Shown: positions 1 through 64,000 of the stretch, piece by piece | Position numbering within the stretch: the first letter of the stretch is position 1 | How the letters are laid out: each line of letters opens with the position of its first letter | Translations under genes and position numbers: made by a program | Notes under the pieces: generated by a model | Databases searched by the model: none | Told to the model about the DNA's origin: nothing | Seen by the model: the letters and a program-made list of their open reading frames with translations, nothing else | DNA from: Caulobacter sp. NIBR2454 | Lineage (GTDB): Bacteria; Pseudomonadota; Alphaproteobacteria; Caulobacterales; Caulobacteraceae | Assembly (NCBI RefSeq): GCF_027474405.1 | Contig: NZ_CP114871.1 | Coordinates: forward strand, 2,861,001-2,925,000 | Length of the DNA: 64,000 bases | Direction: 5' to 3'

Positions 1-2
1 AG

Positions 3-794
3 CTGACCGGCACCCTCAAGGCGTCCTACCGCTGGAACGACGACGTCATGACCTACGCCTCGTTCGCGCGCGGCTACAAGGCGGGCGGTTTCAACCTCGA
101 CCGCGCCCGCATCGGTCTGGGCGTGGTCAATCCCGACACCGCCTTCGCCGAAGAAATGGTCGATTCCTGGGAGCTCGGTGCCAAGACCAGCTGGCTGAAC
201 CGCACGCTGTCGCTGAACGCCGCCGCCTTCCACCAGGAGTTCACCGGCTTCCAGCTGAACGCCTTCACTGGCACCAGCTACATCGTCACCTCGATCCCAA
301 AGGTCAAATCCGTCGGCGTCGACACCGACCTGCTGTGGTTCACGCCGCTTGACGGCCTGACCCTGCAGGGCGGCGTCACCTACGCCCTGACCGAGTACGG
401 CCAGTTCACCCCGGGCCCCGGCGTTTCGCCGCGCCTGCCGAACGCTCGCCTGTCCTTCGCCCCGCTGTGGTCGGGTTCGATGGCCGCCAGCTACAAGCGC
501 AACCTCGGCGACACGCTGATGATGCGCACCAGCCTCAGCGCCAAGTACAGCTCGACCTTCAACACCGGTTCGGACCTGCACCCAGCCAAGGTGCAGCCTG
601 AGATGTGGCTCCTGAACGGCCGTATCGCGGTCGGCACCCAGGACGAGCGCTGGACCGCCGAGCTGTGGGCCCAGAACCTGCTGGACGAAGAATACTATCA
701 GGTCGGCTACGACGCCCCGCTGCAAAGCGGCGGCTACGACGCCTTCCTCGGCGCCCCGCGCACCTACGGCGTGACCCTGCGGGCCAAGTTCTAG
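3..794 (+). CDS. TonB-dependent receptor, C-terminal part (5' end outside window)
   Basis: About 263 residues of the outer-membrane beta-barrel of a TonB-dependent receptor, which takes up siderophores, cofactors or sugars using TonB energy. The frame is open from base 3. Alternating aromatic/polar strands are visible, with FARGYKAGGFN near the start, a QNLLDEEYY segment, and the closing GAPRTYGVTLRAKF ending in the terminal Phe typical of outer-membrane barrels. Plug domain and TonB box lie upstream, so the substrate cannot be called. A terminator hairpin follows at 880. Confidence 0.9.
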   Translation: MTGTLKASYRWNDDVMTYASFARGYKAGGFNLDRARIGLGVVNPDTAFAEEMVDSWELGAKTSWLNRTLSLNAAAFHQEFTGFQLNAFTGTSYIVTSIPKVKSVGVDTDLLWFTPLDGLTLQGGVTYALTEYGQFTPGPGVSPRLPNARLSFAPLWSGSMAASYKRNLGDTLMMRTSLSAKYSSTFNTGSDLHPAKVQPEMWLLNGRIAVGTQDERWTAELWAQNLLDEEYYQVGYDAPLQSGGYDAFLGAPRTYGVTLRAKF

Positions 795-879
795 GAGCGT
801 GGCAGCCGAAAGTGGCGGCCGGTTTCGGCGGCCTCCACGCGACAAGCTGAAAGACGCGTCAGACGTCAGACTGAAAGCT

Positions 880-916
880 GGGCGGTCCGGAGCAATCCGG
901 GCCGCCCTATTCTTTT
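880..916 (+). terminator. Rho-independent terminator after the TonB receptor
   Basis: A 12-base stem with one wobble pair (880-891 with 896-907), loop GCAA, followed by TATTCTTTT. It sits between the receptor stop and the convergent proC stop at 922. The T-run suits the plus strand. Confidence 0.75.
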
Positions 917-921
917 GGGGA

Positions 922-1704
922 TCAGCCCAGTTCGCGCGAGCGCTTCACGGCGGCGGTGACCGCGTGGGTCATCATCCGGGGCAGGCCGTTCTCGCCCAGC
1001 AGGATATCCAGCGCCGCCTGGGTGGTGCCGTTGGGCGAGGTCACCTGCCGGCGCAATTCGGCCGGCGGCGTGTCGGAGGCGCCCATCAGGGCCGCGGCCC
1101 CGACTATGGTGGAGCGCGCCAGTTCGGCCGCCGCCTCCGGCGTCAGACCCTGGCTCACGCCCGCGCCTTCCAACGCCTCGACCAGGGCGTACAGATAGGC
1201 TGGCGCCGAGCCCGACACCGCCGTCGCGGCGTGCATCAGGCCCTCATCGGTCAGATCAACCGTCGTGGCGATGGGATCGAACAACTGGTGGGCCAGGGCG
1301 CGTGCTTCCGGCGTTGTCGCATAGACGCTGACCGTGCCCTTGGCGACGGCCACGGCTGTGGTCGGCATGACCCGCGCCACGACGCGATCGCCGAACGCTT
1401 GGCTGAGGTCCTGGGACGAGACGCCCGCGACGATGGAGACGATCACCGCGTCCTTGGCCAGCAGGCCGGAGACATCCTCGGCCACGGCGCGCCACACCTG
1501 CGGCTTCACCGCTAGGATCACGGTTTTGGCGGTCTTGAGAACCTTGGGATCGGGATTGAGCTGCGCGCCCGACGCGACGAAGGTCTCGTCGAGGTTGGGG
1601 TCGCGAATAATCAGGTCGGAGGTCGAGACGGCGCCCGTCAGGCGCCAGCCGTCGATGATGGCGCCGCCCATGCGGCCCGCGCCCAGCAGGAGAATTGGAG
1701 TCAT
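922..1704 (-). CDS. proC: Pyrroline-5-carboxylate reductase
   Basis: Last step of proline synthesis: NAD(P)H reduction of 1-pyrroline-5-carboxylate, in the cytosol. The 260-residue length is normal. The N-terminus carries the Rossmann motif LLGAGRMGGAI (about residues 5-15). AVKPQVW follows the nucleotide fold, and the family signature region VSGSAPAYLYALVEALEGAG lies in the dimerising C-terminal half, with a TSPNGTTQAAL segment near the end. ATG start. The YbjN gene lies just upstream on the same strand (about 40 bases), so the two are probably co-transcribed. Confidence 0.95.
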   Translation of the reverse strand: MTPILLLGAGRMGGAIIDGWRLTGAVSTSDLIIRDPNLDETFVASGAQLNPDPKVLKTAKTVILAVKPQVWRAVAEDVSGLLAKDAVIVSIVAGVSSQDLSQAFGDRVVARVMPTTAVAVAKGTVSVYATTPEARALAHQLFDPIATTVDLTDEGLMHAATAVSGSAPAYLYALVEALEGAGVSQGLTPEAAAELARSTIVGAAALMGASDTPPAELRRQVTSPNGTTQAALDILLGENGLPRMMTHAVTAAVKRSRELG

Positions 1705-1745
1705 GGGGTCGTCTTAAACCCCATTTCTCCGTTCCGCGACAAAGA

Positions 1746-2258
1746 TCAGGCTTGGCCGACCGTCTCGAACATGCAGGCGGCCATGGCCTCGTCCGGGGTC
1801 TTGGCCTTGTGCAGCAGGAAGTCGAACGCCGGATAGAAGCGGTCGGCCGCCTCCATGGCCGCGTCGATCATCGACGCCGCCTGACCCAGGGTGGGGCGGT
1901 CGCTGCTGGGCAGGGACATCGAGTGGCGGAACACCACCTCGCCGTCCTCGGCCCAGATCTCGAAATGGCCCAGCCAGCAGCGCTGATTGATCAGGCTGAG
2001 AAGTTCATAGGCCGCCGGGCGCTTGGTCTTGGAAGCGCGCAGGTCCAGCGAGAGGCACAGCTGCAGGCATTCGGCTTCGGGGCGCCAGGCGAACCACAGC
2101 TCGTAGTCCTTCCAGTCACCCGCCAGGGCGAAGGCGAGATCGCCGTCTTCGGTCCGGTCAAAGGTCAGGTTTTCGGACGCCAGCACATGCTCGACCACGT
2201 CCAGCGGATCGAGCGCCATGAAGGCGTCTTCGTCGTCTGCTTGCGTGTCCATCGACAT
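1746..2258 (-). CDS. YbjN domain-containing protein
   Basis: A 170-residue cytosolic protein of the YbjN family, a fold related to type III secretion chaperones whose role is poorly known. Seen: an acidic N-terminus, VEHVLASENLTFDRTEDGDLAF, and a mixed alpha/beta body ending near CMFETVGQA. I start it at the ATG at 2258 because AAGGGG lies at Shine-Dalgarno distance; an in-frame ATG at 2252 and a longer reading to 2324 are possible. It lies upstream of proC on the same strand. Confidence 0.75.
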   Translation of the reverse strand: MSMDTQADDEDAFMALDPLDVVEHVLASENLTFDRTEDGDLAFALAGDWKDYELWFAWRPEAECLQLCLSLDLRASKTKRPAAYELLSLINQRCWLGHFEIWAEDGEVVFRHSMSLPSSDRPTLGQAASMIDAAMEAADRFYPAFDFLLHKAKTPDEAMAACMFETVGQA

Positions 2259-2396
2259 CCCTGTTCCCCTTGCAAGAGGTGAGCGCGCCGCGGACCCGGC
2301 GTAAGGTGAATCACCCCTTAACACCGAAGGCTAGACTGCTTCGCGGCCGTCACAACGCGCTTCTTGCAAGGCGCGAGCCAGCTTTCAGTGGAGGAA

Positions 2397-2675
2397 TCAG
2401 TCCGCCTTTGGGGCGGGCTTCTTGCGGGCCGGCTTGGCCGCGGCGGCGGCCGTGGGCGCCCCGCCCCTGAGGGCGTCCAGTTCGGCGCGCAGGGCGGCCA
2501 CTTCGGCCTTCAGCGCGTCGAAGTCGTCACGACGAACCAGATCGAACTCGGCGGCGAACTTGTCGGCCTGGGCGCGGAACGCCGTCTTGGCTTCTTCACC
2601 GGCGGCCTGGGCGATGCCCATGGCGGCCGTGGTCAGCTTGGCGAATTCGTCGAGAAAAGGGTTCTGGGTCTGCAT
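2397..2675 (-). CDS. ubiK: UbiK/BMFP accessory factor (YqiC family)
   Basis: A 92-residue protein. An amphipathic N-terminal helix (QNPFLDEFAKLTTAAMG) is followed by a coiled coil, DFDALKAEVAALRAELDAL, the usual BMFP layout. E. coli UbiK is an accessory factor of the ubiquinone-biosynthesis complex with membrane-fusogenic properties. The C-terminal 20 residues are Ala/Lys/Pro rich (AKPARKKPAPKAD), likely disordered. Divergent from lgt, with 123 bases between the starts. Family assignment is good; function by homology only. Confidence 0.85.
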   Translation of the reverse strand: MQTQNPFLDEFAKLTTAAMGIAQAAGEEAKTAFRAQADKFAAEFDLVRRDDFDALKAEVAALRAELDALRGGAPTAAAAAKPARKKPAPKAD

Positions 2676-2798
2676 CGTGCGGCTCTTTTCGGGACCGATA
2701 AGGCGCCCCTCCCGTCCCTATATGGGAAAGGGCAGGTGAAAGCGAAGGCCTTTGCCGTTACAGGTTGCTGCGGCGTCTCACCGCACAGGACCCAGGCC

Positions 2799-3617
2799 TT
2801 GCCCTTTCCCGAATTCCTCGACCCCATCCTGATCCAGATCGGGCCCTTCGCGATCCGCTGGTACGCCCTGGCCTATGTGGCCGGCATTCTGCTCGGCTGG
2901 CGCTATGCGGTCGGCCTGGTCAAGAACCCGCGCCTGTGGGGTGGCCAGACGCCGACCATCACCCCCGAAAAGATCGACGACCTGATCCTGTGGATCACCC
3001 TGGGCGTCATCGGCGGCGGGCGTCTGGGCTATGTGCTGTTCTACAATCCGTCCCTGATCACCCAGAACCCCATCGAGATTCTCCAGGTCTGGAACGGCGG
3101 CATGAGCTTCCATGGCGGCTGCCTGGGCGTGGCCGTCGCGGTGATCATCTTCGCCGCCCTGAACAAGATCGACATTCGCCGGCTGGGCGATCTGGTGGCG
3201 CCCGCCGTGCCGTTCGGCCTGTTCTTCGGCCGCCTGGCCAATTTCATCAACGCCGAACTGTGGGGCCGCACCACCGACGTTCCCTGGGGCGTCATCTTCC
3301 CGGGCGCCGGCCCCTATCCGCGCCACCCCAGCCAGCTGTATGAGGCGCTGCTGGAGGGCTTGGCCCTGTTCCTGATCCTGCGCCTGACCACTCACAAGTG
3401 GATGTGGCTGCAGCGGCGCGGCGGGGTCGCGGGCCTGTTCCTGGTGGGCTACGCGGTGTTCCGCGCCAGCCTGGAGAACGTGCGCCAGCCAGACGCCTTC
3501 ATGCCCGACTTCCCGCTCGGCCTGACCATGGGAATGATGCTGTCCTTGCCCATGCTGGTCGCCGGCCTCGTCCTGATCGCCCTGGCCTTGCGCGAGCCGA
3601 AACGTGAGCCTGCGTGA
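2799..3617 (+). CDS. lgt: Prolipoprotein diacylglyceryl transferase
   Basis: Inner-membrane enzyme that moves diacylglycerol from phosphatidylglycerol to the lipobox Cys of prolipoproteins. Several membrane spans, the conserved NGGMSFHGG segment, the signature region GRLANFINAELWGR and RHPSQLYEALLEG are present. I choose the TTG at 2799 (272 residues) because AGGA precedes it by 8 bases and it gives the usual family N-terminus LPFPEFLDPILIQIG. An ATG at 2722 would add 26 non-family residues. The next gene begins inside its last 14 bases. Confidence 0.93.
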   Translation: MPFPEFLDPILIQIGPFAIRWYALAYVAGILLGWRYAVGLVKNPRLWGGQTPTITPEKIDDLILWITLGVIGGGRLGYVLFYNPSLITQNPIEILQVWNGGMSFHGGCLGVAVAVIIFAALNKIDIRRLGDLVAPAVPFGLFFGRLANFINAELWGRTTDVPWGVIFPGAGPYPRHPSQLYEALLEGLALFLILRLTTHKWMWLQRRGGVAGLFLVGYAVFRASLENVRQPDAFMPDFPLGLTMGMMLSLPMLVAGLVLIALALREPKREPA

Positions 3618-4671
3618 TCGCCTGATCGCCGAGATCGCGGCGACGGGCCCGATCAGCGTCGCCGACTACATGCTGCGCTGCCTGCACGATCCACAGGACG
3701 GCTATTACGCGACGCGGCCCGCCCTGGGCGCCGGCGGCGACTTCATCACCGCCCCCCTGGTCAGCCAGATGTTCGGCGAGTTGATAGGCTTGTGGTGCGT
3801 CGAGACGTGGAGCCGTCTGGGCTCCCCCGCCGCCTTCCGCCTTGTGGAAGCCGGTCCCGGCGACGGCACGCTGATGAGCGATCTGCTGCGGGCCGCCCGG
3901 CTCGCCCCCGGCTTCCTCGCCGCCGCCGACCTGTGGCTGGTCGAGACCTCGCCGCCCCTCCGCGCGCTGCAAGCCGAACGCCTGGCCGGCGGTCCGTTGA
4001 CGCCGCGATGGGCCGACAGCGTCGAGCAGGTCCCCGGCGACGCCCCCCTGATCCTGGTGTCCAACGAGCTTCTCGACTGCCTTCCAGCCCGGCAATTCGT
4101 GCGCACCGGGCAAGGATGGGCTGAGCGGCTTGTGGCTCTGGACGACGCCGGCGAACTGGCCTTCCGGCTCGGTCCGCCCGCCTCCGCGCCGACCGCGTCC
4201 GAGGTTTCGCTAGGCATGGTCTTCGAAACCTCGCCGGTCCAGCAGGCCTTCGGCGCCATGCTCGGCGAGCGCATAGCCCGCGACGGTGGCGTCGCCCTGC
4301 TCATTGACTACGGCCGCGATGCCCCCAGTCCCGGCGACACCCTGCAGGCGCTCAAGGCCCACCAGAAGGTCGACCCCCTCGCCTGCCCTGGCCAGGCCGA
4401 CCTGACCGTCCACGCCGACTTTCCCGCCGTCCTGGCCGCCGCGCGCCAAGCCGGCGCCCAGACCGCCCCCATCCTGCCCCAGAGGCTATTCCTGGCCCGC
4501 CTGGGGATCGAACAACGCGCCGCCGCCCTCGCCGCCGCCCGTCCGGACCAGTTCGAAACCCTCGAGCGTCAGCTTGCCCGCCTTGTCGAACCCGATCAGA
4601 TGGGGACTCTTTTCAAGGCGGCGTGCGTTCATTCCCAGAATGTCGCTCCCCCCGGTTTCGAAGAGGCCTGA
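3604..4671 (+). CDS. MidA/NDUFAF7-type SAM-dependent methyltransferase
   Basis: A 355-residue class I methyltransferase of the DUF185 (MidA) family. Mitochondrial NDUFAF7 methylates an arginine of complex I subunit NDUFS2; the bacterial substrate is not settled. Seen: SVADYMLRCLHDPQDGYY, SAM-binding VEAGPGDGTL (about residues 81-90), LVSNELLDCLPARQF in the middle, and a C-terminal QRLFLARLGIE region. GTG start overlapping the end of lgt by 14 bases; pgeF starts 5 bases after its stop, so lgt-midA-pgeF look like one operon. Confidence 0.9.
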   Translation: MSLRDRLIAEIAATGPISVADYMLRCLHDPQDGYYATRPALGAGGDFITAPLVSQMFGELIGLWCVETWSRLGSPAAFRLVEAGPGDGTLMSDLLRAARLAPGFLAAADLWLVETSPPLRALQAERLAGGPLTPRWADSVEQVPGDAPLILVSNELLDCLPARQFVRTGQGWAERLVALDDAGELAFRLGPPASAPTASEVSLGMVFETSPVQQAFGAMLGERIARDGGVALLIDYGRDAPSPGDTLQALKAHQKVDPLACPGQADLTVHADFPAVLAAARQAGAQTAPILPQRLFLARLGIEQRAAALAAARPDQFETLERQLARLVEPDQMGTLFKAACVHSQNVAPPGFEEA

Positions 4672-4676
4672 TCGCT

Positions 4677-5453
4677 GTGACCGAACTGCCCCGCGTCCAG
4701 TCCGCCCTGCTCGCCGCCGTCCCCGGCGTCCGCCACGCCTTCTTCACCCGCAAGGGCGGCGTCTCCATGGGCCTCTATGACAGCCTGAACATCGGCCGGG
4801 GCTCCAAGGACGAACCCGCCGACGTGGCCGAGAACCGCGCCCGCGCCGCCGCCCATTTCGGGGGCGAGCCCGGCGATCTCGACACCTGCTTCCAGATTCA
4901 TTCGACCATCGCCATCGTCGCCGACGGCTCCTGGGGCGACGCGCGGCCGGAGGGCGACGCCATCGTCTCCAAGACCCCTGGCGTGATCTGCGGCGCCCTG
5001 TCGGCCGACTGCGCGCCGGTGCTGATCGTCGATCCCGTGGCGCGCATCGTGGCCTCGGCCCATGCCGGCTGGCGCGGCGCCCTCGACGGGGTGGTGCAGT
5101 CGGCGGTGGACACCATGGTCGGCCTCGGCGCCGATCCGGCGAACATGATCGCCGCCGTCGGCCCCTGCATCGGCCGCGAATCCTATGAGGTCGGCCTGGA
5201 TTTCTTCGAGCGCTTCGCCGCCGACGCCCCGGGTTCGGAACAGTTCTTCTCGCCGGGCGCCGCGCCCGACAAGCGCCAGTTCGACCTGCCCGCCTTCGTG
5301 CTGGAGCGCCTGCGCACCGCCGGGGTCGAGCAACGCGAATGGGTCGGCCGCGACACCTGCGCAGAGGAAGAATGGTTCTTCTCCAACCGCCGCGCCGTGC
5401 TGCGAGGCGAGGGCGACTACGGCCGCCTGCTGTCGGCGATTATGCTTACCTGA
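4677..5453 (+). CDS. pgeF: PgeF/YfiH-type multicopper polyphenol oxidase domain protein
   Basis: A 258-residue protein of the YfiH/DUF152 family. E. coli YfiH (PgeF) acts in peptidoglycan editing; other members have polyphenol oxidase or purine nucleoside activity. Seen: FFTRKGGVSMG near the N-terminus, metal-site segments ADCAPVLIVDP and HAGWRGALDGV, GPCIGRESYEVG, and a final RDTCAEEEWFFSNRR. GTG at 4677 is chosen because it follows the previous stop with AGAGG upstream; a GTG at 4623 would overlap the methyltransferase. Confidence 0.88.
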   Translation: MTELPRVQSALLAAVPGVRHAFFTRKGGVSMGLYDSLNIGRGSKDEPADVAENRARAAAHFGGEPGDLDTCFQIHSTIAIVADGSWGDARPEGDAIVSKTPGVICGALSADCAPVLIVDPVARIVASAHAGWRGALDGVVQSAVDTMVGLGADPANMIAAVGPCIGRESYEVGLDFFERFAADAPGSEQFFSPGAAPDKRQFDLPAFVLERLRTAGVEQREWVGRDTCAEEEWFFSNRRAVLRGEGDYGRLLSAIMLT

Positions 5454-5529
5454 ATTTCTTGGGGTTGCTCGCGCCTGACTCCCTGCTAGAAGCCGCGCAA
5501 CAACCACAACACTTCTACGACGGGCCCCG

Positions 5530-6468
<939 letters not shown>

Positions 6469-6470
6469 TC

Positions 6471-6579
6471 GTGCGGGCTTCGAGACGCGCTGACGCGCTC
6501 CTCAGCCTGACGACGCTAGATTTGCTACAGAATCCGTCATCCTAAGGAGCGGACAATATCCGCGTCTCGAAGGACGCAC
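6471..6579. repeat. Imperfect inverted-repeat element between prs and folB
   Basis: Left arm 6471-6513 and right arm 6536-6579 are imperfect reverse complements. Both share the core CTTCGAGACGCG and end in a CTCCT-AGGATGAC-like stretch. It fills the space between the convergent prs and folB and could act as a two-way transcription end. A half copy of the same core is at 20757-20797, so this is a dispersed repeat family. Confidence 0.75.
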
Positions 6580-6998
6580 TATCCCCGAACCGCCGTGATC
6601 TCCACGCCCGCCGCCTGGGCGTGCGGGGCCAGGGCCAACGGCTTTTCAACCCGCACCCGCACCCGCGTCACCCGCGGATCGCTCAGGCAGGCCTGGGCCA
6701 GCCGCTCGGCGAAGGTTTCGACCAGGTCGATTCGCCCCTCGGCGACGATGGCCCGCGCCGCCTCGCCCACCGTCTCGTAATTCACAGTGTCGGCCAGCCG
6801 CTCGAAGCCCGAAGCGGCCACGTCCATCTCCACATCCACCACCAGCGGCTGAAGCCGCCCGTGCTCGTGCTTGTAGACGCCGATCTCGGCCTCCACGGCC
6901 AAGCCGCGCACGAACACCTTCACGCCCACCACGCGAGCGGCGGGGCCTTGGTCAGTCGGAAACTGGGGGCTGGGGGCGGTCACGATCCGGCCTTTCAC
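6579..6998 (-). CDS. folB: Dihydroneopterin aldolase family protein
   Basis: Folate pathway enzyme that cleaves (and may epimerise) dihydroneopterin. 139 residues. Seen: KVFVRGLAVEAEIGVYKHE with the substrate Glu region, a DTVNYETV segment, VETFAERLAQACL and a closing VEKPLALAPHAQAAGVEI. The N-terminal 20 residues (MKGRIVTAPSPQFPTD...) are longer than usual. The GTG start overlaps the stop of the upstream reductase by 4 bases (GTGA), suggesting coupled translation and a shared pteridine role. Confidence 0.88.
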   Translation of the reverse strand: MKGRIVTAPSPQFPTDQGPAARVVGVKVFVRGLAVEAEIGVYKHEHGRLQPLVVDVEMDVAASGFERLADTVNYETVGEAARAIVAEGRIDLVETFAERLAQACLSDPRVTRVRVRVEKPLALAPHAQAAGVEITAVRG

Positions 6999-7738
6999 GC
7001 GCCGAGGATGTCGGGCGTCCGCCAGGAAAGATGCTGGCCGCCATCGACGGCGATCATCTGGCCCGTGACCGACCTTGCGTCAATGAGGTAGCGCAGCGCA
7101 CCGGCGATCTCGTCGGGCGACGCCGCCTTTCCCAGCGGGACATTGGCCGCTTCGTGCTCGAACTCGCCATTGCGCTGATGGATCGAGGCCAGGGTCGGGC
7201 CCGGCCCGATGGCGTTGACTCGGATGCGCGGCGCCAGGGCCTGGGCAAGGGTCTGGGTCGCCCACCACAGGCCCGCCTTGGACAGGCTGTAGCTGAAGAA
7301 CTGCGGATTGGGCCGCCAAACCCGCTGGTCGACGATATTGACGATCAGCCCCTCGGCGTCGGCGGGCAGTTGCGCGGCGAACGCCTGGGCCAGCAGCACC
7401 GGCGCCCGCAGATTCGTATCTAGGTGCGCGTCCAGGCTTTCGCCGGTCAGGGTCTCGATCCGGTCGTCCTGGAACAGCGAGGCGCAATTGACCAGCAGGG
7501 TCAGCGGGCCGTCGGCCGCCGACAGCAGGGCGCCGCGCTCCACATCGTCCGTCAGGTCGCCCTGGACGACGAAGGCTTTGCGGCCGAGGGCCTGGATCTG
7601 GGTGACGGTGTCGGCCGCCTCCGAGGCGGCCCCGCGATGGTGGACGACGACGTCATAGCCGGCGCGCGCGGCTTCGATGGCCAGCGCCTGGCCGATCCTG
7701 CGCGCCGCCCCGGTGACCAGGGCGCATCCCCTCGTCAT
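6995..7738 (-). CDS. Short-chain reductase, pteridine reductase/FolM-like
   Basis: A 247-residue classical SDR. Cofactor motif GAARRIG (about residues 9-15; the ARR is typical of NADPH-using pteridine reductases), NCAS in the NNAG position, and catalytic YSLSK. IVDQRVWRPNPQFFSYS resembles pteridine reductase/FolM. The 4-base overlap with folB supports reduction of dihydropterins or dihydrofolate; this is inference from family and context. The ATG at 7738 is used; an ATG at 7762 would add 8 residues with no SDR features. Confidence 0.82.
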   Translation of the reverse strand: MTRGCALVTGAARRIGQALAIEAARAGYDVVVHHRGAASEAADTVTQIQALGRKAFVVQGDLTDDVERGALLSAADGPLTLLVNCASLFQDDRIETLTGESLDAHLDTNLRAPVLLAQAFAAQLPADAEGLIVNIVDQRVWRPNPQFFSYSLSKAGLWWATQTLAQALAPRIRVNAIGPGPTLASIHQRNGEFEHEAANVPLGKAASPDEIAGALRYLIDARSVTGQMIAVDGGQHLSWRTPDILGA

Positions 7739-7762
7739 GCTGACCGCCCTTTCACATCGCAA

Positions 7763-7782
7763 CGCGGGGCCTGTGCCCCGCG
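7763..7782 (-). terminator. GC-rich hairpin after the microprotein gene
   Basis: A perfect 8-base stem (CGCGGGGC with GCCCCGCG) and loop CTGT, lying between the microprotein stop (7793) and the reductase start (7738). No T-run follows, so it may be a pause or partial terminator rather than a strong one. Confidence 0.4.
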
Positions 7783-7792
7783 AGCGGAAGGT

Positions 7793-7873
7793 CTAGTCGA
7801 TGCGGCCGAACTCGAAGAAGTTCAGGGCGCAGATGACGGCGATGAAGCCGAAGATGACGGCGAGCGCGAGCAT
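7793..7873 (-). CDS. 26-residue single-span membrane microprotein
   Basis: Reads MLALAVIFGFIAVICALNFF then EFGRID and a TAG stop. Residues 2-20 are a continuous hydrophobic stretch, so it is probably a one-pass inner-membrane peptide with an acidic/basic C-terminal tip. GGAG lies 8 bases before the ATG, an excellent ribosome site. It is isolated, with about 80 bases to the divergent NUDIX gene and 54 to the reductase start. No function is recognised. Alternative: a chance ORF, but the ribosome site, clean hydrophobic block and short gaps argue for a gene. Confidence 0.7.
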   Translation of the reverse strand: MLALAVIFGFIAVICALNFFEFGRID

Positions 7874-7953
7874 GTCGAAAACTCCAGGATAACGACCGGG
7901 CTTTAGCCGCCGCCGAGCGGGACGGCAAGCCCGCAGGGGTCTATAGGAGCGCC

Positions 7954-8424
7954 ATGTCCTGGCGCCGCCGTATCGAGCCTTTCACCCGTCCCCTGTTCAA
8001 GGTGTTCTCCCGCGTCACCCGCAGCATGACCCTCGGCGTGCGCGGCCTGGTGGTCAACGAGGCCGGCTGGGTCCTGCTGGTCGAGCACACCTATCTGCCC
8101 GGCTGGTACCTTCCCGGCGGCGGAATGGAGCGCGGCGAGACGGCCGAGGTCGCCCTCGCCCGCGAACTGGAGGAAGAAGCCGGCGTCCGGGTCGAGGGCC
8201 GTCCGCGCCTGCTGTCCTTCCACTCCAACGACCACGCCTTCCGGGGCGATCACGTCCTGATCTACCGCGTCGATCAATGGAGCCCCTGCCCGATGACCTC
8301 GCGCGGCGAGATCGCCGCCGTCCAGTGGTTCGACCCGGAAAACCTCCCGGATTCCGTGACCCCCGCCACGCGTGCGCGAATTCTGGAGGCCATGGGCAAG
8401 GCCGATCCCGACCTGCGCTGGTGA
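7954..8424 (+). CDS. NUDIX hydrolase
   Basis: A 156-residue hydrolase that splits nucleoside-diphosphate-linked compounds. The full NUDIX box is visible from GGGMERGE to REL-EEEAGV (about residues 51-74), matching G-x5-E-x7-REL-x-EE-x-G. An N-terminal basic stretch of about 25 residues (WRRRIEPFTRPLF) precedes the domain; it may be a membrane-surface helix, which I infer. Substrate unknown. Confidence 0.88.
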   Translation: MSWRRRIEPFTRPLFKVFSRVTRSMTLGVRGLVVNEAGWVLLVEHTYLPGWYLPGGGMERGETAEVALARELEEEAGVRVEGRPRLLSFHSNDHAFRGDHVLIYRVDQWSPCPMTSRGEIAAVQWFDPENLPDSVTPATRARILEAMGKADPDLRW

Positions 8425-8514
8425 TCGCCCCTTCCCACCTGATCAACGATCATTAGAATGATTGTTTGAATTCAGAAGCCGCGCCTCAGCGGCTCGATGG
8501 GCAGGAGCAGGCGG

Positions 8515-9954
8515 ATGCGCGACTATACGAAGTTCTACATCGACGGCGCATGGGTCGCCCCCGCCGTGGCCAAGACGCTGGACGTCATCAATCCCGCCAA
8601 TGAAGAGGTCGCGGGCCGCATCTCCATGGGCTCGGCCGCCGATGTCGATACGGCGGTCAAGGCCGCCCGCAAGGCCTTCGAGACCTTCTCGCGCACCAGC
8701 CGTGAAGAGCGCATCGACCTGCTCGAGCGCATCGTCGCCGAGTATCAGAAGCGCTACGAGGACATGGCCAAGGCCATCACCGAGGAGATGGGCGCCCCGT
8801 CCTGGCTGGCCCAGCGCGCCCAGGCCGCCATGGGCGTCGGCCACATCCAGACCGCCATCGCCGTCCTCAAGGATTACAAGTTCGAGGAAGATCGCGGGAC
8901 CACCCGCATCGTCAAGGAGCCCATCGGCGTCTGTGGCTTCATCACCCCCTGGAACTGGCCGGTGAACCAGATCGCCTGCAAGGTCGCCCCGGCCCTGGCC
9001 ACCGGCTGCACCATGGTGCTCAAGCCGTCCGAGGTCGCGCCCTTCAGCGGCTATATCTTCGCCGAGATCCTGCACGCCGCCGGCGTTCCGGCCGGGGTGT
9101 TCAACCTCGTCAACGGCGACGGCCCCACCGTGGGTACGGCGATCTCCAGCCACCCGGACGTGGACATGGTCTCCTTCACCGGCTCGACCCGCGCCGGGAT
9201 CGAGGTGGCCCGCGCCGCCGCCCCGACCGTCAAGCGCGTCCATCAGGAGCTGGGCGGCAAGAGCCCCAACATCATCCTCGAAGACGCCGATTTCGCCCGC
9301 GCGGTGACCGGCGGCGTCTCGTCGGTGATGATGAACTCGGGCCAGTCCTGCAACGCCCCGACCCGCATGCTGGTCCCGGCCGCCAAGATGGACGAGGTGA
9401 TCGGCATCGCCAAAGCCGCGGCCGAGGGCTTCAACGTCGGCGACCCCAACGGCAACGCCAAGATGGGGCCCGTGGTCTCCGAGATTCAGTGGAACAAGAT
9501 TCAGGGCCTGATCCAGAAGGGCGTCGATGAAGGCGCCACCCTGGTCACCGGCGGCCCCGGCCGGCCCGAGGGCCTGGACAAGGGCTACTACGTGAAGCCC
9601 ACCGTCTTCGCCAACGTCACCAACGACATGACCATCGCCAAGGAAGAGATCTTCGGCCCGGTCGTCACCATCCTCGGCTACGACACCGTCGATCAGGCCG
9701 TGACCATCGGAAACGACACCGAATACGGCCTCGCCGCCTATGTGTCGGGCACGGACCCGGCCAAGGTGCGCGAAGTGGCCTCGCGCCTGCGCGCCGGTCA
9801 GGTCAGCCTCAACGGCGCCAGCCCCGACCTGATGGCCCCCTTCGGCGGCTACAAGATGAGCGGCAACGGCCGCGAATGGGGCGACCACGCCTTCGGCGAA
9901 TTCCTGGAGACCAAGGCCGTCCTGGGCTTCAACGCCCCGGTCGCGGCGGAGTAG
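8515..9954 (+). CDS. NAD(P)-dependent aldehyde dehydrogenase
   Basis: A 479-residue ALDH that oxidises an aldehyde to its acid. Seen: WNWPVNQIACKVAPALATG, the nucleotide-loop FTGSTRAGIEVARAA, the active Glu motif ELGGKSPNII, the nucleophile region GQSCNAPTRM, and EEIFGPV near the C-terminus. The ATG at 8515 follows AGGAG by 7 bases. It stands alone, so the substrate cannot be inferred. An inverted repeat follows it. Confidence 0.93.
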   Translation: MRDYTKFYIDGAWVAPAVAKTLDVINPANEEVAGRISMGSAADVDTAVKAARKAFETFSRTSREERIDLLERIVAEYQKRYEDMAKAITEEMGAPSWLAQRAQAAMGVGHIQTAIAVLKDYKFEEDRGTTRIVKEPIGVCGFITPWNWPVNQIACKVAPALATGCTMVLKPSEVAPFSGYIFAEILHAAGVPAGVFNLVNGDGPTVGTAISSHPDVDMVSFTGSTRAGIEVARAAAPTVKRVHQELGGKSPNIILEDADFARAVTGGVSSVMMNSGQSCNAPTRMLVPAAKMDEVIGIAKAAAEGFNVGDPNGNAKMGPVVSEIQWNKIQGLIQKGVDEGATLVTGGPGRPEGLDKGYYVKPTVFANVTNDMTIAKEEIFGPVVTILGYDTVDQAVTIGNDTEYGLAAYVSGTDPAKVREVASRLRAGQVSLNGASPDLMAPFGGYKMSGNGREWGDHAFGEFLETKAVLGFNAPVAAE

Positions 9955-9996
9955 TCACTCTCCCCCTCGATGGAGGAAGGCACGCTTATAGATATC

Positions 9997-10085
9997 CGCT
10001 CACCCCGGCGAAGGCCGGGGCCCAGGTGAAGCCCTTCTGAGGCTCTGGATGAATCTGGGTCCCGGCCTTCGCCGGGATGAGCGGT
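9997..10085. repeat. Inverted repeat with CCCGGC-GAAGGCCGGG arms
   Basis: Arm one (9997-10026) contains CTCACCCCGGCGAAGGCCGG; arm two (10055-10084) is its near reverse complement with CCCGGCCTTCGCCGGGATGA. Palindromes of this type are common dispersed repeats in high-GC alphaproteobacteria. The element lies between the convergent aldehyde dehydrogenase and kinase genes and may end both transcripts. Confidence 0.75.
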
Positions 10086-10131
10086 TGATAGTGCGAGGTT
10101 CCTCTGTCTCTTCGCTACGGGGCAGGAGGGA

Positions 10132-11478
10132 TCACCCCGGCAACCTCACCACCGCCCGCAACCCGCCCAGCGGCGACCGGTCCAGCACCAGGTCGCCCCC
10201 CAGGCCGCGCGCCACATCCCGCGCGATGGCCAGGCCCAGGCCCACGCCCTTCTCGTTCTGGTTTCGCGACTCATCGAGCCGGTTGAAGGGGCGGAACGCC
10301 TCCTCGTAGCGGTCCTCGGGAATGCCAGGCCCATCGTCGTCCACCCAGATCTCGACCCCGCCCGCCGGGCTGCGATGGGCCGCCACCTCCACCCGTTCGC
10401 CATGCACGGCCGCGTTCATGACCAGGTTGGACAGCGCCCGCTTCAGGGCGTTGGGCCGCACGGCGACCTCCAGGTCCGGATCGGCCTCGACGCTGACCTT
10501 GGCGCCGGCTCGCGCCGCCCCCTCGCTGACCTCCTCGATCAGGGGACGAAGCGGCGCGATCTCGACCGCCTCCCCGCCCTCGCCGCGAGCAAAGGCGAGA
10601 TACTCGTCGATCATGTGCTCCATCTCGGCCAGATCGCGCTTCATCGCCTCGATGCGCGGACCGGGCTCGGCCAGGGCCAGTTCCAGCTTCAGCCGCGTAA
10701 GCGGCGTGCGCAGATCGTGACTCACCGACGCCAGCAGGGTGGTCCGCTGTTCGATATGCCGCTGGATGCGCGCCTTCATGGCGATGAAGGCCTGGGCCGC
10801 CTGGCGCACCTCACGCGCGCCCCATGGCTTGAAGGCCGGCGCGTCGCCGCCTCGGCCAAAGGTGTCCGCCGCCTCGGCCAATCGCTCGATGGCCCGCACC
10901 TGGTTGCGGATGAACAGCAGGGCCACCGCCGTCAGCAGCAGGGTCGCCCCCGCCATCCACAGCACGAAGATATGGCCCTGGGTCGCCACGGCCCGGTCAC
11001 GCGGCGCGATGATGCGCAGCACGCCCTGGTCCACCTTCACCCGGATGTCGACATAGGCCGGATAGCGATCCGAGGCGTCGAACCAGAACGGCTGGTCCAG
11101 CCGCGCCGACAGCGCCTTCTGCAGCGACCGGTCAACCGCCGCGAACAGGGCTGCCCGCCGCCCGATCGGCAACTCCCGCCCCGGCTGCAGGGCGATCGAC
11201 AGCGACAGGGAATCTTCGGCTCTCTGCTCCAGCCGCGCCAGGGCCTCGGGCCGCGGATCGTCCTGATAGCTCTCCACCGCCCAGGCGACCTCGCCCGCCA
11301 GCCCGTCCGACAGGCGACTGTTCACGGTCTCCCAGTGGGCGTCGAAGAAGGCCCAGGTCACCGCCATCTGCATCAGGGCGATCGGCAGGATGATGATCAG
11401 CAGCGACCGGCCGAACAACGAGGTCGGCACGTAGCGTCGCATCATCCGTGGCCAGAAAATCCGGATCCAGCGTCTCAA
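10132..11478 (-). CDS. EnvZ-like membrane sensor histidine kinase
   Basis: 448 residues. Two membrane spans (about 24-45 and 170-190) flank a periplasmic sensor, followed by HAMP, the phospho-acceptor SHDLRTPLTRL with His254, the N box NLVMNAAVHG, and G boxes DDGPGIP and GVGLGLAI. It is the third gene of a MarR - response regulator - kinase operon but is separated from the regulator by a 154-base palindromic repeat. It presumably phosphorylates that regulator. Signal unknown. Confidence 0.9.
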   Translation of the reverse strand: MRRWIRIFWPRMMRRYVPTSLFGRSLLIIILPIALMQMAVTWAFFDAHWETVNSRLSDGLAGEVAWAVESYQDDPRPEALARLEQRAEDSLSLSIALQPGRELPIGRRAALFAAVDRSLQKALSARLDQPFWFDASDRYPAYVDIRVKVDQGVLRIIAPRDRAVATQGHIFVLWMAGATLLLTAVALLFIRNQVRAIERLAEAADTFGRGGDAPAFKPWGAREVRQAAQAFIAMKARIQRHIEQRTTLLASVSHDLRTPLTRLKLELALAEPGPRIEAMKRDLAEMEHMIDEYLAFARGEGGEAVEIAPLRPLIEEVSEGAARAGAKVSVEADPDLEVAVRPNALKRALSNLVMNAAVHGERVEVAAHRSPAGGVEIWVDDDGPGIPEDRYEEAFRPFNRLDESRNQNEKGVGLGLAIARDVARGLGGDLVLDRSPLGGLRAVVRLPG

Positions 11479-11479
11479 G

Positions 11480-11612
11480 CCCTCTCCTCCCTTGCGAAGC
11501 GGGGGAGGGGGACCATGCGCAGCATGGTGGAGGGGGCGTGACCGGGCTCAGTGCAGGCGGTCGCCCCCTCCACCGCTGCGCGGTCCCCCTCCCCCGTCAT
11601 GACGGGGGAGGA
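11480..11612. repeat. Long imperfect palindrome between response regulator and kinase
   Basis: Left arm about 11481-11539 (GGGGGAGGGGGACCATGCGC then GTGGAGGGGGC) and right arm about 11560-11612 (GCCCCCTCCACCGC, TCCCCCTCCCCC) are imperfect reverse complements. The right arm has an extra inner palindrome, CCCCCGTCATGACGGGGG. It resembles dispersed palindromic repeats of Caulobacterales. Lying inside an operon, its RNA could fold strongly and lower kinase expression relative to the regulator. Confidence 0.75.
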
Positions 11613-11632
11613 GTTGGTCGCGGCATACGCCA

Positions 11633-12334
11633 TCAATCCGGCGCCAGGCGGTAGCCGATGCCGCGCACGGTCTGCAGATAGCGGGGGTTCTTGGGGTCGG
11701 GCTCGATCTTGCGGCGCAGGCGCGTGACCTGCACGTCCACCGCCCGGCCGGTGATGTCGGCGGCGTCGCGGGCCAGGTCCATGCGGTCCACCGGCTCGTG
11801 CGCCGCCCGCGCCAGCTGACGCAGCAGTTCGATCTCGGCCTCGGTCAGGCGCACCGGCTCGCCCGCGCGGGTCAGCTCGCCCCGTTCGGGATCAAAGGCG
11901 CAGTCGCCCATCATCAGGCTTTCCGACAAGGTCACGCGCGGCCCCGCCCGGCGCAGGATCGCCTCGATGCGCAGCAGCAGTTCCTGCGGCTCGAACGGCT
12001 TGGCCAGATAGTCGTCGGCCCCCAGGGTCAGCCCCTCGATGCGGTCGGTGGACTGATCGCGCGCGGTCAGCATCAGGATCGGCGTGCGCCCCGCCTCGCC
12101 CGGCCGCGCGCGCAGGGCGCGGGTGAAGGCGAACCCGTCCTCGCCCGGCATCATCACGTCCAGCACCAGCAGATCGAAGTCGAAGGCGTCCATCAGCTTG
12201 CGCGCCGCCGCGGCGTCCTGGGCGGCGGTGACGCGAAATCCGGCCCGGGCCAGGTATTCCTTGATCAGGGTGCGGATGCGATCGTCGTCATCGACGACCA
12301 GCAGGTGACGGTCACGGGCTTCCAAAGGAGTCAT
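11633..12334 (-). CDS. OmpR/PhoB-family response regulator
   Basis: A 233-residue two-domain regulator. The receiver has the acid pocket VDDDD (about 14-18), phospho-acceptor Asp59 in LVLDVMMP, LTA at the Thr position and KPFEPQELL. A winged-helix DNA-binding domain follows, ending VRGIGYRLAPD. The ATG overlaps the MarR gene stop by 4 bases. The MarR-plus-regulator pairing resembles PetP-PetR of other alphaproteobacteria; I hold that name as possible only. Confidence 0.92.
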   Translation of the reverse strand: MTPLEARDRHLLVVDDDDRIRTLIKEYLARAGFRVTAAQDAAAARKLMDAFDFDLLVLDVMMPGEDGFAFTRALRARPGEAGRTPILMLTARDQSTDRIEGLTLGADDYLAKPFEPQELLLRIEAILRRAGPRVTLSESLMMGDCAFDPERGELTRAGEPVRLTEAEIELLRQLARAAHEPVDRMDLARDAADITGRAVDVQVTRLRRKIEPDPKNPRYLQTVRGIGYRLAPD

Positions 12335-12822
12335 GCCGCTTCGCTCCGGCGAATGCCGATAGAGACCCGTGGTCCCGCCAGGGCCGACAGAATACGCCGC
12401 GTTCCCGCCACGCCGTCCAGTCCTCCGGTGCGATAGGCCTTGGCCACCAAGGCTCGAAGGCGCTCGCTGACCCGCGCCTCGAACGCCGCGCCTTCCGCGG
12501 TCAGTTCAGTCAGGCGGCGACGCGCGTCCAACTCGCCCGCGGTCTTGTGCGCCAGACCCGCCTTTTCCAGGTCCGAAAGGGTGCGGCTGGCCGCCTGCTT
12601 GGACAGGCCCGTCAGCCGCGCCAGCTCCTGCACGCCCACGCTCGGCCGCCGGCGCAGCAGCAGGGCCGCCCGCCAGTGCGAACGCCCCAGGCCATTGCCC
12701 TCCGCCTCCAGCGCCGCATCCACCGCCGCCCAGACGCCGGCCTCGGCCAGGAGAATCAGCTCCAGGCCGGAGTCCAGCTCGTCGTCACGAAGAATGAGGC
12801 GCGGATCGGCCGGGGCGCTCAT
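12331..12822 (-). CDS. MarR-family transcription regulator (PetP-like)
   Basis: 163 residues with a central winged helix: VGVQELARLTGLSKQAASRTLSDLEKAGL (about 59-87), then a DARRRLTELTAEG wing. It is the first gene of the operon with the response regulator and kinase, joined by a 4-base overlap. A 6+6 inverted repeat overlaps a TATAGA box 48 bases upstream (12870-12885), consistent with self-control. Ligand unknown. Confidence 0.87.
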   Translation of the reverse strand: MSAPADPRLILRDDELDSGLELILLAEAGVWAAVDAALEAEGNGLGRSHWRAALLLRRRPSVGVQELARLTGLSKQAASRTLSDLEKAGLAHKTAGELDARRRLTELTAEGAAFEARVSERLRALVAKAYRTGGLDGVAGTRRILSALAGPRVSIGIRRSEAA

Positions 12823-12869
12823 GGCGGCGTTCCAAATCTTTGACCCGCCCGCGCCCCGTGGCGTGCGGC

Positions 12870-12885
12870 AGGTCTCTATAGACCT
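12870..12885 (-). promoter_or_regulatory. Candidate operator/promoter of the MarR operon
   Basis: Perfect inverted repeat AGGTCT-N4-AGACCT. On the minus strand it encloses TATAGA, which could be the -10 box. It sits 48 bases before the MarR start, so a repressor bound here would block transcription. Site and role are inferred from symmetry and position. Confidence 0.45.
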
Positions 12886-12994
12886 CGAAAATGCGAGATC
12901 GCCCGCACGGTGGCCGAGATCGGCGGGCGCTGCAAGGCGAGGAACGCCATCAGCCCTCCCCCTGTCGAGGGGAAGGGCTGGGCTTCACAGCTTT

Positions 12995-13414
12995 TTACAC
13001 CAGCCAGGTGTTGGGGCGCGGATAGGCCTCGTCGCGAGCCAGATAGACCAGGCCCACGATGGAGCGGACCAGGAACCAGATCGCGATGGCGCCCATGAAC
13101 AGACCGCTGACGATCAGGCCGGGAATGCCGATCAGCACGAAGCTGAGCGGGATGCTGATCGCGAACACCGCCCCCGCCACCAGGAAGGCCGCCACGGACA
13201 GCCAGAAGGTGCGGATCAGGAAGGTGTAGTGGCTCTTCATCTTCGGGCCGGCGGTGCTTTCCTGGACGTGAGCGAGAATCACGCCGACGATGAAGGTGAT
13301 CCCGTTCGAGAACCCGAGCAGGTACAGAGCGTAGACGATCCCCGGAAGAAGACGGTCTTCGCTGGCCGCAACGGGCGCTGCGGCGATGACGGTTTCAGGG
13401 GTGGCGTCGGTCAT
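12995..13414 (-). CDS. DUF4870-like small membrane protein
   Basis: A 139-residue protein with an Ala-rich cytosolic N-terminus and about three to four hydrophobic segments: LLPGIVYALYLLGFSNGITFIVGVILA, FWLSVAAFLVAGAVFAISIPL, and a final FVLIGIPGLIVSGLF...IWFLVRSIVGLVYLA. The pattern and the HYTFLIRTFW loop resemble DUF4870/Tic20-type proteins of unknown role. It stands alone, and I cannot offer a function. Confidence 0.65.
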   Translation of the reverse strand: MTDATPETVIAAAPVAASEDRLLPGIVYALYLLGFSNGITFIVGVILAHVQESTAGPKMKSHYTFLIRTFWLSVAAFLVAGAVFAISIPLSFVLIGIPGLIVSGLFMGAIAIWFLVRSIVGLVYLARDEAYPRPNTWLV

Positions 13415-13662
13415 GAGGTCTCCTTTTCAATGCCCAGATTTTGCGGCCGAACCCCGGTGAAAGGCAAATTAAGCCTTCGACACTTTGTGAATGTTCGGAA
13501 ACCTTCCCGCACAAGGCGTTGAACGCCTCAGCTTGTTTTGCGTTCGATCTTGGCTCGTGGCTCAGCTTGTAAAAACAGGGTTAACGATCCACGGTCACAC
13601 TGTCGCCCGCACCGCCGCGTATTCGGCGCTAAATCATTCTATTTTCCGGGGATCTCCGCCAG

Positions 13663-14694
13663 ATGATTACAAGAAGCCGCGTTAAGGCCCTGGCGGGCCT
13701 GAGCCTGTTGGCCGTTCTGGCCGCCTGCGCCTCTCCCGCCCCGCCCCCTCCGCCGCCGGTGGCTTACATCCCGCCGCCGATCACCCTTTCGCCTCGCGTT
13801 GTCGAGCAGGCCGCCGCCTATCGCGGCTATGTGCAGAGCGCCGGCGCCATCTCCCCCAACTTCGCCGACGGCCTCCAGGTCGCTCAGGCCGTGAAGACCG
13901 GCTCGGCCTATGAGAGCCGCCAGCTGATGTCCGGCGCCGTGGCCTACGCCGCCGTCGTCGCCCTGCAGGACCCCGCCTTCGTCTCGGCCGTCCGCGAGTT
14001 CGCCGCGGACCGGAATCAGCGCACCCAGGTCGCCCAGCAGATCTTGCGCGATCCGGCCTACGCTGCGGTCATCAAGGGGGCCGACACCGCCGCCGGCCTG
14101 ATCATCTCCGCCCTCGGGACCGATGGGACCCAGGTCTATATGGCCGGTCGCGCGGTCAAGCAGGCGGCCTACGACGTCCAGCGCCAGAAGTGGTCCAAGG
14201 CCGACGTCGCCAACCGCCCCGAACGCCTGGCCGAAGCCAAGGCCCTGTCCGCCCGCCCGCACCTGCCCTCCCAGGACGAGACCGCCCGCCTGCATCAGGT
14301 CAGCACCGGCCTCGCGCCGCTGGGCCTGACCCCCACTTCGGCGCCGGCGCCTTACTCGCCGCTGGTGATCCGCGGCCTGGCCGTGGCCGCCCTCGCCGCC
14401 CTGGGCGAGGCTGGCGACGCCCACATGGCGACGATCCAGCCTCTGCTGGCCGAACCTACCGGCGGCCAGTGCCTGAACCTGGCCAAGCTGAACCTCTATC
14501 AATGCCTGGCGGTGTCCAAGCCGCACTACGAGGACGTCTTCTGCGTCGGCCAGCACATCCTGATGGACACCGGCCAGTGCCTCATCAAGAGCTCCGGCGC
14601 GGCCATGCCCTACATCCCGCCCCCGCCCGTTCCCGTGAAGGCCGAGGTGAAGACCCCCGCCAAGAAGAAGGCCCCGGCCAAGAAGAAGGGCTGA
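13663..14694 (+). CDS. Lipoprotein with proline-rich neck and lysine tail, unknown function
   Basis: 343 residues. A lipoprotein signal with lipobox LAAC (Cys about 22) is followed by a SPAPPPPPPVAYIPPP neck, an Ala-rich helical body, a four-Cys segment near the end (GGQC, YQC, VFC, GQC) and a tail PVPVKAEVKTPAKKKAPAKKKG. The neck suggests a spacer off the membrane; the basic tail could bind peptidoglycan, lipopolysaccharide or nucleic acid. The four Cys could form two disulfides. Family not recognised; probably restricted to Caulobacterales. Confidence 0.75.
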   Translation: MITRSRVKALAGLSLLAVLAACASPAPPPPPPVAYIPPPITLSPRVVEQAAAYRGYVQSAGAISPNFADGLQVAQAVKTGSAYESRQLMSGAVAYAAVVALQDPAFVSAVREFAADRNQRTQVAQQILRDPAYAAVIKGADTAAGLIISALGTDGTQVYMAGRAVKQAAYDVQRQKWSKADVANRPERLAEAKALSARPHLPSQDETARLHQVSTGLAPLGLTPTSAPAPYSPLVIRGLAVAALAALGEAGDAHMATIQPLLAEPTGGQCLNLAKLNLYQCLAVSKPHYEDVFCVGQHILMDTGQCLIKSSGAAMPYIPPPPVPVKAEVKTPAKKKAPAKKKG

Positions 14695-14716
14695 TCGCCC
14701 GTTTCGATTCAGAGTC

Positions 14717-14742
14717 GCGCGGGGCGTTGCAACGTCCCGCGC
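14717..14742 (+). terminator. Hairpin after the lipoprotein gene
   Basis: A near-perfect 13-base palindrome (14717-14729 with 14730-14742; one wobble) 23 bases after the lipoprotein stop and 84 bases before rplY. It lacks a strong T-run, so this is a probable rather than sure terminator. Confidence 0.45.
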
Positions 14743-14825
14743 CCTCGTGTATCTAGCCGCACCCTATTCATCCGACTGTCACCGCGCGGATATCACGCGC
14801 GGCGTTTCGTTTTGAGAAAAGACCT

Positions 14826-15428
14826 ATGGCCGAGATCGTTCTGAACGTCGAAGTCCGTGAGCGCGCCGGCACCGGCGGCGCCCGCGCCTCCCGTAATGCC
14901 GGCAACGTTCCCGGCGTCCTGTACGGCGGCGGCAAGGCCCCGGTGATGATCGAGGTCCGCTCGAACGAGTTCCGCAAGGCGCTCTACACGGGCAAGCTGT
15001 CGGGCCACCTGGTGACCCTGAAGCACGGCGCTGAAAGCCAGCCCGTCATCGCCAAGGACATCCAGTTCCATCCGGTGACGGACGAGCCGATCCACTTCGA
15101 CCTGTATCGCGTCGACGAAAAGCAGACGATCAAGATCGAAGTGCCGGTTCACTTCAAGAACCACGAAACCTCGCCCGGCATGAAGGCCGGCGGTTCGCTG
15201 GAAATCGTGCGTCACACGGTCGAGCTGTCCTGCCCGGCCAACGCCATTCCGGAAGAACTGATCATCGACCTGTCGACCCACAACATCGGCGACACCATCC
15301 GCATGTCGGAAATCCAGCTGCCCAAGGGCGTGAAGCCCTCGATGGACCGCGACTTCGTGATCGCCAACATCAAGGTCTCGTCGGCCGCCATGTCGGAAGC
15401 CGCTGAAGAAGCCGCGACCGAAGAATAA
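14826..15428 (+). CDS. rplY: 50S ribosomal protein L25/general stress protein Ctc
   Basis: 200 residues, the long Ctc form with the L25 5S-rRNA-binding N-terminal domain (VEVRERAGTGGARASRNAGN, about 7-26) and the C-terminal TL5 domain (GMKAGGSLEIVRHTVELSCP onward). The acidic, Ala/Glu-rich end EAAEEAATEE is typical. The next gene is pth, a pairing common in bacteria, but a strong terminator separates them. Confidence 0.95.
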   Translation: MAEIVLNVEVRERAGTGGARASRNAGNVPGVLYGGGKAPVMIEVRSNEFRKALYTGKLSGHLVTLKHGAESQPVIAKDIQFHPVTDEPIHFDLYRVDEKQTIKIEVPVHFKNHETSPGMKAGGSLEIVRHTVELSCPANAIPEELIIDLSTHNIGDTIRMSEIQLPKGVKPSMDRDFVIANIKVSSAAMSEAAEEAATEE

Positions 15429-15456
15429 GCTTCTCCCTTCGGGGCTGAACAGTTCA

Positions 15457-15495
15457 TCGCCCGCGAAGGTCACGCCTTCGCGGGCGATTTCGTTT
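15457..15495 (+). terminator. Strong terminator between rplY and pth
   Basis: A perfect 14-base stem (15457-15470 with 15476-15489), loop TCACG, then TTCGTTT. It ends just 20 bases before the pth ATG, so pth either has a promoter overlapping it or depends on read-through. Confidence 0.8.
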
Positions 15496-15515
15496 CGAGG
15501 TTTCGGGAAACCGCC

Positions 15516-16127
15516 ATGCTGATCCTCGCCGGCCTCGGAAACCCCGAGGGCAAGTACGAGAAGAACCGCCACAACGTCGGCTTCATGGCCGTCGACGCCC
15601 TGGCCCGCAAATGGTCCACGGCCCCCTGGCGCTCACGCTTCCAGGGCATGGCCTGCGAGGGCTCGGTCAGTACGCCCGACGGCCCGGTCAAGCTGCTGCT
15701 GCTCAAACCCAAGACCTATTACAACGAGAGCGGCCGCGCGGTGGGCGAGGCCATGAAGTTCTTCAAGCTGACCCCCGCCGACGTCATCGTCTTCCATGAC
15801 GAGATCGATCTGGCGCCCGGTCGCTTCCGCATGAAGTCGGGCGGCGGCGCGGCGGGCAACAACGGCATCCGCTCGGTCACCAGCCAGATCGGCGACACCT
15901 TCCGCCGCGGCCGCATCGGCGTCGGCCACCCGGGCCACAAGGACGCGGTGATGCACTACGTCCTGGGCGACTTCCATAAGGTCGAGCACCAGTGGCTCGA
16001 CCCCATGCTCGACGCCATCGCCGACGCCCTGCCCTTCGCCGCCGCCGGCGACGACGAACGCTACCAGGCCGAGATCATGCGCCTGGCCCCCGCTCCCAAG
16101 GCCGATCCCCGCAAGCGCGAGGACTAG
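15516..16127 (+). CDS. pth: Peptidyl-tRNA hydrolase
   Basis: Releases peptides from peptidyl-tRNA dropped by ribosomes. 203 residues. Seen: GLGNPEGKYEKNRHNVGFM with the catalytic His (about 24), KPKTYYNESG with the substrate Asn, HDEIDLAPG with the catalytic Asp (about 97), and GGGAAGNNGIRS. Its stop overlaps by 4 bases the stop of the convergent serine hydrolase. Confidence 0.97.
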   Translation: MLILAGLGNPEGKYEKNRHNVGFMAVDALARKWSTAPWRSRFQGMACEGSVSTPDGPVKLLLLKPKTYYNESGRAVGEAMKFFKLTPADVIVFHDEIDLAPGRFRMKSGGGAAGNNGIRSVTSQIGDTFRRGRIGVGHPGHKDAVMHYVLGDFHKVEHQWLDPMLDAIADALPFAAAGDDERYQAEIMRLAPAPKADPRKRED

Positions 16128-17506
16128 GCCGGCAGGCGCGACCCGATGAAGTCGGGCGCGTTGAGCGCTGCCGGATGCCCTCGGTTGCACAGGACCACCG
16201 TCACGTAGTCGCGATAGACGGCGAAGTCGCCATTGACCCCCGGCGCGCTGCCGCCATGCCCATAATAGGTCGCGCCGTTGCGGCTCCGGATCGCCAGACC
16301 CAACCCCCAATGGGACGATCCGGCGACGACCTTGGGCGTGGTCATGACCGCCAGGGTCGCCGGCCGGACCAGCCGTCCCGCGCGCAGGCTGACGGCGAAG
16401 GCGTGCAGATCCTCGACCGTCGAATAGCCCCCGCCCGCCGGCAGTCCCTCATACGGCGCCAGGGCTTTCAGGCCCGTCGCCCGGGCTCCAGTGTACGGCC
16501 TCGCCGTCGGGCGGGATGAGGCGAACCCCTGCGAGGTCGCGGCCATGCCCGCCGGCGTGAAGATCGCCTCCTGGAACACAGTCTCATAGGGCTTGCCGGT
16601 CACGCGCTCGATGATCGCGCCCAGCAGAACGAAGCCATAATTGCTGTAGCCCCACCGCGCCCCGGGCTCGAAGATCGGTTCGCGCGCGCCATAGAACCGC
16701 ACCAGGTCCTCCGGCGATTTCAGCCTATCGATATTGGCGTCGTACTGCGGGCCGAAGATGTCGCCCGTGCCGCCGGTATGGGTCAGCAGGTGCTCCACCG
16801 TCACCCGCTCGGCCAGACTGCGGTTGGCGTAGTCCGGCAGATGGACGGCCAGGGTGTCGGACAGCTTCAGCCGCCCCGCCTCCACCAGCTGCATGGTCGC
16901 CACGGCGGTGAACATCTTGCCCATGGAGCCGATGCAGAATCGCGTGGAAGGCGCGACGGCCGCCCCCTGCGCTTCATCGGCCAGACCGTGGGCCGCGCGA
17001 AACAGAACACGCTCGCCGCGCGCTACAAGCGCCACGCCGTTGAACCGGCCGGCCCGTCCCTCGTCCCGCAGCTTGGCCTCGCAGACGGCCGCCGCCGCCC
17101 TCTCGTCCAGTCGCCCGATCGTCCCTTCGCCCGGCGCGCCGGCGAAGGCGATGTCCTCCAGCTTGTCTCCCCCTGTGGCGGTCAGCACGACCTTGGAGCG
17201 CCGATCCCAGGCGCGATCCTTCACGAAGACCGTGATCTCGTGGGGCCCCGTCACCTGCGAAGACAGCACCTCGAACCCGCCGGTCGTCTCGCGCACCGAA
17301 AGATCGTCGTCCACATAGGGCCCCACCGTGGGCGCCAGCGTCTCCACGAACCGCCTGTAGACGCCCAGGTCGGGGTCGTTGAACGCCGCCGACCAGCGAC
17401 CCAGCCACGACGAAAGCAAAGCGCCGTTCTCGGCCGCCCGTCCCGCGCCCGTCGCCAGCAAACTCGCGCCCGCGGCGCCCGAGATGAGAAGATCACGCCT
17501 GTTCAC
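16124..17506 (-). CDS. Exported serine hydrolase, class C beta-lactamase family
   Basis: 460 residues. A twin-arginine type signal (NRRDLLISGAAGASLLATGAG) implies periplasmic export by Tat. A domain of about 150 residues precedes the beta-lactamase-like domain, which has catalytic SMGK (Ser in CIGSMGKMFTAV), YSNYG as the Y-x-N motif and GHGGSAPGVNG as the third box. Such proteins are esterases, D-amino peptidases or transpeptidase relatives as often as beta-lactamases. GTG start with GGAG upstream. Divergent from a MarR regulator that may control it. Confidence 0.85.
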   Translation of the reverse strand: MNRRDLLISGAAGASLLATGAGRAAENGALLSSWLGRWSAAFNDPDLGVYRRFVETLAPTVGPYVDDDLSVRETTGGFEVLSSQVTGPHEITVFVKDRAWDRRSKVVLTATGGDKLEDIAFAGAPGEGTIGRLDERAAAAVCEAKLRDEGRAGRFNGVALVARGERVLFRAAHGLADEAQGAAVAPSTRFCIGSMGKMFTAVATMQLVEAGRLKLSDTLAVHLPDYANRSLAERVTVEHLLTHTGGTGDIFGPQYDANIDRLKSPEDLVRFYGAREPIFEPGARWGYSNYGFVLLGAIIERVTGKPYETVFQEAIFTPAGMAATSQGFASSRPTARPYTGARATGLKALAPYEGLPAGGGYSTVEDLHAFAVSLRAGRLVRPATLAVMTTPKVVAGSSHWGLGLAIRSRNGATYYGHGGSAPGVNGDFAVYRDYVTVVLCNRGHPAALNAPDFIGSRLPA

Positions 17507-17542
17507 GAAGAAGGCTCCACCCTAACCTTGTAGGCCACCCTT

Positions 17543-17554
17543 GTAACTAGTTAC
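17543..17554. promoter_or_regulatory. Palindromic operator candidate between hydrolase and MarR gene
   Basis: Perfect 12-base palindrome GTAACTAGTTAC, 11 bases before the MarR start and 36 bases before the divergent hydrolase start. CCTTGTA occurs twice nearby, once running into the palindrome. This is the form expected of a MarR operator acting on both genes; binding is inferred. Confidence 0.55.
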
Positions 17555-17565
17555 GACGGAAGTCA

Positions 17566-18069
17566 ATGACAGCCCGCTCCGACGATCCCAGCGGCTATAC
17601 GACCAAGGCTGGGGCCGCCGCGATCGGCGCGCGCCTGCGTCGCCTGTCGGAGCGTATCGACCGCGACGCCGCCCGCCTCTACGCCGAAAGCGGTGTGGCC
17701 TTCGAACAGCGCTGGTTCGGCGTGGTCAACCTGCTCAGCCTGTACGAGACCCTGACCGTGGGCGAGCTGGCCGCCGCGCTCGGGGTCAGCCACGCCACCG
17801 TCAGCCAGGTTCGCGCCGGCTTGGAGGGAGCGAACCTGATCGCCTGGGACGCGGACAAGGCCAACCCCCGCCAGCGCCGGCTGCGCCTCACGCCAGCCGG
17901 GCGCGATGCGGCCGCCCGCCTCGCGCCCCTTTGGGCCGCCCTGTCGGAGGCCGCCGTAGAACTGAACGACGAAGCCCAGGACGCCCTCGCCGCCCTGGAC
18001 CGCCTTGAGCAAGCCACCCTTCGCCTGTCACTCTACGACCGCGTCAAGGCCCGCTTGGCGCAGGGCTGA
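17566..18069 (+). CDS. MarR-like winged-helix regulator
   Basis: 167 residues. A helical N-terminus (GARLRRLSERIDRDAARLYAE) is followed by the helix-turn-helix TVGELAAALGVSHATVSQVRAGLEGANLI (about 64-92), an RQRRLRLTPAGRD wing and a helical dimerisation end. Its start lies in a 59-base region shared with the divergent Tat hydrolase and a perfect palindrome, so it probably represses itself and possibly the hydrolase. Confidence 0.82.
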   Translation: MTARSDDPSGYTTKAGAAAIGARLRRLSERIDRDAARLYAESGVAFEQRWFGVVNLLSLYETLTVGELAAALGVSHATVSQVRAGLEGANLIAWDADKANPRQRRLRLTPAGRDAAARLAPLWAALSEAAVELNDEAQDALAALDRLEQATLRLSLYDRVKARLAQG

Positions 18070-18106
18070 TTCAGCAGGCTGGCGCAAAACTCACCCATAT
18101 CGTTTG

Positions 18107-18124
18107 ACAGAAAGTTTTTTCTGT
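18107..18124 (+). promoter_or_regulatory. Inverted repeat before the DUF2975-XRE pair
   Basis: ACAGAAA-GTTT-TTTCTGT, a perfect 7+7 repeat overlapping TTGACA (18104-18109), a consensus -35 box. It is 26 bases before the DUF2975 gene, whose operon ends in an XRE regulator: a likely self-repression operator. It could also fold as a weak hairpin after the preceding MarR gene. Confidence 0.5.
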
Positions 18125-18150
18125 TGAATCCATGATGGCGGGAGGATCGC

Positions 18151-18744
18151 ATGACCACCGTCGTCCAGTTCAAGCCTGCGCCTGTCGCCCAGCCGACCGC
18201 CGCGCATCACCACCGGCTGCGCGTCGCCAGCCGCGCCCTGTCCTGGCTCTTCACCGGCCTGCTGATCCTGGTGGGCGCGCTCTCGGCCGTGCTCATCGCG
18301 GGCATTGTCGTCTATCCGGGCGACGACTATCGCATCGGCTCCAACGCCGTCTGGATCGGAACGGGGTCGGCCGACTCGGTGGCCTTCCACACCCTGTCCC
18401 TGCCGCACCGACTGGCCTATGCGGCCGTCGGCGTGGTGCGCATGGCGCCCAGCCTGATGATCTTCTGGCGGCTGCGCGAGCTTTTCGCCCTCTATGGCCA
18501 GGGCGAGGTCTTTGGCCGCCGCAACGGCTGGCTTATCGGCCAGGTGGGCGTGTGGCTCTGCGTCTACGCCATCAGCCCTTTCCTCTGTCATCTGTTCCTC
18601 AGCGCCACGGGCTGGGAGATCGATAAGAACTGGGCGCATCTTTCCAGCATCCAGGCCTTCATCCTCGGCCTGCTGGTCTTCGTCATCGCCCAGGTGATGC
18701 AGGTCGGTCGCGAGATCGAGGAAGATCGCGAGGCGTTCGTCTGA
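18151..18744 (+). CDS. DUF2975 membrane protein
   Basis: A 197-residue inner-membrane protein with four hydrophobic segments: LSWLFTGLLILVGALSAVLIAGIVV (about 30-54), a segment around RLAYAAVGVVRMAPSLMIFW, QVGVWLCVYAISPFLCHLFL and AFILGLLVFVIAQVM, ending in an acidic REIEEDREAFV tail. DUF2975 proteins are typically found next to a small YozG-type XRE regulator, as here. The last base of its stop is the first base of the regulator's ATG. Role unknown. Confidence 0.82.
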   Translation: MTTVVQFKPAPVAQPTAAHHHRLRVASRALSWLFTGLLILVGALSAVLIAGIVVYPGDDYRIGSNAVWIGTGSADSVAFHTLSLPHRLAYAAVGVVRMAPSLMIFWRLRELFALYGQGEVFGRRNGWLIGQVGVWLCVYAISPFLCHLFLSATGWEIDKNWAHLSSIQAFILGLLVFVIAQVMQVGREIEEDREAFV

Positions 18745-18980
18745 TGCCCATCGTTCTTCGCCTCGACGTGATGATGGCTCGGCGCAAGGTTCGCTCCAAC
18801 GCCCTGGCCCGCGCCATCGGCATCACCGAAGCCAACCTGTCCTTGCTCAAGTCGGGCAAGGTGAAGGGCCTGCGCTTTTCCACCCTGGACGCCATCTGCC
18901 GCTACCTAGACTGCCAGCCCGGCGACATCCTCGAATACGAGCCCGAGGGCGGCGAGGAAAAACTCAGACAGGCCGGCTGA
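18744..18980 (+). CDS. YozG-type XRE-family regulator
   Basis: A 78-residue stand-alone Cro/C1 helix-turn-helix: LARAIGITEANLSLLKSGKVKGLRFSTL and DAICRYLDCQPGDILEYEPE, the canonical YozG signature. It is translationally coupled to the DUF2975 gene. It likely represses the pair by binding the inverted repeat at 18107-18124 (inference). Confidence 0.87.
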   Translation: MPIVLRLDVMMARRKVRSNALARAIGITEANLSLLKSGKVKGLRFSTLDAICRYLDCQPGDILEYEPEGGEEKLRQAG

Positions 18981-19008
18981 CCGCCGCCCCTCAAACCGGA
19001 GACACCCA

Positions 19009-19860
19009 ATGCGCTTTTCTTCAACGCCCGTTCGGGCGATCGCCGCCGCATGCCTGCTGCTCAGCGCCGCTCCGGCCCTGGCCGAGCCGAGCTTCGTCGA
19101 GGTCGACGGCGGCAAACTAGCCTACGAGGCCTGCGGCTCAGGTCCCCGGACCATCGTCCTGATCCACGACGGCATCCTGCATTCGGCGGCCTATGAGGAC
19201 GTCCAACCCCTGCTGTGCGAGCGCTTCCGCGTGGTGCGCTACGACCGCCGCGGCTATGGCGCTTCGCCGCCCACCGAGGCCAAGACCTACAATCCCGCCA
19301 AGGACCTGGAGCAACTGCTCAAGGCGCTCAATATCGAACGCGCCACCCTGGTCGGCTCATCGGCGGGCGGCGGCGTCGCCGTGGACTTCGCTCTGGCTCA
19401 TCCCGAGGCGGTGGATCGCCTGGTCCTGGTCGGCCCCTGGGTCGCGGGCTTCAAGCCGTCCCTGGCCTTCATGACGCGAGGCCTGAAACTTCAGGCCCTT
19501 TTCAGGGCTGGCGACATCGAGGGCGCGGCCAGGGACCCCTACATCCTGACCAAGGACGCCGACGGCGCGCGCGAGCGCGTGGTCGCCTGGATCAAGGCCA
19601 ATCCCCACAACTTCGGCGCCGGAAACAAGGAGCGCTTCATGGTCGATGGCAAGGCGCGCCTGGGCGAGGTCAAGGCGCCCACCCTGATCCTGGTCGGCGA
19701 GGTCGACATCGAGAACGTCCATGAACAGGCCCTCGAGATCGAGGCCCTGCTTCCCGGAGCCCTACACGAAGTCGTCCCCGCCACGGGCCACTTCATGTAC
19801 GTCGAGCAACCAAAGGCCTTCGCCGACCGCGTCGCCGCCTTCGCGAGTTCTGAGCCGTGA
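19009..19860 (+). CDS. Secreted alpha/beta hydrolase
   Basis: 283 residues with a Sec signal ending ...SAAPALA before EPSF. Alpha/beta-hydrolase fold: oxyanion HDG in VLIHDGILHS, nucleophile elbow GSSAGGG (Ser about 119), acid Asp in LVGEVDIEN, and His in ATGHFMY. GGAG lies 8 bases before the ATG. Substrate unknown. Convergent with the pirin gene 3 bases away. Confidence 0.85.
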   Translation: MRFSSTPVRAIAAACLLLSAAPALAEPSFVEVDGGKLAYEACGSGPRTIVLIHDGILHSAAYEDVQPLLCERFRVVRYDRRGYGASPPTEAKTYNPAKDLEQLLKALNIERATLVGSSAGGGVAVDFALAHPEAVDRLVLVGPWVAGFKPSLAFMTRGLKLQALFRAGDIEGAARDPYILTKDADGARERVVAWIKANPHNFGAGNKERFMVDGKARLGEVKAPTLILVGEVDIENVHEQALEIEALLPGALHEVVPATGHFMYVEQPKAFADRVAAFASSEP

Positions 19861-19863
19861 GAC

Positions 19864-20697
19864 TCAGAACTTCCCTGCGTTGAAGTCCTCGACCGCCTGC
19901 ACGATCTCCTCGCGCGTGTTCATCACGAAGGGGCCGTGCCAGAAGACCGGCTCGCCGATGGGCTTGCCGGCGATCAGCAGCAGGCGCGCGTCGGTCTTGG
20001 CTTCGACCACCACGCGGCCGCCCGTGCCCAGGAACACGCCGGTCAGGGCGTCGACCTGGTCATGGGCCACGCGGACCGAGCCTTCATAGACCGCCAGCAT
20101 CGCCGCCCGTTCGTCGCCCACCGGCTCCTCGAACCGCGCGCCGGCCGGGATGGTGATGTCGAAATAGAGCGCGTCCACCGCCCCGCCGCCCACTGGCCCG
20201 ACCGAGCCCTCGCTGGTGGTCCCGGCGATGGCCTTCACCGTCACGCCGCCTTCGCGGGTCTCGACCGGCATCTGCTCGGCCTCGAATTCCTGATAGCCGG
20301 GGGCGCTCATCTTCAGCTCGGCGGGCAGGTTAACCCACAACTGGAAACCGCGCATGCGGCCGTCGGTCTGCAGCGGCATCTCCGAATGGACGATGCCCCG
20401 GCCAGCGCGCATCCACTGCACGCCGCCGGTGCCGATGATCCCCTCGCGGCCGGTGTTGTCCGCATGCTTCATGCGGCCCTCCAGCATGTAGGTCACCGTC
20501 TCGAACCCGCGGTGCGGGTGGTCGGGAAAGCCGCCCACATAGTCCGACGCCTGGGCGGTGTCGAAGCAGTCGAGCATCAGGAACGGGTCGAACATCTGCG
20601 CCTCCTGCGTGCCCAGCACGCGGGTCAGCCGCACGCCGTCGCCGTCCGAGGTCGGAACGCCTTTGACCAGCTTGATGACAGGACGAACGCTGCTCAT
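19864..20697 (-). CDS. Pirin family protein
   Basis: 277-residue bicupin. The N-terminal metal-site motif DHPHRGFETVTYMLEGRMKH (His/His/Glu) and WMRAGRGIVHSE are typical of pirins; the C-terminal cupin (about 175-277) ends GKPIGEPVFWHGPFVMNT. Some pirins, such as YhhW, have quercetinase activity and others are transcription cofactors, so the role here is open. About 400 bases lie upstream before ychF. Confidence 0.92.
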   Translation of the reverse strand: MSSVRPVIKLVKGVPTSDGDGVRLTRVLGTQEAQMFDPFLMLDCFDTAQASDYVGGFPDHPHRGFETVTYMLEGRMKHADNTGREGIIGTGGVQWMRAGRGIVHSEMPLQTDGRMRGFQLWVNLPAELKMSAPGYQEFEAEQMPVETREGGVTVKAIAGTTSEGSVGPVGGGAVDALYFDITIPAGARFEEPVGDERAAMLAVYEGSVRVAHDQVDALTGVFLGTGGRVVVEAKTDARLLLIAGKPIGEPVFWHGPFVMNTREEIVQAVEDFNAGKF

Positions 20698-21096
20698 GGG
20701 AGCCTCCTTGAAATCTGCGCGAATGATATCGGCACAGTTACAGATGAGTTCAAGGGGCTGCGCCCTTCGAGACGCGCTGTCGCGCTCCTCAGGATGGAGA
20801 CAGTGGAGACCGATACTCTCGCGACTCTCGGGCCCTTTGTGGAGACATCGGCGCCCCGCCTATCCACCCCCGCGCCGGCGGGCGCATGATCGTGGGATGA
20901 AACCGCGTCCAATCCCAGTCACCAGAGCCGTAGCCGTAATCTCCGCCCCTCGATTGGGACACCCTCGTCCTCGCCGCCCCCTCGCCTGTCCCCGCGCCGA
21001 ATCCACGAAACGGCCAGCGGAGACACCGGAGCCCGCCGTTTCGTCAAACGGCCCATCCGTGCTAGGTCGCGCGCCAACCAAATCTGCGAGTGCTCC
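20698..21096. other. 400-base region between pirin and ychF
   Basis: It holds the divergent promoter regions of the pirin gene and ychF and one dispersed half-repeat (20757-20797). A 31-codon ORF from 20794 has no ribosome site or family features and is not called. I see no RNA gene. The stretch from 20890 to 21060 shows no recognisable structure. Confidence 0.5.
20757..20797 (+). repeat. Half copy of the CTTCGAGACGCGC repeat
   Basis: Contains CTTCGAGACGCGCTGTCGCG then CTCCTCAGGATGG, matching the left arm of the element after prs (6471-6513) in its central part. No second arm follows, so it is a single-arm copy. Confidence 0.7.
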
Positions 21097-22197
21097 ATGG
21101 CCCTGAAAGTCGCCATCGTCGGTCTGCCCAACGTCGGCAAGTCGACCCTGTTCAACGCCCTGACCCAGACGGCGGCCGCCCAGGCGGCCAACTATCCGTT
21201 CTGCACCATCGAGCCGAACACCGGCGACGTGGCGGTCCCCGAGCCGCGCCTGGACGCCCTGGCCAAGATCGCCGGCTCCAAGGAGATCATCCCGGCCCGG
21301 ATCACCTTCGTCGACATCGCCGGCCTGGTGCGCGGCGCGTCCAAGGGTGAGGGCCTGGGCAACCAGTTCCTGGCCAACATCCGCGACTGTGACGCCGTCG
21401 CCTTCGTGGCTCGCTGCTTCGAGGACGACGACATCACCCACGTCGAGGGCCGCATCGATCCGCTCAGCGATCTCGAGATCATCGAGATGGAGCTGATGCT
21501 GGCCGATCTGGAGAGCCTGGAGAAGCGCCTGCCGGCCATCGAGAAGAAGGCCAAGTCGGGCGGTGACAAGGAAGCCGCCAACACCCTGCGCCTGATCAAC
21601 CTCGCTCTCGCCCAGCTGCGTGAAGGCCGCCCGGCCCGCGCCGCCAGCGTGGACAAGGAAGACGAAAAGGCCTGGCACATGCTGCAGCTGCTGACCTCGT
21701 TGCCGGCCCTCTATGTCTGCAACGTCGACGAAGCGTCCGCCGACAAGGGCAACAAGTTCTCCGACCTGGTGGCCGAACGCGCCGCCAAGGACAAGGCCAA
21801 GTCCGTGGTGATCTCCGCCCAGATCGAGAGCGAGATCGCCATGCTCGAAGCCGCCGAGCGTACCGAGTTCCTAGAAACCCTGGGCCTCGAAGAGCCCGGC
21901 CTGAACCGCCTGATCCGCGAGGCCTACAACCTGCTGGGCCTGCAGACCTACTTCACGGTCGGCCCCAAGGAAGCCCGCGCCTGGACGATCCACGTGGGCG
22001 ACACCGGTCCGCAGGCCGCCGGCGTCATCCACACCGATTTCGAGAAGGGCTACATCCGCGCCGAAACCATCGCCTTCGACGATTTCGTCAAGCTCGGCGG
22101 CGAGGCGGGGGCCAAGGAAGCCGGCAAGATGCGCTCCGAAGGCAAGGAATACGTCGTCAAGGACGGCGACGTGATGCACTTCCGCTTCAACGTCTAG
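21097..22197 (+). CDS. ychF: YchF-type Obg-family ATPase
   Basis: 366 residues, the universal length. P-loop GLPNVGKSTLFNALT (about 8-22), switch region FVDIAGLVRGASKGEGLGNQFL, and NVDE in place of NKxD, the change that gives YchF its ATP preference. The coiled coil and TGS domain end in GDVMHFRFNV. It is a ribosome-associated stress regulator. Two hydrolase genes and phoR follow on the same strand with gaps of 20, 4 and 3 bases. Confidence 0.97.
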   Translation: MALKVAIVGLPNVGKSTLFNALTQTAAAQAANYPFCTIEPNTGDVAVPEPRLDALAKIAGSKEIIPARITFVDIAGLVRGASKGEGLGNQFLANIRDCDAVAFVARCFEDDDITHVEGRIDPLSDLEIIEMELMLADLESLEKRLPAIEKKAKSGGDKEAANTLRLINLALAQLREGRPARAASVDKEDEKAWHMLQLLTSLPALYVCNVDEASADKGNKFSDLVAERAAKDKAKSVVISAQIESEIAMLEAAERTEFLETLGLEEPGLNRLIREAYNLLGLQTYFTVGPKEARAWTIHVGDTGPQAAGVIHTDFEKGYIRAETIAFDDFVKLGGEAGAKEAGKMRSEGKEYVVKDGDVMHFRFNV

Positions 22198-22217
22198 GAT
22201 ACCCCGCAGGAGGCCTC

Positions 22218-22895
22218 ATGGCCGAGACCATCACCCTCAAGAGCCCGCGCGACGGGTTCGAGTTCACCGCCCTTCACGCCTTGCCAAAAGGCGAGGCGAT
22301 AGGCGGGGTGGTGGTCCTGCAGGAGATCTTCGGTCTGGACGAATACATCCACGCTGACGTCGCCCGCTGGGCCGACGCCGGCTACGAGGTCATCGCCCCC
22401 GCCCTGTTCGACCGCTATGAGCCGGGCTTTGTCGCGGACCACGGCCCCGAAGGCTTCGCGCGCGGTCGCAACCACGCCCTGGCCCATCCGCTGGGCACGG
22501 CCCTGTCGGACATCCAGGCCTGCATCGACGAGATGCACCCGCGCGGTCCCGTCTTCGTGGTGGGCTACTGCTATGGCGGCTCCCTCGCCTGGCTGGCCGC
22601 AGGGCGCTGCAAGGGACTGTCCGCCGCCGCCAGCTATTACGGCAGCCTGGTCGGCGAGAACGCCGACATCGACCTGCGCTGTCCAGTGATCGTCCATCTC
22701 GGCCGTAAGGACGCGCATATTCCCGCCGACGGCGTCGCGGCCGCGATCCACGCCCACCACCCCGACGTGCCGGTTCACATCTATGAAGCCTCGGGCCACG
22801 GCTTCAACAACGACGGCCGCCCCGACTCCGACCCGCATGACGCGGCGGAGGCGCGTCGTCTGACCCGCGAACTCTTCGTCGCCAACGCGGACTGA
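22218..22895 (+). CDS. Dienelactone hydrolase family protein (first of tandem pair)
   Basis: 225 residues. Catalytic triad visible: nucleophile Cys in GYCYGGS, Asp in LGRKDAHIP and His in ASGHGFNND; EIFGLDEYI is the typical early segment. Family members open dienelactones or hydrolyse other esters. Same length as the next gene and clearly related, so a tandem duplication that has diverged. AGGAGG precedes the ATG. Substrate unknown. Confidence 0.87.
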   Translation: MAETITLKSPRDGFEFTALHALPKGEAIGGVVVLQEIFGLDEYIHADVARWADAGYEVIAPALFDRYEPGFVADHGPEGFARGRNHALAHPLGTALSDIQACIDEMHPRGPVFVVGYCYGGSLAWLAAGRCKGLSAAASYYGSLVGENADIDLRCPVIVHLGRKDAHIPADGVAAAIHAHHPDVPVHIYEASGHGFNNDGRPDSDPHDAAEARRLTRELFVANAD

Positions 22896-22899
22896 CTCG

Positions 22900-23577
22900 A
22901 TGGGCCAAGTCGTCACCCTGACCAACCTCGCCGACGGCCACGCGTTCGAGGCCTTCCACGTCGCGCCGACCGACGCCCGACGGGGCGGTCTGGTGATCCT
23001 GCACGCCATCTGGGGCGTAACGCCCCACCTGCGCGACCTGGCCGCCTCCTATGCCGACCAGGGCTATGAGGTGCTGGTCCCCAGCCTCCTCGACCGGTTC
23101 GAGCGGGGCTTCCCCGAAGTGGACATCGATCCCGCAGCCCGCCAGCGGAAGATGGACTTCGGCGTCCGCACCGACTGGAACGCCACGCTCGGCGACATCC
23201 AGGCGGCGATCGATTGGCTCAAGGCGCCCGTCTTCGTCATGGGTTTTTGCTGGGGCGGTACGGCCGCGTGGATGGCCGCCAGCCGCTGCACAGGGATCGC
23301 GGCGGTGTCGGCCTTCTACGGCCACCAGATCGCCGAACACCTGGACGAGACGCCCAGGGTTCCGCTCATCCTGCACCTGGGAAAGCGCGACGAACTGATC
23401 CCGCCGGCGATCAGCGACGCCATCATCGCCGCCTTCCCCGACCTTCCCGTCTATTTTTATGACGCTGGTCATGCGTTTGTCGCACCCGCCGAATACGTGG
23501 ACGACGCTGCAAAGCTCGCGCGCCTGCGCAGCCTGCAGCTCTTCCATCGCGCCGCCGGCGCTAAAGGCGAGGTCTGA
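22900..23577 (+). CDS. Dienelactone hydrolase family protein (second of tandem pair)
   Basis: 225 residues, 4 bases after its paralogue. Triad: Cys in GFCWGGT, Asp in LGKRDELIP and His in DAGHAFVAPAEY. AIWGVTPHLRDLAASYADQG replaces the paralogue's segment. Its TGA is in frame with, and 6 bases before, the phoR ATG, which fixes the phoR start. Substrate unknown; the link with phosphate signalling may be no more than shared transcription. Confidence 0.87.
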   Translation: MGQVVTLTNLADGHAFEAFHVAPTDARRGGLVILHAIWGVTPHLRDLAASYADQGYEVLVPSLLDRFERGFPEVDIDPAARQRKMDFGVRTDWNATLGDIQAAIDWLKAPVFVMGFCWGGTAAWMAASRCTGIAAVSAFYGHQIAEHLDETPRVPLILHLGKRDELIPPAISDAIIAAFPDLPVYFYDAGHAFVAPAEYVDDAAKLARLRSLQLFHRAAGAKGEV

Positions 23578-23580
23578 AGC

Positions 23581-24702
23581 ATGCCCCAGGCGCCCGACGC
23601 CGACGAAATCGTCGAACGCCTTCCTGATCCGGTGATGGTGATCGCCGCCGGCGACCTGACCGATCCCTCGGATCGCACGATCACCTTCGCCAACGCCGCG
23701 GCCCAGACCCTGCTGCGCATTCCGGCCGAAGGCGCGCCCCTGGTCTCGGTCCTGCGCCACCCCCGCCTGCTCGAAGCGGTGGACGAGGGGCTGGCCGATG
23801 GCGGAGCGGAAGCGGCCTATGAAACCTACGGCGCCCAGCCGCGCTGGTGGCGCGCCCTGCTGCGTCCCCTGCCCGACACGCCCGGCGGCCTGAAGCAGGT
23901 GCTGTTGATCCTGCGCGACGAGACCGACGCCCGCCGCAACGAGCGCATGCGCGCCGACTTCCTGGCGAACGCCAGCCACGAACTGCGCACGCCGCTCGCC
24001 TCGCTCACCGGCTTCGTCGAGACCCTGCAGGGCCACGCCAAGGACGATCCCGCCGCCCGCGACCGTTTCCTCGCCATCATGGCGGCCCAGGCCGGCCGCA
24101 TGGCCCGCCTGATCGACGACCTGCTCTCGCTCAGCCGCATCGAGCTCAACGAACACATCCCGCCGTCGGGCGAGGTCGATATCAACGCCGCCGTTCACGA
24201 CGTGATGAGCGCCAGCGGGCCCATCCACGCCCAGCGCGGCGTGAAGATCACGCCCAACCTGCCCTCGCCCCCCGCCATGGCCCTGGGCGACCGCGACCAG
24301 GTGGTGCAGGTGCTGCAGAACCTGATCGACAACGCGGCCAAATATTCGCCCACCGGCGGCGAGGTGCGGGTCGAAGTCCTGCTCGCCCCCGCTGGCGCGG
24401 CGGCCGTCCCGTCACGCGCCGGCGCGGCGCGCCTGTCCCTGCTGACTCCCGACACGCCCGTGGGCCACTATGTGATCATCCGGGTTTCCGACGACGGCCC
24501 TGGCATCGCTCGCCAGAACCTGCCCCGCCTGTCGGAGCGCTTCTATCGCGTCGAGGGCCAGAAGAGCGGCGAGCGGCTCGGCACCGGCCTGGGCCTCGCC
24601 ATCGTCAAACACATCGTCAACCGTCACCGCGGGGGTCTGGTGGTGGAAAGCGCCGAAGGCCAGGGCACGACATTCACAGCCTATTTTCCTGTCACACACT
24701 AG
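23581..24702 (+). CDS. phoR: Phosphate-regulon sensor kinase PhoR, apparently soluble
   Basis: 373 residues. A PAS-like N-terminal domain (PDPVMVIA...ITFANAAAQTLL) is followed by HisKA with His133 in ASHELRTPL, N box NLIDNAAKYSP, DDGPGI and GTGLGLAIVKHIV. Next to phoU and phoB and ending in the HRGG-VESAEGQGTTF style of PhoR. No hydrophobic segment long enough to span a membrane exists, and the preceding in-frame stop excludes an upstream start. Most PhoR proteins have one or two N-terminal spans. Confidence 0.9.
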   Translation: MPQAPDADEIVERLPDPVMVIAAGDLTDPSDRTITFANAAAQTLLRIPAEGAPLVSVLRHPRLLEAVDEGLADGGAEAAYETYGAQPRWWRALLRPLPDTPGGLKQVLLILRDETDARRNERMRADFLANASHELRTPLASLTGFVETLQGHAKDDPAARDRFLAIMAAQAGRMARLIDDLLSLSRIELNEHIPPSGEVDINAAVHDVMSASGPIHAQRGVKITPNLPSPPAMALGDRDQVVQVLQNLIDNAAKYSPTGGEVRVEVLLAPAGAAAVPSRAGAARLSLLTPDTPVGHYVIIRVSDDGPGIARQNLPRLSERFYRVEGQKSGERLGTGLGLAIVKHIVNRHRGGLVVESAEGQGTTFTAYFPVTH

Positions 24703-24708
24703 CGCTAC

Positions 24709-24727
24709 CTGTCGCAAAACTGTCATG
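24709..24727 (+). promoter_or_regulatory. PHO box before phoU-phoB
   Basis: CTGTCGC-AAAA-CTGTCAT, two CTGTC repeats exactly 11 bases apart, close to the PhoB consensus CTGTCAT-N4-CTGTCAT. A further CTGTCAC lies at 24689 inside the end of phoR. Located 37 bases before the phoU start, it suggests phoU-phoB is activated by PhoB itself. Confidence 0.75.
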
Positions 24728-24763
24728 TGCGCCGGCTATTAAGAGCCCAGTACGGAGACAGCT

Positions 24764-25465
24764 GTGGACGCATCCCGCGCCGATGAACTTCGCCAACTCG
24801 CCGCTGAAGTGACCCGAATGGGCGGCCTAGCCGAATCCCAGGTCGCCGACGCCGTCGATTGTCTGGCCAAGCGCGATACGGTCATGGCTCGCCAGTTGAT
24901 CGAACGCGATGTGCGTCTCGACGCCATGCAGGCGGATATCGAGCGACGCGCCATCAGCTTCATCGCCCTGCACGGCCCCGCCGGCGGTGACCTGCGCCGG
25001 GCGGTCTCGGCCATGAAGCTGGCCATGAACCTGGAACGCTGCGGCGACCTGGCGCGCAACATCGCCAAGCGCAGCCTGGTCCTGGCCGACGCCGACCCCA
25101 CCAGCATCATGCGCGCCATGGAGCGCATGGGCCGCCTGGTTTCGTCCCGCCTCAACGAGGTCGTCGACGCCTACGCCGTCACCGACTTCGACCGCGCCCT
25201 CGGCGTCTGGCGCCGGGATGAGGAGGTCGACGACCACTACGAGAGCCTCTTCCGCGAGTTGCTTGAGCTGATGCGGCAGGATTCGGCGACGGTTCAGACC
25301 GGCGCGCACCTGCTGTTCATCGCCAAGAACCTCGAGCGGATCGGGGACCACGCCACCAACATTGCCGAGATCATCCATTTCGAGATCACCGGCGAAGAGA
25401 TCACCGCAGAGCGCCCCAAATGGAGCGCGCTCGACTCACCACCCAAAGAGGATTTGGCGCTGTGA
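24764..25465 (+). CDS. phoU: PhoU-family phosphate signalling protein (copy 1)
   Basis: 233 residues, two repeated three-helix bundles. The metal-binding signatures are both present: AMNLERCGDLARNIAKR and FIAKNLERIGDHATNIAE. PhoU links the Pst transporter to PhoR and keeps the regulon off when phosphate is ample. GTG start. Its TGA overlaps the GTG of phoB (GTGA). A second, clearly related PhoU lies after pstB at 32382. Having one copy between phoR and phoB is uncommon. Confidence 0.92.
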   Translation: MDASRADELRQLAAEVTRMGGLAESQVADAVDCLAKRDTVMARQLIERDVRLDAMQADIERRAISFIALHGPAGGDLRRAVSAMKLAMNLERCGDLARNIAKRSLVLADADPTSIMRAMERMGRLVSSRLNEVVDAYAVTDFDRALGVWRRDEEVDDHYESLFRELLELMRQDSATVQTGAHLLFIAKNLERIGDHATNIAEIIHFEITGEEITAERPKWSALDSPPKEDLAL

Positions 25466-26148
25466 AACCACACCTTCTCGTCGTCGAGGATGAGGACGCC
25501 CTGGCCGCCCTGCTTCAGTACAATCTGGAAAAGGAAGGCTATCGCGTCACCCACGCCGCCGATGGGGAGGACGCCATCCTGCGGATGGGCGAGGACGCGC
25601 CGGATCTGGTCGTTCTCGACTGGATGCTGCCCAAGGTCTCGGGCATCGAGGTCTGCCGCCGCCTGCGCGGCCGGGCCCAGACCCGCAATGTGCCGATCAT
25701 CATGCTCACAGCCCGCAGCGAGGAGACGGACAAGGTCCGTGGTCTCGACACCGGCGCTGACGACTATCTGGTCAAGCCCTTCGGCATGACCGAGCTGACC
25801 GCCCGCGTCCGCGCCCTGCTGCGCCGCAGCCGTCCAGGCCTGACCGACGACCAGCTGGCCCACGGCGACATCGTCATGGACCGCGTCGCCCACCGGGTGA
25901 AGCGCGGCGGCCGCGAGGTGAAGCTTGGTCCGACGGAGTTCAAGCTGCTGGACTATTTCCTGCAGCATCCGGGCCGGGTGTTCAGCCGCGAGCGCCTGCT
26001 GGACGCGGTCTGGGGTCCGGACGTCTATATCGACCTGCGCACCGTCGACGTTCATGTCGGCCGCCTGCGCAAGGCCCTGAACGCCGACTCGACCGTGGAC
26101 GCCATCCGCACGGTGCGCTCCGCCGGTTACGCACTGGATCTCAGCTAG
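25462..26148 (+). CDS. phoB: Phosphate-regulon response regulator
   Basis: 228 residues. The receiver has VVEDED at the acid pocket, Asp53 in VVLDWMLP, LTAR and the KPFG motif; the winged helix runs from GPTEFKLLDYFLQHPGRVFS to VRSAGYALDLS. GTG at 25462 chosen: AGAGGA is 8 bases upstream and it overlaps the phoU stop. It activates phosphate-starvation genes by binding PHO boxes, two likely clusters of which are in this window. Confidence 0.95.
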   Translation: MKPHLLVVEDEDALAALLQYNLEKEGYRVTHAADGEDAILRMGEDAPDLVVLDWMLPKVSGIEVCRRLRGRAQTRNVPIIMLTARSEETDKVRGLDTGADDYLVKPFGMTELTARVRALLRRSRPGLTDDQLAHGDIVMDRVAHRVKRGGREVKLGPTEFKLLDYFLQHPGRVFSRERLLDAVWGPDVYIDLRTVDVHVGRLRKALNADSTVDAIRTVRSAGYALDLS

Positions 26149-26160
26149 GTCTATAAAAAG

Positions 26161-26196
26161 CGCCGCGCTCTCCGTTGAGGGCGCGGCGTCTTCGTT
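26161..26196 (+). terminator. Terminator after phoB
   Basis: A 10-base stem (26161-26170 with 26179-26188, one wobble) followed by TCTTCGTTCTT. It lies between phoB and the convergent CBS gene. Confidence 0.75.
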
Positions 26197-26208
26197 CTTG
26201 GATCGCTT

Positions 26209-26631
26209 CTAGTGGTCGGCGGGCGCGGCGGAGATTTCCTCCAGCGTCGCGCCGACGACCTTGGCGCCGTAGTCCTGCGCCACATCGCCCAGCGACAGAA
26301 TGCCAGTAAGGCGACCTGCGCCGTTCAGAACGACGAGCCGGCGAACCGAATGGTTGGCCATCTTCGCGGTGGCGTCGGCGAGGTTGTCGTCCTCGCTGCA
26401 GCTCTGGATATCGGAGCTCATCACCTCAGAAACCGGGCCGTCCAGGTCGCCGCCCTTGGCCACCAGGCGCACGACGATGTCGCGGTCGGTGATCAGGCCG
26501 GTGACCTTGCCGTCCTCAACGATGGGCAGGGCTCCTGAGTCGATCTCGGACATCAGGCGGGCGATCTCACGGACCGAGGTGTCCGGTTTGGCGGTGACCA
26601 CCTGCGCGGTCATGACTTCACTGACTTTCAA
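26209..26631 (-). CDS. Two-CBS-domain protein
   Basis: 140 residues consisting of a CBS pair: MKVSEVMTAQVVTAKPDTSV and VSEVMSSDIQSCSEDDNLAD start the two domains, and GLITDRDIVVRLVA and GILSLGDVAQDY end them. CBS pairs bind adenosyl ligands and gate enzymes or channels. Stand-alone pairs of this type are common in alphaproteobacteria with unknown partner. It sits inside the pho region but shows no PHO box. Confidence 0.9.
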   Translation of the reverse strand: MKVSEVMTAQVVTAKPDTSVREIARLMSEIDSGALPIVEDGKVTGLITDRDIVVRLVAKGGDLDGPVSEVMSSDIQSCSEDDNLADATAKMANHSVRRLVVLNGAGRLTGILSLGDVAQDYGAKVVGATLEEISAAPADH

Positions 26632-26688
26632 GGGGAGCTCCTTCTTGGTGCTCTAAAACCTCCCCCTGACCCGAAACGTTCCGCGCCC

Positions 26689-28344
26689 TCAGAAAGCCAG
26701 TTGCAGGCGTGTGGAAACGACCTGGTATTCCTGGCCGATCTGAGCGCCGACCGGAGTGACGAACGTCGTCGCGTTAGGCGACAGGCGATCGATCTCGACG
26801 TTCTGGAAGTCGAACATCAGGCGTACGCTGGGGTTCATGTACCAGTTCAGACCGACGGTCCAGATCGACTGCTCGCCGCCGCGGACGGCGTTCGCCGCCG
26901 GGGCGGAGCCCGCCGTCCCCTCGTTGTCGTTCAGATCCAGCACCGAATAGCGCACGCCCAGTTCCAGCGCGCCCCATGCGCCGGCAGCCGGGTTGAACGG
27001 AAAATTCGGCCTGGGCGCGTCGAAGGCGCCGATGGCGCGGTTGTAGACGCGCTGCTCGCCGGTGAGCACCCAGCTGCCTTGCGCGTACCACGCCTTGAAG
27101 CTCGGATTGGACAGGGTGCTGCCCATGCGGTCGATTCCGAACCTGAAATACTCGCCCTCGGCCAGGAAGGGGCCCCGCTGAACGGCCGCTTCCAGGCCGG
27201 CGGTGTAGGCGTTGTCCGCGTTGATGGCGCCGCTATCGACCAAGCGAGTGGCGTCGACGCGCAGTTCCGGTCGATCGCGGAACTGGACCGGGAAGCGGGC
27301 GCCGGCGGCGTCGGGACCGATGGCGTCGGCCGGCCGCGAGACGTACGAGCCGTTCACGCCAAGGTGGGCCAGCCAGTTCGCGCCGGAGAAGGCAGCGACG
27401 GCCGCCCGACCGGTGAAGCCCAACTGCTCATCAAACGGTTGATTCGTGACACTGCCGCTCGAATTGATCGTGCCGACGGTCGATCCTGTAACAGCGCCGG
27501 CGGCCAGCCAGTAGGCGGAAATGCCCGTGTCGCCGCCGCCAAGATCACCATTAGCCAAGGCCTGGATGGCCATGCGGTAGTCGCCGGCGGCAAGGCCACG
27601 GATGGTCTCGGCCGGAGCCGGGCGTTCCAAGAATACCGAGCCCGAGGTCGAGGTGTTGGCGCCGAGGCTGACCTGCGGGTCGAAGGCGCCGGCCCGAATC
27701 TGGAGCGGCTTGAAACCGCTGTACTGAAGCCAGGCCTCATGAATTCGCCCCGCGTCTTCGGCGCCAGAGCCGCCAAAGTCGTAGAGCAGGTTGTACTGGA
27801 AGTCGCCGAACAGCCTGCCCTCGATACCGATGCGGGCGCGTCTCGCGTTGGCGCCGTCGTTCAGATCGCGGGCGCGAGCGGTGTCGCCCGAACCGGCGCC
27901 TCGGCGCAGATCGACGCTGATCGGGCCAGCCGAATCCTGGAAATACATCGCGGCGTCAGCCTGCAACACGCCGCGGATGCTGGCGGTGAATCGGCCGTCC
28001 GTGGTGGAGAAGGTCGGCCGGCCGTTCGACATCGCAACGGTGGGCGATGCGGCCAGCTTGGTGACCGCGGCGTCCGTGGCGTCGCTGGCGATCTTAAGTT
28101 CGATAATCTCCGCGTTGGCCGCTTCGGCCGTGGCCTTGGCTTCGGCGGAGGCCATCGCAGCGGCGGCGTTGGCCGCTTCCAACGCGTTAAGGCGCTTGGT
28201 CAGGGCTTCCAACTGAGCACGCATGGCGGCGATCTCGGCGTCGCGGGGGTCGGCGGCGTAAGCGCCGGTCGCGCCGGTTGAGAGCAGCAGCGCGATGAGC
28301 GCGCCCCGAGCGACAGACCGCCGCGCTGAACTAGCTTGGCTCAT
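26689..28344 (-). CDS. Phosphate-selective porin (OprP/OprO family)
   Basis: 551 residues. Sec signal ending AYAAD, then a coiled-coil region (DAEIAAMRAQLEALTKRLNALEAA, about 34-57), then a beta-barrel with FTASIRGVLQADAAMYFQDS, ALELGVRYSVLDL and the terminal ...STRLQLAF. The layout is that of OprP/OprO, which let phosphate or polyphosphate cross the outer membrane. Divergent from pstS, with 11-base-spaced GTCA repeats upstream on its strand, so PhoB control is likely. Confidence 0.87.
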   Translation of the reverse strand: MSQASSARRSVARGALIALLLSTGATGAYAADPRDAEIAAMRAQLEALTKRLNALEAANAAAAMASAEAKATAEAANAEIIELKIASDATDAAVTKLAASPTVAMSNGRPTFSTTDGRFTASIRGVLQADAAMYFQDSAGPISVDLRRGAGSGDTARARDLNDGANARRARIGIEGRLFGDFQYNLLYDFGGSGAEDAGRIHEAWLQYSGFKPLQIRAGAFDPQVSLGANTSTSGSVFLERPAPAETIRGLAAGDYRMAIQALANGDLGGGDTGISAYWLAAGAVTGSTVGTINSSGSVTNQPFDEQLGFTGRAAVAAFSGANWLAHLGVNGSYVSRPADAIGPDAAGARFPVQFRDRPELRVDATRLVDSGAINADNAYTAGLEAAVQRGPFLAEGEYFRFGIDRMGSTLSNPSFKAWYAQGSWVLTGEQRVYNRAIGAFDAPRPNFPFNPAAGAWGALELGVRYSVLDLNDNEGTAGSAPAANAVRGGEQSIWTVGLNWYMNPSVRLMFDFQNVEIDRLSPNATTFVTPVGAQIGQEYQVVSTRLQLAF

Positions 28345-28423
28345 GAAGCGCCCCCCTCTTGCCGCGTTGGCCGCGACGACTTCGCAATGCCGCTTGTGAT
28401 GAGTACCGGCTTACTGAAGCCAC

Positions 28424-28461
28424 ATGACGGTTTGCTTAACTTTTTATGACGATTACGTGAC
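28424..28461 (-). promoter_or_regulatory. PHO-box-like repeats between porin and pstS
   Basis: On the minus strand GTCAC (28461-28457) and GTCAT (28450-28446) are 11 bases apart, and a third GTCAT (28428-28424) is 22 bases further, on the same helical phase. Lies 80-117 bases before the porin start. A weaker pair, TCATA at 28530 and 28541 on the plus strand, could serve pstS. Both fit the spacing rule but are degenerate. Confidence 0.55.
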
Positions 28462-28613
28462 CGATTGTCGCGCGATAAGGCCCTCATGACTTTTGGAAGG
28501 GCCCGACGACGGTGATCGTCGTCAAACCATCATACAACACTCATAGAACCATCGCCGAGGGTCACTAAACGCCGCTAAGACGCGCCTGCTCGGCGCCGTC
28601 ACAGCGGCAGGGG

Positions 28614-29666
28614 ATGGCTATGCTGAAGCGCATTTTCATAGCGGTGGTTTGCGCTGGCGCGATGACAGCCCTCGGCGCGACCGCCGCGAAGGCCGACATT
28701 TCCGGCGCCGGCGCCACCTTCCCCGCCCCCGTCTACGCTAAATGGGCCGAGGCCTATAAGCGCCAGACCGGCGTCGGCCTGAACTATCAGGCCATCGGCT
28801 CAGGCGGCGGCATTCGCCAGATCACCGCCAAGACGGTGGCCTTCGGCGCTTCAGACAAGCCGCTGAATCCGGACGATCTCGCCTCGAGCGGACTGATTCA
28901 GTTTCCAACCGTCATCGGCGGCGTGGTTCCGGTCTTAAACATTCCGGGCGTTGCGCCGGGCCAGCTGAGACTGACCGGTCCGTTGTTGGCCGACATATTT
29001 CGCGGCCAGATCAAGCGCTGGAATGATCCGGCCATCGTCAGGCTGAACCCGGGCGTGAAGCTACCCCCTATCCCGATCACCGTGGTCCATCGCGCCGACG
29101 GATCAGGGACTACTTTCCTGTTCACCACCTACCTGTCTCAAAAGGCTCCACGCTGGGCTGAGCAGGTCGGCGCCAATGACTCGGTCCAGTGGCCCACGGG
29201 CCTGGGCGGCAAGGGAAACGACGGCGTCTCGGCTTTCGTGAAGCAGACCACCGGCTCCATCGGCTATGTCGAGTACGCCTTCGCCAAGCAGAACAAGCTG
29301 ACCCACGCCCAGATGCAGAACAGGGCCGGCAAGTTCGTCCAGCCGACCGCCGACGCATTCAGCGCCGCGGCCGCCAACGCCAAGTGGTCGTCGGCCCCGG
29401 GCTACTATCTGTTGCTGCTCGATCAGCCGGGCGCGAACTCGTGGCCAATCACGGGCGCCACCTTTATTCTGATGCACAAGAACCAAACGAACGCCGAACA
29501 GGGCCGGGAGGTGTTGAAGTTCTTCGACTGGGCTTTCAAGAGCGGCGACAATCTGGCATCGAGCCTCGACTACGTCGCCATGCCCGCAGCAATTAAGACC
29601 CAGATCCGCAAAACCTGGTCCAGCCAGATCAAGTCTGGCGGCAAATCCGTCCTTGTCGCCAACTGA
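28614..29666 (+). CDS. pstS: Phosphate ABC transporter, periplasmic binding protein
   Basis: 350 residues. Sec signal (LKRIFIAVVCAGAMTALGATAAKA) then DISGAGATFPAPVYAKW, the family start, and IGSGGGIRQI, FGASDKPL and HRADGSGTTFLFTTYLS, the phosphate-ligand loops. A second ATG at 28620 is equally possible. First gene of pstSCAB-phoU. Confidence 0.96.
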   Translation: MAMLKRIFIAVVCAGAMTALGATAAKADISGAGATFPAPVYAKWAEAYKRQTGVGLNYQAIGSGGGIRQITAKTVAFGASDKPLNPDDLASSGLIQFPTVIGGVVPVLNIPGVAPGQLRLTGPLLADIFRGQIKRWNDPAIVRLNPGVKLPPIPITVVHRADGSGTTFLFTTYLSQKAPRWAEQVGANDSVQWPTGLGGKGNDGVSAFVKQTTGSIGYVEYAFAKQNKLTHAQMQNRAGKFVQPTADAFSAAAANAKWSSAPGYYLLLLDQPGANSWPITGATFILMHKNQTNAEQGREVLKFFDWAFKSGDNLASSLDYVAMPAAIKTQIRKTWSSQIKSGGKSVLVAN

Positions 29667-29732
29667 TCCCAGCGACGCCACTTGGCCGCGGATGTCCCCT
29701 GACTTTCGCGGCGCCCCTTCGGTGAGAAGCAG

Positions 29733-30701
29733 ATGACCCTGACCGCAGACGCATCGCCGGGCCTGAAGGCGCCCCGCGCCGCAAGGCCCAAGGGCGCCAG
29801 CTTCGATCCCATCTTCCAGGCCCTGTGCTTTAGCGCGGCCACCGCGCTGCTGGCGGCGCTGGGCGGCGTCATCGTCACCTTGGCGATCGGCGGCTGGCCC
29901 GCCTTCCAGGCCATGGGGCTGGGCTTCATCACGTCCTCCGAATGGAATCCGGTGACGGATGTCTATGGCGCGGCTGGGCCGCTGGTCGGGACGATCCTCA
30001 CCGCCGCCCTGGCGCTCGCCTTCTCCCTGCCCGTCGCTTTCGGCGTGGCGATCTTTCTCGTGGAGTTCTGCCCGACCGTCCTGCGCCGCCCGATCGGCAC
30101 GGCGGTCGAACTGCTCGCCGGCATTCCCTCCATCGTCTACGGCATGTGGGGGCTGTTCGTTTTCGCCCCCTTCTTCGCCAACCATGTCCAGATGCCGCTG
30201 ATGATGGCCGCCCCTCCAGGAAGCCTGATGGAGAAGCTGGTGACCGGCATCCCCAATGGCACGGGCATCCTGGCCGCCGCGATCATCCTGGCGATCATGA
30301 TCCTGCCCTTCATGGCGGCCATGCTGCGCGAGCTGCTTCTGACCGTGCCGCCGCAGGTTCGGGAAAGCGCCTATGGCCTGGGCGCGACCCGCCTTGAGGT
30401 CGTCTCCTCGGTCACCCTGCCCTATGTGCGCAGCGGCGCCATCGGCGCGGTGATGCTGGGCCTCGGCCGCGCCTTGGGCGAGACCATGGCCGTGACTTTC
30501 ATCATCGGTAACTCGCATGGCTTCCCGGCGTCGATCTTCGACAGCGGCTCAACAATCGCCTCGACCATCGCCAACGAATTCACCGAAGCCACCAGCGTGG
30601 CCCATACCTCCTCGCTGCTGGCCCTGGGCCTGATGCTGTTCGTCATCACCTTCGCGGTGCTGGGCCTGGCCCGCCTGCTGATCGGCCGGAGCCAACACTG
30701 A
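29733..30701 (+). CDS. pstC: Phosphate ABC transporter permease
   Basis: 322 residues, six membrane spans, inner membrane. Seen: ITSSEWNPVTDVYGAAGPLVGTI, GIPSIVYGMWGLFVF (family motif), a coupling loop with RESAYGLGATRLEVV and a final GLMLFVITFAVLGLAR. Its last base is the first base of the pstA ATG. Forms the channel with PstA. Confidence 0.95.
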   Translation: MTLTADASPGLKAPRAARPKGASFDPIFQALCFSAATALLAALGGVIVTLAIGGWPAFQAMGLGFITSSEWNPVTDVYGAAGPLVGTILTAALALAFSLPVAFGVAIFLVEFCPTVLRRPIGTAVELLAGIPSIVYGMWGLFVFAPFFANHVQMPLMMAAPPGSLMEKLVTGIPNGTGILAAAIILAIMILPFMAAMLRELLLTVPPQVRESAYGLGATRLEVVSSVTLPYVRSGAIGAVMLGLGRALGETMAVTFIIGNSHGFPASIFDSGSTIASTIANEFTEATSVAHTSSLLALGLMLFVITFAVLGLARLLIGRSQH

Positions 30702-31546
30702 TGAAATCGGCACGCGCCATCCAGCGCCAGATCGCCAACGGCATCTTCGCCGTCGGCTGCTATCTGGTGACCTTCGTCGCCCTGGCCTTCCTGGCCGCCA
30801 TTCTCTGGTCCCTGGTCAAACAGGGCGTCGGCGGCCTCGATCTGGCCGTCTTCACCAAGGACACGCCCGCGCCCGGCTCGGAAGGCGGCCTGCGCAACGC
30901 CATCCTCGGCTCGCTGATGATGTGCGCCCTGGGCATGACCGCGGCCCTGATAATCGGGGTCCTGGCGGGCACCTGGCTGGCGGAGTACGCTGGCGACAGC
31001 AAGTATGGCGCGGTCGTCCGTTTCCTGAACGATGTCCTGCTGTCGGCCCCGTCGATCCTGATCGGCCTGTTTATCTACGGCATCCTGGTCTCGCCCTTTG
31101 GCGGCTTCTCGGGCTATGCCGGCGCCGCGGCCCTGGCCCTGCTGGCCGCGCCCGTCATCACCCGCGCCACCGAGGATGTTCTGCGGCTGCAGCCGGGCGC
31201 CCTGCGCGAGTCGGCCGTGGCCCTGGGCACCCCCCTGTGGCGCACCATCCTGTCGGTGCTGTGGCGCTCGGCGAGCGGCGGCATCCTGACCGGCGCCCTG
31301 TTGGCCTTCGCCCGCATCACCGGTGAGACCGCTCCCCTGCTGTTCACCGCCCTGAACAACCAGTTCTTCAGCCTCAACATGAGCAAGCCGACCGCCAGCC
31401 TGCCGGTTGTCATCTATCAGTACGCGCTCAGCGCCTATGATGACTGGCGCCGCCTGGCCTGGGCGGGCGCCCTGCTCATCGCCGTCACCGTGCTGGCCGT
31501 CACCATCATCGCGCGCATCGTCGCCAGGGAGCCCCGTCGCTCATGA
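30701..31546 (+). CDS. pstA: Phosphate ABC transporter permease
   Basis: 281 residues with about six spans. LGTWLAEY-type segment [26 protein letters not shown], the coupling loop [16 protein letters not shown] and [13 protein letters not shown] are the PstA markers. It overlaps pstC by 1 base and pstB by 4 (ATGA). Confidence 0.95.
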
Positions 31547-32364
31547 ACGCCATCCTCAACCCGGCGCAAGAAGGCGCTCTCGAAACCTCCATCGTTCCGG
31601 TGCCGTCCGAACTGGTGAAGGTGGACATCCAGAACCTGGATTTTCACTACGGGACCAAGCAGGCCCTGTTCGGGGTGAGCGTCGGGTTCGCCAAGAACGC
31701 CGTGACCGCGCTGATCGGCCCGTCGGGCTGTGGCAAGTCCACCCTGCTGCGCACCATGAACCGGATGTACGCCTTGTACCCGGGTCAAAAGGCCAGCGGG
31801 AAGATCATGCTCGACGGCTATGATCTCCTGAGCTCCAGCCTGGACCTGCCGACCCTGCGCTCGCGCGTGGGCATGGTGTTCCAGAAGCCGACGCCGTTCC
31901 CGATGTCGATCTACGACAACGTCGCCTTCGGCATGCGTCTGTACGAAAAGCTCTCCAAGGCTGACACCGACGCCCGCGTCGAGGAAGCCCTGCGCCGCGC
32001 CGCCCTGTGGGACGAGGTGAAGGACAAGCTCAAGGAGTCGGGCCTCGGCCTCTCCGGCGGTCAGCAGCAGCGTCTGTGCGTCGCCCGCGCCATCGCCATC
32101 AAGCCTGAAGTCCTGCTGCTGGACGAGCCGGCGTCGGCGCTCGACCCGATCTCGACGGCGCGTCTGGAAGAGACCATCGCCCTGCTCAAGACCGACTACA
32201 CCATCGTCATCGTGACCCATAACCTGGGCCAGGCGGCGCGCTGCTCGGACTATACGGGCCTGATGTACCTGGGGAACCTGGTCGAATTCGGCCCAACCGA
32301 GCAGATGTTCACCAACCCGGTCACCCAACGCGCCCGTGACTATGTCACCGGCCGCTTCGGCTAG
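31543..32364 (+). CDS. pstB: Phosphate ABC transporter ATPase
   Basis: 273 residues. Walker [10 protein letters not shown] (about 65-73), [13 protein letters not shown] signature, Walker [13 protein letters not shown], and the switch His in [22 protein letters not shown]-type start is here [12 protein letters not shown] 30-residue N-terminal extension precedes the domain. phoU copy 2 follows after 17 bases. Confidence 0.97.
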
Positions 32365-32381
32365 ACCTCGGAGGACCTGAC

Positions 32382-33059
32382 ATGGAACACACCATCACCG
32401 CCTTCGAGAACGAACTCACCGAACTGACGGAGGGCGTGATCGCGCTGGGCGTCCTGGCTCAGAGCCAGCTGGACGACGCCCTGTCGGGCATCTTCCAGAG
32501 TGACTTCAAGTTGGCCGAACGCGCCATCAAGCGCGACCCGGCCCTCGACGCCCTCGCCATCGACATCGAACGCAAGTCGGTCCGCATGATCGCCCTGCGC
32601 CAACCCATGGCCGAGGATCTTCGCCGACCCATCGCGGCCATGAAGATCGCCATGAACCTGGAACGCTGTGGCGACCTGGCCAAGAACGTGGCCAAGCGCA
32701 CGCTGAAGATCGGCGCCTCGGGCGTGACCCCCTTCGCCGCTCCGGTCGAACGCATGGGCCGTCTGGTCGCCGCCCGCCTTGGCGCGGTTCTGACCGCTTA
32801 CGGCTCGCGCAATGTCAGCCAGGCCGTCGAAGTCTGGTCGCAGGACGCCGAGATCGACGAACACTACGAGCAGCTGTTCGCCAGCCTGCTGGCGCGCATG
32901 GCCGAGGATCCTGAGTCCATCGCCGCCTGCACGCACCTGCTGTTCATCGCCAAGAACCTGGAACGCATCGGCGACCACGCCACCAACATCGCCGAACTGA
33001 TCCACTACGAGATCACCGGCGTGGAGCTGGTCGAGGAACGTCCCAAGTTCGACGCATAA
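32382..33059 (+). CDS. phoU: PhoU-family phosphate signalling protein (copy 2)
   Basis: 225 residues, the canonical position after pstB. Both PhoU signatures are intact: AMNLERCGDLAKNVAKR and FIAKNLERIGDHATNIAE. It shares long identical blocks with copy 1 at 24764 but differs in its N-terminus (MEHTITAFENELTEL is the classical PhoU start). It is likely the main PhoU bridging PstB and PhoR. Confidence 0.94.
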   Translation: MEHTITAFENELTELTEGVIALGVLAQSQLDDALSGIFQSDFKLAERAIKRDPALDALAIDIERKSVRMIALRQPMAEDLRRPIAAMKIAMNLERCGDLAKNVAKRTLKIGASGVTPFAAPVERMGRLVAARLGAVLTAYGSRNVSQAVEVWSQDAEIDEHYEQLFASLLARMAEDPESIAACTHLLFIAKNLERIGDHATNIAELIHYEITGVELVEERPKFDA

Positions 33060-33068
33060 GCTGACCGC

Positions 33069-34529
33069 CTAGGCCGCGTCCGCCGCCCAAAGATGCTGGG
33101 CTGCGTAGGCGCGCCATGGCCGCCAGGCTTCGGCCCGCGCCAGCAGCTCCTTTGGCGTCGGCCGCACCCCGGCCTCGTCCGCCAGCGCCCGCATCAGGCC
33201 GATATCGGCGGCGGGGAAGGCGTCAGGCTCGCGCATCTGACGCATGGCGATGTATTGCGCCGTCCACTCGCCGATCCCGGACAGCCCCTTCAACTGATCG
33301 ACCGCCTCCTCCAGGCTGCGGCGGGCGCTGAAGATGTGTGGGTCCGCCGCCACCGCCGCGGCCAGCGAGGACAGGGCCGCGCCCCGCGTGCGCGGCATGC
33401 CAAGGGCCGCGATATCCGATTGCGCCAGGCGTTCGGCGGTCGGAAAGACGTGCGTCAGGCCGGGGAAGTCTGGGTCGGCCCGTTTCAGCGGCGCGCCATG
33501 GGCGGCCACCAGCTTGCCGGCCAGGTTGATGGCCGCGACCACTGTGATCTGCTGGCCCAGCACCGCGCGCACCGCCAGTTCCAGACCGTCCCAGGCTCCG
33601 GGCGTGCGCAGGCCCGGCCGGGCGGCGATCAGCGGCGCCAGCACAGGGTCAGCGGACAGGTGGCATCCTACCGCGTCCGGATCAACGGCCAGATCGAACA
33701 CCCGCCGCAGCCGGGCGATGATCGCCGGCAGGGCCGAAAGCTTGGGAAAGCGGATGGTCGCCTTCAGCGCATTGACCTCCGCCGGTTCGACGGCGACCAC
33801 GCCCTGGGCGCCCTCCAGATCGATCGTGCGGAAGTAGCGGTTAGCCTCCACCACCTCGACGCCGGGGATCGCTCGCACGCGCAGGAAGTCCAGCATGGCG
33901 GGCCAGTCATAGGGCGGGCGGTAGCGCAGCAGGATCGTCACCTCGCCCAGCGGACCGGACGACACCTCGCCCTGCGACCGGCGCAAGGTGCTGGGCGGGC
34001 GGCCAAAGAGTTGCTGGAACGTCTCGTTGAAGCGCCGCACGCTGCCGAAGCCGGACGCCAGGGCGATCTCGGCCATGGGCAGCCGCGTCTCGTGAATCAG
34101 CTGCTTGGCCAGCAGAACGCGCCGGGTCTGGGCCACCGCGATAGGCGAGGCGCCCAGGTGGCTCTTGAACAGGCGACGGAGCTGTCGCTCGCCCATGCCC
34201 AGCCGCCCGGCCAAGGTCTCCACATCGGCATTGTCCAGCGCCCCGGCCTCGATCAGGCCCAGGGCCCGCGATACCGTGCTGGACGAACCGCGCCAGGCGC
34301 CCAGGTCAGGCGCCGTCTCTGGCCGACAGCGCAGGCACGGGCGGAAGCCCGCTTCCTGCGCGGCGGCGGCGGAGGGGTAGAAGACCATGTTCTCGCGCTT
34401 TGGCGTGCGCGCCGGACAGATAGGACGGCAGTAGATGCCAGTCGTCTTCACCCCGCCGAAGATACGTCCGTCAAAGCGGACGTCACGGGTGCAGATGGCG
34501 CGGTAGCAGGCGTCTTGATCCAGATCCAT
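33069..34529 (-). CDS. Ada-AlkA fusion: alkylation-responsive regulator and 3-methyladenine DNA glycosylase
   Basis: 486 residues. Ada-type zinc domain with Cys34, Cys38, Cys65 and Cys68 (the first two set four apart as in the methyl-accepting site of Ada); AraC-type DNA-binding region (ETLAGRLGMGERQLRRLF and EIALASGFGSVRRFNETF); AlkA N-terminal domain; HhH-GPD glycosylase with GLSGIGEWTAQYIAMR and the catalytic-Asp motif FPAADIGL. Methyl transfer to a Cys would turn it into an activator, while the C-terminus removes alkylated bases. The O6-methyltransferase half of Ada is absent and is supplied by divergent ogt. ATG at 34529 chosen; ATGs up to 34598 lie inside the operator. Confidence 0.93.
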   Translation of the reverse strand: MDLDQDACYRAICTRDVRFDGRIFGGVKTTGIYCRPICPARTPKRENMVFYPSAAAAQEAGFRPCLRCRPETAPDLGAWRGSSSTVSRALGLIEAGALDNADVETLAGRLGMGERQLRRLFKSHLGASPIAVAQTRRVLLAKQLIHETRLPMAEIALASGFGSVRRFNETFQQLFGRPPSTLRRSQGEVSSGPLGEVTILLRYRPPYDWPAMLDFLRVRAIPGVEVVEANRYFRTIDLEGAQGVVAVEPAEVNALKATIRFPKLSALPAIIARLRRVFDLAVDPDAVGCHLSADPVLAPLIAARPGLRTPGAWDGLELAVRAVLGQQITVVAAINLAGKLVAAHGAPLKRADPDFPGLTHVFPTAERLAQSDIAALGMPRTRGAALSSLAAAVAADPHIFSARRSLEEAVDQLKGLSGIGEWTAQYIAMRQMREPDAFPAADIGLMRALADEAGVRPTPKELLARAEAWRPWRAYAAQHLWAADAA

Positions 34530-34562
34530 GTCCCGAAGCCTGCACCCCGCACCGCGCCGTGT

Positions 34563-34617
34563 CTCGCGGTTTTCGGACATGTCTGTACGCCGCATCATCG
34601 CGTCCGAAAACCGCGAG
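34563..34617. promoter_or_regulatory. Perfect inverted repeat shared by ada-alkA and ogt
   Basis: CTCGCGGTTTTCGGAC (34563-34578) and its exact reverse complement (34602-34617) are separated by 23 bases. The outer edges are 33 bases from the alkA start and 32 from the ogt start, so each gene sees the same site at the same distance. Likely Ada-AlkA binding sites for methylation-induced, two-way expression (inference). Confidence 0.65.
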
Positions 34618-34649
34618 CATCGCTAGGGTGACTGGTCCAAAATCGCGCG

Positions 34650-35171
34650 ATGACCGAACTGACCTTCTACAGTGAGACGCTGTCGACCCCGACCGGGAGC
34701 ATGGTCCTGCTGACCGACTCCCAGGACCGATTGCGTGTCATCGACTGGGCCGACTATGACCACCGGATGCTCCGGCTCCTGACGGCGCAGTACCGAAAGC
34801 CCATTCGGATCCAGACCCGCAGGGCCCCAACCTCTCCAGCGCGTGCCGCGATGAGCGACTATTTCGACGGCGACCTGACCGTCATCGACAGTCTGGTCAC
34901 CGAAACAGCCGGCACCCAATTCCAGCGAGCAGTGTGGAAAGCCCTGCGCGACATTCCGCCAGGCCAAACCACCAGCTACGGCGCCCTCGCCGCCGCCATC
35001 GGCAGGCCATCGGCGGTACGGGCGGTCGGGGCGGCCAACGGCGCCAATCCGATCGGCGTGGTCGTCCCCTGCCACCGGGTGATCGGAGCCAACGCCTCCC
35101 TGACTGGCTATGGCGGCGGGCTGGAACGCAAGCGCTGGCTGCTGGCCCACGAAGGCGCCGCTCACAGCTAG
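34650..35171 (+). CDS. ogt: Methylated-DNA-[protein]-cysteine S-methyltransferase
   Basis: 173 residues. Suicide enzyme that takes methyl groups from O6-methylguanine onto its Cys. The active site VVPCHRVIG is intact, with GTQFQRAVWKALRDIPPGQTTSYG before it (recognition helix region RAVGAANGANPIG). Divergent from ada-alkA across a shared inverted repeat. Confidence 0.95.
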   Translation: MTELTFYSETLSTPTGSMVLLTDSQDRLRVIDWADYDHRMLRLLTAQYRKPIRIQTRRAPTSPARAAMSDYFDGDLTVIDSLVTETAGTQFQRAVWKALRDIPPGQTTSYGALAAAIGRPSAVRAVGAANGANPIGVVVPCHRVIGANASLTGYGGGLERKRWLLAHEGAAHS

Positions 35172-35209
35172 AGCATTGCTACAGATTGTCGTCCGCTCCG
35201 GCCTGTGGG

Positions 35210-36430
35210 ATGAACCACTCAGGGTGGGGCTTGGTGCAGTCAGTGAAGCAGATCGAGAGCGGCGCGTCCGGGCGCTCTGGCGCATCCCGGCGAAAGCGTC
35301 AGGTGGCGTTCCTGTATATCGCCCAGCAGCACCAGATCCTCCACAGCATCACCATCGCCATCGAACTGGCGCGAGGCTGGCCGGATATCGAGGTCCACGC
35401 CCTGGCCGTGACATCCGGGCATATCGACTATCTTCGCACCACCATCGCCGCCCTGGGAGGGGCGCCGATCAAGCTGAAGCTGCTGGGGCCGGCCGCTCTG
35501 CGCAATCTGCGCCGCCGGGGCGCTTCGACCCCACCCAAGGCGGTGATGCTGGCGGCGAACCTTCGGGTGCTGGCCCGCTACGACGCCATCGTCACGCCTG
35601 AGCGCACGACCGCCATGGTGCGGCGCCTGGGCCTGATCCGTCCGGCCCTGATCTATACTCAGCACGGCGCCGGCGACCGGGGCGGGCCATTTGAGCCGCG
35701 CCTCAAGGTCTTCGACCTGGTCATGGCGGCCGGCCCCAAGCAGTACGCCCGCATGGTCGATTGCGGGCTGGTGGAGGCGGAACACTGCGCCATGGTCGGC
35801 TATCCAAAGTTCGACCTCGTCGACGGCCTGGCTATCGGTCAGCAGCGGCTGTTCGAAAACGACCGCCCCAGCGTGCTCTACAACCCGCATTTCGACCCAA
35901 CGCTCAGCTCGTGGCCGGGCTGGGGCATGCAGGTGCTGGAGCAGTTCGCCGCCCAGGATCGCTACAACCTGATCTTCGCTCCGCACCTGCGTCTGTTCGA
36001 CGGCGCGAATCTTCAAGACCGGGCGAGACTGGCGAAGTTCAAGGACCATCCCAATATCCGCATCGACTTGGGCGGGCCGGCGACCATCGACATGACCTAT
36101 ACGACCGCGGCGGACGCCTATCTGGGCGACGTCAGCAGCCAGATCTACGAATTCGTCCGCAAGCCCCGTCCGACGGCGTTCCTCAACGCCCATGGCGTCG
36201 CCTGGCGTGACGATCCCAACTATCGGCATTGGGCGTTCGGCCCGGTCGCCGAGAGGGTCGAAGACCTCATGCCGACCATCGACCGGGCGTTCGCCGAGAA
36301 GGCGCGCTACATCCCCGAACAACAGGCCGGGTTCAGCGAAACCTTCGACCTGCGACCAGAAACCTCTTCCCTTCGCGCGGCCCGGGCCGTTGCGAATTGC
36401 CTCGAGAAGGCGCAAGTGCGGCCGTCATGA
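35210..36430 (+). CDS. CDP-glycerol glycerophosphotransferase-like protein
   Basis: About 406 residues. A GT-B-like protein resembling the CDP-glycerol:glycerophosphotransferase (TagF/TagB) family: IYTQHGAGDRGGPFEPRLKVFD, a GYPKFDLVDGL segment and a C-terminal half with LIFAPHLRLFDG and YLGDVSSQIYEFVRKPRPTAFLN (the donor-site D-S-S motif). Such enzymes move glycerol phosphate or similar groups onto a lipid or sugar. It is the first gene of the lipid operon and overlaps the hydroxylase gene by 4 bases. Start uncertain: ATG 35210 or GTG 35234. Confidence 0.72.
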   Translation: MNHSGWGLVQSVKQIESGASGRSGASRRKRQVAFLYIAQQHQILHSITIAIELARGWPDIEVHALAVTSGHIDYLRTTIAALGGAPIKLKLLGPAALRNLRRRGASTPPKAVMLAANLRVLARYDAIVTPERTTAMVRRLGLIRPALIYTQHGAGDRGGPFEPRLKVFDLVMAAGPKQYARMVDCGLVEAEHCAMVGYPKFDLVDGLAIGQQRLFENDRPSVLYNPHFDPTLSSWPGWGMQVLEQFAAQDRYNLIFAPHLRLFDGANLQDRARLAKFKDHPNIRIDLGGPATIDMTYTTAADAYLGDVSSQIYEFVRKPRPTAFLNAHGVAWRDDPNYRHWAFGPVAERVEDLMPTIDRAFAEKARYIPEQQAGFSETFDLRPETSSLRAARAVANCLEKAQVRPS

Positions 36431-37185
36431 CCAAGGATACCTCCCCCGCCGCGCTTGAGCGCATCCGCGAAGCCGCCCTGCGCTATGATCTGGGCCGCAT
36501 GGATATGAAGCGCCTGACGGTGGTCTATTTCACCTACCCCGCCGTGCTCGTCTATCTGGCGCTGTCGGCGGCGACGATCTGGGGCGCGGTCGCCACCGGC
36601 GCCGGCGCGCAGCCGATCCGCACCCTGGCGGCCTTCGTGGCGGCGCAGGTGCTGTATCCGGTGGTCTGGTACTGCCTGCACCGATGGGTCCTGCACGGAC
36701 GGTGGCTGTATCGCATGAAGTGGTCCGCCACCCTGTGGAAGCGCATCCACTACGATCACCATCAGCAGCCCAATCGCATGGACGTGCTGTTCGGTTCGCT
36801 GACCAACACCCTGCCGACCATCTCGCTGGCGACCGTGCCGGTGGGCTATCTGATCGGCGGATGGAGCGCGGCGTTCACGGCCCTGGCCACGGGCCTGCTG
36901 ATGACTTGCTTCTACGAGTTCTGCCACTGCATCCAGCACCTGAACTACATCCCGAAGAACAAGTGGCTGGCGCGGATCAAGGTGCTGCACATGGCGCACC
37001 ACTTCCACAACGAGAACGGCAACTACGGGATCATCACCTTCTGGCCGGACAAGCTGCTGGGCACTGAGTACGGCCCCAAGGAGCGTCCGCGCAGTCCGAC
37101 GGTGTTCAACCTCGGCTATGACGGCGAGGAAGCCGAGCGCTATCCGTGGGTCGCCGAGCTGTCCGGCGACACGCCGCGGCGCTAG
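36427..37185 (+). CDS. Fatty-acid/sphingolipid hydroxylase, sterol desaturase superfamily
   Basis: 252 residues, integral membrane. Three His clusters typical of di-iron lipid hydroxylases: LHRWVLH, IHYDHHQQ and LHMAHHFHNENGNYG, with four hydrophobic stretches. The NYGIITFWPDKLLGT end is the family pattern. Located directly before flippase, acyl-ACP synthetase, CerR, ACP and Spt, it probably hydroxylates the long-chain base or acyl chain of ceramide (inference). ATGA overlap with the preceding gene; 2 bases to the flippase. Confidence 0.85.
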   Translation: MTKDTSPAALERIREAALRYDLGRMDMKRLTVVYFTYPAVLVYLALSAATIWGAVATGAGAQPIRTLAAFVAAQVLYPVVWYCLHRWVLHGRWLYRMKWSATLWKRIHYDHHQQPNRMDVLFGSLTNTLPTISLATVPVGYLIGGWSAAFTALATGLLMTCFYEFCHCIQHLNYIPKNKWLARIKVLHMAHHFHNENGNYGIITFWPDKLLGTEYGPKERPRSPTVFNLGYDGEEAERYPWVAELSGDTPRR

Positions 37186-37187
37186 GG

Positions 37188-38537
37188 GTGCAAATCCAGA
37201 CGACAGGCCTGCTGCGTCGCGTCCTGGCCAATGCGGGGGTTCTCCTCGGCGGCCGGGTCGTGAACGCGGTGATCAGCCTCGCCTACATGGCGGTGGCTGC
37301 GCGCGCCCTCGGCGCGACGGGCCTCGGCGTTCTGGTCCTGATCAACGCCTTCGCGCAGCTGGTTGGCGACGGCGTCAAGTTTCAGTCCTGGCAGACCGTG
37401 CTTAACTACGGCGCCGCGCCCTTCGCCGAGGACCGCAAACCTGACTTCCAGCGGGTGGTGCGCTTCACCCTGTTTCTCGACCTTGTCAGCGGACTGGTGG
37501 GTGTCCTCGTTGGCATCATCGGCGCGATCCTGTTCGACGAGGAACTGGGCTGGTCGGTCGCCCTCGCGCCGGCCGCCGCCGTCTACGCCCTGTCGATCTT
37601 CGCCATGACCCCCGCGACGCCCGTGGGTCTGCTGCGACTGTTCAACCGTTTCGACCTGATGTCGGCCCAGGCGGCGATCAGCTCGACGGTGCGTCTGGCC
37701 GGCGGCCTCGCGGCCTGGTGGCTGAAGGCCCCGGTCGAGATGTTCCTGTTGGTCTGGGCGGCCGGCACTATCGCGGCCTTCCTGTATCTGTGCGGCGTAT
37801 CGGCCCTGGAGATGAAGCGCCGCGATCTGCTGAGCGGCTGGTCATGGCGAGGCCCGCTGACCGCCGGCATGCCCAACGCCTGGCGCTTCGCCTGGGCGAC
37901 GAATTTCAGCGCCACGGTGGATGTGATGTTCACCCACGTGGTCACGCTGGTGATCGGCGCCGTCATGGGACCCGCCCCCGCCGCCCTGTGGCGGGTGGGC
38001 CGGCAGGTGGCCGACGCCCTGGCCAAGCCCGCCAAGCTGCTGATCCCCGCCCTTTATCCCGAACTGGCCCGCCTGCGCGCCGCCAAGGGCGAGGCGGCCA
38101 TGACCAAGCTGGCGGTGCAGGTCGGACTGCTGGGCGGCGGGGTCGCCACTCTTCTGCTGGTGGTCACCATCTTCGCCGGCGGGCCGATTCTCACCCTCGT
38201 CATGGGACCGGCCTTCGCCGATGCGCAGGAGGTCATGGTCTGGCAGGTCGCCGCCGCGGTAGTCGCCATCTGGGCTCTGCCGCTGGAGCCGATGCTGGTG
38301 TCCCTGGGCCAGGCGGGCGCCGCCTTGCGCGTGCGGCTGGCGGTCTGTGTGCTCTATCTGGGCGTTCTGGTGCCCGTCGTCCGCACCTGGGGCCCAAACG
38401 GCGCCGGCGCGGCGCTCGTCGGAGCCGGCATACTCATGGGCCTGGGCATGCTATGGGCCCTGCGCCGCGGCTATCGGCTCAATCCCGAACTCAATTCACT
38501 TGATAGCGCTGTCAAAAGCGAGCGAAACCCCGACTGA
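37188..38537 (+). CDS. Wzx/MATE-type lipid-linked flippase
   Basis: 449 residues, about 12-14 membrane spans, of the polysaccharide-transporter/MOP superfamily. N-terminal NAGVLLGGRVVNAVISLAYM and ARALGATGLGVLVLINAFAQL are typical. GTG at 37188 chosen: it follows the previous stop by 2 bases. Its TGA shares a base with the ATG of the acyl-ACP synthetase. Usual substrates are lipid-linked sugars; in this operon a modified ceramide is a fair alternative (inference). Confidence 0.82.
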   Translation: MQIQTTGLLRRVLANAGVLLGGRVVNAVISLAYMAVAARALGATGLGVLVLINAFAQLVGDGVKFQSWQTVLNYGAAPFAEDRKPDFQRVVRFTLFLDLVSGLVGVLVGIIGAILFDEELGWSVALAPAAAVYALSIFAMTPATPVGLLRLFNRFDLMSAQAAISSTVRLAGGLAAWWLKAPVEMFLLVWAAGTIAAFLYLCGVSALEMKRRDLLSGWSWRGPLTAGMPNAWRFAWATNFSATVDVMFTHVVTLVIGAVMGPAPAALWRVGRQVADALAKPAKLLIPALYPELARLRAAKGEAAMTKLAVQVGLLGGGVATLLLVVTIFAGGPILTLVMGPAFADAQEVMVWQVAAAVVAIWALPLEPMLVSLGQAGAALRVRLAVCVLYLGVLVPVVRTWGPNGAGAALVGAGILMGLGMLWALRRGYRLNPELNSLDSAVKSERNPD

Positions 38538-40243
38538 TGATCACCCCCACCGCCCCCGACCGCGCCATCCGCCTCGCCGACTTCGCAACCCTGACCGAGG
38601 CGCTCGACTACGCCGCGACCGGCGTGACCGGCATGAACCTGTATTCGCTGCGCGGCGAACTGGTCGAAGCCCTGCCTTATTCGACCCTGCGGACCGACGC
38701 CCTGGCGCTGGGCAAGCGCCTGCTGGCCAGCGGCCTGCAAACGGGTGATCGCGTCGGCCTGATCGCCGAAACGGACGGTGACTTCGTCCGTGGCTTCTTC
38801 GCTTGCCAGTACGCGGGACTGATCCCCGCGCCCCTGCCCCTGCCCGCCGCTCTCGGCGGCCGCGCGCCCTACATCGCCCAGATCGCCCGCCTGCTGCAGT
38901 CGGCCGACGCCGCCGCCGTGTTCGGCCCCGAGGCGATGCTGGAATGGATCAAGGAAGCGGCCGAACAAGCCGGGGTGAAAGCCGCCGGCCTGATCCGCGA
39001 CCTGCCGGAAGGCGACGCCGATCTGCCTGCCATCGTCGCCGACGGCCCCTGCTATCTGCAATTTTCGTCGGGCAGCACGCGTTTCCCCACGGGCGTGCTG
39101 GTCACCCATCAGGCCATGATGGCCAACGCCGTAGCCATCACCCGCGACGGCCTGAAGGTGAAGCCGGACGACCGCGCGGTCTCGTGGCTGCCGCTCTATC
39201 ACGACATGGGCATGGTCGGGTTCCTGCTCAGCCCGATGTCCAGCCAGATGTCGGTCGACCTGCTGCCCACCGGCGCCTTCGTTCGCCGGCCGTTGCTGTG
39301 GCTGGACCTGATCAGCAAGAACGGCGGCACGATCTCCTACAGCCCCAGCTTTGGCTTCGAGCTCTGCGCCCGCCGGGGCGAAAGCGCCGCCATCGACCAT
39401 ATCGACCTGTCCAAGTGGCGCGTGGCCGGGATCGGCGGCGACATGATCCGCATGAAGCCGCTGCAGGCCTTCGCCGACACCTTCGGCAAGATCGGCTTCG
39501 ACAAGAAGGCCTACTTCGCCAGCTACGGCATGGCCGAGGCCACCCTGGCGCTCAGCATGGCCCCGCTGGATGGCGGCCTCGTCGCCGAGGTGCTGGACCT
39601 GCACAAGCTGGAACACGACGGTGTCGCCGTGCCCGGGACCGACACAGCGCCGTCGCGCGCCTTCGCCCGCTGCGGTCCCGCCCTGCCAGGCCATGAGCTG
39701 GAAGTGCGCGACATCGACGGCTCGATTCTGCCCGAGCGCCGAGTCGGCCGCATCTTCGCGCGCGGCCCCAGCCTGATGCGCGGCTACTTCCGCCAGCCCG
39801 AAATCACGTCCGAAGTCCTGTCCGAGGACGGCTGGCTGGACACCGGCGACCTTGGCTATTTCGTCGACGGCGAGATCGTCATCACCGGCCGGGCCAAGGA
39901 CCTGATCATCCTCAACGGCCGCAACATCTGGCCGCAAGACCTGGAATGGACCGCCGAGGCTGAGATCACGACCCTGCGCAGCGGTGACGTGGCGGCCTTC
40001 TCCGTGGCCGGCGACGGCGAGGAGGCCATCGTCGTCCTGGCCCAGTGCCGCAGCTCCGACCCGGAGGTGCGCGGCGCCCTGGTCGAGGAGATCGCCAACG
40101 TCCTGCGCGTTCGCCACAGCATCGAGGCGCGCGTCCAGCTGGTCGGCTCCCACGCCCTGCCCCAGACCTCGTCGGGCAAGCTGAGCCGGTCCAAGGCCAA
40201 GGCCGCCTATATCGCCGGAGCCTTCGCGCCCGAGGCCGCCTGA
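38537..40243 (+). CDS. Fatty acyl-AMP ligase/acyl-ACP synthetase for ceramide synthesis
   Basis: 568 residues of the ANL adenylate-forming family: P-loop YLQFSSGSTRFPTG (about 173-186), SYGMAEATLA, GWLDTGDLGYFVDGEIVITGR and the A10 Lys region SSGKLSRSK. It is a FAAL-like type, with no CoA motif that I recognise. In C. crescentus the gene at this place loads fatty acids on the sphingolipid ACP; that role is inferred by synteny. Overlaps flippase by 1 base and CerR begins after 1 base. Confidence 0.9.
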   Translation: MITPTAPDRAIRLADFATLTEALDYAATGVTGMNLYSLRGELVEALPYSTLRTDALALGKRLLASGLQTGDRVGLIAETDGDFVRGFFACQYAGLIPAPLPLPAALGGRAPYIAQIARLLQSADAAAVFGPEAMLEWIKEAAEQAGVKAAGLIRDLPEGDADLPAIVADGPCYLQFSSGSTRFPTGVLVTHQAMMANAVAITRDGLKVKPDDRAVSWLPLYHDMGMVGFLLSPMSSQMSVDLLPTGAFVRRPLLWLDLISKNGGTISYSPSFGFELCARRGESAAIDHIDLSKWRVAGIGGDMIRMKPLQAFADTFGKIGFDKKAYFASYGMAEATLALSMAPLDGGLVAEVLDLHKLEHDGVAVPGTDTAPSRAFARCGPALPGHELEVRDIDGSILPERRVGRIFARGPSLMRGYFRQPEITSEVLSEDGWLDTGDLGYFVDGEIVITGRAKDLIILNGRNIWPQDLEWTAEAEITTLRSGDVAAFSVAGDGEEAIVVLAQCRSSDPEVRGALVEEIANVLRVRHSIEARVQLVGSHALPQTSSGKLSRSKAKAAYIAGAFAPEAA

Positions 40244-40244
40244 C

Positions 40245-41186
40245 ATGGCCCTGGCGGCGGTCACCGGCGCGACGGGCTTCCTGGGCCGCCATCTGGTCCG
40301 CGCCCTGGCCGAGGCAGGGTTCGACGTCCGCGTCCTGATGCGCCGTGATCCGGTCCATCCCCTGTGGCGCGAGATCGAGCCGCAGGTGGTGCTGGGCTCG
40401 CTATCGGACCCGTCGGCGCTGGAGCGCCTCTGCGACGGCGCCGACGTGGTCATCCACTGCGCCGGGCTGATCAAGGCCCGCAATCGCGCCGAATTCGACG
40501 CCGTGAACCGGGATGGCGCCGTGGCGGTCGCCCACGCCGCCCTGAAAACGGCGCCTACGGCCCGCTTCCTGCTGATCTCCAGCCTCGTCGCCCGCGAGCC
40601 GCAGCTTTCCCACTACGCCGCCTCCAAACGAGCGGGCGAAGAAGCGGCGGCCAAGCTGCTTGGCGACCGGCTGACCATCGTGCGGCCGCCCGCGATCTAT
40701 GGTCCGGGCGATGTGGAGACCTTCGCCCTGTTCAAGGCGGCCGCGACGGCGCCGCTCTTACCGGTGTTTGATTCGGCCGCTCGGATCGCCCTCGTCCATG
40801 TCGAGGACGCCGCGGACCAGATCGTCGCCCTGGCCAAAGACAGGAATCCTGGCGCTTTAGCCACCCTGTGCGACGCAAATCTCGCCGGTTACAGCTGGGT
40901 CGATCTGATGAGCGCCGCATCGGAGGCGGTCGGTCGAAAGCCGCGTTTGGTCAAGCTTCCCGACGGCGTTGTAAAGCTTGTCGGCATGCTCGGAAGCCTT
41001 GCGGCGAAAGGAAGCGGCGTCGCAATGCTGACCTCCGAGAAGGCCCGCGAAATCCTTCATCGCGACTGGTCGGTGTCGCTTAAAGAACACAATCCGAGAC
41101 TTCCTTCGCCCCGATACGGGCTTAAAGAGGGTTTTGCGCAAACCGTGGCGTGGTACCGCAATAATGGGTGGTTGGCGCCCCTTTAA
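40245..41186 (+). CDS. cerR: Ceramide reductase CerR (NAD-dependent epimerase/dehydratase family)
   Basis: 313-residue extended SDR. Nucleotide motif TGATGFLGRHL (about 6-16), catalytic Tyr124 and Lys128 in HYAASKRAG, and VRPPAIYGPGD. In Caulobacter this protein reduces the keto group of the sphingoid product, probably on oxidised ceramide after acylation. Its place between acyl-ACP synthetase and ACP-Spt matches. A TACAAT -10-like sequence follows at 41216, before ACP. Confidence 0.88.
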   Translation: MALAAVTGATGFLGRHLVRALAEAGFDVRVLMRRDPVHPLWREIEPQVVLGSLSDPSALERLCDGADVVIHCAGLIKARNRAEFDAVNRDGAVAVAHAALKTAPTARFLLISSLVAREPQLSHYAASKRAGEEAAAKLLGDRLTIVRPPAIYGPGDVETFALFKAAATAPLLPVFDSAARIALVHVEDAADQIVALAKDRNPGALATLCDANLAGYSWVDLMSAASEAVGRKPRLVKLPDGVVKLVGMLGSLAAKGSGVAMLTSEKAREILHRDWSVSLKEHNPRLPSPRYGLKEGFAQTVAWYRNNGWLAPL

Positions 41187-41215
41187 ATTTGCCGTTCAAC
41201 CGCCCACGTTTTTGT

Positions 41216-41221
41216 TACAAT
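41216..41221 (+). promoter_or_regulatory. -10-like box before ACP-spt
   Basis: TACAAT preceded by TTTTTGT, in the 93-base stretch between cerR and the likely ACP start. No convincing -35 box. If real it gives ACP-spt their own promoter and rules out the ATG at 41220 as the ACP start. Confidence 0.35.
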
Positions 41222-41279
41222 GGTGTCACGGCAGCGGGGGCTGTTGCACACCTTCACCACATCCGGGCTGGCGTCACCG

Positions 41280-41531
41280 TTGGAAACAGTAACTGATCTT
41301 ACCGTTCGCGAAATCGGCCGCGCGGCCGAAAGCGTTCTCGGCCGCAGCGTCGAGGTGTCCGAAGACACCGACATCATGCGCGATCTCGAAGTCGACTCCC
41401 TCGCCCTGATGAACATCGTCATGGAGCTTGAGGACGCCTTCGACCTCTCGATTCCCCTGGACCGGCTCGCCGACGTCCAGACCGCAGGCCAACTGGCCAG
41501 CCTCATCAAAGATCTCAAGAAAAGAAGCTAG
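41280..41531 (+). CDS. Dedicated acyl carrier protein for sphingolipid synthesis
   Basis: 83 residues from a TTG, the normal ACP size. The 4'-phosphopantetheine site is Ser40 in LEVDSLALMNIVMELED; DRLADVQTAGQLASLI is the helix-4 end. An ATG at 41220 would add 20 non-ACP residues and overlaps a promoter-like box. Located 3 bases before spt; in Caulobacter such an ACP supplies acyl chains to Spt or the ceramide synthase. Confidence 0.88.
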   Translation: METVTDLTVREIGRAAESVLGRSVEVSEDTDIMRDLEVDSLALMNIVMELEDAFDLSIPLDRLADVQTAGQLASLIKDLKKRS

Positions 41532-41534
41532 GAC

Positions 41535-42755
41535 ATGGGCCTTTTCGACAAGCACCTGGCCTATGCTCAGGCTTACGAGGCTATCCGCAACGCCGGGGCC
41601 GATCCGTTCAACGTGAAGTTCGAACAGGTCCTTTCGCCGACCGAAGGGATCATTGACGGTCGCCGCACGATTCTGCTGGGGTCCCATAACTATCTGGGCC
41701 TGACCTTCGACCCCACGGTTCTTGAAGCCGCCGCCAAGGCCCTGACCGAAAGCGGCGCCGGCACGACCGGCTCGCGTATCGCCAACGGCAATTTCGATGG
41801 CCATCGCCGTCTGGAAAGCGAGCTGGCGCGGTTCTACGGCCGCAAGCACGCCATGGTGTTCACGACCGGCTATCAAGCCAACCTGGGCATGCTTTCCAGC
41901 TTGGTCGGCCGCGGCGATCATCTGATCTTGGACGCCGACAGCCACGCCTCGATCTATGACGCTTCGCGTCTGGGCATGGCCGAGGTCATCCGCTTCCGCC
42001 ACAACGACCCTGAAGACCTCTACAAGCGCCTCAAGCGCCTGCAGGGCGTTCCCGGCGATCGCCTGATCGTGGTCGAGGGCATCTACTCGATGCTAGGCGA
42101 CATCGCTCCGCTGAAGGAGATGGTCGCGGTGAAGCGCGAGATGGGCGCCTATCTGCTCGTCGACGAAGCGCACTCCATGGGCGTCCTGGGTGAAAAAGGC
42201 CGCGGCCTCGCCGAGGTCGTGGGCGTTGAGGAAGACGTCGATTTCGTCGTCGGCACCTTCTCCAAGAGCCTGGCCGGCATCGGCGGCTTCTGCGTCTCGA
42301 ACCTGGATGGGTTCGAGGTCATGCGCGTTACCTGCCGCCCGTACATGTTCACCGCCTCCCTGCCGCCGGCGACCGTCGCCTCGACCACGGCCGCGCTGCA
42401 CCGCATGGAGACCGACCCGGGCCTGCGTCAGCGGGTCATGGCCAACGCCAAGCGCCTCTATGACGGCCTGAACGCCATGGGCTTCGTCACTGGCCCCACC
42501 TGCAACCCGATCGTCGCCATCGCCCTGCCAGACCAGCCGGTGGCCATCGGCGTTTGGAACGCCCTGATGAAGGCCGGCGTCTATATGAACCTGGCCCTGC
42601 CGCCGGCCACGCCGGACATGCGTCCCCTGCTGCGCGCCAGCGTCAGCGCCGCTCACAGTGACGAACAGATCGACGCTGTCCTCGCCATGTTCAAGCAGGT
42701 CGGCGAGGCCTTCGGCCTGATCGAAGGCGATGTGAAGCGCGTGGCTACGGCCTAG
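41535..42755 (+). CDS. spt: Serine palmitoyltransferase
   Basis: 406-residue PLP enzyme of the alpha-oxoamine synthase family; joins serine and a fatty acyl thioester to 3-ketosphinganine. Seen: GSHNYLGLTFDP, GTTGSRIANGNFDGHRRLE, LDADSHASIYDASRLG, LVDEAHSMGVLG, and PLP Lys244 in GTFSKSLAG. The HNYLGL / PPATPDMRPLLRASVSAAH pattern and the ACP neighbour separate it from KBL and BioF. First committed step of the locus. A terminator at 42780 follows. Confidence 0.93.
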   Translation: MGLFDKHLAYAQAYEAIRNAGADPFNVKFEQVLSPTEGIIDGRRTILLGSHNYLGLTFDPTVLEAAAKALTESGAGTTGSRIANGNFDGHRRLESELARFYGRKHAMVFTTGYQANLGMLSSLVGRGDHLILDADSHASIYDASRLGMAEVIRFRHNDPEDLYKRLKRLQGVPGDRLIVVEGIYSMLGDIAPLKEMVAVKREMGAYLLVDEAHSMGVLGEKGRGLAEVVGVEEDVDFVVGTFSKSLAGIGGFCVSNLDGFEVMRVTCRPYMFTASLPPATVASTTAALHRMETDPGLRQRVMANAKRLYDGLNAMGFVTGPTCNPIVAIALPDQPVAIGVWNALMKAGVYMNLALPPATPDMRPLLRASVSAAHSDEQIDAVLAMFKQVGEAFGLIEGDVKRVATA

Positions 42756-42779
42756 ACGCTACGATTTTCGGACTTTGCG

Positions 42780-42815
42780 AACGCGCCCATCCCTCAGGAT
42801 CGGGCGCGTTTTGCT
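42780..42815. terminator. Shared terminator between spt and the cpg operon
   Basis: A perfect 9-base stem (42780-42788 with 42802-42810) and a 13-base loop, then TTGCTTT. The last codons and stop (42794) of the minus-strand cpg gene lie inside it, so coding end and terminator overlap. Confidence 0.72.
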
Positions 42816-43711
42816 TTCCACAGCCTCAGCATCGCGCCGGGCGCGGCCAGGACGGGGTGCCGCTCGCGCCACGGCGTCAGCGGCACGGGCAGGCCCGTAT
42901 GCCGCTCGATCTTCCAGGCGGCGTAGCGGGCCGCGCCCTCGAAGGTGAAGGCCGCCTTGAGCAGCCGCGCCACGTTGAGCGGCTTTCCCATCCGCCGGCG
43001 CCAGCCCCAAGCGGCCAGGACGCGCCTGCGCTCGCCGGCCGGCATTCGCGGCGATAGGCCGTCAGGGCTCTCCTCGACATCCAGCTGATCCTCACGCCAG
43101 GCGGCCACAAGGCGTTCGGCGTAGCGCGCGGGATCGACGTCCAGGATCGAACGCTCGCGGCCCGGCGCCTCGACCCGCAGCTCGGCCGCGTAGGTCTGGC
43201 GGAACAAGGCGGTCCAGAAGGCGTCGGCCGGTCCACGTTCAGGACCCAAGGCGGCGGCGAAGCGGGCGGCGGTGACGGCGGCGGCGGTCACCGCCCCCTC
43301 GACCTGCGGCCCGGCCACGCCATCCGCGGTCCAGACCAGCCGCGTCGGCTGCACGAAACGAGCCCAGATGGTGGTGTCGAGGGTTCGTCCCTCGGCGGCG
43401 GCCCGGAACTGCTCCAGGCTCATGCTGGCAACCTTGGCGCGCAGGATACGGCCCTCGATCTCCAGCTCGTGATAGCTGACATCGGGCCACAGCCATCGGC
43501 TGGCCAAGCCGAAGGGACCGCGGCCGCCCGGACGGTCGCTCAGGACGTAGTAGTCCAGCACCCCGTCCAGATCGCCGGTTCGCAGTATGGAGCCGTAGAA
43601 CAGCACCGCCCGCACGCCCTCGCGCGTCGCCAGATGCTCGGCGAAGGCGCGGATTTCCGGCAGGACCGATCCCGCCAGTTCCTTGGCCACAAGGTCGGCG
43701 AGCGAACTCAT
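42794..43711 (-). CDS. cpgC: Nucleotidyltransferase-like protein of the ceramide-phosphoglycerate operon
   Basis: 305 residues. The N-terminal third has a nucleotidyltransferase-like core, VLFYGS...LDGVLDYYVLSD, reminiscent of Tam41 CDP-diacylglycerol synthases, then a helical C-terminus. No membrane spans are evident. ATG at 43711 overlaps the kinase stop by 4 bases. Symbol by position after the CDP-alcohol transferase and kinase, as I recall the Caulobacter order; the biochemical step is not established from sequence. Confidence 0.65.
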   Translation of the reverse strand: MSSLADLVAKELAGSVLPEIRAFAEHLATREGVRAVLFYGSILRTGDLDGVLDYYVLSDRPGGRGPFGLASRWLWPDVSYHELEIEGRILRAKVASMSLEQFRAAAEGRTLDTTIWARFVQPTRLVWTADGVAGPQVEGAVTAAAVTAARFAAALGPERGPADAFWTALFRQTYAAELRVEAPGRERSILDVDPARYAERLVAAWREDQLDVEESPDGLSPRMPAGERRRVLAAWGWRRRMGKPLNVARLLKAAFTFEGAARYAAWKIERHTGLPVPLTPWRERHPVLAAPGAMLRLWKAKRARS

Positions 43712-44625
43712 GGGGCGAGGAAGGTGATCGGCTCGCCCAGCCGCACCTCGACCGCGCCGCCGGGATAGATTTCGCCATCGACCACGAACGGTTCGGGAAT
43801 CCACAGGTTCAGCACCTCGGCGTCCCCACGCCGATAGCCGCCCTCGGCCAGCTTCTCGTCGGCGTCGCCCTTCAGGATATGCGGGATGGCGGCGTGCAGG
43901 CGATGGGGCGGGGCGTCGATATCCAGGAACTTCAGGCCTTCGCGCGGCTGTCCGAACGGCTTGAGGCCGAAAGGCATCCGCTTCAGCGCCGTGGCCATGA
44001 ACAGGAATCGCGAGCGTACGTAGCCCGGCTCACCGTCCGCCGCCACCCGCATGGGCACCCCGCCCCGCCAGGCATGCCCCTCGTCGCCGGCCAGGGTGCG
44101 AAGAACAGCCCCCACCAGCGTCACCACCACAGCGACGTTGTGGAACGCGCCCCAGGCGTGAACGGTCTGAGCCATGTTGGTGGCGCGCACAAAGGCCGCC
44201 GCGCCCAGGATGAAACCCTGCAGCGGCGGATGCCCGCCCTCGGGCCAGGAGATCAGCATGGGCGCGCGCTGCTTCAGCGCCGGCTCGGCCGCCCCGGCCT
44301 TGGTCAGGGCGTCCTGGAGCGACCAGTCGCGCGCCGCGCCCAGGTCCAGCGCCAGCATGTTGGTCTTGCCAGAGGGCAGCACCGCGACCACCGGTTGGCT
44401 ATCGCCAAAGGCCGCGGGCATGGCGGTCAGCACTTCGCGGACCGTACCGTCGCCGCCGTCGATCACCAGAAGCTCGACCCCGGCCTTGGCGTAGCGGCGC
44501 AGGGTCTCAGCCAGATCGTCGGGTGTCGAAGGCTCGGCGAACAGGCATGCACCGTCGCCCGCACCCAGCGGACCCGTCTGGCGGTTGCCATGACTCTTGG
44601 GATTGCGGATGACGCCGGGGATCAT
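43708..44625 (-). CDS. cpgB: Ceramide kinase (diacylglycerol/sphingosine kinase family)
   Basis: 305 residues. The catalytic lipid-kinase motif IDGGDGTVREVL holds GGDGT at 57-61, with VLPSGKTNMLA as the second loop. The C-terminal domain (about 150-305) is the beta-sandwich of DAGK-like kinases. CpgB in C. crescentus phosphorylates ceramide before head-group addition; the middle place in the three-gene operon agrees. It shares one base with the upstream gene's stop (TGATG). Confidence 0.85.
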   Translation of the reverse strand: MIPGVIRNPKSHGNRQTGPLGAGDGACLFAEPSTPDDLAETLRRYAKAGVELLVIDGGDGTVREVLTAMPAAFGDSQPVVAVLPSGKTNMLALDLGAARDWSLQDALTKAGAAEPALKQRAPMLISWPEGGHPPLQGFILGAAAFVRATNMAQTVHAWGAFHNVAVVVTLVGAVLRTLAGDEGHAWRGGVPMRVAADGEPGYVRSRFLFMATALKRMPFGLKPFGQPREGLKFLDIDAPPHRLHAAIPHILKGDADEKLAEGGYRRGDAEVLNLWIPEPFVVDGEIYPGGAVEVRLGEPITFLAP

Positions 44626-45665
44626 CAGGCGGCCAGCCAAGAGGTGATCGAACCCTTGGGCTCGCGCGCCGCCTGCACGATCTGGGCGGCATGAACGCCA
44701 AAGCAGATCACCGTCCATACGGCCACGGCGACAAGGCCCAGGTCAGGTCGGCCCAACAGGACCGCCGCGGTCAGCAGGATAAGGTTCGGGTTACGGCGGG
44801 CGGTGATCAGGCGGAAGAAGCTGTCGAACGGCCGCCAAGCATGCATCTCCAGCTTGAAGCGGGCCAGGAAGATTCCTTCCTCGATCCGCTGAGCCACATA
44901 GCCGCCGGCGACGATGGCCAGGAACAGGCCTTCCCAGGGCAAGGGATGCGGCCCCGCCTGCACCCCGACCAGCCACGCCCACCACCAGAAGGGCGGATGG
45001 ACCAGATCAATGCCGTGATCGAAGACGTTGCCCAGCTTGGACGAGGTCAGGGTCACCCGCGCCAACTTGCCGTCCACCGTATCGAGGAACGTCATGATCC
45101 AGGCGCAGACCAGGCCCAGGGCGAAGTGGCCGGTCCAGAACAGGCCGAACGCCGCCAGCACCAGGATGAAACCGGCCATGGTCACCTGGTTCGGCGTTAT
45201 TCCGGCAAGGGCGCACCAGCGGGTGACGACACGCGCGGGCGCGGGCCAGACATACTTGGTGACCAGGTCGGTGACGCCCTTGTAGGAGCCCTGGAACAGG
45301 CGCTTCTCCACCGCCCGGACGCGGTCAGGGGTCAAGCGCTCCAGCACCGGCGCCTCGCGCTTGCGAAGGGCGCTGTTGTAGGCCGAGCCCAGCTCCAGCG
45401 CGGTCAGGCGCTTCAGCGGCAAGGCGGAGGGATCCGACGCCGCAGCGGGGGCATCGGCGGCGGTGACGCAAACGGCGGTCACCTCGCCCGCCTCGTCCAC
45501 CAGCGCGACGCCCGGCTGGACGGACAGGGCGCGGAGCAGCGCTTCATCGAACACCCAGCCGGCATTGGCCAGGATCACCACCCGCTCGCGGTCGGCGGGG
45601 ATGGCGGCCACGGGCTCGACGCCCACGCGGCGGAAGATGCGGTGCAGCCGCTCGGTCGAGGTCAT
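44625..45665 (-). CDS. cpgA: CDP-alcohol phosphatidyltransferase, ceramide-phosphoglycerate synthesis
   Basis: 346 residues. The C-terminal membrane domain carries the full metal-binding motif with Asp195, Asp198, Asp216 and Asp220 (DTVDGKLAR...GNVFDHGID). An N-terminal 130-residue domain contains RVVILANAGWVFDEALL and resembles the partial nucleotidyltransferase of two-domain CDP-alcohol transferases. It likely moves a phospho-alcohol from a CDP donor onto the ceramide branch. ATG at 45665; a TTG at 45752 is possible. First gene of the minus operon. Symbol from synteny. Confidence 0.78.
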   Translation of the reverse strand: MTSTERLHRIFRRVGVEPVAAIPADRERVVILANAGWVFDEALLRALSVQPGVALVDEAGEVTAVCVTAADAPAAASDPSALPLKRLTALELGSAYNSALRKREAPVLERLTPDRVRAVEKRLFQGSYKGVTDLVTKYVWPAPARVVTRWCALAGITPNQVTMAGFILVLAAFGLFWTGHFALGLVCAWIMTFLDTVDGKLARVTLTSSKLGNVFDHGIDLVHPPFWWWAWLVGVQAGPHPLPWEGLFLAIVAGGYVAQRIEEGIFLARFKLEMHAWRPFDSFFRLITARRNPNLILLTAAVLLGRPDLGLVAVAVWTVICFGVHAAQIVQAAREPKGSITSWLAA

Positions 45666-45760
45666 TCCCCAAATCCGAACACCCGCCTCGCCCACGACCA
45701 GCCCGACGGGCTGGCGGCCTTCTTCGGCGCCCGATACGGTCGTCACCAGCAATCCACCCC

Positions 45761-46699
45761 TTGCAACTCAGGCGACTTGATACGCAGGTTCGCTCCGACT
45801 TGCCAGAAAGCGACCCCGCACCTTTGTACCGTCTTGCGCATTTTTCGGACCCTCACCTGCCGTCGCCCCCCGGGTCGATGACCCCGGCCTATGCCTTAAC
45901 CAAGCGACTGCTCAGCTGGTCCTCCTGGCGACGCAAGCGGAGCAAGCAGCACAAGCGCGAGGTGCTGGACGCGATCACCGCCGACGTGGCCGCCTATCAT
46001 CCCGACCATCTGGTGATCACCGGCGACCTGATCAACTTCTCGGCGGACAAGGAATTCGCCGCCGCGCGAACCTGGCTGGAGAGCTTGGGTGATGCGCGTG
46101 ACGTCACCGTGACGCCGGGCAATCACGACGCTCTGGCCGGACGTGGCGCGTTCGATCCCTGGGCCGAATGGCTTGAGGACAAGACGACCGACTGCTTTCC
46201 GAAGGTGCGCATCCGCGACGAGGTGGCCATCGTCTGCGTGAACACCGGCGTGCCGACCGCCCCGCTCCTGGCGACTGGGACCTGCGGGCAGGCGCAGCTT
46301 GAGCGGCTCGGCCCAATGCTCGACGAGCTCGGCGCCAGGGGACTGTTCCGCATTATCGCCATTCACCACCCGCCGACACCCGGCGGCTCGCCGCGTAAGG
46401 CCCTGACCGATCAGGCCGCCCTGCGCGCCGTTCTGGAAAAGCACGGCGCGGAACTGATCCTGCACGGCCACACCCACGTGCCGCTTCTGGGCGCGGTTCG
46501 CGGCCCCAAGGGTTCTATCCCGGCGGTGTGCGCGCCGTCGGCTTCGCAGAAGCCCGCGGGCAAGAACCCCGCCGCACGCTGGCACGGCGTGGAGGTCGAG
46601 CGTGCCGGCGACGGCTGGACGGTTCGCGTGGTGGTGCGGGGGTTCGCGCCCGAGGGCGGTCCGATACGGGCCCTGGGCCAGTACCGGCTGGACGTCTGA
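45761..46699 (+). CDS. Metallophosphoesterase
   Basis: About 312 residues. Calcineurin-like motifs: HFSDPHLP (D-x-H), VITGDLINFS (GD-x2), TPGNHDALAG (GNHD) and ILHGHTHVP (GHxH). A basic stretch WSSWRRKRSKQHKRE follows the first motif. Cytosolic, with no signal. Start unsure among TTGs from 45761 to about 45800. Substrate could be a phospholipid or nucleotide; its place between cpg and lpt-like genes hints at lipid phosphates but is not proof. Confidence 0.8.
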   Translation: MQLRRLDTQVRSDLPESDPAPLYRLAHFSDPHLPSPPGSMTPAYALTKRLLSWSSWRRKRSKQHKREVLDAITADVAAYHPDHLVITGDLINFSADKEFAAARTWLESLGDARDVTVTPGNHDALAGRGAFDPWAEWLEDKTTDCFPKVRIRDEVAIVCVNTGVPTAPLLATGTCGQAQLERLGPMLDELGARGLFRIIAIHHPPTPGGSPRKALTDQAALRAVLEKHGAELILHGHTHVPLLGAVRGPKGSIPAVCAPSASQKPAGKNPAARWHGVEVERAGDGWTVRVVVRGFAPEGGPIRALGQYRLDV

Positions 46700-47164
46700 C
46701 TATTTCAGATAGCGCAGGGTCGAGCGGATGGCCGTGTCGCCCCGGACGACAAACCGAACGGCCTCGAAGGAGGGAAGACCCACCTTGGTCGGGGCGTCGT
46801 TGGAGAATCCGAATCCTTCGGTCGGCATGCCGATGACGCTGCGGTTGAAATCCCGGTCGCCGTTCCAGTCGTGATAGATCGCCACGGCGTACGCGCCCGG
46901 CTGTACGTTGAAGCACACCGTGGTCACCGGCGCGGTCGTCGCGGCGCGGATACGGTACAGCTTTCCTTTCGGCGCCAGGAAGCGTTTGCGATCGTCGGGA
47001 TAGACCGTGACCGCGATCTCGCCCTTGGCGGCGCGCACGCCCGCGACGTGAACCGTCAGTCTTGCCGACCCCGTGCCTTCGCAGGCCTGGGCGAATGCGG
47101 ACGAACCTGTCGTCACGGCGGCGGCCGCTACGGCCACGCCCAACAGCAAGGTTCGCGCTTTCAT
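46700..47164 (-). CDS. Periplasmic DUF2141 protein
   Basis: 154 residues. A Sec signal (KARTLLLGVAVAAAAVTTGSSAFA) precedes a beta-rich DUF2141 domain with VHVAGVRAAKGEIAVTVY, PGAYAVAIYHDWNGDRDFN and MPTEGFGFSNDA, all family hallmarks. Function of the family is unknown. It lies within the sphingolipid region, 1 base from the metallophosphoesterase stop. Periplasmic location would suit a lipid-handling role; this is speculation. Confidence 0.82.
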   Translation of the reverse strand: MKARTLLLGVAVAAAAVTTGSSAFAQACEGTGSARLTVHVAGVRAAKGEIAVTVYPDDRKRFLAPKGKLYRIRAATTAPVTTVCFNVQPGAYAVAIYHDWNGDRDFNRSVIGMPTEGFGFSNDAPTKVGLPSFEAVRFVVRGDTAIRSTLRYLK

Positions 47165-47225
47165 GAAAATCGGCGACTCCCTATGATGCCGAAGCGGCGG
47201 CGAAGGCCGCCCAGAAGGCAGGTCC

Positions 47226-47666
47226 GTGAGCAATCCCACAGCGTTGAATTTCGGCTTTCCTCACACAAAGGTCGCCGAGACGGACCTTTGGCTTGTGCTT
47301 GTGCGGCCAAAGCAACCCACATTTGGGTCTTTGGTTCTCATATGCAAGGAGCCGGCGCGATCGCTCGCTGAACTCAGCGCGGACGCGTACGCTGATCTGC
47401 AATTGGCTGTCCAGCAGATCGAGGCGACGCTGCGGGCCGTGGTGGATCACCAGAAGATCAACTATCTGGCCTTGATGATGGTCGATCCCGACGTGCATTT
47501 CCACGTCATCCCGCGATATGAGGGCGAGCGCGAGCACGACGGTCGCGTGTACCGGGACGCCGGTTGGCCGGCCATGCCCAACCTGTCGGAAGTGGTGGAA
47601 CTGGACATGGACGCCGCATCGCGACTCGCCGACCACCTTCGCCGCGAATGGCGGGGCGCCCAGTGA
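47226..47666 (+). CDS. HIT-family protein
   Basis: 146 residues. The histidine triad appears as HFHVIPRY (H-x-H with the third His replaced by Pro-context, as in many bacterial HIT/galactose-1-P uridylyltransferase-like members). N-terminal LDFG-type start LNFGFPHTKV and KEPARSLAEL. GTG start. It overlaps the LptF-like gene by 4 bases. Likely a nucleotide hydrolase/transferase; whether it serves the lipid pathway is unknown. Confidence 0.78.
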   Translation: MSNPTALNFGFPHTKVAETDLWLVLVRPKQPTFGSLVLICKEPARSLAELSADAYADLQLAVQQIEATLRAVVDHQKINYLALMMVDPDVHFHVIPRYEGEREHDGRVYRDAGWPAMPNLSEVVELDMDAASRLADHLRREWRGAQ

Positions 47667-48877
47667 CCAAGCTTCCCCTCAGCGGCTTTGGTCTGACCCT
47701 TCTGGATCGCTACCTGCTGCGGCTGGTGGCCTGGCCCCTGCTGGCTTGCCTGGGCGTCACCGTCGTCACCCTGCTGCTTGAGCGGACCCTGCGCCTGCTG
47801 GACCTGCTGTCGCAAAGCAACGACCGCTTCGGCTTCGTCGTGGCGCTCAGCGGCAACCTGGTGCCGCACTATCTGGGTCTGGCCCTGCCCATCGCCTTCT
47901 TCGTGGCCCTGTTCGTGGTTGTGACACGGCTGAACACCGACTCCGAGATCGACAGCCTGCTGGCCAGCGGCGTGTCCCTGACCCGCCTCGCCGCGCCCTT
48001 CGTCCTGCTGGGCTTTGGCCTGACGATCTTCAGCCTGGTCGTATTCGGCTATGTGCAGCCCTATAGCCGGTACGCCTACCGCGCCGTGATGCACTCGGCG
48101 ATCAACGCCGGCTGGAACGGGCGATTGCCCGCCGGCGCCTTCATCGACCAGGACGGCGTCCTGCTGACCGCCGATATCGCCGATCCCGCCGGCCAGAAGC
48201 TGGAGCGCGTGTTCATCCGCCGCCGCGACGACACCGGTCGCGAGGAGATCGTCACCGCCCGAATGGGCCGCATCCAGCCGGAGTTCGGCGGCAAGGAAGT
48301 GGTGGTGACCCTCACCGACGGTCGCCGCATCGGCCAGGACGCGCGCGGCGCCTACCAGATCCTCAGCTTCAACGACTGGACGCTCAAGGCGCCGTTGGCG
48401 GGCGCCGCGCGCTTGTTGCGCGCCCGCGGCGGCGACGAGCGTGAGCTCACCTTGGACGAACTTTGGCGGCAAGCCGCCTCCGGCAAATCCATCCTGCCGG
48501 AGCAGACGCTGTTGGCGGAACTCTACAGCCGACTGGCGCGGGCCTTCTTCCTGCCGTTCCTGCCGTTGATGGCCTTCCCGCTGGGACTGGCGGCCAAGCG
48601 GGCCCGAAGAGCCCCGGGCCTGATCGTAGCAGGCCTCGTCCTGTTCGCCTTCCAGCACAGCCTGCAGACCGGCGCGGGCTTGGCCGAGAGCGGTCGCGCT
48701 AGCGCCTTGGTCGGAACCGGCACGCCCTTCATCATCTTCTGCGCCTTTTGCGTGTGGATGTTCTTGGGCAGCCGCGACCGCCCGGGCGAGACGCCGATCA
48801 GCAAGATTTCCGAGCACATCGCCGCCGCCATCTCCACTTGCGAGAAGGCGGTCCAGATCAAGAAGAAGCCGGCATGA
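47663..48877 (+). CDS. LptF-type (YjgP/YjgQ) permease
   Basis: 404 residues. Spans at about 18-40, 60-80, 100-120 and three near the C-terminus flank a periplasmic beta-jellyroll domain (about 130-290). DRYLLRLVAWPLLACLGVTVVTLLL is the typical first span, SGNLVPHYLGLALPIAFFVAL the second. LptF with LptG and LptB moves lipopolysaccharide from the inner membrane. It overlaps HIT (GTGA) and LptG-like (ATGA), so one operon with the ceramide synthase. Canonical LptF or a sphingolipid paralogue: not decidable from this window. Confidence 0.85.
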   Translation: MTKLPLSGFGLTLLDRYLLRLVAWPLLACLGVTVVTLLLERTLRLLDLLSQSNDRFGFVVALSGNLVPHYLGLALPIAFFVALFVVVTRLNTDSEIDSLLASGVSLTRLAAPFVLLGFGLTIFSLVVFGYVQPYSRYAYRAVMHSAINAGWNGRLPAGAFIDQDGVLLTADIADPAGQKLERVFIRRRDDTGREEIVTARMGRIQPEFGGKEVVVTLTDGRRIGQDARGAYQILSFNDWTLKAPLAGAARLLRARGGDERELTLDELWRQAASGKSILPEQTLLAELYSRLARAFFLPFLPLMAFPLGLAAKRARRAPGLIVAGLVLFAFQHSLQTGAGLAESGRASALVGTGTPFIIFCAFCVWMFLGSRDRPGETPISKISEHIAAAISTCEKAVQIKKKPA

Positions 48878-49935
48878 AGCTCGCCCTCTACGTCACCAAG
48901 CTGACCGCCGTGCGCGTCCTGGCGGCCCTGGTGGTGCTGCTATCGGTGCTGCAGCTTCTGGACCTGCTGGACGTCACCAACGACATCCTCGACCGCGGCC
49001 TGGGGGCGGGCGGGCTGATCTGGTACGCGACCCTGCGCCTGCCGCGCATGATCGACCAGGCGATGCCGCTGGCGGTGCTAGCGGGCTGTCTGTTCGCCTT
49101 TGCTCAGTTGGGCCGCGAGAGCGCGGCCGTGGCCATGCGGGCGGCGGGCATCTCGGTCTATCGCATCGCCGGCATGGCCCTGCCGGTCGCCATGGGCGCG
49201 TTCATCATCCAGTTGGCCGCCACCGAAGTGATCGGTCCGCGCACCGACGCCATGCTGCGCACCTGGTGGCGCGACACGGCTCCCGCCGCTGATCGCAAGG
49301 GTCCCGAAACCCGCTCCTTCCGGGTCGGCCCTGATCTGGTGACCGCCACGATTGGAGACGATCTGGGGCGACGCCTGGAGAAGGTCATCATCTATCGCCG
49401 CGACCAGGGCGGCGCCGTAACCGAGCGCTTGCAGGCGCCCGAGGCTGTCTATGGTCCCACCGGCTGGACCCTGATCTCTCCGTCTTTCGAGCGCTTTACC
49501 GACGACTCCGCCCAGCCAGGGTCGGCCACGCGGATGGCCTGGGCCAATCCGCTGGAACCTGGCGACGTGCAGGTCTTGTTCGCCACCGATAACAACGGCT
49601 CGGCCTCCTCGGCCCGCCGCGCCTTGATGGGGGGCGGGTCAGAGCGGCCGGAAAGCTACTACGCCGTTCGCTGGAACCGCGCCTTCGCGGCGCCGGCCGG
49701 CGCCTTCGTCATGCTGATCCTCGCCGCGCCCCTGGTGGCGGCCAATTTCCGCAGCGGCCAGGGGGCGACGATCATGACCGCCAGCCTGATGTCGGGCCTG
49801 GCCTTCATGGTTCTGGACGGGCTGATCACCGCACTTGGTGAAAGCGGCGTGGTCTGGCCCTGGCTTGGGGCCTGGACGGCGCCCATGATGTTCGCGGCGC
49901 TCGGAACGTCCGTATTACTGACCCTGGAGGGATGA
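48874..49935 (+). CDS. LptG-type (YjgP/YjgQ) permease
   Basis: 353 residues, same topology as its neighbour: first span VRVLAALVVLLSVLQLLDLL, PRMIDQAMPLAVLAGCLFAF coupling helix region, GPRTDAM and a C-terminal set ending VLLTLEG. ATGA overlaps both upstream and downstream genes; the next encodes ceramide synthase. This tight four-gene coupling is the main evidence that it handles sphingolipids rather than, or as well as, lipopolysaccharide. Confidence 0.83.
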   Translation: MKLALYVTKLTAVRVLAALVVLLSVLQLLDLLDVTNDILDRGLGAGGLIWYATLRLPRMIDQAMPLAVLAGCLFAFAQLGRESAAVAMRAAGISVYRIAGMALPVAMGAFIIQLAATEVIGPRTDAMLRTWWRDTAPAADRKGPETRSFRVGPDLVTATIGDDLGRRLEKVIIYRRDQGGAVTERLQAPEAVYGPTGWTLISPSFERFTDDSAQPGSATRMAWANPLEPGDVQVLFATDNNGSASSARRALMGGGSERPESYYAVRWNRAFAAPAGAFVMLILAAPLVAANFRSGQGATIMTASLMSGLAFMVLDGLITALGESGVVWPWLGAWTAPMMFAALGTSVLLTLEG

Positions 49936-51092
49936 TGGCGTTCGACGGCCAACCGGGGGCGGGCGTCACCGTCACGCCTGTGCGCACTCGCGCCGAACTT
50001 GATCGCTTCATCCGCGTGCCCATGCGGCTGAACGCTGGCGACCCAAACTGGATCTCGCCCCTCATCAGCGAGCGCCAGCAGGCGTTGTCCGCCAAGGCCA
50101 ATCCGTTCTTCGAGCATGCTCAGGTCCAGATGTGGCTGGCCGTCCGCGACGGTCGCGACGTGGGCCGGATCAGCGCCCAGATCGACGCCCTGGCGCCGGT
50201 CGATCCCACCCGCTCAATCGGGCACTTCGGGATGATCGCGGCCGAGGACGATCCGGCGGTGTTCGCCGCCCTCTTCGCCGCCGCCGAGGCGTGGTTGAAG
50301 GAGCGCGGCTGCGACGTGGCGCAAGGTCCCTTCAACCTGTCGGTCAATGAAGAGGTCGGCCTGCTGGTCGACGGCTTCGACACGCCGCCCATGGTGCTGA
50401 TGGGCCACGACGCGCCATACACGGGCCAGCGCGTCGAGGAGCAGGGCTACGCCAAGGCCAAGGACATGTTCGCCTACATCTCCAACCTGGTGAACGACCT
50501 GCCAGATGGTGTCCTGCGCCGTGTGAAGCGCGGCCCGCCAGAAGGCGTGATCCTGCGTAAACTGGACATGAAGCGGTTCGAGGCGGAGGTTCACACCCTC
50601 ACCGACATCGCCAACGACGCCTGGTCGGACAACTGGGGCTACACCCCGTCCACACCGGCCGAGACCCGCCACTTGGCCAAGAGCCTCAAGGCGGTCATCG
50701 ACCCGGATCTGGTCTGGTTCGCCGACATAGACGGCGAGGACGCTGGCTTCATCGTCGCCCTGCCCAACGTCAACGAGGCCATCGCCGACCTCGACGGCAA
50801 GCTGCTGCCTTTCGGCTGGGCCAAGCTGCTGTGGCGATTGAAGGTCGCGCGGGTCAAATCCCTGCGCGTTCCGCTGATGGGCGTGCGCCGCAAGTTCTCC
50901 CGCACCCTGCGCGGCCAGGTCCTGCCCTTCCACCTGACCAACGCCGCGGCCGATCAGGCGCGGGCCAAGGGCTATCACAGCATCGAGCTGTCCTGGATTC
51001 TTGAAGACAACCTGCCCATGAAGAACATCTGCGAGCGGGTCGGCGGGCGCGCCTACAAGACCTATCGCATCTACGAGAAGGCCCTGAAGTGA
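49932..51092 (+). CDS. bcerS: Bacterial ceramide synthase
   Basis: 386 residues; a GNAT-like acyltransferase with no membrane spans. RFIRVPMRLNAGDPNWISPLISERQQAL, NPFFEHAQVQMWLAVRDGRDVGRIS and QGPFNLSVNEEVGLLVDGFD are hallmarks of the family that includes Caulobacter bCerS, which N-acylates 3-ketosphinganine. It is unrelated to eukaryotic ceramide synthases. ATG at 49932 overlaps the LptG-like stop, and the next gene starts within its stop (GTGA). Confidence 0.85.
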   Translation: MMAFDGQPGAGVTVTPVRTRAELDRFIRVPMRLNAGDPNWISPLISERQQALSAKANPFFEHAQVQMWLAVRDGRDVGRISAQIDALAPVDPTRSIGHFGMIAAEDDPAVFAALFAAAEAWLKERGCDVAQGPFNLSVNEEVGLLVDGFDTPPMVLMGHDAPYTGQRVEEQGYAKAKDMFAYISNLVNDLPDGVLRRVKRGPPEGVILRKLDMKRFEAEVHTLTDIANDAWSDNWGYTPSTPAETRHLAKSLKAVIDPDLVWFADIDGEDAGFIVALPNVNEAIADLDGKLLPFGWAKLLWRLKVARVKSLRVPLMGVRRKFSRTLRGQVLPFHLTNAAADQARAKGYHSIELSWILEDNLPMKNICERVGGRAYKTYRIYEKALK

Positions 51093-51856
51093 GCGGCGGC
51101 TTCACCGCCCTCGTCCTGGCAGGCGATCGGGGCGAGCCGGACGCCGTCTCGGCCTATGCCGGCGTCGCCCACAAGGGTTTGATCGTCCTGGAGGGTGAGA
51201 CCCTGCTGGCGCGGGTCCTGGCGGCCCTAGCGGCGGCCGGCGCCACCCGCATCGGTGTCTGCGCTGACAATGCCGAGTTGCTGGCCGCCCTGCCCGCCGC
51301 CACGCCCGCTGGCGTCGCCGTGGAGGTGATCGCTCCCGAGGCTGGTCCCAGCCTCAGCGTCTATCGCGCGGCCCAGGCCTTGGGCACTCCGCTGCTGGTG
51401 ACCACTGTCGATCACGCCCTGTTGCAGGCCGACTGGGTGAAACAGTTCCTGGCCGACGCCCCAACCGGTTGCGACATCGCCGCCCTGCTGGCGCCTGAGG
51501 CCGCCGTTCGGCGCGACGCACCCCAGACCCAGCGCACCTGGCTGACCTTCCGCGATGGCCGCTACAGCGGTTGCAACCTGTTCCTTCTGAGGACGCCCGA
51601 CGCGCTCAAGGCCATCGAGTTGTGGCGGACGGTCGAGGCCCACCGCAAACGGCCCTGGCGCATCGCCATGATCCTGGGTCTCGGCACCCTGCTGCGGTTC
51701 GCGCTCGGCCGCCTGACCCTAGACCAGGCCATAACCGACATTGGTCGGCGCGCAGGTGTGAAGGCCGCGGCGGTGCGGTCGAACTACGGATTGGCGGCTG
51801 TGGACGTGGACAAGCCGGCGGACCTGGATCTGGTCCGCCAGATCGTCGAGGCTTAA
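51089..51856 (+). CDS. MobA-like nucleotidyltransferase, unknown substrate
   Basis: 255 residues with a GT-A-type nucleotidyltransferase fold: start ALVLAGDRGEPDAVS, a VTTVDHALLQADWV metal-site region, and CNLFLLRTPDALKAIELWR. The usual GGxSxRM loop is replaced by GDRGEPD, so the activity could differ from MobA or be lost. Co-transcribed with ceramide synthase through a 4-base overlap; its stop overlaps that of the convergent cytidylyltransferase by 4 bases. Possibly head-group supply. Confidence 0.72.
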   Translation: MSGGFTALVLAGDRGEPDAVSAYAGVAHKGLIVLEGETLLARVLAALAAAGATRIGVCADNAELLAALPAATPAGVAVEVIAPEAGPSLSVYRAAQALGTPLLVTTVDHALLQADWVKQFLADAPTGCDIAALLAPEAAVRRDAPQTQRTWLTFRDGRYSGCNLFLLRTPDALKAIELWRTVEAHRKRPWRIAMILGLGTLLRFALGRLTLDQAITDIGRRAGVKAAAVRSNYGLAAVDVDKPADLDLVRQIVEA

Positions 51857-52614
51857 GCCGCGACGCTTTCCTTGGACATCCAGCGCTCGGTCAGCTCACG
51901 ATTGGGCTGCAGGTCGTGCGGGAAGTCCATCTCGGCCCACTCCAGGCCCTCGATGCTCTGGACGGCGACGCCGCCCTGCTCGCGGGCGATCTGGTCGATC
52001 ACCGACAGGTACCAGCGCTTCAGGCCTTCGGACGGATCACGCAGGATCTGATCGATCACGGCGGTGAAGCGGCGCGCGCCCTCGGCCGAGAACCGCAGGA
52101 AGCCGATGGATTCGGCATCGTACTCGGTGATGGTCTTACCGATGGCGATCAGCTCGTCGCCACGGGTCAGCACCTTCATGTCGTCGCTGTCGTAACGCGC
52201 CTTGCGGTCCACGGTGACGGTGATGTCGGCGGCGGGAGCGTCCAGCAGCCTGCGGCCGATCTCCGGCTCCCACAGGGTGTCACCATTCAGGATCAGCGCC
52301 CCGCCCGCCAGTTCATCGCGAACCAGCCAGCAGGTGGCCAGATTGTCCGACACCATGAAGAACGGGTTGTAGGCGCAGCGGATCGTCATGCCCGGCAGGT
52401 GGATGCGGGCGACCTCGGCCTCGACGGCGTGGGAATTGAACCCGGTCACGACCACGACCTCGGTGATCCCGATGGCGTGCAGGTGGGCCAGTTGCCAGGA
52501 CAGCACCGTGCGCCCCGACAGATCGATCAGGCACTTGGGCAGGTTGTCGGTCAGAGGCGACAAACGCTTCCCCTGTCCTGCGCTCAGGACGATAGCCTTA
52601 TGCACACGCGCCAT
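51853..52614 (-). CDS. cpgD: CpgD-like phosphoglycerate cytidylyltransferase
   Basis: 253 residues of the phosphocholine-cytidylyltransferase/NTP-transferase family: SAGQGKRLSPLTDNLPK (nucleotide loop), LILNGDTLW (metal Asp), and KRWYLSVIDQIA. In C. crescentus a protein at this end of the locus, CpgD, makes CDP-glycerate from phosphoglycerate for ceramide diphosphoglycerate. Assignment is by family and position. The ATG at 52614 is chosen over 52695, which gives 27 atypical residues. Confidence 0.72.
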   Translation of the reverse strand: MARVHKAIVLSAGQGKRLSPLTDNLPKCLIDLSGRTVLSWQLAHLHAIGITEVVVVTGFNSHAVEAEVARIHLPGMTIRCAYNPFFMVSDNLATCWLVRDELAGGALILNGDTLWEPEIGRRLLDAPAADITVTVDRKARYDSDDMKVLTRGDELIAIGKTITEYDAESIGFLRFSAEGARRFTAVIDQILRDPSEGLKRWYLSVIDQIAREQGGVAVQSIEGLEWAEMDFPHDLQPNRELTERWMSKESVAA

Positions 52615-52794
52615 TGATCTATCCGCTTTAGAAGCCCGCCCCGACAAAAAGGCGAATATGTCCGTACAGGTGGGACGCTCAGACTGTTTTGTCAAAGCGA
52701 CATGTTAAACAGCGCCTTAACCGGCGACCGTTTCTTGCAATACGCCGGTGAAAACTGCGGTTGTGGGCTCTTTTGTCGCCGCTATGGGGTGAAC

Positions 52795-53610
52795 TCAGTC
52801 ACGGGCGAACGCCAGGGCCGCACCCAGAACATCGTTCAATACAGATCGCATCGCCGCGGCCCGCGCTTCATCATAGGCGGCCGGCCAATTGGCCGGCGAG
52901 GGCTCCTGATCCGGCTCATCCATGTATCCGCGGCAGGCCAGCTCCATCTGGATGGCGTGAACACCATCCTTGGGCCTGCCGTAATGGCGCGTCGTCCAGC
53001 CGCCCTTGAAGCGGCCGTTGGTCACCCGGCTGAACGGGCTGGCGTCGCAGACGGCCTCCACCGCGGCCGTCAGGGCGTCTTCGCAGGTCTGGCCGTCGTT
53101 GGTGCCTATGTTGAAGTTAGGCAGCTCGCCCTCGAACAGGCGCGGAACATTTGAACGGATCGAATGGGCTTCATAGACCACGACCTTGCCATGCAGGGCG
53201 CGCAGCCGCGCCACCTCGGCCGCCAAGGCGTTGTGATAGGGCGTGAAGTACAGCTCCCGGCGACGGGCGATCTCCGCCCCGTCAGGCTCAAGGCCCGGCA
53301 GGTATAGCGGCTGGCCGTCGAAGGTGGTGGTCGGGCAAAGCTCGGTGGTCGCCTGCCCCGGATAGAGCGACGCCCCTGACGGGTCGCGATTGACGTCGAT
53401 CACCGTGCGCGAGATCGCGGTGCGCACGGTCGTCGCTCCCAACTCGCCCGCGAAGTCATAGAGCCGGTCCACCCACCAGTCGGCGTCCTTGCGCGCCAGC
53501 CAGGGCGAGGCCAGCGACGCCTCGATCTCGACCGGCAGGTCGGTCCCGGTATGGGGAAAGCTGATGATCAGCGGCGCGTCGCCGCGCTTCACCTGCAGCC
53601 AGTCGGTCAT
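52795..53610 (-). CDS. N-formylglutamate amidohydrolase
   Basis: 271 residues. Zinc amidohydrolase that releases glutamate from N-formylglutamate at the end of histidine degradation: ISFPHTGTDLP (zinc His), DVNRDPSGASLYPG, YEAHSIRSNVPRLFEGELPNFNIG, and PKDGVHAIQMELACRGYM. Also called HutG type. No other hut gene is in the window. An upstream tRNA gene lies 73 bases away on the same strand. Confidence 0.9.
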   Translation of the reverse strand: MTDWLQVKRGDAPLIISFPHTGTDLPVEIEASLASPWLARKDADWWVDRLYDFAGELGATTVRTAISRTVIDVNRDPSGASLYPGQATTELCPTTTFDGQPLYLPGLEPDGAEIARRRELYFTPYHNALAAEVARLRALHGKVVVYEAHSIRSNVPRLFEGELPNFNIGTNDGQTCEDALTAAVEAVCDASPFSRVTNGRFKGGWTTRHYGRPKDGVHAIQMELACRGYMDEPDQEPSPANWPAAYDEARAAAMRSVLNDVLGAALAFARD

Positions 53611-53682
53611 GTGGACGCCAACTCCGGAACGACGACGGGCGCCTGACGGCGCCCGAGTACGATCGAAACAGGAAGAAGAAAA

Positions 53683-53759
53683 TGGCGCGCCCGGAACGAT
53701 TCGAACGTCCGACCCTCAGATTCGTAGTCTGATGCTCTATCCAGCTGAGCTACGGGCGC
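53683..53759 (-). tRNA. tRNA-Arg (anticodon ACG)
   Basis: 77 bases with encoded CCA. Acceptor stem GCGCCCG pairs with CGGGCGC, D arm AGCTCAGCTGGATAGAGC, anticodon stem TCAGA/TCTGA around loop CTACGAA, T loop TTCGAAT. Anticodon ACG, read as ICG after deamination, decodes CGU, CGC and CGA. Confidence 0.95.
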
Positions 53760-53861
53760 GCATCTCGGTGACCCGTAGGGGTCCGTCGAGGGCGCGGAAC
53801 CTAGTCCGGGCTTTTGCGAAGCGCAACCCGTCTCCTAGGTTTTTTTCCACGCCCTCCACAG

Positions 53862-55139
53862 TCAGTTGCCGATCATGCCTCCAAGGCCTTTCATGATGGC
53901 CTTGCGAGCGGCTCCAGCGGGGGGCTGCTGGCCCTGCGCGGGGCGCTGCTGACCCCGGCGCGGGGGGCCGGCCTCCTCATCTTCGTCCATGCCCATGTCG
54001 CCCATGTCGCTCATGTCCATGCCGAGCACCCCGGCCGCCTCCGAGCGGTAGCGGACCTTGGTCGTCCATTCGATGTTCCAGGGAATCTTGGGGTCGGTCG
54101 GGCGTGGCGGATGGCTGAAGTTGGCCTCGCCGCCATAGGCGACCACCCGGACCATGGCCTGCGGCGCGGCGTCCACGAACGCCTTGGGCAGGGCGCAGGT
54201 GGTGGTCTGCGGCGCCATCAGCACCTTCTGCTCCAGCAGACGGGTGATGTCGGACGGGCTGAAATAGCTCGGCGCGCTAAACGCGGTGGCCTGCACCTCG
54301 CTGGAGACCCACATGGCGATGGTGTCACGCTCGCCGCCACCGACGGCCGTGGCCAGGTACGCCTTGGCGCCGGGCAGCGCGTTCCAGGCGGCGGTCGCGC
54401 CGGTCGGCGTCTCGCGGGTCTGCAGGGTCAGCGGACCCAGGAAATCCTGGCTGGCGGTGAGGGAGAACTTGATGTCCGGCGTGTAGTTGCCCTGCACCGC
54501 ATGCTGCCCGGCCAGCGAGCCCCCGGCCGGCACGCGCACGCGGGTGCGCTCATTGGGCCATTCGCCATAGGTGGCGTGACGCGTCACCGACGGCGGTTTC
54601 ATGGTCGTATAGGGCAGTCGCTTCATGGAGGCCGCGAGCGCGGCTTGCCCGCCACTGGCCATCTTGGCGAGGTCCACAACGACAGGCTGGCCGGCGCGCG
54701 TCTGGGCGCCGCAGCCCCAGAAGATCAGAATCCGACCCTTCACGCGCATATCCGGCGGAAGCGCCGACTCGTCGGGCTCGGCCTTGGAAACGGCGGGGGT
54801 GAGAAGCGGCAGCGCGCCGCTCATGCCCAGGGCGGGCGCCGGCATGTGCTGGGCCGAAGGCGCGGGCGCCTTACGCGACGAACCTAGTTGCAAGGTCAGG
54901 TTATGGATCGGGGCGTTGCTTGGCCCGCCCTGCATCATCATGCTCATCATGGCCTGGGGCGACGGCTTGCCGCCCCCCATCATGCCCGCCATGCCGCTGA
55001 TGGTTTCAGCGCTCAGCCAGTATTCGGCCGTTGGGCCGGTGACCACCTGCTTTACCGGGGTCTGGGCGGTGGCGCCGCCGACAGCAGCGACCGTCGTCAC
55101 AAGCGCAACGCGGGCGATGCCCGTCTTCGAGATCTTCAT
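53862..55139 (-). CDS. Secreted Met/Gly/Asp-rich protein, unknown function
   Basis: 425 residues. Sec signal (KISKTGIARVALVTTVAAVGGATA). Then a Met/Gly-rich stretch (ISGMAGMMGGG...AMMSMMMQGG), a domain with GRILIFWGCGAQTRAGQPVVVDLA and SVTRHATYGEWPNERTR, and an acidic Met tail (GMDMSDMGDMGMDEDEEAG). The Met-rich segments could bind copper. No family recognised. Ribosome site GGGGAT. Divergent from the gamma-glutamyltransferase. Confidence 0.75.
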   Translation of the reverse strand: MKISKTGIARVALVTTVAAVGGATAQTPVKQVVTGPTAEYWLSAETISGMAGMMGGGKPSPQAMMSMMMQGGPSNAPIHNLTLQLGSSRKAPAPSAQHMPAPALGMSGALPLLTPAVSKAEPDESALPPDMRVKGRILIFWGCGAQTRAGQPVVVDLAKMASGGQAALAASMKRLPYTTMKPPSVTRHATYGEWPNERTRVRVPAGGSLAGQHAVQGNYTPDIKFSLTASQDFLGPLTLQTRETPTGATAAWNALPGAKAYLATAVGGGERDTIAMWVSSEVQATAFSAPSYFSPSDITRLLEQKVLMAPQTTTCALPKAFVDAAPQAMVRVVAYGGEANFSHPPRPTDPKIPWNIEWTTKVRYRSEAAGVLGMDMSDMGDMGMDEDEEAGPPRRGQQRPAQGQQPPAGAARKAIMKGLGGMIGN

Positions 55140-55328
55140 GGATATCCCCAGGAGAATTTGAGGCGGGGAGATATCATCATGATCGATCAACGGTATGCAA
55201 ATGGTGCCCAAGGGTCGCTTTGCCGCGACAAGCGGCGAACTGGCCGATCCCCCATGCACAGAACGGGTTTGGGGTTCCAACCGGCGCAGTGGTTCCCCTA
55301 TGGTGCGCCCGCACATCAAGGAACCTTC

Positions 55329-57029
55329 ATGCGTCGCTTCCTGAGCCTTCTCGCCGCCCTCGCCCTGGCCTCTTGCGCGACGAACACATCACCCCCGGCG
55401 AACGCCGCCGTCCAGACCACGCCCCGGGGCATGGTGGCGGCCGCCAACCCGCTCGCGGTGGACGCGGGCCTTCGGGTGCTGCGCGACGGCGGCTCGGCGG
55501 TGGACGCGGCGGTGGCGGTTCAGGCGGTGCTGGGGCTGGTGGAGCCGCAAAGCTCCGGCCTCGGCGGCGGCGCCTTCATGACCTACTACAACGCCGCCGA
55601 CGGCAAGATCACGGTCTACAACGGCCGCGAGACCGCGCCCGCCGGCGCCAGCGCAGACATGTTCATCGGCGCCGACGGCAAGCCGCTCAGCTACATCGAC
55701 GCCATCATGTCAGGCCGTTCCACGGGCGCGCCGGGCGCGGTGGCCATGCTGGCCCTGGCCCAGAAGCAGCACGGCGCCGTCCCCTGGTCGACCCTGTTCA
55801 AGGACGCCGAAACCCTGGCCGCCGACGGCTTCGTGGTCAGCCCGCGTCTGGCGCAGTTGGCCGGCCTCAATCGCGGACAGGCCGCCTCACCGGACGCCAT
55901 CGCCTACTTCACCAAGCCAAACGGCCAGAGGGTGCAGGGTGGCGACATCCTGAAGAACCCCGCCTATGCGGAGACGGTCCGCCGCCTCGCCGCCGAGGGG
56001 CCCAGCGCCATGTACGAAGGCGCCATCCCGGCGGCCATCGAGGCCAAGGTCCGCCAGGCCCCGATTCCCGGAACCCTGACCACGGCCGACATCAAGGCCT
56101 ACAAGCCGAAAGTGGCCGAGCCCCTCTGCCAGCCCTACCGCGTCTATGTCGTCTGCGTGCCGCCGCCGCCATCAAGCGGCGTGGGCCTGCTGCAGGCCCT
56201 GGCCATGCTGGAGAAGACCGACATCGCCACGCGCGGCCCCAACGATCCCATCGCCTGGGTGCAGTTGGCCGAGGCTGAACGCGTCATGTACGCCGACCGC
56301 GACCGCTATGTGGGCGACCCCGACTTCATCGACGTGCCGGTCAAGGGACTCCTGGATCCGGCCTATGTGACCGAGCGCGCCAAGCTGATCGGCGACCGCG
56401 CCGGTCCTGTCCCGACCCACGGTACGCCCCCCGGCTTTAAGCCCCGCGGCGCCGACAAGACCCAGGAGCCGGGCGGCACCACACACTTCGTGGTGGTGGA
56501 CCCCAAGGGCAACGTGGTCTCCATGACCACCACGGTCGAAAGCCTGTTCGGCTCGGGCCGAATGGTCGCGGGTTTCTTCCTCAACAACCAGCTGACCGAC
56601 TTCAGCCGCTATCCCGAGGACCTGCGCGGCGGCCCCCTGGCCAACGCGCCGGCGCCGGGCAAGCGCCCGCGCTCGTCCATGGCCCCTGCCATCGTCCTGA
56701 AGGACGGCAAGTTCTACGCCGCCATCGGCTCGCCAGGCGGCAATGCGATCCTGTCTTACAACCTCAAGGCCATCGTCGGCCTCATCGACTGGAACCTGAC
56801 CATGCAACAGGCCATCGACCTGCCCAACATGGTCGCCCGCGGCGACGCCTTCTCCAGCGAGATCGGCCGCTACGCTCCGGGCGTGGCGGAACAGGTCATC
56901 GCCCGCGGCGTGGCCATCAAGGCGGGCCAGAACGAAACCTCCGGCTTGCATGGGGTGGTGGTGCGTCCGGGCGGTATCCTGGAAGGCGGCGCCGACCCCC
57001 GTCGCGAAGGCGTGGCGAAGGGGCTCTAA
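55329..57029 (+). CDS. ggt: Gamma-glutamyltransferase, lipoprotein-type
   Basis: 566 residues. The precursor self-cleaves at catalytic Thr384 in GGTTHFVVVD; the glutathione loop PAGASADMF, LGGGAFMTYYNA, SSGVGLLQAL and GSPGGNAILSYNL are present. Hydrolyses or transfers gamma-glutamyl groups of glutathione in the periplasm. The signal ends LALASC, a lipobox, so it is probably membrane-anchored rather than free, which is less usual. ATG at 55329; longer upstream ORF is noise. Confidence 0.92.
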   Translation: MRRFLSLLAALALASCATNTSPPANAAVQTTPRGMVAAANPLAVDAGLRVLRDGGSAVDAAVAVQAVLGLVEPQSSGLGGGAFMTYYNAADGKITVYNGRETAPAGASADMFIGADGKPLSYIDAIMSGRSTGAPGAVAMLALAQKQHGAVPWSTLFKDAETLAADGFVVSPRLAQLAGLNRGQAASPDAIAYFTKPNGQRVQGGDILKNPAYAETVRRLAAEGPSAMYEGAIPAAIEAKVRQAPIPGTLTTADIKAYKPKVAEPLCQPYRVYVVCVPPPPSSGVGLLQALAMLEKTDIATRGPNDPIAWVQLAEAERVMYADRDRYVGDPDFIDVPVKGLLDPAYVTERAKLIGDRAGPVPTHGTPPGFKPRGADKTQEPGGTTHFVVVDPKGNVVSMTTTVESLFGSGRMVAGFFLNNQLTDFSRYPEDLRGGPLANAPAPGKRPRSSMAPAIVLKDGKFYAAIGSPGGNAILSYNLKAIVGLIDWNLTMQQAIDLPNMVARGDAFSSEIGRYAPGVAEQVIARGVAIKAGQNETSGLHGVVVRPGGILEGGADPRREGVAKGL

Positions 57030-57037
57030 GCCCCTCG

Positions 57038-58498
57038 CTAGCCCCGGCCCCTCAGCGGCTCCGGCGCGCCCGGCAGGCGTAGCTCGAACACCGAGCCCTC
57101 TGCGCTGGAGCGGATGAGCGACAGCTCCCCGCCATGGCCCTGGGCCAGCTCGCGGGCGATGACAAGACCAAGGCCGGTGCCGCCACGGCGGGCCGAACCG
57201 GCGAACGGCAGGAACAGGTTCTCCTGCGCCTTTTCCGGAAGACCCGGACCGTCGTCAGAGATGCGGATGATCGAGACGCCGTCCTCGGCCACCAGCGAGG
57301 CCTGGATTTTGCCCTTGCGGCCCGGTTGCGCCTCGATGGCCTGACGCGCGTTGCGCAGCAGGTTGGCCAGAATGCGGTGAAGCTGATCCGGGTCGGCCAT
57401 GACCCGCACGCGCGTATCGACCCCCGTGGCGAACCGGACCTGGGAGGTGGGCAGACCCGCCTCCTCCGCCGCGGCTTTGAGCGCGGCCTTCAACGGCAGG
57501 GGTCGTGCGTCGGGAGCGGCTTCGTCGGTTTTGCCGTAGGCCAGCACGTTGGTGGCGAGGGTCACGGCCCGATCCAGCGCCCGCTCCAGGCGCGGCAAAG
57601 CCGCCGCCACCTTCGGATCGCCGATCGCCGCCAGCCTGTCCGAGGCGATCTGGGCGCTGGTCAGCATGTTGCGAAGGTCGTGATTGATCTTCGCCACCGC
57701 CTCGCCCAGGGCCGCAAGGCGGGCGCGGGAATTCAGCGCGGCGACCAGATCGGCCTGCATGCGGTCCAGCTCCGCCTCCGCCCGGCCGATCTCGTCCGTG
57801 CGGCCGGAGAGTTCAATCCTCGCCCTGGGATCTTCGGGATTGGCTCGGAAACGCTCCATGGCCCGGGTGATCCGCCGCATCGGCGCCACCAGGAAGCGGT
57901 TGAGGGACAGATAGACCAGCGCCCCGGCCAGGATGGCCACGAACACCGTCACCACCGCCAGCCGCGCCAGATAGCCCAGCAGATCGGCCTTCAGCGGCGC
58001 GTCGGGCGTCAAAATCTCAACAAATTCGGCCTCGCGGAACTGCGGCTCGGCCACCACGCGGACCAGGCTGCCTTCGCGGCTGAACAGGGTGAAGAAGGGC
58101 GCGGCCAGCCAGGAGCCGGGGTTCTGCCGACGCAGGTCGACCAGATACGGCGTACGGATTTCGCGAGGAGCCTCCAACACCAGGCGCCGGGCGCCGTCGC
58201 TTTGAATCGCCACCGAGACAACGCCGGCGCCTTCGAGCAATTCGGCGGAAATCCGGTCGCTGATCTTCAGGCTCGGGTCGGCCTCGGCGATCGTCGAGGC
58301 CAACTCGGCGGCGCGCACGCGATCCAGCAGCCACTGCTCCTCGAACGCCGCAAGGGTCGGCGGAAGCACCAGCAGGGCCGAAAGCACGACGAACAGGGTG
58401 GTGAGCAGCAGCAGGCGCGCCGACAGGCCGCCGCGCCACGAAAAGCGGCGCTCGACCGGTCCTTGCGGCGCGGGAGACGGCGCGGCGTCCATGGTCAT
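57038..58498 (-). CDS. Orphan membrane histidine kinase
   Basis: 486 residues. Spans at about 28-50 and 178-200 flank a periplasmic sensor; HAMP, phospho-acceptor His273 in KINHDLRNMLT, DDGPGLP and GTGLGLVIAREL follow. The HDLRN sequence in place of HELRTP resembles kinases of the HisKA-variant group. No response regulator is adjacent, so the partner is unknown. It lies next to ggt convergently and upstream of it is the TVP38 gene. Confidence 0.9.
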   Translation of the reverse strand: MTMDAAPSPAPQGPVERRFSWRGGLSARLLLLTTLFVVLSALLVLPPTLAAFEEQWLLDRVRAAELASTIAEADPSLKISDRISAELLEGAGVVSVAIQSDGARRLVLEAPREIRTPYLVDLRRQNPGSWLAAPFFTLFSREGSLVRVVAEPQFREAEFVEILTPDAPLKADLLGYLARLAVVTVFVAILAGALVYLSLNRFLVAPMRRITRAMERFRANPEDPRARIELSGRTDEIGRAEAELDRMQADLVAALNSRARLAALGEAVAKINHDLRNMLTSAQIASDRLAAIGDPKVAAALPRLERALDRAVTLATNVLAYGKTDEAAPDARPLPLKAALKAAAEEAGLPTSQVRFATGVDTRVRVMADPDQLHRILANLLRNARQAIEAQPGRKGKIQASLVAEDGVSIIRISDDGPGLPEKAQENLFLPFAGSARRGGTGLGLVIARELAQGHGGELSLIRSSAEGSVFELRLPGAPEPLRGRG

Positions 58499-58532
58499 CC
58501 GTTACTGCACATGCCCGCGCCGGGCAACGCGA

Positions 58533-59264
58533 CTATTGCTCATGGCGACGGGGGCGCAATCGTCGATAGAGCATGGACAGCCCCGCCAGCAAACCTAGAC
58601 CGGCCAAGGGCAGAACGACGCGCGGTTCGGTCAGTATGCTCAGATTGACCGGATGGCCCTGCATGAACAGGTGCCCCAGGCCCGCGCCCATGCTGGCGTA
58701 GACCAGCGAACTGGGCGCCATGCCCAGGAAGGACGCCGCCAGGAAGGTGCGAAGGGGAATACCCACCAGCCCCGCCGCCAGGTTGATCACCAGTAGTGGA
58801 AACGCCGGGATCAGACGCAGGGTCAGAAGATAGTGGAAGGCGTCCTTCTTGATGCCTTCCTCGATACGCAGCAGCGTCGGTCCCGCACGCTTTTGTAGCA
58901 TGCCGCCAAAGGCCGTGCGGCAGGCGCCGTAGATCACCGTCGATCCCGCCGTCGCACCGGTCACCGCCAGCGCGCCGCCCAGCCAGGGTCCGAACAGGAA
59001 CCCGCCGCTCAGGGTCAGAATCAGGGCCGCCGGCAGGGACAGCGAGACCACCGCCACATACGTCGCCAGATAGATGGCGATCGCCGCCGCGGGGCGTTCG
59101 TTCACGAAGGCCGACAGATAGGCGTGGCGCGCCTGAAGCTCCTCGAGCGTGAAGTGCTTCCAGAAGCCGCTGAAGAAGACGAAAGCGGCCAGCGCGGCCA
59201 GCACCAGCACCGGCGCCCACTTGGCCGCGATCATCCAAGTCCGGGCGCGGCCGGCGGCGCTCAC
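58533..59264 (-). CDS. TVP38/TMEM64 (DedA-like) membrane protein
   Basis: 243 residues, about five spans of the VTT/SNARE-associated fold: LPAALILTLSGGFLFGPWLGGALAVTGATAGST, RTAFGGMLQKRAG, and LRLIPAFPLLVINLAAGLVGIPLRTFLAASFLGMAP. These families move lipids or lipid carriers across membranes. The ATG overlaps the pyrD stop by 4 bases; last gene of the sixA-DUF952-pyrD-TVP38 operon. Confidence 0.9.
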   Translation of the reverse strand: MSAAGRARTWMIAAKWAPVLVLAALAAFVFFSGFWKHFTLEELQARHAYLSAFVNERPAAAIAIYLATYVAVVSLSLPAALILTLSGGFLFGPWLGGALAVTGATAGSTVIYGACRTAFGGMLQKRAGPTLLRIEEGIKKDAFHYLLTLRLIPAFPLLVINLAAGLVGIPLRTFLAASFLGMAPSSLVYASMGAGLGHLFMQGHPVNLSILTEPRVVLPLAGLGLLAGLSMLYRRLRPRRHEQ

Positions 59265-60307
59265 CTGGCCCCAACCGCCTGGGCGACCGATGTAAAGCCG
59301 TCGGCCTTCAGCCGAGCCGCCAGGTCATTGGCGATCCGGACCACCAGGCCAGGGCCGCCATAGACCAGGGCCGAATAGAGCTGCACCGCCTGCGACCCGG
59401 CCCGAATCTTGGCGTAGGCGTCCGCCCCAGTGGCCACGCCGCCGGCGCCGATCAGGGCGATCCGTCCGTCCGCGGCTTGGAAGAACTGGCCCAACACGGC
59501 GGTCGAACGTTCCGTGAGGGGCGCGCCGGAAAGGCCGCCGGTCTCGGACGCCTTCGACGATTTGAGGCTGCTTGGTCGGGCGATGGTGGTGTTTGAGACA
59601 ATGATCCCGTCCAGACCGCTGTCCACGGCCGCCTCGACGATGGCCTCGACCTCTCCATCCTCCAGATCCGGGGCGACCTTCAGGAAGACCGGCACGTCGC
59701 CCTCCGGCGCCAGCGCCTCCCGACGCTCCGCCAGGCGTCCGAGCAAATCCTGAAGCGCCGCCTTGGTCTGCAGAGCCCGCAGGCCCGGCGTGTTGGGCGA
59801 CGAGATGTTGACCGTGAAATAGTCGGCCAGCCCCCACAGGTGCGAAAGACCGTTCACATAGTCCGCGACACGGTCCTCGGCGTCCTTGTTGGCCCCGATA
59901 TTGGCGCCCACCACCCCGTCGCGACGACGATGCGACAGCCGCGAAGCGAAGGCGCCGAGCCCTTCGTTGTTGAAGCCCATCCGATTGATCACCGCCCGAT
60001 CTTCGGTCAGGCGAAACAGGCGCGGGCGCGGATTGCCCTCCTGCGGCATCGGCGTGACCGTGCCCGCCTCCACGAAGCCGAAGCCGGCGGCCAGCATGGC
60101 GTCCGGAACCTCGGCGTTCTTGTCGAACCCGGCGGCCAGTCCGATGCAGTTGGGAAGCTTCAGCCCCGCCACCGTCGTCGCCAGGATCGGCAGGTCGATG
60201 TGATTGCGTGGACCCAGGCCCGCTTTGAGCCCCTTGATGGCGAGGCCGTGCGCCTCCTCCGGATCAAGAAGGTGCATGGCGCGGGCGGCGAGATCGTGAA
60301 GGCTCAT
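59261..60307 (-). CDS. pyrD: Dihydroorotate dehydrogenase (quinone)
   Basis: 348 residues, class 2 length with the N-terminal membrane-associated helices (LHDLAARAMHLLDPEEAHGLAIKGLKAG). Oxidises dihydroorotate to orotate with FMN and quinone. Seen: GLAAGFDKNAEVPDAM, NISSPNTPGLRALQ with the catalytic Ser region, SNTTIARPSSLKS and GAGGVATGADAYAKIRAGSQAVQLYSALVY. Overlaps genes on both sides by 4 bases. Confidence 0.96.
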   Translation of the reverse strand: MSLHDLAARAMHLLDPEEAHGLAIKGLKAGLGPRNHIDLPILATTVAGLKLPNCIGLAAGFDKNAEVPDAMLAAGFGFVEAGTVTPMPQEGNPRPRLFRLTEDRAVINRMGFNNEGLGAFASRLSHRRRDGVVGANIGANKDAEDRVADYVNGLSHLWGLADYFTVNISSPNTPGLRALQTKAALQDLLGRLAERREALAPEGDVPVFLKVAPDLEDGEVEAIVEAAVDSGLDGIIVSNTTIARPSSLKSSKASETGGLSGAPLTERSTAVLGQFFQAADGRIALIGAGGVATGADAYAKIRAGSQAVQLYSALVYGGPGLVVRIANDLAARLKADGFTSVAQAVGAR

Positions 60308-60648
60308 GCGGAAAGGTCGCCCAGCTGAGGAACGCCATCGACGCCGAGGGTGAGCTCACGCGATGCGGCCACCTCATTCAACGCCAGAGGCCGGTAAAGG
60401 TGCGGGAATAGCGCGCCGCCACGCGACGGCTCCCAGATCAGCCTGTCGCCCAGGGAGGCGGCGTCGAGGCTCAGCAGCACAAGATCGTCACGGCCGGCGA
60501 AATGCTTGGCGGCGGTTTCCTGCGCCTGGTCGGCGGCGGAAAAGTGGATATAGCCATCGGCCAGGTCGACCGCCGAGCCTGCGAACTCGCCCGACGCTTG
60601 GAAAGCCGCCCACTCGTCACGGCTCATGATCTTGAAGATCAGGCTCAT
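60304..60648 (-). CDS. DUF952 family protein
   Basis: 114 residues. IFKIMSRDEWAAFQASGEFAGSAVDLADGYIHFSAADQ is the DUF952 core; related to ADP-ribosyltransferase-like folds, with unknown role. It sits between sixA and pyrD with 4-base overlaps. The pairing of DUF952 with pyrD occurs widely in alphaproteobacteria. Confidence 0.88.
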   Translation of the reverse strand: MSLIFKIMSRDEWAAFQASGEFAGSAVDLADGYIHFSAADQAQETAAKHFAGRDDLVLLSLDAASLGDRLIWEPSRGGALFPHLYRPLALNEVAASRELTLGVDGVPQLGDLSA

Positions 60649-61151
60649 TCGGCGCCCCGGCCGCCGTGGTCGGCGGCGTAGAACAGCCCTTCCAGCTCCG
60701 CCCTGCCGGCGGCGTCGAAGCTGAAGGCCGCGGCGGTGGCCGGCGGGAAGCGCATCTCCAGACGCGCGATCAGAGCCGGCGAAGCGCCCGACGCCTTGAG
60801 CAGGCCCACCGCCAGGTCCTGGAGCGTGGGATTGTGGCCGACCACCATCACCGTGCCTGCCGTTTCGCCCTCTACGGCGGTCAGCACGGTCTGGGTGCTG
60901 GCGCTGTAGAAGTCCTCGCGGCTTTCCTTGCGGGCTTTGGGGAACGACTCACCGGCGGCGGTCCAGGTGTCCTGCGCGCGGCGCGCCTCCGACACCAGCG
61001 CCAGATCCGGCGCGAACCCCGCCTTGGCCAAGGCGTCGCCGATCAAGGCCGCATCGATGCGCCCTTGGGCGGTAAGGGCGCGATCAAAGTCGCCGCCCGT
61101 CGGGCCGCGTCGTTCGGCAGCGCCGTGACGCATCAGGATAAGCCTTTCCAT
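60645..61151 (-). CDS. SixA-like histidine phosphatase
   Basis: 168 residues. Catalytic LMRHGAA (His phospho-acceptor), SEARRAQDTW, and VVGHNPTLQDLAVG as the second His. SixA in E. coli dephosphorylates phosphohistidine proteins. It is the first gene of the sixA-DUF952-pyrD-TVP38 operon and is divergent from metX, 77 bases away. Confidence 0.88.
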   Translation of the reverse strand: MERLILMRHGAAERRGPTGGDFDRALTAQGRIDAALIGDALAKAGFAPDLALVSEARRAQDTWTAAGESFPKARKESREDFYSASTQTVLTAVEGETAGTVMVVGHNPTLQDLAVGLLKASGASPALIARLEMRFPPATAAAFSFDAAGRAELEGLFYAADHGGRGAE

Positions 61152-61194
61152 GGCGCTCCTCTTAGCCTTGGTCGCGACCTGCTCAAAGCCTCGG

Positions 61195-61215
61195 TTGACA
61201 GGACTTACGTCAAAC
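61195..61215 (+). promoter_or_regulatory. TTGACA box with short inverted repeat before metX
   Basis: TTGACA at 61195 is a consensus -35 box; its TTGAC matches an inverted GTCAA at 61209-61213. It lies 29 bases before metX. No good -10 follows, and no SAM riboswitch fold is visible. Could be a promoter/operator for metX; weak. Confidence 0.3.
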
Positions 61216-61228
61216 GGTCCAAGACCTC

Positions 61229-62389
61229 ATGACAGCGGCGACGGCGACCACGAAAGAGGCGTTTTGCGGCGACGGAGGGACCTGGCGGTTTCCGACCGAC
61301 AAACCCCTACGGCTCGATTCCGGCGGCGAACTTGCGCCCCTCGAGATCGCCTACCGCACCTACGGGACGCTGAACGCCGACAAGTCGAACGCCGTCCTGG
61401 TCTGCCACGCGCTTACGGGCGACCAGCATTGCGCCGGCGAACACCCCGTTTCGGGCAAGCCGGGCTGGTGGACGCGACTCATCGGCCCCGGCCTGCCGCT
61501 CGACCCGACCCGGCATTTCATCATCTGCTCCAACGTCATCGGGGGCTGCATGGGCTCGACCGGCCCCGCCTCGATCAATCCCGCGACGGGCCAGGCCTAC
61601 GGCCTGTCCTTTCCGGTGATCACCATCGCCGACATGGTCCGCGCCCAGGCCATGCTGGTCGAGGCTCTGGGCGTCCAGACCCTGTTCGCCGTGGTCGGCG
61701 GGTCGATGGGCGGCATGCAGGTGCTGCAATGGGCGGCCGACTATCCGGACAAGCTGTTTTCGGCGGTGATCATCGCCTCGGCGGCGCGCCACTCGGCCCA
61801 GAACATCGCCTTCCACGAAGTGGGCCGTCAGGCGGTCATGGCTGACCCCGACTGGCGCGGCGGCGCCTATGCGCTTCATGGCGTACGACCGGAAAAGGGT
61901 CTGGCCGTGGCGCGTATGGCCGCGCACATCACCTATCTGTCCGAACCGGCCCTGCAGCGGAAGTTTGGCCGCGAACTGCAGCGCGACGGCCTGTCCTGGG
62001 GCTTTGACGCCGACTTCCAGGTGGAAAGCTATCTGCGCCACCAGGGAGCCAGTTTCGTCGATCGCTTCGACGCCAACTCCTATCTCTACATCACCCGGGC
62101 CATGGACTATTTCGACCTGGCTCAGACCCATGGCGGCATCTTGGCCGAGGCATTCCGCAAGGCGCGGGACGTCCGCTTCTGCGTCCTGTCCTTCACCACC
62201 GACTGGCTCTATCCCACGGCTGAGAACCGCCACATCGTGCGGGCCCTCAACGCCGTCGGCGCCCGCGCCAGTTTCGTCGAGATCGAGAGCGACAAGGGCC
62301 ATGACGCCTTCCTGCTGGACGAACCGGTGATGAACGCGGCGCTGTCAGGCTTCATGGCCGCCGCCGACCAGGCCAGGGGGCTGGCGTGA
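61229..62389 (+). CDS. metX: Homoserine O-acyltransferase
   Basis: 386 residues, alpha/beta-hydrolase fold. Acylates homoserine for methionine synthesis. Nucleophile Ser in [36 protein letters not shown], and His near [12 protein letters not shown]. Members use acetyl- or succinyl-CoA and sequence by eye cannot separate them. It overlaps metW by 4 bases. Confidence 0.93.
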
Positions 62390-63051
62390 GGCCTGTGATC
62401 CGCGAGGACTTCAAGGAAATCCTGCGGCTCGTGCGTCCCGGCTCACGCGTGCTCGACGTGGGCTGCGGCGAAGGCGAGCTGCTGGAGATTCTGGCCCGCG
62501 AGAAGCAGGTCGACGGGCGCGGGGTCGAGATCAGCCCCGAAGGCGTCGCCGCTGGCCTGTCGCGCGGCCTGGCCGTGGTGCAGGGCGACGCGGACCGTGA
62601 TCTGGACCACTTCGCCACCAAGGCCTTTGACTACGCGGTGCTGTCCCAGACCCTGCAGGCGGTGCGCCACCCGCGCCACGTGCTGGGCGAGCTGCTGCGC
62701 ATCGCCGACAACGCCATCGTCTCGTTCCCCAATTTCGGCCACTGGCGCGTGCGCTGGTCCCTGGTCAGCCGTGGCCGCATGCCCGAGACCCGGGCCCTGC
62801 CCGAGCCCTGGTGGTCCACGCCCAACATCCACCTCTGCACCCTGGCCGACTTCCTGAGCCTGTGCGAGGACCTGGACCTGCGCATCGACGCCTGCGCCGC
62901 CCTCGCCGAGGGTCGGCCCGCCCGCTCGATCGATCCGACCAAATCGATTGAAAACTGGCGCGCCGAGGCGGCGATTTTCCTGCTCAGCCGACGTGGCGAC
63001 GCCGAACCTACGGAACCTACAGCGCCGCGAGACGATCTCTTCGGCGGATGA
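62386..63051 (+). CDS. metW: Methionine biosynthesis protein MetW
   Basis: 221 residues, class I methyltransferase-like fold: [14 protein letters not shown] (about 22-35), [38 protein letters not shown]. MetW partners MetX in many proteobacteria and is needed for its activity there. Start overlaps metX, and the following EEP gene begins inside its stop. Confidence 0.93.
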
Positions 63052-63788
63052 AACTTCGCCTTGTCACCTACAACGTCCACCGCTGCGTGGGCGTGGATCG
63101 GCGCCTAGACGTCGAGCGTGTAGCCGACGTCATCGCCGCCCTGCGTCCTGACATCGTCGCCCTTCAGGAACTGGATGTCGGCCGCGCCCGCACCCGTGGC
63201 GTGGACCAGGCCCACAAGCTGGCCGAACTGCTCAAGATGAAGTCGCGCTTCCACCCGGCCATGAAGGTCGAGGAGGAGCTTTACGGCGACGCGATCCTCA
63301 CCGCCCTGCCCGAGCGGCTGATCCGCGCCGACTCATTGCCGGAATACAAGCGCGTGCCCGGACTGGAGCCGCGCGGCGCCGTCTGGGTGGCCATCGATAT
63401 CGGCGGCGGGCGAGAGCTTCAGGTGATCAACACCCACCTCGGGCTGATCCCGCAGGAGCAAAGGCTTCAGGCCGCCGCCCTGATCGACGGCTGGCTGGCG
63501 GACGAGGCTTTCACGGCCCCGGCGGTGCTGCTGGGCGACTTCAACGCCACCCCCTATTCCAAGACCTACCGCATGCTGCACGCGGCCATGCGCGACGCCC
63601 AGCTGGGCCGCCCACGCCCGCCGACGGCGACCTTTCCCTCGAACTTCCCCTTCCTGCGCATCGACCACGTGTTCCTGGCCGGTGACATCAAGGTTTGCGC
63701 GATCGAGAGCCCCTACGACACCCGCGCCCGGCAGGCGTCCGATCACCTGCCGCTGGTGGTGGAGATCGAAATCCCCACGGCCGGCTAG
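63048..63788 (+). CDS. Endonuclease/exonuclease/phosphatase family protein
   Basis: 246 residues. EEP fold: TYNVHRCVGVDRRL, ALQELDVGRARTR with the metal Glu, NTHLGLIPQEQRLQ, LGDFNATPYSKTY and SDHLPLVVEIE. Substrates of the family range from DNA to phospholipids. Metal ligands look intact. Third gene after metX-metW by 4-base overlap. No signal peptide. Confidence 0.9.
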   Translation: MKLRLVTYNVHRCVGVDRRLDVERVADVIAALRPDIVALQELDVGRARTRGVDQAHKLAELLKMKSRFHPAMKVEEELYGDAILTALPERLIRADSLPEYKRVPGLEPRGAVWVAIDIGGGRELQVINTHLGLIPQEQRLQAAALIDGWLADEAFTAPAVLLGDFNATPYSKTYRMLHAAMRDAQLGRPRPPTATFPSNFPFLRIDHVFLAGDIKVCAIESPYDTRARQASDHLPLVVEIEIPTAG

Positions 63789-64000
63789 CAGTCCTCGCCG
63801 CCTTCCATCACGCAGGGCAGCAGTTCGGCCAGGTCACGCTTCAGCCGCTTGCGCCGGTTCCAGGGGTTCCAGGCGTCCTTGGTGGTGGTCGGGTCGCCCA
63901 GATGCCACTTGGAAACAAAGCGGGCGAACGGACCCGGCTTTCGCGTCTCGGCATGGGGCAGTCGGCGGGGCGGTTGATCCAGAATATCTATCGCCGCGGC
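63785..64000 (-). CDS. Unrecognised protein, C-terminal 71 residues (5' end outside window)
   Basis: Open frame to the window end with stop TAG at 63785. Reads ...DILDQPPRRLPHAETRKPGP, FARFVSKWHLGDPTTTKDAW, NPWNRRKRLKRDLAELL, then PCVMEGGEDC. It is Trp/Arg-rich and basic. The stop overlaps that of the EEP gene by 3 bases, the compact style of real genes here. I cannot name the family. Confidence 0.6.
   Translation of the reverse strand, partial: AAAIDILDQPPRRLPHAETRKPGPFARFVSKWHLGDPTTTKDAWNPWNRRKRLKRDLAELLPCVMEGGEDC

Follow-up and report, generated by a model that had tools for sequence, protein, structure and literature searches.

A sphingolipid locus of Caulobacter sp. NIBR2454, probably a ceramide phosphoglycerate cluster with a putative hydroxylase gene gained and lptC2 lost

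Is the set of eighteen genes collected in Table 1 the sphingolipid cluster known from Caulobacter crescentus, or something more, and what would its additional genes do? The window analysed (a stretch of 64,000 nucleotides of Caulobacter sp. NIBR2454) had been described in an earlier note as carrying a near-complete anionic sphingolipid pathway. This description held, with Spt closer to serine palmitoyltransferases and the locus syntenic with Caulobacter clusters, and the genes named there were all found in open frames at their positions. Gene content, order, co-occurrence, predicted folds and conserved histidines were computed, while activities, lipid, hydroxylated carbon and transport are predicted. 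On balance, the locus probably makes and transports ceramide phosphoglycerate lipids (CPG, CPG2) as a cluster of the Caulobacter type, in which one gene was gained and one lost.

Table 1. Genes of the locus in window coordinates. The Pfam matches in the last column, both LptF_LptG matches included, are above their cut-offs unless stated. CC numbers were assigned by gene order, not by comparison with the CC sequences.
Gene	Product	Position	Strand	Basis
a	GT-B-fold protein near TagF/TarL (CC_1167 counterpart by gene order)	35210..36430	+	
b	FA2H/Scs7-like lipid hydroxylase (PF04116), lineage-specific extra gene (putative)	36427..37185	+	
c	Flippase-like membrane protein (CC_1166 counterpart)	37188..38537	+	Synteny; Polysacc_synt below cut-off
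d	Acyl-ACP synthetase AasR	38537..40243	+	AMP-binding, synteny
e	CerR reductase	40245..41186	+	Epimerase, synteny
f	Dedicated acyl carrier protein AcpR	41280..41531 (start may be 41220)	+	PP-binding, synteny
g	Serine palmitoyltransferase Spt	41535..42755	+	Aminotran_1_2; PDB 2x8u match
h	CpgC (CC_1161 counterpart), proposed CTP:ceramide-1-phosphate cytidylyltransferase	42794..43711	-	Tam41-like predicted fold
i	Ceramide kinase CpgB (CC_1160 counterpart)	43708..44625	-	DAGK_cat, synteny
j	CpgA, CDP-alcohol phosphotransferase (CC_1159 counterpart)	44625..45665	-	CDP-OH_P_transf, synteny
k	Calcineurin-like phosphoesterase (CC_1158 counterpart)	45878..46699 (start may lie further upstream)	+	Metallophos
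l	DUF2141 protein	46700..47164	-	DUF2141
m	HIT protein (CC_1157 counterpart by gene order)	47226..47666	+	HIT
n	LptF2 permease	47663..48877	+	LptF_LptG
o	LptG2 permease	48874..49935	+	LptF_LptG
p	Bacterial ceramide synthase bCerS (CC_1154 counterpart)	49932..51092	+	Synteny
q	Nucleotidyltransferase (CC_1153 counterpart)	51089..51856	+	NTP_transf_3, synteny
r	CpgD, phosphoglycerate cytidylyltransferase (CC_1152 counterpart)	51853..52614	-	NTP_transferase, synteny

The genes form six strand blocks and no single operon. The gaps or overlaps of 1–4 bases claimed earlier for the whole set are found inside the blocks: c/d and i/j overlap by 1 base, h/i, m/n, n/o, o/p and p/q by 4 bases each, and gaps of 1 and 3 bases separate d/e and f/g. 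Gene b overlaps a by 4 bases and ends 2 bases before c, and it sits inside an operon with both. The claim fails at e/f, which lie 93 bases apart with the start used here and 33 if the upstream ATG is taken, at the convergent pair g/h (38 bases) and at the divergent pairs j/k (212) and l/m (61); the convergent pairs k/l and q/r abut and overlap by 4 bases, respectively. Pfam scores were 221 and 205 bits for the LptF2/LptG2 pair, but below the cut-off for the flippase gene (Polysacc_synt, 17.7 vs 28.2 bits) and for bCerS (Acetyltransf_1, 19.3 vs 20.7), for which a PDB sequence search led nowhere. Spt matched the serine palmitoyltransferase 2x8u with 465 bits against 218 for the best of the KBL/BioF group, ruling out the grouping with KBL/BioF that the earlier note had raised.

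By gene order, the window has the same genes as C. crescentus CC_1168–CC_1152 (CCNA_01226–01210) for a, c–k and m–r. In PMC12633290, that cluster is named as one for sphingolipid biosynthesis and export. The five ceramide genes (aasR, cerR, acpR, spt, cerS) are all present, the six headgroup genes CC_1161, 1160, 1159, 1158, 1153 and 1152 are matched by h, i, j, k, q and r in conserved order, and the flippase (by synteny) and LptF2/LptG2 of the CPG/CPG2 cluster are found as well. Conservation was followed across 80 named loci retrieved with Spt, and those spanning at least 19.7 kb (52) were taken as full-length; 24 of these form the Caulobacter group (including L019, L030 and L036, whose titles read Caulobacterales or Caulobacteraceae) and 20 are Phenylobacterium-like (including L041, L042, L053, L063, L065 and L074, with other titles). 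With matches counted from 35% of length and 45 bits upward, lptF2 was present in 48/52, h in 47, cerS and cerK in 46 each and j in 42, and the arrangement is thus more than chance.

Most of the cluster is already published, the hydroxylase gene being a lineage extra. Counterparts of 14 of the 18 genes have been assigned to the making of ceramide or headgroup or to transport, and a synthesis-plus-transport system, which the earlier note had read from the extra genes, was proposed in the same work (PMC11324152). The flippase, LptF2/LptG2 and phosphoesterase, listed in that note as unexplained, have counterparts discussed there; compared with the 17 genes of the C. crescentus cluster, only b and l (DUF2141) are additional. 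Gene l also occurs in many other Caulobacter-group loci, and neither l nor b is present in the C. vibrioides-labelled locus L027.

Judging by the published counterparts, AasR would load a fatty acid onto AcpR, Spt would join it with serine, and bCerS and CerR would complete dihydroceramide, to be phosphorylated by CpgB and extended with phosphoglycerates by CpgC, CpgD and CpgA. Gene b, like Scs7/FA2H, would hydroxylate the ceramide, with C2 of the N-acyl chain as the most likely site, and carrying the lipid outward would fall to the flippase and LptF2/LptG2. The locus would in this way build, and probably export, an acidic outer-membrane sphingolipid.

For CpgC, neither Pfam nor a PDB search by sequence or sequence profile gave a match, and the predicted fold is Tam41-like. 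Identity to the mitochondrial/bacterial CDP-DAG synthase Tam41 is 11%, and the substrate would instead be ceramide 1-phosphate; we infer a Tam41-type cytidylyltransferase converting ceramide 1-phosphate to CDP-ceramide. With this fold, the hitherto unexplained step of CpgC acquires a specific reaction that can be assayed. If h makes CDP-ceramide, we know of no enzyme for the following step.

No LptC-like match was found in the window, which lacks LptC2 (CC_1168), an absence that the earlier note had missed. The genome encodes a single LptC, beside LptA- and ABC-type genes. With LptC2 missing, LptF2G2 therefore probably shares the housekeeping LptC, and its retention offers a natural experiment on part-sharing between two Lpt systems.

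Gene b scored 70.1 bits for FA_hydroxylase (PF04116; cut-off 31). Ten histidines, presumably metal-binding, are conserved in all 43 aligned rows (42 different, none dropped) and align with those of yeast Scs7. Scs7 was the only PDB relative found, in an alignment spanning all four histidine motifs; unlike Scs7/FA2H, a ceramide N-acyl 2-hydroxylase, gene b has no cytochrome b5 domain among its Pfam matches, its sequence match is weak (E 3e-5), and its type is usually encoded beside bCerS. By description, it also resembles the FA2H-like 2-hydroxylases of myxobacteria, which share conserved histidine motifs and are tied to sphingolipids (Ring 2009, as cited in PMC10002949). Most likely, gene b encodes a metal-dependent hydroxylase acting on C2 of the ceramide N-acyl chain. 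The resemblance to Scs7 is also compatible with a Sur2-like C4 activity. The hydroxyl group of bacterial sphingolipids is important for the outer membrane, and its loss in C. crescentus was reported to give colistin resistance (PMC11324152).

Of 49 Spt-bearing genomes, 36 have gene b, and 36 of 37 b carriers have Spt. It appears to be a dedicated sphingolipid enzyme of the class and would be a common ceramide hydroxylase there, but not an obligatory one, since 13/49 are without b (absence genome-wide was examined in 19 named genomes). It adjoins cerS in 33/37 carriers and, counted by family code, directly precedes it in 20 of the 22 with b, whereas in the window it is flanked by gene a and the flippase gene. 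In a quick locus tree of the 53 of 117 loci with all four genes, plus the window, the forks nesting the window pair had 85 and 89% SH-aLRT. No recent donor of b was seen among the 43 b rows, with the window pair on a long branch. Gain of b in the window lineage is part of our favoured explanation; given these support values, several losses may instead have occurred.

That b arrived by chance, as a fatty-acid or sterol-type hydroxylase of general function outside sphingolipid synthesis, could be argued from the breadth of PF04116, other members of which occur in these genomes. Of 39 matches, 9 had no locus and were left out; 29 of the 30 loci compared scored at most 35 bits against b, and the remaining one was the b of L009's genome. 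This distance, the co-occurrence with Spt and the adjacency to cerS speak strongly against a stray hydroxylase, which we hold to be highly improbable, and a yardstick desaturase-family protein is linked only weakly to Spt (13/62 carriers). It is unlikely, too, that the locus is no more than the published cluster, with differences that lack functional meaning; the published counterparts of most genes favour that, but the placement of b inside the operon and the cerS linkage of its relatives elsewhere speak against it. A literature search, which reached few subscription journals, found no paper naming a hydroxylase of this type, and a term search of the main texts of PMC9386255 and PMC11334938 gave no hydroxylase or desaturase term, apart from a single "hydroxylated" each in a reference.

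The carbon attacked is less certain. The genome also encodes a FA_desaturase-family protein, possibly the counterpart of CC_0202, and gene b may therefore be redundant with it or act on another carbon. PF04116 includes both Scs7-like and Sur2-like hydroxylases; on this reading, b would be a sphinganine C4-hydroxylase giving phytoceramide, the desaturase-family enzyme making the N-acyl hydroxyl and the lipid carrying two. In C. crescentus, the amide-linked acyl chain is reportedly hydroxylated by the DesA-family CC_0202 (PMC11324152), of another family than b and encoded outside the cluster, and the C. vibrioides-labelled L027 is without b. Against a C4 activity, the PDB search gave no relative other than Scs7 and no Sur2 structure for comparison, and b adjoins the N-acyltransferase gene in relatives; C4-hydroxylation is the less probable option. 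The desaturase-family protein is itself rejected as the class-wide sphingolipid hydroxylase: present in 62 of 385 genomes (E ≤ 1e-30), it does not track Spt, and three genomes from the family of the window carry it but have no Spt match. The shared-genome counts for it, gene a and CpgD were tallied by hand.

A further possibility, which we regard as doubtful, is that gene a is a TagF-like transferase that, ahead of the flippase step, extends the headgroup of ceramide phosphoglycerate with CDP-glycerate supplied by CpgD; with b, it would yield a hydroxylated, extended acidic sphingolipid exported via LptF2G2 and the housekeeping LptC. The match to Glyphos_transf (PF04464, CDP-glycerol glycerophosphotransferase) is 14.7 bits against a cut-off of 22.1, a PDB sequence search led nowhere, and in fold comparison UDP-GlcNAc 2-epimerases equal the teichoic acid glycerol/ribitol phosphotransferases TagF/TarL with a Z of 23.7 and rank first in Foldseek. 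Two Phenylobacterium genomes (L037/G009 and L039/G011) have no match to a anywhere although their loci retain h, i, j, q and r, which counts against a headgroup-extending role and rejects gene a as essential for CPG2. The true start of gene a is uncertain, most homologues starting about 25 residues further in. Its occurrence is tied to that of lptC2: among the 52 full-length loci, both are present in 25 and neither in 21, gene a occurs alone in 4 and an LptC-like gene alone in 2, and in one of these two (L042) that gene is nearer the housekeeping LptC.

Eighteen open genes, arranged in six strand blocks (table), were found in the region (35210–52614); the genome comprises 3 contigs and 3,832,021 bases. 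All genes listed in the earlier note were recovered as open genes here, and the short gaps and overlaps it described hold within the strand blocks except at e/f. The gene order, which it had proposed to compare, is conserved in relatives' loci: a, c, d, e, f, g; h, i, j on the opposite strand; then k, m, n, o, p, q, r. Grouping of Spt with KBL/BioF enzymes, the alternative it had named, was not borne out, since against PDB Spt is closer to serine palmitoyltransferases (465 bits) than to the top KBL/BioF-type chain (218 bits). In a scan of named genomes, using the best 80 loci of 306 Spt relatives, the closest was L009 (titled Caulobacter segnis strain FS), with 94% in Spt, and the remaining Caulobacter-titled loci showed 72–75%.

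Strand blocks of the cluster and locations of features mentioned in the text
Feature	Location	Strand	Content
Block a–g		+	GT-B-fold protein (a), FA2H/Scs7-like hydroxylase (b), flippase-like (c), AasR (d), CerR (e), AcpR (f), Spt (g)
Block h–j		−	CpgC (h), ceramide kinase CpgB (i), CpgA (j)
Block k		+	phosphoesterase
Block l	46700–47164	−	DUF2141
Block m–q		+	HIT (m), LptF2 (n), LptG2 (o), bCerS (p, cerS), nucleotidyltransferase (q)
Block r		−	CpgD
DNA repair pair	33069–35171		Ada/AlkA-type and Ogt-type genes (Pfam)
tRNA-Arg (acg)	53683–53759		just past the cluster
FA_desaturase-family gene, window's genome	G000:C1:3132100–3133038		just downstream of a UbiA-family gene
C. vibrioides OR37 locus, lptC2 beside the flippase gene	L023:4928–7003
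Sphingolipid-type cluster with Spt-like enzyme, G381	L204:14137–15345

By gene order, this conserved set equals C. crescentus CC_1168–CC_1152, the CC numbers being assigned solely by order in the Caulobacter vibrioides-labelled locus L027. In PMC11324152, ceramide is made by five genes and CPG2 by six, and transport is proposed for CC_1168, 1166, 1156 and 1155. Since 14 of the 18 window genes, matched by order, have a counterpart ascribed a role there, the core of the cluster is already known. The counterparts of a and m are the two genes termed probably unrelated in that text, and b and l have none in the set by gene order. Overall, the cluster is of a known kind; the analysis adds a well-supported hydroxylase partner, for which the literature search returned no description, and makes one concrete prediction about CpgC.

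The window differs from C. crescentus-type loci by the FA-hydroxylase-domain gene b, which overlaps a by 4 bases and lies 2 bases from c. Only the window showed this placement, apart from L009, for which it was judged from gene order; L009 alone carried b among 24 full-length Caulobacter-group loci, and none of 20 Phenylobacterium-like ones did. Across 385 alphaproteobacterial genomes, b was found in 37 (E ≤ 1e-40; 22 family codes) and Spt in 49 (E ≤ 1e-85), with both in 36 (Fisher's p 1.6e-38, kinship ignored). For comparison, the window's genome also encodes an FA_desaturase-family protein, a possible CC_0202 counterpart, which occurs in 62 of the 385, 13 of them with Spt. Since 13 Spt-bearing genomes lack b, it is not universal. 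The sole b-bearing genome without an Spt match at threshold is G381. Its b lies in a sphingolipid-type cluster that also contains two copies of a together with c, q, o, n, l, k, i and h, and the Spt-like enzyme encoded there is divergent (33% identity; top PDB match serine palmitoyltransferase 3a2b).

In 37 stretches around b from the other 36 genomes (G388 twice), cerS directly follows b on the same strand in 33, lies elsewhere in one and was undetected in three. Five named loci bear b, before cerS in all except L009; one, L081, is from the same genome as class locus L199. Ten histidines of b are invariant (43/43 alignment rows) and align with yeast Scs7 (match E 3e-5). We read b as a predicted dedicated ceramide hydroxylase, and C2 of the N-acyl chain is the favoured predicted target, given the resemblance to Scs7 and the adjacent cerS. 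FA2H-like hydroxylases are described in myxobacteria in PMC10002949, a paper cited there tying them to sphingolipids. A literature search, sparse for subscription journals, returned no description of an alphaproteobacterial one beside bCerS.

In a quick tree (AasR, CerR, Spt and CerS; 53 loci plus the window), the window and L009 nest among Caulobacteraceae without b in their loci (forks 85 and 89). A gain of b in the window/L009 lineage is the simplest account; several losses may instead have occurred, and the b tree contained no near donor.

The model of a (25 sequences, pLDDT 87) shows a GT-B fold, with VIA-align scores of 24.4 for TagF, 23.7 for UDP-GlcNAc 2-epimerase and 23.2 for TarL; epimerases rank first in Foldseek, and the TarL stretch aligned across the D..SS region is not significant (E 0.62). 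Gene a was found in 11 of the 385 genomes (E ≤ 1e-50), nine also with Spt; CpgD is present in eight of these nine, versus 24 of the 49 Spt-bearing genomes. The OR37 locus (L023) lacks all three of a, j and r. Against a headgroup role, no match to a was found in the genomes of loci L037 and L039, both of which retain j, q and r. PMC11324152 gives a cofitness of 0.57 between mutants of CC_1167, the counterpart of a, and spt mutants while terming the gene probably unrelated, a label that looks overstated.

The DUF2141 gene occurs in 32 of 43 named loci having k and n and in 8 of 37 b-centred loci; it is absent from L027, and the examined portions of the papers hold no mention of it. LptC2, found upstream of a in the examined Caulobacter and Phenylobacterium loci (L070, L027, L010, L038), was not found in the window, where the DNA repair pair occupies its place, an arrangement shared with L009. 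The window's genome has a single LptC, adjoining LptA- and ABC-type genes; L009's also has one match, and 20 other Caulobacter-titled genomes have two (19) or three (one). In OR37, lptC2 is kept, adjoining the flippase gene, and CPG may be the only product of this locus.
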